Assembly: GCA_018398765.1 (NCBI GenBank)
Contig: JAHBMJ010000074.1
Location: 10,001 to 57,715 of the forward strand
Source of the DNA: Chromera velia
Lineage: Eukaryota > Sar > Chromeraceae
Length of the DNA stretch: 47,715 bases
Direction of reading: 5' to 3'
Shown: piece after piece, positions 1 to 47,715 of the stretch
Layout of the letters: every line of letters starts with the position of its first letter
Position numbering within the stretch: position 1 is the stretch's first letter
Program-made: the position numbers and the translations under genes
The notes under the pieces: model-generated
The model's input: only the letters and a program-made list of their open reading frames with translations
Databases searched by the model: none
Told to the model about the DNA's origin: nothing

Positions 1-180
1 TTCTTGTGTTTCTTTCTGTTGTTCTTCTTCCTCCTCTTCTGCTTTTCTTTTCCCTTTGCTTTTGCTTCCGTGCTCTTGGTGCCGCGCTCTCTCTCTCTCT
101 CCCTCTCTCTTTCTTTCTCTCTGTCTGCCAGCGTGCGTGCCAGCACACTCTGTGTGTGTGTGTGTGTACAGCCCTCACAG

Positions 181-300
181 GTTGAGTTTTTGGGTAGATT
201 GACATGGGAAAACAAAAATCCTGGAGACACAGGCTCAGGTGAGTGCGAAATGATCGATAAATGAGTGAGTGAGTGAGTGACTGAGTGATTGAGAGAGACA

Positions 301-382
<82 letters not shown>

Positions 383-938
383 GTGACTGGGTGAGTGAGA
401 GACAGAGTGAGAGAGAGAGAGAAAGAGTGAGTGAGTGAGTGAGTGAGTGAGTGAGTGATCAAGAACGTGAGTAAGAAAGTGGGTGAATGAGTCAGTGAGT
501 GAGTGAAGGTTCAGGAGAGGCTGATCTGGGCGGAAAGGTGGAAGAGTGAAGATCGACAGATCAGCCCACCCATTTGCGTGTTTATTTATTCGTCCCAAGA
601 ACTGACCATCTTCAGTGTGTGTCCAATTCCTTTCTGCTTGTCCATCCCTCCCTGCTTCTCTTCACGAAGCGTCTTCTCTTCTCCTTTCTTTTCTTCTCTT
701 ATTACATCTTGCCAGAGTCCAATCATGCGTGCATGCGTGAGAATTGAATTTGGTGATCCCCTTCTGGTTGCATGATCATCGGCCTGCCTGCCTGCCTGCC
801 TGCCTGCGTACAGGGGCGGCGTTTTTCATGGACAGGGAGGGGGGGGACTGGATGGTGAAAATTTACTTTAAAAACCAAAAGGAACTGAACCCGATTTTTT
901 CATTCGTCAGTCAGTCAGTCAGTCAGTCAGTCAGTCAC

Positions 939-972
<34 letters not shown>

Positions 973-2059
973 AGTCAGTTCTAAACACTTTCCGAAAGTG
1001 CAAGTAAGAAAGAGGGGATGTGGGAGCTCGGAAGAAGTCACTCTATCTATCCTATGTTCTGTTCTATTCTCCCTCCCTTCCTTCCTAGCTACTTCGTGCG
1101 AGTGTCGGGAAAGAAACGAACGAAGGCCGCTTTCTGCACGGCATATATGCGGGTGTGCACAGGACAAACACACACACATGTGCATGTATATGTCAAATTC
1201 ACTGTTTGTTTGCTCCTGACGTGCGTTTTGGAATTCCTTGTGCAGAGAAGGGGTTTCTCGGACATGCGTTTACTTTCATACAGAATTTCCTGAATGAAAG
1301 TATTCTGTATGCAAGTAAACGCATAGAATTCCTTGTGCAGAGAAGGGGTTTCTCGGACAAGAAGAAGATTCTGGACAAGTACGAACTCCACGGGATTCCG
1401 AAGGAAGACAAGGAGAAGCTGAAAAAGGCAGTCGCAGCTTATAACGTGAGTGAGTGAGTGAGTGAGGAGTACAGGGAGGGACCGCATGCACCTTCATTCA
1501 TTCATTCATTCGATCATCTATCGACGGACGGATAATTGATGGTGGAACTAACTAGCTGTCTCCATCTATCTCTCATGTGTGCATGCTTGCGCACATGTGC
1601 AAAGCTGCCCTAGCTTCATTTGCTTCCTCCTGATTTATTCAACGTATGAGTGAGCGACTAGATTGATGGATGGATCGAGGGGTGGCCCGATGGTTTATTG
1701 AATCATGCATGCAGTCATTTCACCCGTTTGCCCTCTCAAAGCCTCTCCTGTGGGCTTCTGGGACGTTCAAATCTCCGGGGCTCTGGGAGTCGACTGAGAC
1801 TTTTGTCGTGGTCATCTTTCCAAATCTGGTACGTGCATTGGCCTCCTTCCTCAACTTTTCCTTTTTTCTTCCTTCCTTCCTTCCTTCCTTCCTTCGTTCG
1901 TTCGTTCCTTCCTTCCTTTCCCGTTCCGCCTGCATGCAGTCAAGCAACATTATGTGGTAATTTGTGTGTGGCTGGATTGCCCTCGATCGTGCGCTGATGG
2001 GCGGAAGGAAGGAACTGTTCAGGCAATTCTTCGACGGTGTCCCTTCCACACACACTCGA

Positions 2060-2093
<34 letters not shown>

Positions 2094-3366
2094 TGTCTGT
2101 CTGTCTGTCTGCAGACTTCCCAATCTGCCAAGTTGGCCTCTCGAATCGTCTCCTCCCCTCCACTGAATGGCCAAAGAATTGCGGCGTCGAGGGAAAAAGA
2201 GATTTTGGACTTCGACATCAAGGCGCCGTTGAATAAGGAGGGAGGGAGGTCCGTCTTCTGTCTGTGAATGAGTGAGTGAGTGAGTGAGTGAGGATGGGGG
2301 GGGGGCATTCATTCAGTAAGAATGATCGACGAGTAGCGTTTTGCGTTTTTGTTGCATAATTCTGCTCCTCAAAGGAGCAAAAGTAGTAGGCTGCATCTGC
2401 TTCCATCGGTTGATCGTTTCTTTTGAGCATGCATACCTACACGTGTGCATGGAAGGAACATTTGATCAAGTGATTGATTGCTTGGGTCCAGAAAATACGA
2501 GGCAGCGTTTCTGCAGAAACGAAAACTGCAGGTCAATGCAAATCCTTTCAAGTTGCCACCATCCATACCGTATTCATACTGCTGACTTACAAGTCGGGGA
2601 GTCCTTCGGCGACGTTTTCTGTCTCTCTCTGTCTCTTCTGTTCCTTCCTTTCACTGGCTCGGAATGGCCGGTATGGAGAAGAATCGGGAGATGTTGCACG
2701 ACTGTCTCAATCAAAGACGTGCAGTTTACTTTTTGTCGTCTGCACGCGGTCTCTACAAACACTTCTCTCCTGTCGTGCAGAATAGTCTTTTTTGTCAACT
2801 ATCCAAGAAGTCGCGTACGCATTTCTGAAATGAAAACATCTCAATGTCTTAAAAGGTCATGCGAAATGTCCTGATCGTTCTTCTCAATATACTTTTTGTT
2901 TTGTTTGTTTGTCATTTGCTGCCTGGAAGAAAGCCTCTGTTTGCAGACTGGAACTGTTGGACTATCTGGACTCTCTGAAGGCAAAACGAGAAGAACCCTT
3001 GAGCTCTTACAGAGGATGGAGCTCTGTATCCCATGGTGGGGAAAGAAAGACATGCATTCGGTCACTCACTCATCCATTCATTCATTCTGTCTGTCTGTCT
3101 GTTCTTGGTGAGAGAGAGAGAGAGAGAGGGAGGGGCCCTTCACCCTCTTTACAGAGAGAAAGCCAGGGCGGGCTGCAAAGGCAGAGGAAGTCCTTGCGTA
3201 CATTTGTGTCACTGTCACTGTATGCGTACGTGACAGTTTGTAGGCAAGGGTATGGAAGGGAAGGGAAAGAAAGGAAACGGAATGGAAGGGAAGGTCGTGA
3301 CTGCATGGCTGGGCGTGTGGATGTCTTCACTGCTGCGGTGGCTTGCTTGACAATTTCCTCCATCCT

Positions 3367-3405
<39 letters not shown>

Positions 3406-3691
3406 TCTTTCGGAATTTTTGAGAGGAGAGAGGTAAGGAATTCCCGTACGAAAGGCTCTTTTCTTTTCTCTTCTTTTCTCTTCTTTTGTGTGTAGTACTA
3501 TACGTTGGGAGCGAGGGAGGGAGGGAGGGAGATTCTCTTTCCTTCCTCCCGGCTTTCGTCTGTCTCTGCCTGTGCTTTCGTTCGCTCGTTCGTTCAGATC
3601 ATCCAGCCATGCAGTTACGTGTTTGTAACGCTTTGCTCTTTGCTTTTGTGCGCGTGGAATTTAGAATATGAATGGATGGATGGATGGATGG

Positions 3692-3727
<36 letters not shown>

Positions 3728-4998
3728 ATGGATGGATGCAGGACTGTACTCGATTTTAAATTTTCTGGAGACTTTGACCTTGGTGGACTACTCAATTCTT
3801 ATGAGCACGTTCCGGCTGAGAAGACAGGAAACAAGTCTGTCTGTGTACGTGTCTGTCTGTTTGTCTGTGTGCATGTCTGTCTGTCTGTCTGTCTGTCTAT
3901 CTGTCTGTCTGTCTGTCGCTCTGTCTGTCTGTCTGTCTGTCTGTGTATCCGTCTGTCTGTCTCTCAAGATGAAGGAAAGGAAAGGAAAGGCAAGGGACGG
4001 GAAGGGAAGGGAAGGGAAGGGAAAAGAAAGATAGGGAGGGAGGGAACGCTCCGTCGCTCCTCTGGCCGTCCTTCTTTCTTTCTTGCTTTCTGTCTCTGTG
4101 TCTGTCTGTCTGTCTCTTTTTTTCTCTTCCTCNNNNNNNNNNNNNNNNNNNNNNNNNNNNNNNNNNNNNNNNNNNNNNNNNNNNNNNNNNNNNNNNNNNN
4201 NNNNNNNNNNNNNNNNNNNNNNNNNNNNNNNNNNNNNNNNNNNNNNNNNNNNNNNNNNNNNNNNNNNNNNNNNNNNNNNNNNNNNNNNNNNNNNNNNNNN
4301 NNNNNNNNNNNNNNNNNNNNNNNNNNNNNNNNNNNNNNNNNNNNNNNNNNNNNNNNNNNNNNNNNNNNNNNNNNNNNNNNNNNNNNNNNNNNNNNNNNNN
4401 NNNNNNNNNNNNNNNNNNCCCCCCCCCTCTCTCTCTCACACACACACATACACGCACACTGTCTGCCTGCGTGCGTGCGTGCGTGCGTGCGTGCCTGCCT
4501 GCCTGTCTGTCTGTCTGTCTGTCTGTCTCTCTGTCTGTCTGTCTGTGTATCTTTGTGGAATTCCAGGCTCACGAACACACCTGTGCATGTATGTGTGGGT
4601 GATGCGTTTTTTTTTAATGCAGGAGATTACGAAGATGAAACAGCTGAAGACGCACCTGCAGATCTATTCCGAAAGGTCCGTCCGACACAGGGGTCGCTTT
4701 TTCTTTCATCCATTTTTTCAAGTTCATTTGTCTTTTCATAAAGGCCGGCAGTAGGACAAGGAGCCATGCATACAGGCAGGCAATCAGGCACACGTACAGA
4801 CAAACGTCATGTAAGTTAGTAAGTAAGAGTTTTCGGATGGGAAGTAACGGACAAGAAAAGCAAGCATCCACTGGCAACGCTTTCTGGAATTAATAGTCAA
4901 TGTACATCCACGCAAACAATCAAAAAAGACATTTTATTCGATGCTTCCCTGACACCATCAGCGGTGCATTGGTGCAATGATCCAAGTAAAAGTGGAAT

Positions 4999-5038
<40 letters not shown>

Positions 5039-5366
5039 GAGTGGTTGTGATCGGCGTGAAAAGATGTGTATGTGACTTTGTGTGGTTGCAGTATCTTCCT
5101 CACTGCCTCTTTTCACCCGAGAAGATGGTGAGAATGGAAATTCTCCAAGGGGGCCTCCGTAAATTCACATATGAAAGGTCGGCATGGGAGGGGTCCGGGG
5201 TCCCTCTCTATGGCTGGCTTGCTCTCGCTCTGTGTGTACGTATGAGTACTAATCTTCTGACGCGTGTAAATTTGAGAAATTCAAAACCTATGGTTTTTGT
5301 GATTGCCTGTCTCAGGAAGAAGTTTTTGACCATTCGCAAGAACAAAGAGAGACAGAATTAGGTTGA
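181..5366 (+). CDS. Divergent phosphatidylinositol-phosphate-kinase-like protein, 5' partial, 11 exons
   Basis: Exons that join with unbroken phase are 181-238, 814-905, 1341-1445, 1715-1828, 2115-2248, 2947-3035, 3598-3618, 3742-3834, 4623-4675, 5092-5127 and 5316-5366 (TGA). They give 281 residues, and the 5' end lies outside the window. Features in PIP-kinase order: a glycine-rich loop GDTGSGAAFF (about 15-24) then a candidate ATP lysine in VKIY (K35); HPF (88-90); a hinge-like FVVVIFPNL (115-123); LDFDIKAP (154-161), recalling the family KDLDF element; and [13 protein letters not shown] (212-224), matching the family's FL..L.IMDYSLL element. The DLKGS activation segment is not recognisable, so activity is uncertain. 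The family phosphorylates phosphoinositide head groups at membranes. Introns carry (GTGA)n, (GTCA)n, (CTGT)n and (GGAT)n runs. The third intron holds a hairpin insertion that duplicates the acceptor of exon 1341-1445. The family call is from motif memory, not a search; an extra exon inside the assembly gap cannot be excluded. Confidence 0.6.
1231..1359 (+). mobile_element. Hairpin insertion flanked by a 34-bp duplication of a splice acceptor (locus 1)
   Basis: A perfect 34-bp direct repeat (1231-1264 and 1326-1359) brackets a 61-bp insert (1265-1325). The insert is almost entirely an inverted repeat: 22-base arms (1265-1286 and 1303-1324) with one mismatch. The duplicated block contains the intron end, cttgtgcag, plus 19 exon bases, so two identical acceptors exist (exon starts 1246 and 1341). 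Only the downstream one gives an open exon: reading through the insert meets TGA, and the total added length (95) is not a multiple of three. The insert starts TGCGTTTACTTTCATACAG in the sense direction of the host gene. Confidence 0.85.
4133..4418. other. Assembly gap (run of N)
   Basis: There are 286 undetermined bases between a CT/CTGT-rich stretch and a CT/CA-rich stretch. The gap lies in the intron between exons 3742-3834 and 4623-4675, whose reading phases join directly, so no coding exon needs to be missing. Microsatellites on both sides probably caused the gap. Confidence 0.99.
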
Positions 5367-5399
5367 ACAAAGAAAGGGCTTCTTTGCTGATTGATCAGA

Positions 5400-5463
5400 G
5401 GGGCACCTCTATCTATTGCGTGCGTCATTCAGGGGGGCACCTCTATCTATTACGTGCGTCATT
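5400..5463. repeat. Two-copy 34-bp-period tandem duplication
   Basis: A 30-base block beginning ggggcacctctatct is repeated at 5400-5429 and 5434-5463 with one difference (ttgcg versus ttacg). It lies just after the kinase-like stop codon, in the presumed 3' UTR or intergenic space. Confidence 0.85.
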
Positions 5464-5748
5464 GTGCTCTTTCTCTCTCTTTTCTTTCAGACTACAATGA
5501 GTGCATAGAGACGTCTCTCTCGTGTCGAATTGTCTCGCCTCGTCTTGTTCGTCCGTCGCAAATTAAATCTGCTCCCTGCTTCTGCCCTGACGTTTTTTGA
5601 GAACCGAAGACGAATTGTCGTATTTTTTTTATTCGACTAGAGAATTTGCCTCAAACCTCAACTCTCTTTCTGCTTTGAAAGAGCCAAAAGCCATTCTCCT
5701 CATTTCCCCCATTCTGCCTCCCTCATGCACTGAAAATTGATCAGCAAT

Positions 5749-7447
5749 TCACATCTTCACCCAGTAATACAACTCAGATGGCATTTGGTGAATAGCTTTT
5801 CTGGTTCTGTCGCTGCCCTTGGTTTCCAAATTTTGCCTGCCTGCCTGCAGAAATGTGTTCTGTCTTCCTCTTATTGACTGGCAAAAAGACTGGCAAGCTT
5901 CTCTGTGGGACAGGAGCTCCGATAAAATTAACGGGAACAAATACAGGTACGTGGGTGAACAATGATTACTTGGAGCCTCAGACGCATGGATAGGTGGATG
6001 GATGGACTTATGTGTTGACGACTGCCGGAGAACGTACGTGACAATTTTGTCACAGCCAATGGAAACCTTGGGAAGCTGCATGTGTCATCTGATGCATTCT
6101 CTGTTTGCCATTGACGCACGCAAAATTTGGATGCATCCTTGCGTGCGTCAATGGAAACCTTGGGAAGCTGCATGTGTCATCTGATGCATTCTCTCTTTGC
6201 CATTGACGCACGCAAAATTTGGATACGTCCTTGCGTGCGTCAATGGAAACCTTGGGAAGCTGTATGTGTCATCTGATGCATTCTCTGTTTGCCATTGACG
6301 CACGCAAAATTTGGATGCGTCCTTGCGTGCGTCAATGGAAACCTTGGGAAGCTGCATGTGTCATCTGATGCATTCTCTGTTTGCCATTGACGCACGCAAA
6401 ATTTGGATGCGTCCTTGCGTGCGTCAATGGAAACCTTGGGGGGCTGCATGGGTCATCTGATGCATTCTCTGTTTGCCATTGACGCACGCAAAATTTGGAT
6501 GCGTCCTTGCGTGCGTCAATGGAAACCTTGGGAGGCTGCATGTGTCATCTGATGCATTCTCTGTTTGCCCATCTCACTTTGTGCGTATGCGTGCTCGAAT
6601 ATACGCCTTTTTTGTATTTGCGTGCATGCCTTTTTGCAGCCGAGTTTGTGTGTTTCTCTCTCTGGTTCTCTCGCTCTCCCCATTTCTGTCTCTCTTTTCA
6701 TGTCTATTTGTTGTCACATTTGAGTGAGCAATTGAGTGAGTGAGTAAATGAGCGAGTGAGTGAATGAGTGAGTAACTGAGTGAGTGAGCGAATGATCAAA
6801 TGAATGAGTGAGTGAATGAGTGAGTAACTGAGTGAATGAGTGAGTGATTGAGTGCAGATGTTACCATGTCGACTTCCACAACACTCTCTCTTGTCTAAGG
6901 TCAGCTTCAATCTCCTGCTGCAAAAATGAATGAAGGGTATGGCATTTTTTTTGTTTTTGAAAGTAAAGGCATGCAATCTCCTGCTGCAAAAACGAATGAA
7001 GGGTATGGCCATGTGGATGGACATTTCGAGTTGCATGGGAGGAGGAGGACACTGATCAGCTCATTTGTGCGACTCCTCTCTCTCTTCATCAAAACACAAG
7101 CATCCCATGCTCGTTCATCCTCGCTAAGGAAGACTGGCAGTGCCTGCAGAAAGAAAGTTGGAGAAGTTAAGCCAGATGGATCACTTTTGGATAGAAATTT
7201 CAGTTGAGACATGCAGACGTACTGCAAAGGCCGCATGCATGCAACACTTTGGAAAGTCACTTTGAGTGCTCCCGTGTTTGCCTCCGGTGAATCAATCCTC
7301 CAGTGGAAGAATTCCTTCCTCCCTTTCAAGCAAAGATTCTTTCCTTCCGTGCATGACTCATAAAATTAGGGGTCGTCTTATAGCACGCTTAATTGGTCCC
7401 TCATCCACGATGCCAAACCATTTTTCTTCAAACTCGGCTGGCTGCTC
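5749..7447 (-). CDS. Small multi-exon protein, unknown function (5' end unresolved)
   Basis: The minus-strand exons that join in phase are 7143-7051 (31 codons, begins ALPVFLSEDERAW), 6917-6865 (QEIEADLRQERVLW) and 5836-5749 (ends ELYYWVKM, stop TGA at 5749-5751). An upstream exon starting at 7447 (EQPAEFEEKWFGIVDEG) is clearly coding-like, but its donor is uncertain (gtggat after codon 13 would keep phase). An ATG at 7561-7559 could begin the protein. The donor after 7051 would be gtcctc, which is weak. The last exon needs the third of three tandem ..gcag acceptors to keep phase. The protein is charged, with no signal peptide or membrane span, and I recognise no family. The intron at 6865-5836 contains the 92-bp minisatellite. 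The acceptor of exon 6917-6865 is duplicated by an insertion. The gene is convergent with the kinase-like gene. Confidence 0.5.
6057..6569. repeat. 92-bp minisatellite, about 5.6 copies, each with a perfect hairpin
   Basis: The period is 92 bp: tgcgtgcgtcaatgg recurs at about 6140, 6232, 6324, 6416 and 6508. Each full unit contains attgacgcacgcaa, a roughly 15-base loop, then its exact reverse complement. Copies differ by only a few substitutions. It lies in the last intron of the 5749-7447 gene. Because 92 is not a multiple of three, the series of 69-residue minus-strand ORFs over it is an artefact of the repeat. Confidence 0.95.
6721..6855. repeat. (GTGA/GAAT)n microsatellite
   Basis: This is a degenerate gagtgagtgaatgag tract just inside the intron that follows the donor at 6864 on the minus strand. 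No coding content is visible. Confidence 0.8.
6908..7009 (-). mobile_element. Insertion flanked by a 36-bp duplication of a splice acceptor (locus 2)
   Basis: A 36-bp direct repeat (6908-6943 and 6974-7009, one mismatch) flanks a 30-bp insert (6944-6973). On the minus, gene-sense strand the insert begins CATGCCTTTACTTTC, the same motif that opens the other two insertions; the rest is A-rich and the hairpin partner is missing. The duplicated block contains ttcatttttgcag plus 10 exon bases of the minus-strand gene, giving acceptors with exon starts at 6917 and 6983. The extra length (66 bases) is in frame and stop-free, so either acceptor could be used. Confidence 0.75.
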
Positions 7448-7705
7448 CTGCCGTCGGGTACTAACGAGGACAGACAGACAGACAGACAAACAGGCATGCA
7501 GCCATTGATTCGAGGGAGTCTGCGACTGACTGGTGCTTGACTGGGTGTCCTCATTATTCATTCCACGTCATCACGCTCCCATCTGCATGTCTGTCTATTA
7601 TTCTGCATGGTGCTGCTCCATGTTGAATCCGACCGACTTCTATGTGCACATGGATGGATGGATGGATGGACAGACGGATGGATGGATGGATGGATGCGTT
7701 TGCAG

Positions 7706-9379
7706 ATACTGGAACTCTCCGGTACACGGCAGGTTCGGAACTCGGGTTGGAGCAGCGCAATTGGCGTCAGGGGGGGGCGCCCTGGCCGCGGGTGTGGACA
7801 CCAACCCGGGCACATTCATGCAAGATTGGATGGCGGCCTCGATCTTCTCGTCAGTCAGTCAGCCAGTCAGTCATGCAATCATTAATTCTGACAGCCAGCC
7901 AGCGAGTCATCCAATTAGTCAGTCGGTCAGTCTCAGTCAGAGTCGGCAGAGTTAGTTGATGTTTCTTCGCTCGCTGTCCCTACATGCACACGCGCGTTCA
8001 TGCTTACAGCTGGGCGCTGACGTCACACTCGAGCAAGCCAGTGAGTGCATGTGGCTTCCTTTCTTCCGGCCTTCGTGGGTCTTGCAGGTCCGACGCCCGT
8101 GTGACCTGCCACAAGTACATGCGGGACATCGACTCATTCAAGCACGACAAGGTCGGTGGTGGGTTGGCACGCTGATCGAAGGATAAACGACGGAAGGAAA
8201 GAAACAAAGTCACAATGGAAAGCAGAGAAGAAAAAGAAGAAGAAGGAAGAGAACGAGGAAGGAAGAAAGGAAGGAAGGAAGGAAGGAAGGAACGAAGGAA
8301 GGATCGGAGGAAAGAAAAAAGGAAAGAATGGAAGGAAGGGAGGAAAGAAGGAAGGAGGGAAGGAGGGAGGTAGGGAAAACCTAAAGACAAGGGACGGGTG
8401 AACAATGTTAAGACCTGAACGAGAAAGTACGTACACACACAACATACACACACAGAGACACACGCGCGCACACACACACACACTGACACGCACGGACACA
8501 CACAGGGAGAGAGAGAGAGAGAGAGAGAGAAGAAGCTGCCTAGTGTGTGAGAGAAGACTGAAGAACAGAAACGAAGGATCGCAATGTGCTTACACCAGCC
8601 CTTCAGGATTGAATATGCTTTCAACTGGTTGCAGTCTTTCAGTTTCCGAAAAGGAACTGCTTTTGAATTTGCGTGCGCAACCCCACTACGCTCTGCCTTG
8701 GCAAGCGGCGACTCGGCAATCTGCACACTGGAGTCAGTCAGTCACTTCTTAAGCATGCAAACCAACACTTTTACTCCTCAGCTTTCATGCTTGCTTGCGC
8801 GTTCGTTTGACTTATCGAATCGCGGCTTGCCCGTTCCTTCCGAGGCATGCAATGCAAAACACTTTCCGCAGACTCGATTCTCTTTTGTCCTTTTTGTTTC
8901 TGTTTTTGCGATTTTGTTCCCTCGTTTTGAATTTCTTGGGGTGTGTCGAAAGGCAAGTGTGTGCTTCTGGCCTGCGCCTGAGCGAGCCTGTCTGTTTATC
9001 TGTCTGTCCGACTATTCTTCTGTCTTCCTTCTCTGTTTCAATCCTTCTTTTTCGATCAGCAAATGGTTTTCTGTGACGATACACGCATCATTTACAGAAT
9101 AGAAGATTTTGTTTTTGCGTGCTGGTACTCTCTCTCTCTCTCACTCTCTCTCTCTGTGTGTGTGTAAGAACGTTCCTGGATTCCGTTTCTTTCTGTCTGT
9201 CTGTCTGTCTGTCTGTCTTTCTTTCTTTCTTTCTTTCTCCGACCATGAATGAATCGTGCAGCTCTGAGAGACAAAAAAAGGCCCGAATGAAGTACGTGAC
9301 CCCCTTCTGGTTCTTGCCTGAAAAAAACTCCCTTAACTTCAAATGGCCGACTTGTCCCAGAAAGGAAAATCAAAGGTAG
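7706..9379 (+). CDS. Six-exon protein of unknown function, 5' partial model
   Basis: Exons with continuous phase are 7706-7853, 8010-8044, 8088-8151, 8599-8736, 9060-9124 and 9262-9379 (stop TAG 9377-9379), giving about 189 residues. Exon 1 needs two bases from an upstream exon I could not identify. Coding-like peptides include [67 protein letters not shown] and [13 protein letters not shown]. There is no clear signal peptide or membrane span. I recognise no family; the alternating aromatic strands could suit a beta-rich lipid-binding-type fold, but that is only an impression. Two donors are GTCAGT followed by more GTCA units. The donor of exon 8010-8044 (gtgcat) was chosen over gtgagt four bases earlier to keep phase. 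Confidence 0.5.
8250..8380 (+). repeat. Polypurine (GGAA)n tract in intron
   Basis: Degenerate ggaaggaaggaag repeats lie between exons 8088-8151 and 8599-8736. They are followed by CA and GA dinucleotide runs to about 8530. The long minus-strand serine/leucine ORF across this tract is a composition artefact. Confidence 0.85.
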
Positions 9380-10784
9380 CAAAGGGGAGGGAGGCGAGGA
9401 CCCTCCGGGCAGGCAGCCAACCGAAGGCAGGGGGGGAGGGGGGGAGGGAGGGAGGGAGACGGAAGATGGGAAGGAAGAAAGGAAGGAAGGAAGGAGAAAA
9501 AAGAGACAGAGGCACAAATGAGTTCACAGAGAGCGGAGAGCTGGTTGGTCTGTCCTTTCATCAAAAAAAGAAAAGAAAAGAGGACCGAATGAAGACATAA
9601 ATTACACCATCTAGAGAGTGAGTGAATATGCGGGGAGAGAAACAGTCAAGTTGGGAGCTAGGGAAGAGGGGAAAAGACAAACGAGGAAACTTAAAGGTAG
9701 GAAAGAAGAATTCTGTTCCCATTGCAGCAGATTGAGGAGAGGAGAGTGATTCCACTCTCTCCACTGGGGGGGGGAGGGGGCGGGGAATGTAGTGAAAATG
9801 ACACAACTCCAAAGGGACCGAAGTTTAAGAGACAAAAATGTTTTCTGACACTCACCGCCTTTTTGTCCTCCCTTTCTTCCCATTTTGGCAACGTTGCATG
9901 CATGTGAGATCCCTCGACCCAAGTTGGTTTTAATAAATTGGCTTGATGGATGAATCAAGTGGGTGGCGCGAGAAGGGTCAGAGAGAAAGCTGAGCAGGAA
10001 GGGGAGGAGAAAGACGCGAAAAGTATGAAACGAGAAGTAAAGAAAGGCAAAAAGAAGAGGGGACAAATTGATTAGACAAATCAATATAAAGTTTCAATCA
10101 GAAAAGACACACAAAGGTGGACGATGGGAGAGACTACTTCAAAAGGTCTTCACGGAATTTTGGACTAAGAAAGGGTACGGGGGAGAAAAGAGTCAGTTGG
10201 TCATGAAGTAAGTTAAGCAAGTGCGACATGATCGAATTTTGTCTGTCTGTCTGTCCGTGCATGCATTTATGCATGCATCTTTGCACGTGAAGGGAGGAAG
10301 GCTTGATAGAATTAATGCCGTCAGTCGATCAACATGCAAGGAGGGAAGGAAGGAAGGAAGGAAGGAACGGGGAAGCGCCCGGCCGGCCCTTCCCTCGTAG
10401 GACTGCAGCTAGTCCGGGGAGGGAGACAATTAAGCAGAGAGACAAAAAGATGACAGGCAGGCACACAGATGCATGGGGAGAAGAAATTTAAGTTTTTTCA
10501 TCCAAAGAAAGTTTGAATTAAGTGCGGCATCATGCAGTCTCAAGGATAATTAAAGGATGGGGGGGGGAAGGGGTGGGGGCAAGAGAGACGAAAACAGATA
10601 GAGGGGAAAGAGAGAGGATAGAACATCTGAAAAATGTGAGGAATGAGAAATGCACTGGTAGAAACAGACAGGCAGAAAGACAGACCTCAGGTGCATCCAG
10701 ATTGACAAAACCAAGAATCAACGAAAAACAAAAAGAGACAGAGGGCTGCACGGGTGGAAGAGGAGGGAGAATGGGAGACACACA

Positions 10785-10836
<52 letters not shown>

Positions 10837-10880
10837 AAGAAAGCCATCCGTCATCTAAAAAAGTCCATGCCGATTCATGA
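9380..10880. other. Gene-free, strongly purine-rich plus strand
   Basis: About 1.5 kb is dominated by G and A on the plus strand (gggaggga, ggaaggaag and gagagaga blocks) and ends in CA and GA runs at about 10781-10840. Minus-strand ORFs here are serine/leucine/proline low-complexity products without splice logic or family features. I see no gene. Confidence 0.6.
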
Positions 10881-11399
10881 TTTGAATCCAATACATGGTT
10901 AGTCACTAATAATCACTCACTGTCACCCATTGTGGTCCTTCTTTCCTGTCGAAGAACGAACCTTTTTCTTTTGCCTTCGGACTGTATATGTTCAAGTTTT
11001 CTCAATGAAGGGAAAATACTTGGTCACTGTGTCATTCCAGATTCACCTCAGGCTCAGGCATGACTGTGTAACTTTAATGCGAAGTTTGTTAATACAATAT
11101 GTGAATCCAGTATTCAATCCACTCAAACTGCATATTTTTGGTAGTTGTTGAATGAAATTGCCTGTAAGCTAAAACGGTGAAAAAATGTTAAAAATATACT
11201 GTTTTGAAAAAGATAACTCCCCTTACTCCCCAAGACTGTAGCATACCGTAGTTCAAACTGCGTGGTACGTAAATTAATGATTTTTCCTAGGATTTTTCTT
11301 CTAGTTTGGCCTCCAGTCCCTGGATATAAATTCAATTAGATGAAAATCCTGTATCTTACTTGCAAAAAACAATATGTAATATGTATATTTAAATTTAAT

Positions 11400-12480
11400 A
11401 GTTTAGATTCAAAACTTTCGAGCTAGCTTTAGAGAGTAGTAGAGAGTTAGATGGAGATAGACTCGGAGGTGGAATCTTAGCTTTAGAGCTAATGACCAGA
11501 TTTGATTTAATAGGATTTGATTTGATTTGATTTGATTTGAGCTTCAAGCTCAAATCTGACCAGATTTGAGGAAGATTTGAGGTTGAAGTCTAGAGGTCAC
11601 TCTCAACAGTACTGAAGACGACATAATAGTGATAACACAGTCGATACCACTAGCAAATTCTAGAAAGCCTTAGAGACAAGAAAACTACTAGAAACTAGAC
11701 TAAATTAAGACTCTCAAAATTATAATAAACTATTGTCAAAGCTAAGAGTTTACATAAGTTTTTATCTTAGCTAGTTTCTTAGAGTTATCCTAGAGAGTCA
11801 TCTTAATTTAAGACTAGAATTTTCTTGTTGTTATGCATGACCTGTAGGATTGTTTGACATCGTTGATCGGTTTGATAGGGGGGGGCCCAAGAAAGGCCCA
11901 AGGCAATTTAAGAAAAAAGCGTAAAAACTGCCACAGCACAACAAAAAACCACTTCAAACCCTCAATCAAAACTTGAATGTCTGAAAAATAGACTAGATAA
12001 CCTCTTTTTCACTGAACAGACCTTTGGAATTAAAAGCTTTTAGGCGTTCATATTCATGTAAAACCGATGAAAAAATCTTTTTATGATCATTTTTTTTTTT
12101 CCACACAAAAAAGTGTGAAGACTCATTTGAGAGACTGGATGACGGATTGACCTCAAAGATTTGAGATTAAAGGGTCAGATTTGAAGTAGATTTGATAGGA
12201 TTTGATAGACCCTATCATGGTAAAGTTTCTCAGGCCTAAGATTTAATTTGAGGTTAAGCTCTACTTTAAATCAAATCAAATCAAATCTGGTTACTATTTA
12301 GAGCTTAAAGCTATACCTTGGCTTATAGAGCTGGGAGGTAGAACCTCAGTTACTTTAGCTTAGGCAGATTCCCTCCCCCCGCCTGGTAGAGGTATAAGGA
12401 TGTATCTAAGGATCTAGCTAGGGATATATATATACAGCTAGATAGTAGAACCTAACTTACCTAAGTCAAGAAATTACCTA
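11400..12480. repeat. AT-rich island with degenerate inverted repeat
   Basis: A left block at about 11478-11560 (..agctttagagctaatgacc.. then repeated gatttgattt) has an imperfect reverse-complement partner at about 12240-12315 (..aaatcaaatcaaatctgg.. then ..gagcttaaagcta). Related TAGAGCTAGG-like words recur throughout. Base composition shifts sharply to AT compared with the flanking genes. No ORF of note is present. It may be a decayed non-autonomous transposon or a degenerate satellite. Confidence 0.5.
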
Positions 12481-13446
12481 GAAAATCACTTCTTAAATAA
12501 CTTTTAAGTTCTATTTTGCTAGCTCTCACTGGCTTTTAAATATGGGTAGTGAAATGAAATAAAATGAGTTAGCTTAAAGCCGATGAGCCACCTCTTAGGC
12601 TCTGGCCAACCCGGCATGTCATGCAGAAATTTATTATGCAACCTACGTTCCATGGGGCATTTGAAAGCTTGCAAGACTAGGTGTGACTGAGTGTATCCAG
12701 CAAACTGGTACAGTTGTATTCTTACAACACACTTAGACTCTGTTCTGTGTCCGGGTTTCACCTTTCGCAGTGGTTGACAATGTGTGAGGAGACCCTTTTG
12801 AAGGGTCTAGCGTGAAGGTATCTGGAGACAGTGTGAGCAACACCTGTCTGCCGCTCCATCAACACCTTTATGACACCGAGTAGGCTTCCTGCTCTCTCCC
12901 TAGCCATGCTGGGCAACGTGTCTTCCTTGTTTCTTTACATTGCAGCCGGCTGCAGCCAACTTTGATGCTTCTGGGATTTGTTTGTGAGGCTGAAGAATGT
13001 GTTGCGTTCTTGTGGGACAATTTCTGCTGATGGAGAGCAAACAGCCCCCTGGTCTACCTAGAAGCTATCCCGACTGGGTCATTCGCTACAATCAAGGTCA
13101 GTGCAGTGATATACATCTATTGTGTTTGTTGGATGCAGGCTTCAAGCACTTCAGAGGAGCAAGACCCCTCCGGTGCCTGTAGGTATAGGTAAGTGGGAAG
13201 GATATATGTGGCTTTCGATATCAAACTTGCATGAAGTGTTCAGACATCCATCTAGTGCTTAAAAACACTTCTTGCCACCTTGGTGACTCGCTTACGTCGT
13301 GTCAGAGCTGTGCTCCTATGAGTTCGGGATGTGTCCAGAATGCAGCCCCCATGAATCTGGGACAGGAGAAATGATCATGGGGTCATCATAGGGGTCATGA
13401 TAGGGCATCTTACCCCCATGATTATCGTATGGACCGGGACCACATG

Positions 13447-13485
<39 letters not shown>

Positions 13486-13560
13486 CCAGGCCTATAGGTA
13501 TATATACAACCAGTTTTTGTCTAGTCTTATTCGTGTAACCTAGGTGTAACTATGTTTTTA
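12481..13560. other. Intergenic DNA, no supported gene; contains (AT)n at about 13448-13492
   Basis: Short ORFs on both strands (for example 12519-12761 minus and 12997-13182 plus) have some natural-looking peptide but no family features and no phase-compatible neighbours. Around 13370-13430 there are short catggggtcat-type repeats. A pure AT dinucleotide run follows at about 13448-13492. Confidence 0.5.
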
Positions 13561-13645
13561 TGATGTCACTGCTATCTGATAATAATCACTGCCACTGCTG
13601 CTGCACAGGGGCTGTTCCAGCAAGAAAAATGTGGATTGGCGATAT

Positions 13646-14986
13646 CTATGGTCTCCGCGTCTCAGACGCCGTCTCTGCTATCGCACGTGCCATGCATCCC
13701 CCATTAGTCAAGCCCCCCGTATCTATGCCCCTCGAAACGAGGAACTGGATGATCCGCAGTTTCTTTTCCTCGATTTGGCCTTCTTTGTCATAAGTTTTAG
13801 TAATGAAATGCAGAACAGTCCATCCATGGTCATCTGTCGCGTACAGGTCTGCCCCGTTCTCAAGTAGAAGCTCAAAAACGTCTGCAGACCCGCTTAGAGC
13901 TGCTTGATAAAGGTTCGACCCACAGTGATGATTTGCTACTGTAACATTTATATTCGCCCCATGAGAAATGAGAAGCTCGGCCATGTCCCTGTGGTCGGTT
14001 GGGGCATTACCGTGCGGAACGACTGTGGTGAAGAGTGGCATCAACCCACTTTTGTTCGTTACGTCACAACTAGCACCGCGGTCAAGGAGCAGCTGTGCTG
14101 CATCTTTTTAACTTGTCATAGCAGCCACATGGAGGGCTGTGTCCCCCTCCTTATCTGCTGCATTGATGGCTGCACCGTTTTGCAGATATAGTTCGATCAG
14201 ATCCGTCAGGTTGTCTTCTGCAGCTAGCGAGGGGGGCTGCCGCCCGTCGCTGTTCTCTATATTCACGTCCGCCCCACCAGAGACGAGAAACTCTGCAATC
14301 TCAAATGTGATCCCTCCAATGTACAAGACGGAGTTACCGGCGGAATAATTCCTCATACCAACCCCTGCCCCTGCTTTTACTAAGATTTTCACTGCTTCAA
14401 AGCTGGTTGCTAGCACAGCCTTGATCAGCGCTGTTTGACTGTCCACCAACCTGTCTACATCCACCCCCACATGAAGGAAAAGGGCGAGGTCCTCCCTTTT
14501 TGCCCTCCTCTCCTCCCCCTCCTCCCAGTTCTCTGCTTCAAAAAACTCATCAAGCGTCTCGTGCAGCTGATCAGCCCCAACCGGCGCGAAGGACCGAATC
14601 ACATTCCCGATGTCACACACAAACAGCGGTGAGAGGTCCATGCAGCACCGGGCGTTCATGATCCTGTTCAGATGCACTTTGGCCCCCTTTCTCATCGTCT
14701 CCACTTGCTGCCTCAGCTCTGCAAGGGCAGCACTCTCCTGAGCGGGCACCATAGGAGGGCTGCCCGTAGCAGCTGCAGCCGCTGGTAGATGAGGTGGGAG
14801 GCGAGGCCCCGAATCCGAGTGAGAGGCAGACTCGTCTCCCTCACCGTTACTGACAAGAAGGACATTGTAGGTCCCCAAAATCCTCCCCATATGTCGGACC
14901 ATCCCGGTAATCTCCAACAGACTCAAGGCCACAGCCTCCAGCTCTTCCTGGACGGCAGTGAGAGATGCTGCATTTCTTATCAACAT
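13646..14986 (-). pseudogene. Ankyrin-repeat protein interrupted by one in-frame TAA
   Basis: The minus-strand frame runs from the first ATG (14986-14984, MLIRNAASLTAV) to TAG at 13646. The frame stays open further upstream to about 15115 without an earlier ATG, so an upstream exon is possible. The N-terminal third is helical (LRQQVETMRKGAKVHLNRI). About six ankyrin repeats follow, including EFLVSGGADVNIENSDG, AINAADKEGDTALHVAA, AAQLLLDRGASCDVTNKSG, ELLISHGANINVTV and ELLLENGADLYATDDHGWT. Ankyrin repeats are protein-binding scaffolds. A TAA at 14108-14110 falls inside one repeat with the correct frame on both sides. The repeat register needs a residue at that position, so this is a point nonsense change rather than a frameshift. 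Recent pseudogene, base error or programmed readthrough cannot be separated here. Confidence 0.75.
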
Positions 14987-15099
14987 CTTGGCAAGAACAG
15001 AGCAGTGCAAAGAGAACGTGATAGGCTGACTCACTGAATTCACTGTTGAATCCCTAAACAACCACCTGAGCAGGTCGAAGTCTTGACAAGCATACAGGG

Positions 15100-15600
15100 T
15101 GGTAGCACTATAAGCACCGGACAGTTCACTTCATATACAAACAGCAGACATAGAGCAGCAGCTAATTTTGAAGGGCGTGCCCTTGCGAAGAACAGTGACA
15201 GTCAGATCAAAGGTGGAGACCGTGAACTCGGCGTGGAGCTAGAATGAATCAGATGCATCGTCATGCATGCACCGATGTATGCAGCTCACGCGAAGTCAGA
15301 AAATTCTCGTTTCCGCAATGCATTTATTAATAGACTCTGTGCATATCTCTGTCTCTAAGTTGCCCTCAGTGTGCCATCAGACTTTGCCCATTCTCAGTCT
15401 CTCGTCTATTCCTTCTGCCCTCGTGTCCGCGTGCCTTGCCTGTTCCCTCTCCCCCTGACAGTGTCCGTCTCTGATTTATTCTGCCCATTCTGCTGTCCGT
15501 CTCTAGTCCTGTTCTATCTCCCGTATGGGCCGCTTTCTTGACTGATTCTATCTCTTCCTGTCTGCTTGAAGCAACAGAAGGGGGGACTCCTAGGGGGGGG
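15100..15600. other. Intergenic, nothing supported
   Basis: This C/T-rich sequence (gtccgtctctgtctg-type words) lies upstream of the ankyrin gene. It may hold its promoter or an upstream exon, but no specific signal is visible. Confidence 0.4.
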
Positions 15601-15609
15601 CACTCTTGG

Positions 15610-16160
15610 GCTCATATAGGGTTACAAGTGCAAAAATAACATAAAAAATGAACTAAAAAACATTTGGACGAGCTTTTCACATAAACTGGAGGTCCGGCAT
15701 GTTGAGTTACTTCGAAATCAATCACTTTTACTGTATAGCTTATGTGGTTACATGAGGTTACACCTCTTATTATATATGTCCCCTTGCAAAGTTACAGGTT
15801 ATAAGGTTACAGGCGGTTTTCAGGTCCGTAACCGACCAAAAAGTCAACTTTCAAAAACTCTTCAAATCACTTCAAAAACACTTTAAAATGCATGTACATG
15901 AAGGTTACATCACTTTTGAAGAGGGTTATTTTAGGTTACAGGTTACAAGGTTACAAGGGGTTTGGTTACAAAGTGAAAGGGACACATCGTTTTTCGTCAG
16001 TTTCTCATGTAACTTCAATCAACAGAAGATGTTTTCAATATTTTTAGACGTAACCTGATGAGATTGATCAATTGGGACCACTTTTGAAATAAGGGTAACA
16101 TTACAGGGGGGTATACCCTTATGTATAAAGGGTGTTGAAACCTGTAACCCAATATAAGTG
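15610..16160. repeat. Degenerate GTTACA-rich repeat region
   Basis: Words such as ggttaca, ggttacaggttacaagg and ggttacatgagg recur many times between about 15613 and 15980. Reverse-complement words (cctgtaaccc, gtaacattacag) appear at about 16095-16150. There is no ORF with natural composition. It could be a degenerate minisatellite or the remains of a repeat element. Confidence 0.6.
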
Positions 16161-16717
16161 CCAGACCCTGGGGGGACTCTTTGTATTTTCTCAACTGGAT
16201 ATGTAACAAAAAACAGCATTTCTACTCGACCTGCCTCCTAGGTTTGCCTGCCGCCTGCCCACCAGGGTATTCTTCCTTTAAGGATGTGCGTGGGCATGGA
16301 TCTGCCTGCCTTGTATATATGGTATCAGACGTATTTTTTTTTTTTTCAGGCCAGAAAGACGAACATGAATTTTAAAAATTGCGGTTGTATTTTTTATCCT
16401 TCTTGATCGCTCGTTACGTGGTTGGATGCAGGTTTAATGCTCCCTGTGTTCTATTGGGGACTGGATCACTGGTTTGGAGACACGACAAAACAAGCAAACT
16501 GGAGAATGGATGAGTAGACTGGGACTAAGTTTTAAATGACAATTCTGTTCCTGTTGTTCTTGTTTGGAGACCCGATAAACCAGGCCCAGCAGACTTGCAA
16601 CCACTTTCTTCTAAGTATTTGGTGTGCCTGGCTAGGTGGGTGGGGGGAGAGGAAAAGAATATGGGGTCCCTCAGCATGGACTCCTTCTGCTGTCGTTGGG
16701 GGACACACAAGGCTATC

Positions 16718-16873
16718 AATCATGGCAACGTGGCGGTGATGGGCGTGCGTATTATGTTTGATGTGGGTATGAGCACACGTATGGGCGTTCACGTCTACTT
16801 CGATGATACCCAGATTCCTTCTTTCCTACGTCTTTACCCGGGTTATGAAGATTTTGGTCTTTTTGTGGTGTAA
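16718..16873 (+). CDS. Possible terminal exon, unknown
   Basis: The frame ending at TAA 16871-16873 gives natural-looking peptide (VRIMFDVGMSTRMGVHVYF, PGYEDFGLFVV). No phase-compatible upstream exon was found and the 5' boundary is arbitrary. It could be a gene end, a relic or chance. Confidence 0.2.
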   Translation, partial: NHGNVAVMGVRIMFDVGMSTRMGVHVYFDDTQIPSFLRLYPGYEDFGLFVV

Positions 16874-17214
16874 TGTAGGGGCAAAAAAATGGCTTTTCTA
16901 TTATTTTTGACTCCGCTTTTTCTGATGATGCTCCTCTTTCTTTCCGTTACCTAATTTTTCTGCAGGTGTTGCGAAGAAAATACTCGCCATCCAGGTGGTA
17001 TACATACCTGTGATAACTGCCCTCTGCCTTCAAAATCTGGTCACTCCACTGTTGGAAGTTCTGGTGGGAATGGTAGGGAGACAGGGAGGGTGGGAGGCAG
17101 TCTCCTCAAGTCCTCTTTCTGTCTCTTCCTCTGTCTCTTCTCCTTGTTCATCGCTTTCGTCTTCTCTGACTTCCTCTGCCTCTTCTCCTCGTTTATCGAC
17201 TTCGTCTTCCCCAA

Positions 17215-17320
17215 CTTCCTCTTCCTCCTTCTTCTCCTCCTCCTCCTCCTCCTCCTCCTCCTCTTCTTCCTCCTCCTCCTCCTCCCCCTCCTCCTCCTCC
17301 TCCTCACCCCTTTTATCATA
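17215..17320. repeat. (TCC)n trinucleotide repeat
   Basis: The run of tcctcc with occasional ttc and ccc gives poly-Ser or poly-Leu ORFs on the plus strand and poly-Arg on the minus strand. These are composition artefacts. Confidence 0.9.
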
Positions 17321-17804
17321 AACAGAGGGACAGACTGAGGCAACTTGAAGAGGCAGCTTGGAAACGGGATTAGAAAAAGGTCTCGCAGACCTGAGAGGCG
17401 GATTTTGGCATTGCTACCTGACAAGTTGGTGGTTTTGGCCGATCAGTGATGCCATCAATTTTCGGTCAGTCGGCCAGTCAGTCAGGTTTTTTGCAAGAAT
17501 TGTCTCACACTGGTTTGGGAACAAAGTGTTGAATAAAAGAATGTGGTGGGGCTGTTTTTTCAGCAAAAAGCTCTGTTTGTTCTCCCTTTTTTTATATTTT
17601 TTTCTTCTTCAACGCTCTCCCTTTTTTAGACTGCCGTCATTTTGTTTTTTGTTTTTATTAATTGTCCTGTTCCTCCCATTTTCAGTTGATTATCCATAAA
17701 TGAGAATTTTAGCTCTAAGGAGAGTTATGTTTTTGCACAGTCTCTTCAAGCACGCGCGCATCCCTGCATGAATAACTAGATGAATAAGAGAGAAAGAGTA
17801 TGTG

Positions 17805-17834
17805 AGTGAGTGAGTGAGTGAGTGAGTGAGTGTA

Positions 17835-17880
<46 letters not shown>

Positions 17881-17884
17881 TGTA

Positions 17885-17938
<54 letters not shown>
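17805..17938. repeat. (GTGA)n (GT)n (GA)n compound microsatellite
   Basis: Consecutive runs of gtgagtgag, gtgtgt and gagaga fill the stretch. No gene is visible between about 16.9 and 18.0 kb. Confidence 0.95.
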
Positions 17939-18007
17939 CGCAGATTAATTCCATTATCCTACCATCCTTTGTGGGACTCTGTCATTGACATCGTGTAGAC
18001 TTCCTTC

Positions 18008-18217
18008 ATGAGTGATGCTGCTCATCCTGCGTCTGCCTCCGATGAGCAGAAGAGGGGGCAGCAGAACGAACGCATCGCAGCAGAGGCAGTCAGGGGGGGG
18101 CTCCTAGACGACAGTCGCACCGCCACTGCACGTCCCAGTCAAAGCGAAGGGGACTCGGCGATTTCTTGGCCACTGTGGAAGTTTTGGCAAGATTCGAACG
18201 GGAGGCCGTCTTTTTAG
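18008..18217 (+). CDS. Possible 69-residue single-exon protein
   Basis: An ATG-to-TAG frame of 69 residues is polar and disordered-looking (MSDAAHPASASDEQKRGQQN at the start, ending DSNGRPSF). AATAAA occurs at 18271, 54 bases past the stop, and the following DNA is AT-rich. It has no known family. A chance ORF, or the last exon of a gene whose upstream exons lie in the microsatellite region, are alternatives. Confidence 0.3.
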   Translation: MSDAAHPASASDEQKRGQQNERIAAEAVRGGLLDDSRTATARPSQSEGDSAISWPLWKFWQDSNGRPSF

Positions 18218-18219
18218 AT

Positions 18220-19055
18220 ACGTTTGTTTCAGTACATGTAGAAAGTGCAGACCGATACTAAGTAAATTTGAATAAAAACAGCGTTTGAGTTGTTACTGCA
18301 ATTATTATGGATATATTCCAATGCAAGTATAATTTACGATAACATACCGTACATTGTGAAAGTGAAAGTTTGTTTTAATTTCAGTATTTCTATAATGACT
18401 TACAAAATATTTTCTGTTAATCGATCATTTGTAGAATTATTAAAGTCTGTTATATGTGTACACACATGTCTTGGGCCGTATCCGGCCGTATCTTCAAATT
18501 AAACAGAAATGTAGTACAAGAAGTATGTTAAGTATATTAAGTACATGCGAATGGCGACAGATAGACATAGTGGGAAGGCCCTAGGGCGGAACATATCAAT
18601 CAATCAATCAATCAAATCAATGAAGTTATTAAAATAAACTTGAAAAAAAAATATAGATGCTCATAGTATATACATAATACTGGCGTCACTGCATACGGAA
18701 TGGTTACGGATTCTGAAATTCAAAAAATGAAAAAGCTAAAAAAAATATTTAGTATGAAACCAATAAATGAATACATCAATCGACCAATCAATTATTCTAG
18801 CAATGAATCAATCTTATGCTACTAAACTTAAAGTGGTTGCTAAAATTAAATCTAGTTGTAGTAGCTAGTGTAGTAGCTGAATAGTTTTGGATCATATAGT
18901 TAAGAAACTATCACTAACTAGCTAGATTAAAAACAGACGGAAACATAAACAGAAACTTTTTAGGAAACTTTCAAATACGTAGTAAATAATAATCCAAATT
19001 AGAGTTTAAGTAACGGAATGGCGATGGCGATCACGCCTGATAATGCTGGTTAAAA
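18220..19055. other. AT-rich intergenic DNA
   Basis: The sequence is low in GC, with (CAAT)n-type words at about 18594-18625 and many stops in every frame. No gene is seen. Confidence 0.6.
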
Positions 19056-19124
19056 CCAGATGGTGATGATGATGTATATCAGACTATGTATGTACATGTG
19101 TGTCTGTACGCGTATGTGTGTTGC

Positions 19125-19144
19125 GTGCGTGCGTGCGTGCGTGC

Positions 19145-19191
<47 letters not shown>

Positions 19192-19310
19192 GGTCGGTGT
19201 GTCTGTGTGTGTCTCTCTGTGTGTATGTACGTGCGTGCGTGCGTCTGTGTGTGTGCTGGTGCTGTGAGTGAGTGAGTGAAGGAGTGAGTGAGTGAGTGAG
19301 TGAAGGTCTT
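19125..19310. repeat. (GCGT)n (CTGT)n (GTGA)n microsatellites
   Basis: Successive tetranucleotide runs lie downstream of the P-loop kinase-like gene. The cysteine/valine/serine ORFs over them are artefacts. Confidence 0.95.
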
Positions 19311-19532
19311 GCTGGGATTCGCTAGGTTTTATGTTTTGGGACTTACTGAGCTTACTGCAATTCAAAATTCGAATGAGTGCGAGTGCGCGGATGTCTTGTG
19401 GGCGGTCGCTGCCCCTGCTCACAGCAGCGGGTCCGAAAAACATTTTTCCGCATTTTTCCGTGTGAAATGTTTTGGTGCATACTCTTGTTCCTGTATTGAT
19501 ACAAGCAGAGCATCATTCACGTGGACATTTGA

Positions 19533-20345
19533 TCATTTTGCTCCTTCCTGTCCAGCCCCCATGTCTCTGTACCTGTTGTAATTGACCTGCGCGATCGCCT
19601 CCTTATCGACCTTCTCCCATGGAAGACCGGCAAGCGCGTTCAGCTGCTTGAATGGAGTGTCCGACTCCATGTCGTTGTTGTCGATCTCGAAACAATCCTT
19701 CTCGCCCGAAGGAATGTCAATCATCCTGGGGTGGTACACGGTCTTCTCCAAGAACTTGGTCATCTTCTCCTTGCTGAACTCTGGACCGTACTCTGCGCGA
19801 GCTTCGTCCATCTCGTGGTAGTCCCAGTACTGTTGGTCGGTGAAACCGGCTTCTTCCTTCATTTTTTCGTGCCGAATCCAGAATCTTCGCAGGAGTTCGT
19901 CACGCTCAACTTTGACGTTGATGAACTGCATGTTGGGGAAGTGCGACTTCAACAACTCTTTCTCCCCCCCGAAGATTCCGAGAACAAGGAAGGTAACAGC
20001 AACGTTCTTTTTCGCAGGTAGAGCACAAGCCCGTTTCGTGAACTCAATCAAGAGCTCGTAGTACGGTACCCATTCCTCCCTCTCTGCCGTGCCACCTTTG
20101 CACGCTTTCATTACAGCTGCCCAGAACACGACAAACTTCTCCTCCGCCCCCATAGCCTTGGCTTCGGGATTCGCGATCAAGTCACCATCGACATGTTCCC
20201 ATCCCCTGGTGGCTAGGTAATCACCCAGGAATGTCTTGCCGGCGCTTGGGTAACCAGCAATGAAGAACACTTTTTGGCCCTGCTGTACTTCCTTCGGAAC
20301 AACAGATGTTGCAACCTGGCTTCCAGAACAACAAGCGCCACCCAT
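19533..20345 (-). CDS. P-loop kinase-like protein with N-terminal acylation motif, 270 aa
   Basis: A single open frame runs from ATG 20345-20343 to TAA 19533-19535. Residues 26-38 form a hydrophobic strand and Walker A (VFFIAGYPSAGKT; GxxxxGKT at 31-38), followed by HVDGDLI (51-57), a D-x-D arrangement seen in shikimate/gluconate-kinase-like and adenylate-kinase-like P-loop enzymes. Another strand is VAVTFLVLGIFGG, and there is a lid-like basic segment RDELLRRFWIRHEKMKEE. The size fits a small-molecule kinase, but the substrate cannot be told. The start MGGACCSGSQ puts Gly at position 2 and Cys at 5 and 6, the pattern for N-myristoylation plus palmitoylation, so membrane anchoring is likely. 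There are no introns, unlike its neighbours, which may hint at retroposition or transfer. Confidence 0.85.
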   Translation of the reverse strand: MGGACCSGSQVATSVVPKEVQQGQKVFFIAGYPSAGKTFLGDYLATRGWEHVDGDLIANPEAKAMGAEEKFVVFWAAVMKACKGGTAEREEWVPYYELLIEFTKRACALPAKKNVAVTFLVLGIFGGEKELLKSHFPNMQFINVKVERDELLRRFWIRHEKMKEEAGFTDQQYWDYHEMDEARAEYGPEFSKEKMTKFLEKTVYHPRMIDIPSGEKDCFEIDNNDMESDTPFKQLNALAGLPWEKVDKEAIAQVNYNRYRDMGAGQEGAK

Positions 20346-20399
20346 CTCGGCACAATTAACACAACAGAAAGCGTCTCTTCAGTGAAATTGAAGGCAGTT

Positions 20400-21250
20400 G
20401 AGCCACCTAACGTGTCATAGGGCTTCAGAAGCCCAGAGTAGAGTCAGTCGACGCTGAATGGGTTGACTGTATACGTGTAGAATCGACAGAAGAGATCGAA
20501 TTCATGCAAGCTACGTAGTACAGCTATTAAAGGTCATGCAGCTGTCCATGCATCTGTACGTCGGCGCGCACGATGCGCAGATTTACGCATATTGCGAGTG
20601 GCCCAGAAAAGCGAATTGAAGGTCACGGGACTTCTGAAAGTGCCATCTACACGTGCTTTCCGGGGCCAAAACAACGATAAACGCCTTGAAATGAAAGTCA
20701 CTCTCATGCAGAGCCTCGCTTCTGATTCCAACTGTCCAGGAGTTCCCAAGAATAAGAATGGTACCTCTTCATTCCGAATACTGCACCCTGCGTGCTCTAC
20801 TGTTTCTGTCTATGTGCCTCACCGTTTTCTCCACTCATATTCCGAGGAACAACGCGAAGGTCAGACAACACATGCATGCATTGAGATCTGAAAACGGCAT
20901 TTCTTCTGTATCCTCTTTCCAGAAGATCCTTTCGGTTCATCTGTCCATTTGAGTGTGTCCCTTTGTGTTCGATTCTGTAGTCGATGTGTCGGTGTATCGG
21001 GTACAGATCGGTACCGTCGTAACTTGAAAGTCCGGCGTCCAGGTTTGTCTGAACGTCTATTCTTTTTGAGTATACATGCAGATTGACGACGCCACCGTCT
21101 GAAAACTCAGCCTTTCTTCTGTCCTGTGCTTTACGCCTGTTTCTTTTTCTTTCATTCTGACTGGCTCTGTTTCCATCCGACCCTCTCGATCAGGAAACTT
21201 TTGTCTGATGGCCAGAAAATGCGCGTGCCTGTTCGTATGTGTCAATTAAT
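20400..21250. other. Upstream intergenic region, possible small exons
   Basis: The composition is balanced, without microsatellites. A plus-strand frame at 20758-20952 begins with a hydrophobic stretch (LRALLFLSMCLTVFSTHI) that could pass as a signal peptide. No splice-consistent gene could be built. The kinase promoter probably lies just above 20345. Confidence 0.3.
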
Positions 21251-21522
21251 TCAATACTGCTGATATATGCGTACCATAAACAGTTGTGTAGCCATCTCTC
21301 TGGGAGTATGTGGGAAGTTTGGACAAAATACAAATGTGAGAACAGAGAGGAAGCTTGCGGGAAGTGTGGGCTGTGTCTGCTTTGGTTCCACTAGAGTCAC
21401 ACCGTTCACCATCGTTCTTCTGGACAACATTGTAGGTTGAGCTGTAACAGCGATGCACCAAGTACATGTGTCTGCCTGCCTGTCCGTATATCAATGCATG
21501 CATGCAACAAGTATGTATGTAT

Positions 21523-21582
21523 GTACGTCTCTCTCTCTCTCTCTCTGTGTGTATGTGTGTGTGAGTGTACGTGTGTGTGTGA

Positions 21583-21625
<43 letters not shown>

Positions 21626-21640
21626 TGTGTGCATGTACGC

Positions 21641-21687
<47 letters not shown>

Positions 21688-21692
21688 AGAGA
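21523..21692. repeat. (CT)n (GT)n (GA)n compound microsatellite
   Basis: Long GT and GTGA runs are flanked by CT and GA runs. The cysteine/valine ORFs across it are artefacts. AT-rich DNA without a gene follows to about 22600, including a poly-A run at about 22297-22314. Confidence 0.95.
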
Positions 21693-22619
21693 CTCTTAAC
21701 CTACGTGCGGGTCTACGTGGTTTTACGTTAAATTGCTTTTACCAGGATATCATAAAGCTGTGATGACTGTGTTGAAGACATAAGTCAAAAATCTTGTAAA
21801 AAAACGACTAAAAACGTTGTTAGAAAGTCAATAATTTAAAAAAAATGCCGCTTAAAAATCTAAACTTGAAAAACGATAAAAATTGCACTCAAATTTATCG
21901 TGTATGCTTATATATAACCGTTACTCAGCCTTAAAGAGCATACCTAGGAGCACGCAATAGATAAAATCATAGAAAGATCCGAACTTTCCCTTTTTTTGAG
22001 AACATACCTAGTAATGTACTGGATCTGTAAAATAAAACTACTGCCTAGGCTACTGTACCGTTTTCTGTTCCACTTTATTCAAAGCTGTTAAAGAACGCTA
22101 ATGAACTTAGTAATGAGCAGAAGTCTGTCTATGTCTATGCCGCCTAACACAGAGAAAAAAAATAATTTAAGCCCCGGCCCGTTCTCACTTAATTTTTTCT
22201 TTTTTTTACCTGAAGATGTTAGGTGACAAACAACTGTTGTTCAAGTATTGCATAAGTGTTGTTTTGGTGTTGCACAAATGTTGCTTAAGTGTTGCAAAAA
22301 AAAAAAAAAAAAAATAATTTAAGCCAATTCTGGTTTAGTCTTTTTTTTTTTATGATACGTCTAGAAGTCTGTCTGTATAATTCTGTTTATTGCTCTCTGG
22401 ACGGCCGATTAGACTCTGTGAAAGGTCTCATGATGACTGTTATCGGCAGGATCTCAAAAGCTCCTCTACCTCACAGACTATACCTGTGCATCTGTGAGGA
22501 AGGACGCATACCGATCGAAGCATAGGAATCATAACCTCCCTGAACCTAAGTACCACTCTAGGTACCACTTGAAAAAATATAATCAAGATGATCTCTATCT
22601 ATGGCATCATTTTTCAAGA

Positions 22620-22672
22620 GACCGTCCACGCTTGCGGCGTAGACGGTCAAGACACCGAACTGTTGGGTGTCA
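22620..22672. other. Two adjacent perfect or near-perfect hairpins
   Basis: Hairpin 1 (22620-22648) pairs gaccgtc..acgc with gcgt..gacggtc across a 5-base loop. Hairpin 2 (about 22651-22672) pairs gacacc with ggtgtc. They lie in AT-rich DNA downstream of possible minus-strand exons. They could be a structured RNA, a terminator-like 3' element or chance. Confidence 0.35.
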
Positions 22673-22817
22673 TTGCGTCAGACTCTTATTGATATAAGCT
22701 ACGCTGCTCTACCAATTCCATTGGATCGATCGCGGTAATTAGAAATCCAATTGCCGATTGCAAGCTCCCCGGACTTGGTCCGCGCGGCTTGGAGGGCTCT
22801 TAAATCTTCTGCCTCCC

Positions 22818-22939
22818 TCATTCGTTTGGCCTCATGGTCCGTGCGAACGTCGCATACTGGCAAGCGAGGTGCACACTTGCATCGCAATTCTTGCATCGCT
22901 CTGACATGCTCTGAGCTTCCATCCATATGCCTGCATGAC
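22818..22939 (-). CDS. Possible terminal exon with CxxC..HxxxC cluster
   Basis: The exon would start after gtcatgcag (cag complement near 22940-22942) and stop with TGA at 22818. The peptide includes SERCKNCDASVHLACQYAT, a CxxC-x4-HxxxC pattern suggestive of a small zinc-binding fragment. Its phase fits the leftover base of candidate exon 23318-23104. A second frame (to 22699; REAEDLRALQAARTKSGEL) is also open and natural-looking, so the frame is ambiguous. Confidence 0.3.
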
Positions 22940-23103
22940 CTTCGCAATTAAAAACTCCGTCGAGGTCCTCCCTCTCCTGTCGCAAACCTCCCGGAGCGTT
23001 CAAGTGTCTACGTAGCTAGCCGCATGGCTGACTACGGGGACCAAACACGGATATTAAGATCTCGCCAATGAATGAAACTCCCTGCCCGCCGGCTAGGGCA
23101 TAC

Positions 23104-23318
23104 CGTTTTGCGGCTGCTCTTCTGGTTGTCCTCCGTGCTTGGCAGACTGAGGAGGAGAAGCCGCCTCCGCGTGAGGGGGATCCACCGCCTTTCCGCCCTC
23201 CGGTGTTTCCCTTGTTATCGCCCCCCCCCCTGCCCCCTCTGGTGTGAGTACCGCTTTGTTGTGCCCAGCTTGGCCGCCCTGCTGCTGTTGAGTCTGGGCG
23301 GAGTATGGAGGGGCAGGC
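23104..23318 (-). CDS. Possible downstream exon of the large HSA-domain gene
   Basis: An acceptor cattgcag precedes 23318 and a donor gtatgc follows 23104. The 215 bases encode PAPPYSAQTQQQQGGQAG and then HAEAASPPQSAKHGGQPEEQ, the same Q/G/P-rich style as the C-terminus of the large gene. It would join in phase if the last large exon used the donor gtcagt (complement of 23840-23845) instead of running to the TGA at 23825. It may be an alternative C-terminus or a separate gene. Confidence 0.4.
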
Positions 23319-23399
23319 CTGCAATGAATGAAATCAATCACGCAGCACGAATCAGCAAATGAAAAAAGAGATCCAGGCAGGAAGAGCCAGCCAGCCAGC

Positions 23400-23530
23400 C
23401 AGACGAGTGGGTGGGTGGGTGGGTGGGTGAGTGGGCACCCAATGGATCCATCCATCCATCCATCCACGTGTCTTTCTTTCTATCTGTATGTCAACCAGTC
23501 GAGCGATTGATCGATCGATCGTTCTTCATT
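23400..23530. repeat. (GTGG)n, (ATCC)n and (GATC)n microsatellites
   Basis: Short tetranucleotide runs lie between the two candidate exons. They are typical of the introns in this window. Confidence 0.85.
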
Positions 23531-23824
23531 CATTGATTCGCCCACCCACTTTGTGGAGCTCTGTCTATCTCTTCAGTCACCGGGGAGAAAACAAGGGAGA
23601 GTCAGAAAAGCTTGCACAACTTTCTGAAAGAAGGGAGGGGGGAGAGAGAGCTTCAGGGAGAGCTGATGCATGCATGAAGAACCTGCTGGCAGATTGAAAG
23701 AAAAAGAAAAAAGATGGACTCGGCCAGATGTATGCGCACAGATAGACAGACAGCTGTACTGCAAGCGTTTTCCCTCCCTGAAAAAAAAGTATGCAGAATT
23801 AACAGCAGGGTTTCATTCATTTAA

Positions 23825-26694
23825 TCAGTGTACAACCCCCCCCACTGACTCTGCAGAGGCGTGTGAGGACGTGCTCATCACTCCTCCCCCCCCAGCCTGG
23901 GGCTGTTGGGGAGATGAGGCGGGAGGACCCTCTGGCAGGGGAGATGACGAGGCCGCCGGGGTTGGAGGAAGGGCAGTCGCAGAGGAGAAAGTCGCGGCTG
24001 CTCCTCCCGCTCCCCCCGCACCACCCACTGCTGCTGCTGCTGATGGGCGCTGTGCCGATAATCCTCTGATTGCAGCCATGACTGCTGCAGGCGAGCGCGT
24101 CGGGGGAGCGCCTGTGCCTGTGCCTGTGCCGACGGGAAAACCTCCAAGACTCGGCTGACGCTGACGCTGCTGTGGCTGGAGAGACCCAAGCAGACCTCCC
24201 GGTGCAGACTGCAACGGCAAAGTTTGGACCACACCTCCCGGTCCACTCGCTCCTGCAGTGCCCCCGCCACCTTCTTGGGCGGGAACAGACTGAGAAGACG
24301 CAGTCTGTTGCTGTTGCTGCTGTTGCTGCTGACGCATTCTTTGCTGTTGCTGATACGCCTGCATGGAGGGGGGATTGGGTATCGTTCTGTTAATAGTTGG
24401 AGAGGCAGAGGGAGAACTCACAACCGCAATTCCTCCCTGGGGCCGTGCCGCTGCGGCCTGTTGCTGCTGCTGGAGAAGGGCAGCTCGTCGAGCCACGTGG
24501 TCCTGCACGACTGGGGGGGGAATGGGAGTGGGGGGAGAAGAAGAAGAGACAACGGCTGCTGGAGAGACACCGGACGCCAACGGGGGCACTGATTCAGAAG
24601 GGGGCGAGGCGGCAGGTCTGCCCGGAGCAATCGCTCCTCCCTTCACGAGGGGGTTGGTTGTCTGAGCAACCATGGATGCTGCTGCTGCACTGGTTGCAGG
24701 GTTCGGCCCTGCGGCAGCTGCGTGTGTGTTGGTGGGTGGTGAGGATTCTGGTCCTGTTCCTGCACCCGCGAGGGATGCAGAGGCTGAGACGGGGGCAGCA
24801 GTCGCACCATTCCCTTGCGCTCCTCCTCCGAAAGGGACAACATTCGATGTCGAAGCAGAAGCAGAAGTTGAAGACGAAGAAGGTAACAACGAGGGAGTGC
24901 CCCTCCCACCCGTGGGTCCGACTGCAGTGGGATGTTGGGGGGTAATCTGCACAGGCGGTCTAGGAGGGTGTGTTGTTGCACCCGGCTGTGCCTGTGTGTG
25001 TTGTGGAGGCCTGTGTGCGTGCGTGGGGGGGCTTTGAGGTGAGGAAGAATTCGGAGGCTGGCCTGCCACCCCTCCACCAACTAACGAAGACGTTCGAATT
25101 TGCCCCCCTTTGGAGGCATCAGCGTGCGGCGGCTGCTGTTGGTTGTTGGGGGGAGGGTGTCCCTGGGCTGCCCTCGGCTGGTACCTATGGGGGCCTGGCG
25201 CTGGGGCGTGTCCTGAGGACCCCCCAGGCGGCGATGTCGTTGGATTGTTCCCATGGGAGTGGGGAGGCATAGGAGAGGAGGCTTTGGGTCCTGCGGGCGT
25301 GATCAGTGTGGGGCGGGGAATTGAGTGGGCCTGCTGCTGCGGTCGTGGAGACGGAGAAGGGCTCGGAGACGGCATTTGCATGGGGGGCTGCTGATTCCCT
25401 CCAGTTGCAGAAGCAGTCGTCACAGTGGCTGCTGCAGAGACCCCCGGCATGCCCCCAGTTTGAGGGTGGGGGTGGGCCTGCATGGCCCCTCCGGGGGTAT
25501 GCCCCTGGGGAACCTGAAGGGACCTTGCGGAGGAGGGAGGGGCAGCCGTTCCCGTTGTCTGTCCCTGTCCAGCAGGCTGTTGCCCTGCGGTGGCGTTTGG
25601 CTGCTGGGTCGAGGGAGCCGCCTGGCTTTGGCTTCCGCCGGGGCCTCCAGGTTGACCCGGGGGGCCGGCTGCTGCAGGCCGCCCTGGAAAGCTGGGGCCC
25701 CTTGCGCTGCTGTGGGGGGGACGGGTCTGCTGGGCCCCGGGACCGGCAGCAGAGGTGGACGGGCTGGGGAGCCGGGGCCCCGTTCCCCCCATTGCAGATG
25801 AGCGCGCGGACGCACCACGGGGTGAGGGGGGTCTCGCGGTCCCTTGAGGAAATTTTGCGTGATGGCCAAGCGCAATCTGATTTGTCGACTGCTGTTGCTG
25901 CCGATTCTGCATTGCCAACATAGAGGGCGACACAGGACGACTGACTGAAGAGGCGGGGGGGACCTGGCCAGGCAGGTGGGGCTGAGGTGCAGCAGGCGAG
26001 GAAGGGGCCCTGATTTGCACGTTGAATCTCGGCTGCTGCTGCTGGGTGGTGGCGGTACTGGTGGCTGTTGCCGCGTGTGTGGCGGGTCCTCCACCTCCGC
26101 CTCCCCCTGCAGCAGCAGCAGTCGAAGGAGAAGGCCCAACGAGGGTCGGGTTGGGGTTCTTCTTCAGATCGGCGAGAGTCTTGGACTGCTGCCTTTGGGG
26201 ACCGCTTTGAGACCCCATGCCTTTGTGGCCCTGTGTGTGAGTGTGAGGGGGCGCCTGCTGACCGGAAATCGAAGAGAGAGAATGCGCCTGGGCTCCAGCA
26301 GAAGAGGCCACGGATTGCGCACCCCCATGCACCCCCGTCTGATGCTGCTGATGAGCATAGCCCCCCCGCTGTGAATGTGAGTGGGGGCCTGGGCCTGCAC
26401 CGGTGTGCTGTTGTGAAGAATGAGCCTGCTGCTGCTGCTGCTGCAAAGGGTTGATGCCCCCCTGCACCTGAGAGGTCAGATGGTAGTGAGTGCCCCCTCG
26501 ACCCCCGTGGAGTGACGCCCCTGCTGCCGCCGCCGCCTTTGATTGTTGATGGTCCCATGCGTTTCTTCGGGTGCTTGCCAACTGCTCATCCCTGGCCCGC
26601 TCGTATCGGCGCCGCAAGTCCTCTTTCGCTTCGAGCTCAACGGCTGCGCGCATGAAATCCTCCGCGTGACGCCAGGTCCAGGCGGGTCGACCTC
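23825..26694 (-). CDS. Last large exon of the HSA-domain gene: Q/P/G/S/A-rich C-terminus
   Basis: The acceptor is the complement of gcatgcag before 26694; the stop is TGA at 23825-23827, giving 955 residues. It opens with a charged helix (WRHAEDFMRAAVELEAKEDL, then RRRYERARDEQLAS), then turns to polar low complexity with Q runs, poly-Gly, poly-Ala, PHxH and SPSPSP segments. Such composition is typical of disordered transcription or chromatin regulators. Antisense ORFs of up to about 205 residues over it are shadows. A donor gtcagt just before the stop could connect to exon 23318-23104. Confidence 0.7.
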
Positions 26695-27015
26695 CTGCAT
26701 GCATGCATGCATGCGTGGGTGGGTACTTCCATGACAATCGATCGATCATTCCCTGAAGTGGAGTGGAGTAGAGTGCGTCAGGTCAGTGAGGGAGTGAGAG
26801 GCATGCAGAGGAAGAGAATGAAGGTGGATGAAGGAAAGGAACAAAGCAGTGCATCAGAACCCACAAATCCAAGGAGAAGGAAAATGCGGACAGCCAATAT
26901 TAGGCACGCATCTTTTATTGAACTAAGGGGGGCAAAGAGACAGGGACAAGATTCAGCGCTCTTTTTCGAGGTTTGACGCCTCTTTTTGCTTTTCCAACAC
27001 TACAACGTCCTCGTG

Positions 27016-27086
<71 letters not shown>

Positions 27087-28805
27087 CCAACAGGAGGAAA
27101 AAAAGAAGATGCAGTTCTAACGCACCCACCCAACAAAGAATTGAGACAAGAACGAGACATACTTTAGCCACACGGGAAGACAAAGAACCGCACCGCATTG
27201 AAACAGTCTCTGAGGGAGAGAGACAAATTTTAAACGGACAAACACACCAACCGCTGTGAGGCTGCTCTCTGTCGAGGGGAGCGTCATTTGGGCCGAACAA
27301 ATTCTTGAAATAAGAGGTCCGCGCGGTATCCGGAAGCATCCGGAAGAAGTAGTCATGCTCCAGGGCAAAAACCTCATGAGGCTCCCAGCTCCGAGTGACC
27401 TTCCAGCTCGCCTGTCTGCACGCACGCACGCAGCATTGACATGCAGACACTTCGCGGAAAGGATACGATATTCCTTCATACAGACAGCCGCCGTTTGGTG
27501 CCGCCATTATTGCGGCGAGCCTTTGTTGTTTGCATTTGAGCGCTCGGACGGGCTGCCTGCCCGCCGCTTTCTGAAGGGATCACACGGCATGCCTGCAAAG
27601 AAATTGGATCACCCTCCTGACCACCCTCCCTCCCTGAAACGGTTTTTCTCAACAGCACTTTGGGCAAATTTCGACGACCAACAGACTCAAGATTGGCAAA
27701 GAGCGCGCACGAAAGAGAGAGAGAAAGAGAGAGGGAGGGGGGAAGGAGAGAGAGAGAGAGGAGGCACCGCCCCATCCGGTGAAATCACAGGCACCTTCAT
27801 CTTTGTAGGGCGCCCGCTCACTCACTCTCATACTCACACACCGGCGCAAAGACAGCCAGCTCAACAAACAGAGAAAAGAAAAGAATTGTTGTGGACGCAG
27901 AAAAGAAACGATGCGGAGAGGAAAGCGTCTGCATGGAAGCTCAAACTCTCAATTCTGCTGGCTGGACCGGCAGATGAACTGACTAACTGACTGACTGACG
28001 GATATCGTTCGGGGAACATATCCTTCCTTTCCCGCAGGACCATCGCCTGAGGCAAGAAGGGCACAAGCACAGGAGGAGGGCTCTTCCTCTTCCCTCCTCT
28101 CGACTTCGGAGAGGAAGAGGAAGAGGAACCGAATCCCATATGGAACCCCACGGGTCCAGCTGCCCCCCCGGGGAGTGAAAGGAAGAGAGGGGGACTTGAG
28201 GACATTCGGTCCCTGTCGACCTGTCGGGACAGCGCCCCTGCCCGCATCAGTTGCACGTAGCGCTCTTGGTCCGTGTGGTAGTAAGAGGGGCTCACCCATT
28301 CTAGCATCACGCACCCTGCAGAGAGAAAGAGAAAGAGAGGGAAGTGAGAGAAGAGGTAGGGAAGAATTCAATCGCTACGCAGACAGAGAGGGAGAGAGAG
28401 AGAGAGCGGTGAATCTGTCAAACAGACCCCCTCCCCTTTTCCTTTCTTTCTTTCTTTCTTTCCATTTCGAATCTTCACGCCCCCCCCCAAAAAAAGAGTC
28501 AGACAGAGTTCGTTTTTTTCATTCGGGCTCTTTCTTTTTGTGGAAAAGGGAGAGGCGCCAGGTAAGCATCTCATTTTCTTTCTTTCTTTCTCAAACACCC
28601 CGCTGGAGAGGGGAGGAGAGAGGCTTCATTCATTCAGGTTGCAGACTCAGTCAGGCCGGTGCGCCCTCTCCCAGAGGATTCATTCGATCATTCATTCGAC
28701 CTTTTCCCGTGCATCCACTCTCACTCTATGTCTGTCTGTCTGTGCATCTTTCCTTCGTTCTCCTCTCCCCTCTGTCTTTTCTCTCCCTCTCTTCTCTCCC
28801 TCTCT

Positions 28806-28847
<42 letters not shown>

Positions 28848-29959
28848 CGTGAGTGAGTGAGTGTGTGCGTGTGTGTGTGAGTGTGTGTGAGTGTCTTGTC
28901 TTGTCCAGCTGACGGACCAGGAGCACGGCATCTGACTGCCCACGTCACCCCTCCAGAACTCAGGCTGCCTCCTGCCTCACTCTCTGTCCCAGCAGTATGT
29001 TGAGATTGAGAGGAATCCCGCCTCCCTCCCCCCCGTCTCCCCCATGCACCGTCACGACCACTCGTCATCGAACCCCCAACCCCAACCCCAGATGCGCTTC
29101 GAGACACACCACCACCCTGCCCCCCTCCGGCAGAGGCAGAGGCAGAGGAGGCAGAGCCCATCCCCGGGATGGCCATGACCTCCAATTTCGTCCAGAACTT
29201 CTTCGAGGGCGCCATCAGGGAGGGGTCAGGAAGAACAGAGAGATGCTCGTTCTGCATACAGAATTTAATACATAAATTTAATACAAATAATACATTAATA
29301 ATTCTGTATGAAAGTAAATGCATGAACTTCCTCGAGGGCGCCATCAGGGAGGGGTCAGGAAGAACAGAGAGATGCTCATTCTGCAGACCGACAGACAGAC
29401 AGATAGACACAGACTATGTGACTTCTCTTTTTCTTTTTTTTTTCTTCTTCCTTTTGAAACGAAAGCAAAGCAAGACAAACCATCCAGACAATCAAAAAAA
29501 GCACCGACAATTAGACACGCGGAAGAGGGCCCGAAGGAGACACAAATAAGCGACCCTCCCTTGCGTCTGCTCCCCCGATGAGATTTCACGAGATTTCTTC
29601 AAGTCAAACGCTGCTTCAAAAAAGAGAAACAGTAAAAAGAAAAGAAACACAAAAACACAACCATAAGACAAACAAGAGACAAGCAGGCACCGTCAAGTCA
29701 GAGAGGGGTGGGTAGCGGTGCGGTATGGGGCTCCTCCTAGCGGAGGGGTGTCCTCTTCTGCCCTCCATTTTTGCTTTCGTGGTGGAGGGAGAAGCCCTCT
29801 CTCTCAGCGGTAACGATGGACAGGCTATATGCTTCTTCTTCTCTCTCCTTCCTTCATGTGAACGATAGACAGACTGACAGACAGACAGACAGCCAGCCAA
29901 ACAAAACAACAACAGACAAAACCATCCTCCCTCCCTCTGTCTCTCTCTCTTTTTCTCTT

Positions 29960-29995
<36 letters not shown>

Positions 29996-32900
29996 TCGAT
30001 GTGTGTATTTTTTTATTTGTTTGTCTATGTGCCTGCATGCACGTGTGTGATTTCTCTTCCCATTGTTTTCTGAATTCTCCCTCATCCACTGTCTGCCTGC
30101 CTGCCTGTCTTACCTCTTTCTGTGCGTCGTTCTTGACTGCTTCCAAAATGGGGGGGAGAATAGGCACGGGGATGAAGACCAGTCCTCTTCCAAGGGGGGA
30201 GGGAGGGGTTGATCCCGAAGAAGACGAACTGGAGACTTTCTGTTGAATCAACCCCATGGCGGCAGCAGGTGAAGACAAGGACAAAGCCCCCCGACTCAGC
30301 TGGTGTGCCTCTTGTTGCCGCTGTTGCTGCTGTATCGGTGGGGGCGTTGGCGTGTGGGGATGCAGCGAGGGCGTGGAAGAGGAAGGCGACGGTTGCATGG
30401 ACTGCAGAGGGGAGATGCCTGAGGGCGGTGAGGGGGGATTCGTCGAGGGTCCCTGAGGTCTCTGCTGCCCGGGCAGTTGTGTCTGTGTCTGCGCCAGTGC
30501 TTCTTCCTGTGCTGTGGCTGCCGTCTTCTGCTGCTGAGCTTGGCCTTGTCCGTGGGGTTGCGGCCACGAGGCGGCGGCGGAAGCGGGCTGTGACACGACC
30601 CCGACCCCCGCGTTCTCTCCTCGTCCCCTCCCTGGAAGTGCCGCCGCCGCCGCCGCACCTGTTGCTGTTGCTGGTGTGGCCCCAACCACGTTGATCTGGT
30701 CTCGTTCTCTCTCTCTCTGCTTCTCGTCCTGCTGCTGCTGCTGCTGCTGCTGTTTTGAGACCCTTTCGAGAGGCCGGTCCTGCAGTTGAACATTCAATGA
30801 AACGCAGACAGATAAGATAGTCTAGCAAGAGACAGACGGAAGGAGTTTCCATCACCAATTAGCAGGTGCTTAAGTCTGTTTTTTTGCTTCTCCTCGCATA
30901 GAATCATGCAAAGATTCATGCACATACAGACAGAAAGAGTCTCCTCCCTGTCTCGCAGGAGCGGCGTCTCGCCTTTCCTTTCCTCTCCGCTCCTCTCCTG
31001 TTCTTTTCTTCTTCGTGCTTCTCACGGACGGACGGACGGACGGACGGAAGGAAGGCAGGAAGGAAAGAAAGGAGGAAGGGAGGGAGGAAAGAAGGGAGGA
31101 AGGAAGGAAGGAAGGTGGAGAAAGGCCCACCAACCAGCCAACGGACACGCGATAACTTGAGGCCCATGCATGGATGCACCAACCCACCTACCGACCGACC
31201 TACGTACCTGCATTCTCTTCATTTCCGACCATGCGGGGAGGTCCTTTTGGGACTTGTGGGTGGGAACCGCAGAAGGTCTCTGGAGTGCTCGGTCGAACAG
31301 GAGACGCCGTTTGGCAGCCCTCATTTGCTGAAGAGTCTCCGTGTCTTCTGCGTCGTCTGGAAGGCCTCTCGGCCTTTGAACGGCCACATAGGGTCCCGGC
31401 TGCTGCTGCTGATGCTGCTGTGCGTTCTTCCCAATGTTCTCCTGCTGCTGCTGTGAGAGTCTGCTGACGGATCTCCTCAGGTGCTCTTGCTGTTGGAAGG
31501 AGGAGACGGAAGAAGAAGAAGAGGAGGAGGAGGCAGCCGATGCAGAGGCAGATGCGGCGAGGTCTGCAGCAGCGTGCTCGAAGACCGCCACCCGTCTCCT
31601 CTCTGCATCCCTCCACGCGGATGTCAAGCAGGTCAACAGCCCGGTCTGCTGACGGGCCTGCACAATGCAGGTATGAAAAGCACCCATCCATTTGAACAAC
31701 AATCAAGGAAGGAAAAATATCTCTAAGAGGGAACGCAAAGATGACTGTTTCTAAGTATTGAGAGAGAAAATGAAAGGGCAGTATTGTTTCGCCAAAGCCT
31801 CAAGAGAATGAGCGTACTCGCAGCCTTGAGGGGGGCTTCCGTTCATCCCCCCAGTCTCCCTTGTCAAATTGTGATTGAAACAAGTACCCACCCATAAACC
31901 GACTTACCCACCTCAGAACAGTCCACCGCCCTACTCCAACGATCCCTATGGGCCCAGTGCTTTGACACCTGCAGACAGACAGACAGACAGGCAGACAGAC
32001 AGACAGACAGGCAGGCAGGCAGGCAGGCAGACAGGCAGACAGGCAGACAGACAGGCAGGCACGCAGGCAGACAGACAGGCAGACAGGCAGACAGACAGAC
32101 AGACAGACAGGCAGACAGACAGGCAGACAGACAGACAGGCAGACAGACAGACAGACAGACAGGCAGGCAGGCAGACAGGCAGGCACAACAAGAATTAAAA
32201 TTGTTTTTTCTTCCGCCAGGGGGAACGGAGGCAAAGGGAACAAAGAAAGACACTTACGCATGCACCACAGGACTAAAACAAAACAATCTTTCGAACCAAC
32301 CCGGCGCCATGCACATCTTTCATTCAAGAATTTCTGTGCATGGAGATTTGACTGATGCTGCTTTCTCGACACACACGGCACTGGCATTGGCACTGACGCA
32401 AGCAAGAGAGAGGAAGAAAGAAGTCGCACTGGGGTTCTCACGACTCCCCTGCCCTCCCCTCGACTGACTGACTGACCAACTGACTGACTGACTGACCTGC
32501 TCATTCAGAGCGATGCGTTTCCACGGATTTCCTTTTAGAGCTTCTCTGCTGCCCACTCGATGCTCCGATAGAGTTGGTCTGGCTTCCCTGCCGTCCTCCT
32601 TACTGAGATTTCCAGAGTAATGCGAGGCTGCTCTCCTTTTTTCTTCCTCTGTGTCGTCCGTCTTTTCCTCCTGCTTCATTTTCTCCTTCTTCTCCCTCTC
32701 TGCTTCTGCTCGGCGGAAAAAACGCGCCCCCTCGACTGAGCCTCCCATCGCCCGCGATTCCCCAAAAAGGCGGCCGGCCCACAATCCCTCCACCGCAGCA
32801 GCAGCAGAGGAGGAAGAGGAAGAGGAGGAAGAATGCCCTGCTGCTGCTGCTCGTTGATCTCCTCCTGTGAGGAGGCCTAGCTCTTCCTTGACAGCCCTCG

Positions 32901-35537
32901 AAATGATCTCAGCCCTCGTGCTGGCACGACACGAAAGGTCTCTCTGTGCTCCTGCTGCTGGTGCCACCAGCGATCGCATGAAATTGCCCTCCTCACAGGA
33001 CGGGAAAGAGAGGAACGTTTCGGCACTTCCGCCTCCCCCCAGACCTAGGAAAGGACCAAGGGAAGCGAAGACAAAACGGGAATCGACCGACGAGGGTGAG
33101 GCTGCAGAGTACCTCTCGGCAGGGGGGGGAGGAGGAAGACAGTCGGACATTCGGGGAGAGTGGACAGCAGACAGAGGCGGTGAACGAGTTTCTCTTTCAC
33201 GTTTCACGCCCACACCAGCTGCTCCTGCAGCAGAGGGAAGGCGTAAAGCGTCTGCCTGATTCCTCCGGTGATGTGCCTCTGCTGCTGCAAGATTTTCTTC
33301 TTCATGCCTCTCACCCTCTCTGTCACCTTCCCCCCCTCCCTCATCAGAACTTCCGCTTCCTCCTCCACCCGCTAGTGGAGCAATCGATGACGGTGCTGAG
33401 GCGACGGCAGACTGCTCCACTCCCATACCACAAACACTTACACTTCCTCCTCCCCCAGCCCCACGAGAGCCAGTTCTCCCCCCACCCCTAGAAGCCCCGC
33501 CCCCACCCATCGATATCGATACACTTCCTCTCCGACTGCTTCCACCTCCACCCGTACCTTTCTCTTTCTCTCTCTGCTGAGTCTTTTTAACCCCCCCCCC
33601 TCTTCCCCCTTTTCCCTTTTCCGACGCTGCATCTACCGGCTGACTCTGGATGGTGTCGTGAACCGACTGACTCCTCAGCACACGCGCCGTCCCACCACTC
33701 CCTGCAGCACGCGTGGCCGCATGGTTTTGCTTTCCGCCCTTCTCTTTTTCCCTTTCGGCCTCTCCCATCATCTCACACGAACTGTCGTAAGGAGTCAAGG
33801 AAAGGAACCAACGGCCACTACCCGCCCCTCCCCGCTGCCCCTGCTGCCTCGCCTTTTTCGCCCCCTTCTCCCCCCATGCCCCAACCGTCGAGCCCGGCTC
33901 CGACCCTTCCCCCCGGTGGTCTTGTGAGGAGGCCCTGCTGCTGTCTACAGAGTTCGGTCTCTTATTGCATTTTGTTTTGCCTGCCTGGCCAGTCTTTTGC
34001 AGCCCCGGAAGACAGGAAAGCACTGAGGACGCAAGCAAGGAAGCAAAGCTCAAGCAAGCGTCGCCACGCCCTCCCCCAGTCTCGGCCGAGACGACTGCCG
34101 GCGCTCCCCTCATGAAATTTTGGGAGAGGGGGGGAAAGTGGACGAATGCAGTTCCACTTGAGGGGGCATGAGAGGCGGCTTCCTCGCTCGGTGCATGAGA
34201 CTGAGACTGGGAGTGAGGCAGAGAAAGAGAAAGAGGAGAATGGGACGGCGGTGCGAATAGATTTGACTGTTGGTTGAATGTGCGGAGTCGCTCTGAAATC
34301 TCACGTAATTGCCTGAGTTTCTCTTCCTCTTCTTTCACACAGAAGAACTCTTTTTTCGAGCCCTGTTCCGGCTTTAATGATGCAAATGCCCCCCCCTCCG
34401 AGACTGGTTTTGCTTCCTTTACCTTTGCACCTGTCTCTTTGGTGGCGCTTTTTGACAAAGTGACAGCAGCAGGTTGGGAGGCAAGAAAGTAGGAGAAAAA
34501 TCTGCCCCCACGGGGCGAAAAAGAAGAAGAAGAAGAGGGCAGCATGTCTTTGCCCCTCTCTTCTGACGCCAGCGGAGCCTCGGGATGAATTTGGCTCTCT
34601 CGATGGGTATCGCTTGTCAGGGGAGGAGGCGGAGAATTCCGAGGGCACGACAGGGGTACAGGAAGATGGAAACGACAGAATGCGAAGGATACGTTTGAAT
34701 GTTCAATGCCATCGCTTTGAGACATACTCTCAAAACACTCATCCCTTATGTTTGCACCGTCCGCTCTTTTATGCTTTCCCGACACAACCTCCCTCTTGTG
34801 CGCCCCCCCACCCTCGCAAGGTTTCCCCCCACCTCCCTTCACCCCTTCCTCTTCCTCTTCTTTCTTTACGGGCCTGTGGCTTTTGCCTTCCTGTTTGGTG
34901 ACCAAAAACTGGGCCTCCACTTCCTTCTCTGCCTCTGTCTCTCCCTCTTCCTCCTTCACTATACCCCCCCCGCGCCCCGCCATCTCTCTTTCTTCCGCTC
35001 CGACCCCGTCTTCTCTCTCATCTCTCTCTCTCCCTCCGCCTGCAGCTGCTGCCTCCGGACCCGCATGCTGAGATGAGGAAAGCGGCATCATGGGGGGACC
35101 CGATGAGGAGGCTACTCTCTTCCACCACTTCCGGAGGGATGCAGCACCTCCGCCCCTGAGTGCTCGTTTCTCGTTCTCTTTCTTCGTCTGGCCCATCAAA
35201 CACATGGCCAGAGCTTTTGGGTGCCCTTCCCCCGACAGGGGGGACAGAGGGCTCACATACGCGTTGACCGAGAAAGACCCAACGCGGTCTTGGACCCTCG
35301 GAGAGGGCGGCACAGCGTGGCACAGACCGAGGGGATCCACAGAATCTCTCCGGCCGTGTTGTTCAGCCATTCTTCTGCTGTCGGCCTCGACGGAGACCCA
35401 GGGGTACAGCCACGGATCTGTTCTTCGAACTTCTTCCAAGAACTCATGTATTCCCCTGACCGAGAAGGCAGGATCACAAAAAATGCTCTCAGCTGCATTC
35501 ACGATGGACTCGAAGGGACGGAAGGCTTCGCTCCACT

Positions 35538-35578
<41 letters not shown>

Positions 35579-35595
35579 GACTCAAAGAGAGAGAG

Positions 35596-35630
<35 letters not shown>

Positions 35631-37017
35631 CAGAAAGAGAGACCAGACAGACAAATGGACTGTTTGGTGTCTTGTTTTTTTCTTTCTAGACGGAGAGACA
35701 CACAGACAGGCTTTGTGACTTCTTTTTTTCATTTGTCTTTCTTTTTCCTTTTGAAAAAGAAATACAGACGGACAGACAGACAGACAGAGCAACAGAACCG
35801 CAGAGATGGAAGAGGACATGTGTGAGAGAGAATCCGTGACGTGCAAAACAGGAAACGCAAGTTTGCCAACGGCACACAAGGCTCCAAAGCCGCATTTTGG
35901 ACACTGACGCAAGAAAAAATACATCAAACAAACATGCAAGAACTTTGCCGTGAACGAAAGAGAGCAGGACAGTCGATCAAATCAGCCGCACGTGTTGCCT
36001 GCCTGCCTGACTAGCCCTCGGTCACTCTCTCAGTCAGACTTTTTGCTGGTGCTTTTGTTCTGTCTGTCTGAGAAGTCTGCCCCGTCCGCTGTCTGCATGA
36101 GTGAGAATTTTCGCCTCATGCATTTGCCTGCCCTTCCCCTGCCCGTCCTCTTCTCGTCTCCTCTCGTCTCGTCTCGTCTCACCCAGTGAGCAGGCTGTGA
36201 AGCTCCACCAGACAACTCCTAGAAGTGGGATCTTCGAGCGAAGACTAAAAGTTTTCTCGTCGAGTTGGAATCCGATCTTCTGCATGGATGGACAAGAAGA
36301 ATGGAAGGAGGAAGGAAGGAAGGAAGGAAGAAGTGGAAAGCGGAACAGGAGGACACGGAGGACAGGCTTTGGACCAATTCTTTTTTTGTTCTCATAAATG
36401 ACACGTTCCCAGTGACGAGGCAGCATGCATGTAAATCAACGAACACTTTTTACAGACCCCCCACACGTAGAGCAAACAAAGAGAAGCGACGTTTCTTGAA
36501 TGAAGCTGCTCAACAAAAGTGTCCTATTCACAGCTCTGTGATGCATGTATGTGCATATACACAAAACGGACGACTGAGAATCACAATTCTCGGTTTTGTT
36601 TATTTTTTCTTTCTTTCAATAGCCCGCTGTCTCACTTCTCGTTCTAAGATTTCGTGACGTCATTTTTTTTCATAGGCGTCATCCAAACAGAGGAGATGCT
36701 AAGCACGCGACTGAAAGAAACTCTTTGAGAAAAAATAAGGCAAGCACACGGCCCCACGCGGCTACTGCACACAAAATTGAAAGGAAAAGCGAAATGACAG
36801 ACAGACAGACAGACAGACAGACGGACAGACTATATATTTCTTCTTCTTCTCCCTCCTTTTCTTCATGAACACAATAGACAAAAAGAAAGAGAGAACAAAG
36901 ACAAAAGAACGTCACCAACAATCAAACAGCTTGGGCAGGGGGCCCGAAAGGTGAGAGTTAAGACAGACAGACAGACAGACAGACAGATAGACAAAGAAAG
37001 AACGAATGAACGAACAA

Positions 37018-37057
<40 letters not shown>

Positions 37058-37109
37058 AAAAAAAAAGAAAGGAAAGAAGGAAGGAGAGGAAAGAGAGAAA
37101 GAAGGAGAA

Positions 37110-37141
<32 letters not shown>

Positions 37142-38223
37142 AGAAACGGACGCACCGCCACGTCACCTCCGTGAATCGGAACGTTACACATCCACTCTAG
37201 CAGCAGCGCCAATCCCGCCCCACGGTAAAGTGCAAAGATGGGCTCTCCACCAAGTCTGCCGGCAAGCTGGACCGCCAGTTCATTTCTCTGTGCCTTCTTC
37301 TCCAGAATCGCTTTTTTTAGCTCGGCAGCGCTCTGAGCAGGCTTCCCCCCTCCCCCCCCCGACGCTGAGGCCCCGTCGCCCTCTTTCTCCTTCTCTTTTT
37401 CTTCGAGCGCGTGCAGCTGGAACTGAGCCTGCATCACTTCGCTTCTGATTTTGCGCCAACGGAGGAGGAGGAAAAGTAAAGTGAAATCCGTGCCTGACAT
37501 CAGTAGTAATATCTGCAAGGAAAGGGTGCGTGCGGGCAGAGGAGGAGAGACAGGAAGGACGGAAGGAAGGAAGGAAGGAAAGAAGGAAGAAAAGAGCGCC
37601 TCGTCCGTCTATGCATTCGAACGGTTTCAAGTCAAGAAGACACATGTATGCATGCAGACGGCATCCATCCTCTGAAATTTCACAGTAAAAAAACAGATAA
37701 ACAGATGCATCCATGCATGCTGCATGCATGCATGCATATGGGGGGTACGCGTGCACCAAGGGACACGCACAGGAGAGCTCACAGGAAGGAGCACACGGAC
37801 ACTCACTTGACGCATCGATCCACCACATTGATACATTGATTGATTGATCGAGAAATGCAGCAGAGAGAGCGAGAGAGAGCATCCATCCCTCCATCCATCC
37901 AATCTCTGTCTCTCTTCTTCTTCTCTCTGTGTGTTGCTTTCACAGTCGGCGGGCAGGACTCAATGAACGACCGACCGACCGACCGAACGGACTCACGACG
38001 ACTGATCGAACGAAGCAGAACAAGTGGAGTGGAAAGAATTAAGGATCGAGAGAGAGAGAGAGAAGAGAGACGGACCGCTTGAAGGATTTGCCGCTTCACT
38101 TCTCTTTGGGCGATGGGAAAAAGATGCTGCGAGTCCTTCCACAGGGACCTCAGGTCGTGAAGGGGAGCTCGAGGCAGACCCCATGGAAGCGGCTTCGAGA
38201 CTCTGCACACAAACGCACGCACA

Positions 38224-38273
<50 letters not shown>

Positions 38274-39677
38274 CGTCATTTATCCAACATTTTCAGAAGA
38301 AAAGACCGTTGACACATGTGCATGCACGCATGTGTAAGCACATCGTGTGTAAGCACATCGTGTGTGCTTTATCAGTATCTCCAACGAACAGCGACTCCAG
38401 CTGACAGGGAGGGACGCACAGCGAGGAAAGGCCGAAATGGGACACCCGACCTTCAGACTCACTCGCTCACTGACTCACTCGCATATTTCCTCCCGGAACT
38501 TTTCCTGTTCAGTCTCGATTTCCGCCGTCCGCTTTTCAATTTCCGTCACGCTCGCCTTGTCGGTGTACATCTGGAAGGGCTCCCAAGTTTCGGTATCATG
38601 GTGTCCTGCAACACACACACCCCTCCCCCACAGAGAGAGGGAGAAAGAGAGAGAGAGAGATGAATGAATAATTGAATCGGGCATTCAATCAATCCTCTTC
38701 TGCCCTGGACAAGAATTTAAGAATAGCTTGCTTGTTCGATCAGTGCTCTCACGTGTTGTCTCTTTCTTTCCTCCAAGGTTGGCTGGCGAGCTCGCGCTTG
38801 AACGAACGCGCAGGCCTACCCTCAGAAAGGGAAAGGAAGGGCAAGGCAGAAAGAACAGAGAAAAGATCGAAAGCGTTGTTGCTTTAGAGAGAAAAGGGAG
38901 GTTGGGAGAGCTGTGGTGAACGTGTTCATTCATTCATTAATTCATCATGTAGCCAGCCAAGCAGGCAGGAGTTCCTAGACGGACGTCTGACGGGTTGGTC
39001 GGTCGGTGGATATAGCTATCCACAAATAGATAGATGGACTCACGAGGAGACACGGCGGGAAGAGAGGACAGCAGATCAGGGCAGAGGAGAGACACATAAA
39101 TAAGGTCTTTGTCATGGAGAAACACCGACAGGTTTTTTAACGATATTTGCCTGCCAGCATTCGGCACGCCTCCCTGCTCTCCACTGCACGAACCAAACTA
39201 AGTGTTCCCCCGTCCTGAAAATGTCACACACTGATCAAAAGATAGTCGTCATTGATTCATTCATCCGTTCTGGCTCACTCACTCACTCACCTTTCTCTGC
39301 GAAGCGCATGCAGGATAGAGGACCCCACAGAGGTTGCATGTCAGGGTCTTGTGTGTAATCAATCGGCCCCCGTCGCTGCTGCTGGAAAAGTTTGAGGATC
39401 GGTTCGTCCTCCTTTGGGGCCTTCCCTGGGGGGTGGCGCCTGTGGGGCTTGTAAAAATGCTGAATCAGGCGGGGCTTCCGGGCACCCTCCAGCCAGGGAC
39501 TCCCGGGACACACCTGGAAAGAAAGAAAGGAAAGAAAGGAGAGAGAGTAAGCAAGTACCAAGAAGGAAGCCAGGTGGCAGACAGACAGAGAGAGAGAGAG
39601 ACCCAAAGACTGAAAGAAAAAGGAAGACACAGACACACAGAGGTAGGAGGAAAGAGGCAGACTCAAACGCAGAGACC

Positions 39678-39711
<34 letters not shown>

Positions 39712-39857
39712 AAGATTACATTATTTCATTCCCTCCACTTCTTCATGAGCAGACAGACTGTATGTTTTTTCTTCTCCCTTCTTTTCTTCATGTACATAAC
39801 AGACAAAAAGAACAGACAGACCATATGTTTCTTCTTCTTCTCCCTCCTTTTCTTCAT

Positions 39858-39890
<33 letters not shown>

Positions 39891-41563
39891 AAATCAACAC
39901 CGATCGATAGCAGAAGAGAGGGAAGGAGGGGAGAACGAACGAAGACAGAAAGAGAAGGACGGAAGAAACGCAGATAGATAGAAAGAGAAAGACTGGCAAA
40001 CAAAAGAAAGGAAAAAGAAAAGGACAGCAAGGCAGACAGACAGACCGGACGTGCAACCGAGGGAGGTCCAAATGCGAAGGGGCGACCGGCAGAGGACCCG
40101 AGGCCCGTAGGAGGATAGGGGAGAACAGAGCCGAAGGGTCCCATTACGTCCAGCTTCCTTTCGGTAGCACTTCTGCAGGCAGGAAGGCAGGTATTGGGGG
40201 TCATGGAAAACGTGTGTGTCCACTTTCACCCGATCATTCTTGATTCGTTTTACTTCTGCATGCTAAAGTGTCTCTCTCATGCAGGTAAAGTGCTTTTCTT
40301 TTGTTGATCTATCGGCAAGAAAGAAACCTTTCGAAGGAGACGGGCAAGCGATTTTCTGCTTCATCAGAAACCAAAGAGAAAAAAATCATTCATTGTTAGT
40401 TGGTTCCCTCCCTCTCTTTCCATCCCCTCGTCCCTCCCCCTCTTTTTTCGTTCGATCGATCGAGCACGAGAACGAGGAAAGAGAACGAGGGCGCAAGGAC
40501 TCCCGGGGAGAATAGAAAGACTACATGATCCGTGGTTGCAGTGGCGGGGGCTGAGGAGGAAAGAAAGCACGCACGACATCTTAAGAATAGGTCGACGTGA
40601 CAAACGGGGGAAACACGGAAAGGCAATGGATGAGAAAGAGAGAGACGACAGCCACATGGAGCCAGCGCGTAGACAGACAGACAGACAGACAGACAGACGG
40701 AAACACAGGAGGAGGCTGACTGTCTGTTCACTTCTCGGCTTTCACTCATTCACACCAGTCAGCTAGAGAAACAGAAACAGCCGCACAGGAAAAGAAAGAA
40801 TGACGAACTGACAGGCCGCTAGAATAAGGCGGATGAATACTCATGCAACACGGAAACCCAAGATGACAAAGACAGCATTGAAATACACTTTCAGGGGCCC
40901 AAAACAAAACATTTATTCCTTCCTTCGGTCTCTGTTGAATTCAGATTACACTGATCGACTCACTTGTGAAGCATTTGCATGAGTGACAGATCTTTTCCCG
41001 TTTGCCTTGCCTCTTGCAGTCGTTCCCTCTCTTCAGAATCAATTTCCCCGACCCCCACACTATTCCGTCCCACCAGCTTGCTGCCCTCTCCCTCTCTCTC
41101 TGTTGGAACAGGGCCCTCCCCCCCGGAGGATGCCCCCAGCTGCTGCCCGGCACCCAAGCCCTCCCCAGAAGACCCCTCAAGCACACCTATGCTTTCATCC
41201 CCTCCCTCGAGCCCCCCAGGCACAGATACCGCAGCGAATGTGTTCCGTTTCTTCGCCACCGTTCCCTGAGGGGAAGGACTCGGGGGCATGCCGGCGGAGC
41301 CCTTCGACACAGGCGGGGCCCTTTCTCTCTTCAGGTCCCGCAGAGCCTCACGAAGAATCAAAACCGGCACAGAGCTCGCACCGCCGTCTGAACAACAGAA
41401 GGAAACAGAAGGAAGTGATGCATTAATGATGCAGGCTTCCTTACGACATTTACACTCACTCATTCGTGGCAAGGTGGAGAGACGGGGAAGGAAAAGCGGG
41501 GGAGATCGACGGGTTCAAATGCAAACGACGACAAAACACATCATACTCACGACGCACGCACAC

Positions 41564-41617
<54 letters not shown>

Positions 41618-41727
41618 GGAGAGAAACTGACATATCACTTTGTCGACATCCTTCATAGGAAGACTCAAGTCGCCCATATCTTCCTCGAGCCTGCATGAGA
41701 GCGCACACATTCACAAACAAACGCACG

Positions 41728-41769
<42 letters not shown>

Positions 41770-44558
41770 TCTATATATAGAGAGAGAGAGATACAGATAC
41801 ACACAAACATGCGTCCACCTCTTTGTGGATGCATGCATGTTCACAAAAGCTTTCGACACAAGAAAGACATCGACGGACCAAATCCTCGGCCACCAATGCA
41901 ACCACACACTTCGCGCAGCACGGGCCTTCTCATTAATTAGTTCCTGTGCAGGGAGGGAGCACCACCCGTCCGACTCATTGATCGACCGACCGACTGACCG
42001 ACCTTTCTTCGTCGTTGACTTCTCGCTCCATCTCTTCAATCTCCTGCTCTGCCGTCCATCTCCTCCAGGTCTCCCGCTCTGTCTCCAGCTTTTCTCTCTC
42101 TCTCTTCTTGCTGCCGTTTTTGCGGTCGGATGAGTGGAAAGAATTTTGGAGGGAGGAGCAGGGGGCTGTCACTCTGGAGTTGTTGTTCAAATGAGAATCT
42201 AAAAAGACGGGTGCTGAAGAAGAAGAAGAAGAAGGCAGGAGCGTCCCTGTCCCAATTGCCCCAACCACAAAACAAGAATTCGCGGCAGCACTTCTACTGC
42301 TGCTGTCTTCGATTCCCCCCGACTCTCTTTTTCTTTTTACTCCTCTGCTGTCACTGATATCCTCATCTGTGACGACAGACTCTCTGCCGGCTTCCACCTG
42401 CCCCCCTTGTCGCTTCACTCTGTCCCTTCGGCCTTCCCGCCTCTCCAACTGGTGTGTCTTTGTCTTTGCGCATGGCCAAGATGCACCTGGTGAAAGTGAA
42501 ACCAGTGCGTCGAGAATGGGTCGAAGAGACCGGAGGAACATCCTCTGGGTGATGGCAGAAACATCCAATGCTCCCCCATGCACAACATCCGAGACTCTCT
42601 GTTGCTGCTGCGGCTGCAAAACCCTTGTGTCCGCTCCATCCTTCAACAATGTGATTCGGGCTCCATGGGCCTTCGCAATGTCCCCCCCTTCTCCACCCCC
42701 CCCTGTGGCTCTCAGGCACACACCCATGTAGAATCTCTTCACTGCGACAGCGTGAACAGCAGCAAGTGCCGCTTTCCTCGTCGTCTCCGCCTCAGTCTCG
42801 ACAAACCCCAACCCCCCAAATTGATACCCCAGCAAACCGCTCCCCGCTAAAACCGCACTGCTGCTGTAACTTCCTAGAGCCTCCTCTCGAGGTTGCGGTG
42901 TTGGCATCGGCCCCCGGTCCAGCACCTCAGCAGCGACGGGGGCACTGCTGGAGGGCTGCTGCTGGTCGGGGTTGTGCATGGGTGAGCGCACTGGGGGGGC
43001 GGGTAGAATGTCACAGGGGAAGAGGGGTTCTAGCTCGGCCTCCTCGTCGTCCATCTCCCCTAAGGGGGGCGGGGGGGGATCGGGAGGATGAGGGAAAGGG
43101 CGCCCTCCCGGGGGGGAAGCCGTCTGGGCTATGTGGTCGTTTGCTTGAGCTCTCCCTAGTGCTGCCGTGTTTTGGTGGGGGGGGGGGAAACTAGAGGGGG
43201 CAGATGGGGCAGCCTCCAGGCCAAGTTGATGAGCCTGAAGGGGGACCATCGACGAAGAAGAAGCAGCAGCAGCAGAAAAGGAATTGTCAATCGGCATTCC
43301 TGATGGTTGAGGCACAACCCCTCTTGCGCAGCTGCCGTTTTTCCTCCTCTGCGTCAACTCTTTCAAGTTCTTCATAAGCATCTGCCTCCTCGAGTGTCTG
43401 CACAGACGCAAAGATACTGACGCCTTCCACCTTCGCTCCTCAGCCACATCTGTGGACATCCACAGTGCCTCTTGTACCATCACATCGTGCCGAGAGAGCG
43501 CAGGGTAAGCTGAGGGCTCAACATGAACATTTTTCAATTCCGCGTTGGCATTAGCGATAGCGAAAGGAGTCGCTGGGTCGGCGTAATTGGGTATCTGCTG
43601 CTGCTGCTGGAACTGCTGGTGGGACGATGAGGCCAGAGAAGCGGAACCTCCAGAACTTCCCCGGGGGGCAATCGAATGAGGGGGATGAGAATATCCCCCG
43701 GGGCCCCCCTCGCTCTGCTCTAGAGGAACTCCCACAGTCAGACTCGGACGGCCGTGAAGGGCCCCGCTCGGCTGAACTGAGTGATGACCTCCTGCTGCTG
43801 CTGTGCCAATACCCCCCCCCGCTCCGTGCGAGTGCCCCCCATGGAGGTTCCCCACATGGACATTGGCTGTGCCCCCATGCCCATGCCCCCCATGCGAATT
43901 TGTGCTTCCCCCATGGACGGGGCGGGAGACAACCATTCCTCCTCCTCCGCCTCCCGCACCCCCGTGTCCTCCGTGTGCGGGTTGTTGTCCGTGACCCCCC
44001 TGTCCCTGTAGGTGCATGGGGGGGGCACTTGGATGATGATGCTGCATCATGGGGCCTGCCTGATAAGAAGAACCTGTGTGTGGTTGTTGCGACGGCGCGT
44101 GTGTGTAGTTGTTGGATGAGGATGCAGCTGGGGGGATGGCGGAAGTCGGAGGAGGGAGATGCGGATTGCGGTGGGCGCTGTCTTGCAGGGATGAGGCACC
44201 TGTGTGTGTGTGCTGTCCCCCGTGAGGCTGGGTCTGCACCGGCCCCATCCGGGAACTCCCTCCAGCACCGACACCTGCCCGGCTCCTTCCGCCCCCTGAG
44301 GAATGATTCGCCGCATTTGCCCCCCCTGCTTGTGCAGTCTGGTAGCCGGGATGGCCCCCACCGAAGCCTGCAGGCACATGCGGCCGGCAGGAATAAAGGA
44401 ACAATAAAAAAGAGAACAAGACAAATGCAGGTAAGTTGGGAGGGAGGGAGGGAGCAAGGCAGAAAGAAGGGAGATGCAGAAGAGAGGGATCGATGGAGAG
44501 GAGAGAGAGCTCGTGCTGGTCCTGCGAACTTCTTTTTATCTTCACAGTCGCTTCCGCA

Positions 44559-44596
<38 letters not shown>

Positions 44597-44941
44597 CAAT
44601 CAATCAAACAACACATAGACAGACAACCTGCAGATCCGTACAAGCAGACAGAACCCGACACATAATCAAGCGAGACTACCGACATCAAAAACTACAAGCA
44701 CAGAATTGACTGATACCAAACCAGGCATATTCACTCACTTTCCCCCCCGCGACCCTCACTCGCTCACTCACGCTCACACACACACTCACACGCATACTCG
44801 CATTCAAACAGACTCACACAGTCTCACACGCACTCACACATCTCACATACTCTTACACACTCACTCTCTGTCTCTCTCTCTCTCTCTCACACACATACCT
44901 CCGGCTGTCTGCCTTCCGCTGCCCCTTCCCCTACCGGCCCC
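23825..44941 (-). CDS. Giant HSA-domain, Q/G/S/P/H-rich protein (EAF1/p400-like layout), gene-level model
   Basis: Minus-strand exons joining with unbroken phase are 44941-44899, 44367-42003, 41690-41632, 41387-40964, 40172-40046, 39513-39287, 39183-39044, 38605-38479, 38202-38076, 37512-37162, 36279-36183, 35537-32497, 31657-31208, 30779-30114, 29251-28918, 28315-28000, 27415-27252 and 26694-23825 (TGA): 11,928 bases, 3,975 residues plus an unresolved N-terminus. An HSA-type helix (ALWMSTDVAEERRWK) lies in the second exon. In yeast, plants and animals this domain anchors actin and Arp subunits in EAF1/Vid21, p400 and SNF2-type remodellers. No SNF2 ATPase and no clear SANT/Myb repeat was recognised. 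Most of the rest is low complexity with short charged helical islands. A stop plus AATAAA inside the fourth intron offers a short form, so two genes remain possible. Function as a nuclear chromatin scaffold is inference. Confidence 0.6.
26999..27085. repeat. (CA)n (GA)n microsatellite in intron
   Basis: The run lies in the intron between exons 27415-27252 and 26694-23825, just upstream of the last exon in the gene sense. Confidence 0.95.
27252..27415 (-). CDS. Exon of the HSA-domain gene, ordered segment
   Basis: The acceptor is gcgtgcag before 27415; the donor is gttggt after 27252, chosen for phase (gtgtgt four bases later would create TGA with a candidate small exon). The peptide is well-ordered (WKVTRSWEPHEVFALEHDYF, then FRMLPDTARTSYFKNLFG), so this is one of the few probably folded parts of the protein. 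Confidence 0.6.
28000..28315 (-). CDS. Exon of the HSA-domain gene
   Basis: The acceptor ctctctgcag precedes 28315; the donor is GTCAGT followed by more GTCA units. The peptide begins CVMLEWVSPSYYHTDQERYV and continues into serine-rich, basic sequence (SSSSSSPKSRGGKRK), a possible nuclear-localisation stretch. Confidence 0.65.
28918..29251 (-). CDS. Exon of the HSA-domain gene with a duplicated acceptor
   Basis: The exon starts NEHLSVLPDPSLMAPSKKFW after the acceptor ttctgtatgcag and continues into G/S-rich sequence. A second acceptor 129 bases upstream (exon start 29380) arises from the insertion at 29195-29385. Using it would add 43 in-frame residues. The donor gtccgt at 28917 is inferred from phase. 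Confidence 0.6.
29195..29385 (-). mobile_element. Hairpin insertion flanked by a 62-bp duplication of a splice acceptor (locus 3)
   Basis: A 62-bp direct repeat (29195-29256 and 29324-29385; two mismatches) flanks a 67-bp AT-rich insert (29257-29323). On the minus, gene-sense strand the insert begins ATGCATTTACTTTCATACAG and ends AATTCTGTA; catacagaatt and its reverse complement pair across the insert, as at locus 1. The duplicated block holds tgcag plus 57 exon bases. The added 129 bases are in frame and stop-free; the extra peptide includes the hydrophobic run INVLFVLNLCIKF. Confidence 0.85.
30114..30779 (-). CDS. Exon of the HSA-domain gene, polyglutamine-rich
   Basis: The acceptor caactgcag precedes 30779; the donor gtaaga follows 30114, with phase 0 at both ends (222 codons). 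It contains poly-Q, poly-A and proline-rich stretches, and ends with a short ordered segment (GLVFIPVPILPPILEAVKND). Confidence 0.7.
31208..31657 (-). CDS. Exon of the HSA-domain gene, S/Q-rich with helices
   Basis: The acceptor gtgcag precedes 31657; the donor gtacgt follows 31208 (150 codons, phase 0 to 0). It starts ARQQTGLLTCLTSAWRDAER, then poly-Ser and poly-Gln, then a basic helix (TLQQMRAAKRRLLFDRALQR). Confidence 0.7.
31974..32190. repeat. (CAGA/CAGG)n microsatellite in intron
   Basis: About 215 bases of mixed cagacagg tetranucleotides lie in the intron between exons 35537-32497 and 31657-31208, on the acceptor side in the gene sense, where they form a long (CTGT/CCTG)n polypyrimidine-type tract. 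Confidence 0.95.
32497..35537 (-). CDS. Largest exon of the HSA-domain gene (1,013 codons)
   Basis: The acceptor tgtgtgcag precedes 35537; the donor gtcagtcagtcag follows 32497. The N-terminal part is ordered (EWSEAFRPFESIVNAAESIF, GIHEFLEEVRRTDPWLYPWV). The rest is charged or glycine/serine-rich low complexity with repeated basic patches (KRERE, KKEREK) and an internal KKEEEEEG acidic tract. It ends GNPWKRIALNEQ. No known domain was recognised. Plus-strand ORFs here are shadows. Confidence 0.7.
35538..35632. repeat. (CA)n (GA)n microsatellite
   Basis: Dinucleotide runs directly abut the acceptor of exon 35537-32497; on the gene strand they form (TC)n(TG)n ending in the cag. Confidence 0.95.
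36183..36279 (-). CDS. Short exon of the HSA-domain gene
   Basis: The acceptor catgcag precedes 36279; the donor gtgagac follows 36183. The peptide starts KIGFQLDEKTFSLRSKIPLL and continues VVWWSFTAC. Only this frame is open, and both phases fit the neighbouring exons. Confidence 0.65.
37015..37146. repeat. (GAAA)n polypurine microsatellite
   Basis: gaaagaaagaaag and ggaagg units lie just downstream, in the gene sense, of the donor of exon 37512-37162. Confidence 0.95.
37162..37512 (-). CDS. Exon of the HSA-domain gene, coiled-coil-like
   Basis: The acceptor ccttgcag precedes 37512; the donor gtggcg follows 37162 (alternative gtgacg five bases earlier gives another phase). The peptide contains a long charged helix (WRKIRSEVMQAQFQLHALEE), a glycine spacer, then AELKKAILEKKAQRNELAVQ and a well-ordered end (GLALLLEWMCNVPIHGGD). 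Confidence 0.7.
38076..38202 (-). CDS. Exon of the HSA-domain gene
   Basis: The acceptor gtgtgcag precedes 38202; the donor gtccgt follows 38076. In the phase required by its neighbours it encodes KPLPWGLPRAPLHDLRSLWK and then LFPIAQREVKRQILQA. An alternative serine-rich frame is also open here. Confidence 0.55.
38479..38605 (-). CDS. Exon of the HSA-domain gene, charged helix
   Basis: The acceptor gttgcag precedes 38605; the donor gtgagtcagtgag follows 38479. The peptide HHDTETWEPFQMYTDKASVT is followed by EIEKRTAEIETEQEKFREEI, a strong helical or coiled-coil candidate. Confidence 0.7.
39044..39183 (-). CDS. Exon of the HSA-domain gene
   Basis: The acceptor ttcgtgcag precedes 39183; the donor gtgagtcc follows 39044. 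It encodes GRQISLKNLSVFLHDKDLIY and VSLLCPDLLSSLPAVSP. The phase requires the second GTGA unit of the preceding donor. Confidence 0.55.
39287..39513 (-). CDS. Exon of the HSA-domain gene, ordered basic segment
   Basis: The acceptor tttccag precedes 39513; the donor lies in gtgagtgagtgagtgag (39290 or 39286, the latter keeping phase). It encodes ARKPRLIQHFYKPHRRHPPG, EDEPILKLFQQQRRGPIDYT and MQPLWGPLSCMRFAEKG, a probably folded region I cannot assign. Confidence 0.7.
40046..40172 (-). CDS. Exon of the HSA-domain gene, or first exon of a separate gene
   Basis: The acceptor cctgcag precedes 40172 and joins the previous exon in phase. An internal ATG at 40144 (MGPFGSVLPYPPTGLGSSAG) could instead be a start codon if the upstream HSA exons belong to a separate shorter gene. 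The donor gtctgtctg follows 40046. Confidence 0.6.
40905..40912 (-). terminator. Possible polyadenylation signal AATAAA (alternative short transcript)
   Basis: On the minus strand ggaataaatg lies about 50 bases past an in-frame TGA at 40960-40962. If the donor gtgagt at 40963 is not used, the HSA protein ends here with ..LMQMLHK. Intronic polyadenylation would yield a short isoform. Confidence 0.45.
40964..41387 (-). CDS. Exon of the HSA-domain gene (possible terminal exon)
   Basis: The acceptor gttcag precedes 41387; the donor gtgagtcg follows 40964. The peptide starts GGASSVPVLILREALRDLKR, is proline/glycine-rich in the middle and ends ERERLQEARQTGKDLSLMQM. TGA occurs just past the donor, so this exon either splices on or ends the protein. 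Confidence 0.7.
41632..41690 (-). CDS. Short exon of the HSA-domain gene
   Basis: The acceptor catgcag precedes 41690; the donor gtcagt follows 41632. It encodes LEEDMGDLSLPMKDVDKVI, continuing the acidic helix of the preceding exon (EIEEMEREVNDEE). Confidence 0.65.
41728..41790. repeat. Perfect-type palindrome (CT)n(AT)n(AG)n in intron
   Basis: A run of CT, then AT broken by ttc, then AG forms a self-complementary stretch of about 60 bases able to extrude as a cruciform or RNA hairpin. It lies in the 312-base intron between exons 44367-42003 and 41690-41632. Confidence 0.85.
42003..44367 (-). CDS. HSA-domain exon of the giant gene
   Basis: The acceptor gtgcctgcag precedes 44367; the donor gtcggtcag follows 42003. 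The exon encodes 788 residues. The first part is G/H/S/Q-rich (GGHPGYQTAQAGGANAANHS, GHGHGGTANVHVGNLHGGH). An HSA-type helix at about 43345-43490 reads VMVQEALWMSTDVAEERRWK then ASVSLRLCRHSRRQMLMKNL, matching the family pattern of W-[AM]-[ST]-D..ERRWK..A..L. A proline-rich acidic segment (EMDDEEAELEPLFPCDILP), an alanine-rich helix (TTRKAALAAVHAVAVKRFYM) and a C-terminal charged helix (ETERETWRRWTAEQEIEEME) follow. The HSA helix recruits actin and Arp proteins in chromatin remodelling and NuA4-type complexes. Confidence 0.75.
44561..44592. repeat. (CT)n microsatellite followed by (CAAT)n
   Basis: This simple repeat lies in the intron upstream of the HSA exon. Further CA, CACT and CT runs fill 44750-44895. 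Confidence 0.95.
44899..44941 (-). CDS. Small RG-rich exon of the HSA-domain gene (most upstream supported)
   Basis: The acceptor ccggacag precedes 44941; the donor gtatgtgtg follows 44899. Forty-three bases encode GAGRGRGSGRQTAG and leave one base, matching the two-base start of the HSA exon. Upstream exons are not resolved. Confidence 0.5.
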
Positions 44942-44965
44942 CTGTCCGGTATGGTCCATCTATTT

Positions 44966-44998
<33 letters not shown>

Positions 44999-44999
44999 C

Positions 45000-46550
45000 G
45001 GCCTCTAGCTTCGTATAGGCAGTCAGAGAGAGCCAGAGACGGAGATCGAAGTTCCAACGAGGGACCAGAGTCCTCCCTCAAATCCTTTGTATGCCCTAGC
45101 TCTTGTGGCAGCAACAGAATTCCAGTCTCAGACCACTTCAGGGCCCACGATACGACGCGATAAGCGTGGAGACGTCAGAAAAGATTTCCCCCGGAACCTG
45201 CAAAAAGCCCGTCAGCGGCACGTGCAAACACGCATATACCAATGAGCTACAGGATGCCTTGAGAGGAGGGGAAGAGCGAATACCCCGTCACAAACAATGC
45301 TCACACCTCCTAAACCGTCTCCAAAGCCATGCACAGGAAGAACAAAGTGGACGACCAGAGACCTGAGGGAGGCAGGGATTGTCACGGCAGGGAGCCTCAA
45401 GAACGCGGGTAGACATGAAAGGGGGGACAGAGGGAGGGAATGCCAGGACTGCATAGAAGCAGCAGAAGGGCAGTCAGAAAACGAAAGAGGATCAAAGAAG
45501 TTACTTTCCCCCCCTGCCGTAAGTCTCCGTGCCGGATCCCGGTACGGTATGGACCTTTCTCGGGGGCGTTGAGGACGATCCAACGCAAATAGTGTGATTG
45601 ATATCAAAATGTGCAAGCGTAACAAGATGAGGAAATAGAAACAGTACAAGATGCGCACACTTTGAGAGAACATGGAAACCAACCTGAAACAGAGACGGCA
45701 GCAGATCGGTGACAATGCAAAACAGTGCCCCCCTTCGTCGAAATGCTGGCACGACAATGACCCCTTCTGTCAAAAGGCCGAACAGTTGTTTGACACTGAA
45801 ACGATTTGACGCGCCATTTATGAAAGCAAACCGCCAAAGAGGAATGGAGACGGGTTTGAGACGGGGAATGAAGATTTGAACCCCCCAATTTGCGCGCAAA
45901 AAATTCTGCTTCACAGCAGTGCCTGCGCACAGGGGAAGCCCATATCAGTAGCAGTAGACGCGAAATCCTTATCAGCAACACATGCACACCAAGGCTGCAG
46001 TATAACACACTTGTGTTCAAGGCTAGCTCCTGAAAATTGATCAGAACCGATCGAAACGAGGTCACCAATTAAGGTGCATGACCCCGGAAAGCGTAGCGGG
46101 GGGTATACTTCTATTATACTTAATGCAGCAAGCCTTTTTTTCTTAGCCACACGCGCGTGCACGCGTTTTTTACTCGGTTAGAATTTCTTTGGCAATGCGA
46201 GAAGACAGAAGAGGGATGGGTAAAAGCACAAGCAAATAAATCGGAAAAGTTTGGGGAACTGAGTTTAAAGAAAGAGTTTTGATGGGGTGTTTAAAGCAGG
46301 AGTTCTTTGAAGGGATGGAAGACGTGCGGGATGCACCTTTGCACAATTAAAGTCTTTCTGATTAAAAGGGTAGCCTTTTTTCAATGAAAGAACTGAAGTG
46401 TTTCAAAGGTGCTGCCTTACATCCCCTCTGTCTCTTTTCTCTCTCTTTTGATTGTCCAACCTGTTGTGAAGCCGCGATTGATCAGCAGTATCAGGGTGAT
46501 CGAAGTCATACCTATTTTTGTCGCTGGTAGTTGTAGGACGGAATAAATTG
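45000..46550 (-). other. Unresolved 5' region of the large gene
   Basis: A minus-strand frame at 45501-45914 is open for 137 codons with fairly natural peptide (LAHFDINHTICVGSSSTPPR). All three frames near 45505-45600 look coding-like up to a good donor gtaact. I could not find a start codon and exon chain that reaches exon 44941-44899 in phase. Beyond about 46100 nothing gene-like is visible. Confidence 0.35.
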
Positions 46551-46557
46551 ATAAACT

Positions 46558-46675
46558 AGGTTAGATCCGCCTCTCATATATGGGGATGCGGCATACATAA
46601 AAAAACCTTCAATCAAGGTTAGATCCGCCTCTCATATATGGGGATACGGCATGCATGAAAAAACCCTTAATCATC
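46558..46675. repeat. Two-copy 58-bp tandem duplication
   Basis: A block starting aggttagatccgcctctc is repeated 58 bases downstream with three or four differences, including one indel in an A run. It contains the palindrome catatatg. The flanks are AT-rich. Confidence 0.85.
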
Positions 46676-46679
46676 GTTT

Positions 46680-47715
46680 TTTACTTGAATCTTAGAATAG
46701 GGGGGTCAGTACAGAAGGCCCTTAGAACCAAAAAAAGAACCATGCTGTTTAAACCTGCTTAGGGCACCTGGGGCCACCCTAGGTGGTTTTGCCTAAGTTT
46801 ATATAGAGCTGCCTCGGGCTTCATTATTGAGAGTTGCCTGGGGCGAAGGTTGGTGCCAAAGGCACCGATCTTGTCATCACGAACCACGGTGCACGTGCCC
46901 GACCAGGTTCGCACGAGGGACGTACCGACGCGACCTCACGATCTATACGTGCATGCCGCGCATCAAAGGTCCGACCGGGTCATACAGACCGGCAGCAAGT
47001 AAGTAAGAGACCACTACGCGACCCATTTGAAATAGCTATGTGGGGGTTGCTGATGTGGAAGACTGTGGTGATGCATACGCCCCTTCTTGACAACTCTGTT
47101 GAGCTCTTGCATTGGGTTGCAGAGATGTCCAGAAGGGGGGGGCTGACGGACTGGCTCCGGTACTTCCCAACCACCCTGCTTATAGCGTAACATATGCAGC
47201 GATTTGCACACGTGTGGAATCCCTCCTCTATCGATCTCATGACGGTGGGCGAGCGAGCCAAGACAAATCTATCCCGAACGGTTTCCAACAGTAAAACGGT
47301 CTCCAAAACAACCATACCTCTCAAGCTTTTTTAGGTAGTAAACAATATTTAAAAGCTTAAAACAAAGAGTTTTAAGCGATCAAACAGTACGATTTCCTGT
47401 TTTTAAATTAATTGGGTTTAGTGAGAGAAAAAAATATATTCTATTTGACCGCGCGGCGTGCATGTTTCGTGCGTCAACGCACGCGCCTGTCATGCATGCA
47501 ATTAAGGCGGCGGCGGGGAGCACCGGAATTAAGGCGGCTTTGCTGAGGAGCTGGGGTTGCTTTCACCATTCTTCCGGTGAGTCTGCAGTTCCGTGAGTCT
47601 ATGTGAAAACGGGACTAGACCGACTCCAACACTAATTCCGACTCCAAAATTTTTTTTAATATACAAACAGTTTAAACTAGTTTAAACATATTCAAAATCG
47701 TTTAAGTGTATCTTT
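46680..47715. other. Right end of the window, no supported gene
   Basis: A plus-strand frame at 46834-47190 lacks an ATG at its start and has no splice context. The final 400 bases are AT-rich with a short GC-rich patch (about 47450-47530). I see no convincing feature. Confidence 0.5.

What the first reader, a model, noticed from the sequence alone, without database searches (positions are those of the whole stretch)
1231..29385. A family of short insertions that land on splice acceptors and duplicate them
Three insertions in three different genes (1231-1359, 6908-7009, 29195-29385) share four traits seen directly: a common 5' motif ATGCnTTTACTTTC in the sense of the host gene; same orientation as the host gene; flanking direct duplications of 34, 36 and 62 bp; and a duplicated block that always includes the 3' splice site plus the first 10-57 exon bases. 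Splicing to the downstream copy makes the insert intronic, so coding is untouched. Loci 1 and 3 also share ATACAGAATT and its inverted partner. The duplications are far longer than ordinary transposon target-site duplications. That suggests staggered-break repair with filler, reverse-spliced or reverse-transcribed RNA, or an introner-like element specialised for acceptors. I know of no described element with this exact architecture.
Basis: partly seen in the sequence, partly recalled or inferred. Interest (0 to 1): 0.9.

Follow-up and report, generated by a model that had tools for sequence, protein, structure and literature searches.

The report
Hairpin insertions that duplicate splice sites
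In this unnamed eukaryote, short hairpin-shaped DNA pieces have inserted at the edges of exons and copied the splice site on arrival, so splicing appears able to remove them and the genes appear to stay intact.

Summary
The three insertions are real, with 34/34, 35/36 and 60/62 bp flanking duplications. They belong to a genome-wide family: one 13-mer of it occurs 1,650 times in 178 Mb, against 3 for the reversed pattern.

The insert is an imperfect palindrome built from one ~39-44-nt unit, T, on the left and its reverse complement on the right, pieced together differently at each site read. In 58 single insertions the duplication is 16-71 bp (median 36) and the insert 30-136 bp.

With a gene finder trained on these loci, 42 of 68 duplications hold one predicted splice site (control intervals 11.7%): 25 acceptors and 17 donors, so 'acceptors only' fails. 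'Same strand as the gene' fails too: 19 same, 18 opposite, 5 both. Of 14 copies lacking the exact motif, 11 hold a junction (control 17.5%). A sequence-unrelated family, T2, shows the same layout.

Best reading: a non-autonomous hairpin element, probably copied from RNA at both ends of a widely staggered cut; the RNA step is inferred. Caveats: no RNA-seq, no empty allele, organism unnamed, splice signal weak in a 20-locus hold-out.

The parts
1231..1264 (+). Locus 1, upstream copy of the 34-bp target duplication; holds an acceptor (exon would start at 1246)
1265..1325 (+). Locus 1, 61-bp T palindrome (sense T then antisense T)
1326..1359 (+). Locus 1, downstream copy; its acceptor (exon from 1341) is the one that leaves the insert intronic
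   Evidence: copy use in native loci
6908..6943 (-). Locus 2, left copy of the 36-bp duplication; minus-strand acceptor-like site, no junction called by the gene model
6944..6973 (-). Locus 2, 30-bp insert, one antisense T arm (T1-15) plus a T-rich stretch
6974..7009 (-). Locus 2, right copy of the duplication
29195..29256 (-). Locus 3, left copy of the 62-bp duplication; minus-strand acceptor with 57 exonic and 5 intronic bases
29257..29323 (-). Locus 3, 67-bp insert (T14-24 sense, T1-24 antisense)
29324..29385 (-). Locus 3, right copy of the duplication
6109..6521 (.). Second family (T2): five-unit array, period 92 bp, of a different palindrome alternating with about 45 bp of target
5416..5464 (-). 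T2-like single arms (2 mismatches each) next to a ~22-bp direct repeat, read by eye

Best explanation
These are copies of a short, non-autonomous, palindromic mobile element. SHOWN: each insert is made of segments of one ~39-44-nt unit (T), sense on the left and antisense on the right, mostly anchored at T1 on the outside and broken off at varying points inside. It is flanked by a 16-71 bp duplication of the target, and in most sites read that block contains one predicted exon-intron junction, donor or acceptor. With two copies of the junction, the gene model splices so that the insert lies in the intron (downstream acceptor copy, upstream donor copy). INFERRED: the element arrives by a two-nick insertion whose nicks lie tens of bases apart; the target 3' ends pair with the ATGC end of a hairpin RNA and are extended on it by a reverse transcriptase that slips and stops early (target-primed copying from both ends, or self-priming), and the two products are joined inside. 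ALSO INFERRED: the crowding at junctions comes from a preference for exon edges, or from exon-biased insertion followed by selection that keeps the insertions which duplicate a splice site.
For: Segment structure of T in 68 inserts. Long, variable duplications, 16-71 bp in 58 single insertions, which a fixed-stagger transposase does not give (recalled). No two of 58 inserts identical, best pair 81%, while duplications average 95.9% identity. Both arms of an insert share rare letters: 36 against 12.9 +- 3.3 in shuffles, maximum 26 of 10,000 (61 inserts). Target and T share at least 4 end bases at 5 of 61 ends, 0.24 expected. One-armed inserts. Junctions in 42 of 68 blocks against 11.7%, matrices alone 24 of 58 against 7.1%, 11 of 14 in copies without the exact motif against 17.5%. 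Expected splice copy used in 35 of 36. Pfam families cross 6 of 8 validly tested junctions above cut-off. T2 family with the same layout. Precedents for both-end priming and palindromes: L1 twin and dual priming (PMC2837659, passages), Penelope self-priming (PMC3846280, passages).
Against: No RNA of T, no reverse transcriptase partner and no long copy with T ends was found. 38 of 61 ends share no base with the target, 31 of them with extra bases before T. Shared rare letters in both arms are also what a DNA element with terminal inverted repeats would show. The splice signal was weak in 20 loci fetched after training (8 of 20 against 20% at cut-off 5, p 0.035; 4 of 20 against 11% at cut-off 6, not significant). 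22 of 68 blocks are wholly non-coding by the model. The gene model was trained on the same loci. L1 and Penelope duplications in the passages seen are short (8-10 bp for Penelope).
Confidence: 0.5

Rival explanations
1. A terminal-inverted-repeat DNA transposon (MITE-like) with an unusually wide and variable stagger. The complete element is an ~80-bp near-perfect palindrome; the hairpin is unstable in replication, so each copy was re-arranged inside after landing.
For: Sense-left, antisense-right arms; T running straight into its complement in L091 and L094; both arms share rare letters; introners are often DNA transposons (PMC9860276).
Against: Duplications of 16-71 bp, where known introner ones are 3-9 bp; inserts differ strongly although duplications are young; one-armed inserts and back-jumps along T.
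Confidence: 0.27
2. No dedicated element: breaks at exon edges are repaired by an error-prone polymerase (polymerase-theta-like) that fills staggered ends and copies in a favourite template.
For: Mosaic, slipped, microhomology-joined inserts and simple-repeat fillers.
Against: The same template in nearly all cases read, with sub-variants shared by both arms, and about a thousand sites by extrapolation. Among 17 long direct-repeat pairs listed elsewhere in 299 kb, 6 hold T words and 11 do not; most of the 11 are minisatellites and one is T2.
Confidence: 0.13
3. Junction placement is a pure selection filter: insertion is uniform, and only copies that do no harm survive.
For: Fully coding blocks are rare: 3 of 68 against 27% in controls.
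Against: Harmless non-coding blocks are also too few: 22 of 68 against 60%. Uniform insertion with loss of exonic copies would give about 16% junction blocks (11.7 against 60.1 in the controls); 62% were seen. An exon-biased version of the filter is not excluded.
Confidence: 0.05
4. Classical introners: each insertion made a new intron.
For: Palindrome, duplication, splice sites near; several blocks contain AGGT.
Against: With insert and one copy removed, the gene model still places an intron at 42 of 68 sites, so the intron seems older than the insert.
Confidence: 0.04
5. Assembly artefact or ordinary minisatellite.
For: 10 of 68 sites are tandem arrays, and simple repeats abound.
Against: 58 of 68 are single insertions, the copies differ by about 4% on average, and the same unit sits in unrelated targets at dozens of genes.
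Confidence: 0.01

Closest known systems
Introners (Gozashti et al. 2022, PMC9860276: abstract, sections 7 and 23, and a term search)
   Same: Short non-autonomous elements, some with terminal inverted repeats, intronic in the host gene, with splice sites recruited from the duplicated target in some families.
   Different: There the insertion makes a new intron and the described duplications are 3-9 bp; here the intron seems to pre-exist and the duplication is 16-71 bp with the whole splice site in it.
Amoebophrya introner elements (PMC7789003, passages)
   Same: Hairpin-forming inverted repeats, direct repeats at intron edges, repeated families without internal genes.
   Different: Direct repeats of 3-5 nt at non-canonical introns; here long repeats and canonical GT-AG junctions.
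L1 twin and dual priming (PMC2837659, passages)
   Same: Head-to-head inverted products flanked by target duplications, truncated inside, microhomology at the outer junctions.
   Different: Long autonomous element with poly(A); none of that seen here.
Penelope-like elements (PMC3846280, passages)
   Same: Inverted copies with palindromes at the join, read there as self-priming; partial tandems.
   Different: Duplications of 8-10 bp in the passages seen; no Penelope gene was linked to T.
Direct repeats near intron borders (Rogers and Bendich 2025, PMC11782384, abstract only)
   Same: Direct repeats at intron ends read as insertion scars.
   Different: 4-30 bp, mean 11.4, flanking introns; not a dispersed repeat inserted at an existing junction.

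Membership tests
Introner | Insertion creates a new intron in an exon | tested here: inconclusive
   Gene model sees an intron in the empty site at 42 of 68, against the feature; no empty allele or RNA was available
Introner | Repeated sequence family located in introns of many genes | tested here: met
   395 exact motif copies; insert outside coding sequence in native predictions of 36 single insertions, one with 3% coding
MITE / TIR DNA transposon | Terminal inverted repeats | tested here: met
   Sense and antisense T arms in most inserts, one-armed exceptions
MITE / TIR DNA transposon | Short target duplication of fixed length | tested here: not met
   16-71 bp, quartiles 27, 36, 43, in 58 insertions
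MITE / TIR DNA transposon | Copies alike end to end; autonomous partner with the same ends | tested here: not met
   No identical pair among 58, median pairwise identity 56%. Partner: none seen in the loci read; no whole-genome search for one was possible
Target-primed retroposon (non-LTR or Penelope type) | Variable-length target duplication | tested here: met
Target-primed retroposon (non-LTR or Penelope type) | Copies anchored at one end of the template and truncated at the other | tested here: met
   Arms mostly start at T1 and stop at varying points; some start at T4-T5
Target-primed retroposon (non-LTR or Penelope type) | RNA intermediate and partner reverse transcriptase | not testable with these tools
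   No RNA data; no partner searched for by protein family
   25 acceptors and 17 donors; 19 same, 18 opposite, 5 both

The most novel reading that the evidence does not exclude
A new class of mobile element, with at least two sequence-unrelated families (T and T2) in one genome: an ~40-nt unit is copied from a hairpin RNA onto both ends of a widely staggered cut at exon-intron junctions, perhaps guided by splicing factors or the nascent transcript, so that an insertion brings a spare splice site with it and makes itself removable by splicing.
Probability: 0.3. Interest if true: 0.93.

Novelty: new variant of a known kind. Interest (0 to 1): 0.78.

Why it matters
If right, it is a way for a mobile element to land on an exon edge, normally a damaging place, without harm: the duplication carries the splice site with it. 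It would lengthen introns from their ends, supply tandem spare acceptors and donors (raw material for alternative splicing), and give intron-evolution work a case of insertion tied to splice sites that leaves the intron count unchanged. The abundance (about 1,000 sites for one exact 13-mer, my extrapolation) and the mostly near-identical duplications make it directly testable with strains and RNA-seq.

Tried and rejected
Tried without result. The T core TTTACTTTCATACAGAATTC in viral contigs: 0 matches. A spliceosomal-RNA origin for T, suggested by recalled U5 and U6 motifs: U5 genes exist, and the one searched locus (L075) has no T-like stretch; U6 genes were located but not compared. Rfam on the window: 0 matches. 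A long copy: one + then - pair 862 bp apart proved to be separate insertions. Uniform placement of acceptors within the block was not rejected (KS p 0.09); for donors it was (p 2e-5). Literature searches found the introner papers and, in the listings shown, nothing with this layout: open-access library only.

Rows dropped. The C585 array was listed but not read. L043 was left out for lack of a duplication above score 13. The 10 sites with more than one unit were left out of the length, matrix-only and identity tests (68 down to 58); they were kept, with distorted lengths for L040 and L049. One search used 14 of the extra clusters; left out were arrays and leftovers of sites already counted (L026, L037 at 2131-2245, L040, L049, L050, L059) and L043. 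One search used the 36 single insertions with one called junction.
Full report
WHAT WAS CHECKED. The window is bases 10,001-57,715 of contig C74 of an unnamed eukaryotic genome of 177.8 Mb. The end motif occurs 395 times, against 3 for the reversed pattern. I read the loci behind the first 100 listed places, except the C585 array: 65 loci plus the window. After collapsing arrays there were 68 distinct insertions with a flanking direct repeat, and one locus without one above threshold (L043).

ANATOMY. In 58 single insertions the duplication is 16-71 bp (quartiles 27, 36, 43; mean identity 95.9%, 15 of 58 identical) and the insert 30-136 bp (median 63.5). The inserts break up into segments of one unit T = ATGC[A/G/C]TTTACTTTCATACAGAATTCTTTTTCAGGGAGCG. 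Segments lie in sense on the left and in antisense on the right, mostly starting at T1 on the outside, with back-jumps inside an arm and different break points from site to site; some inserts have one arm only, some arms start at T4-T5, and L058 has a sense segment after an antisense one. A search for the inner part of T found 46 exact copies (reversed control 0). I read 20 of those places' loci; all 20 are insertions between direct repeats with alignment score 13 or more, and in L091 and L094 T runs straight into its own complement through GAGCGCTC, so the largest form approaches an ~80-bp palindrome. L077 holds several antisense units in a row. No two of 58 inserts are identical; the best pair is 81% alike. 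Yet the two arms of one insert share rare letters far more than shuffled arms do (36 against 12.9 +- 3.3). My reading: one source per insertion, re-arranged on the way in or soon after.

PLACEMENT. I had no annotation, so I trained a small gene model (codon-position Markov model plus donor and acceptor matrices) on 67 sequences, 294 kb, after removing inserts and one copy of the block. It converged on acceptor TGCAG and donor GTNNGT. In the empty sites 42 of 68 blocks contain one called splice site (25 acceptors, 17 donors), against 11.7% of same-length intervals from the same loci (binomial p 1e-22). Fully coding blocks are 3 of 68 (control 27%), fully non-coding ones 22 of 68 (control 60%), and 1 is mixed without a junction. 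With the matrices alone the figures are 24 of 58 against 7.1%. Because these loci trained the model, two other sets matter. First, 14 T copies found by similarity without the exact motif, lying in the same stretches: all 14 have a 24-63 bp duplication and 11 hold a called junction, against 17.5%; their sequences were in the training set but were not chosen for junctions. Second, 20 loci of 251-501 bp fetched after training: matrices alone gave 8 of 20 against 20% at cut-off 5 (p 0.035), but 4 of 20 against 11% at cut-off 6, 2 of 20 against 6% at cut-off 7 and 13 of 20 against 49% at cut-off 3, none of these three significant. Those loci are short for the full model; I count that test as weak support at best.

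ARE THE JUNCTIONS REAL? I scanned predicted spliced pieces against Pfam. Of 8 letter-exact pieces, 6 have a family match above cut-off running across the junction: UCH in L022, Pkinase in L027 and L058, Epimerase in L021, TRP in L013, AAA in L073. L037 is crossed only by WD40-type profiles below cut-off. For L038 (FAD_binding_2, two stretches) the listed best stretch does not reach the junction. On native sequence, with both copies present, the model keeps the insert outside coding sequence in the 36 single insertions tested (one with 3% coding) and uses the expected copy in 35: 28 alone, 7 together with the other copy; in L033 it used the other copy alone. Donor blocks reach a median 30 bases into the exon and 8 into the intron; acceptor blocks 19 and 13. 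The smallest intronic part is 4 bases for acceptors and 2 for donors. Donor blocks are skewed towards the exon (KS p 2e-5); acceptor blocks are not significantly so (p 0.09).

A SECOND FAMILY. The window also holds a five-unit array of another palindrome, CATTGACGCACGCAA...TTGCGTGCGTCAATG, alternating with about 45 bp of target (6109-6521). The 15-mer has 55 exact copies in the genome, ten of them in this array; reversed control 0. In L097 one stretch carries a T insert at an acceptor, a T2 array at a donor and a T insert at the next donor, by eye and by the model's exon calls. Two unrelated sequences with one layout suggest a mechanism that reads structure rather than sequence.

MECHANISM. 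Shown: variable, long duplications; arms anchored at T1 and cut short inside; reiteration; shared end bases beyond chance at a minority of ends (at least 4 bases at 5 of 61, 0.24 expected; none at 38 of 61). These resemble target-primed copying with priming from both ends, as proposed for L1 (PMC2837659, passages), and the self-priming inferred for Penelope elements (PMC3846280, passages). Inferred: that the template is RNA, that a reverse transcriptase does it, and that the nicks are set tens of bases apart. A DNA transposon with an odd cut and an unstable palindrome remains a serious rival. Why junctions? Selection against coding insertions alone does not explain the shortage of wholly non-coding copies; exon-biased insertion plus selection, or direct targeting to junctions, both fit, and the survivors alone cannot tell them apart.

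ABUNDANCE. TTTCATACAGAAT occurs 1,650 times (control 3). The first 100 listed places form about 60 clusters by my hand count, which extrapolates to about 1,000 sites for this one exact word; diverged copies come on top.

LIMITS. No reads, RNA or second strain; organism unnamed; only part of the copies read; the gene model is home-made and partly circular; one set gave a weak result. Literature was searched only in an open-access library.

Noticed in passing
window 6109-6521 and 5416-5464; L017, L063, L097: A second, sequence-unrelated palindrome family (T2) with the same layout; in L063 it forms an array of period about 61 bp.
   Followed up: partly
L010 (2587 and 2820); L097: Two T insertions at the donor and the acceptor of the same predicted intron (L010), and three insertions of two families at successive junctions of one stretch (L097).
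   Followed up: partly
L042, L092; contigs C585, C90, C2694, C3748: Block plus insert amplified in tandem, for example five units of 103 bp in L042 and nine motif hits about 75 bp apart in C585.
   Followed up: no
acceptors of the fetched loci: The bases before the acceptor show a period of about four (T at every second place alternating in strength), as if introns end in CTGC-type simple repeats.
   Followed up: no
L039:331-1812: An unrelated, irregular long-unit repeat array without T words.
   Followed up: no
window, within about 3791-4751: A run of undetermined or masked bases (reads X in translation).
   Followed up: no
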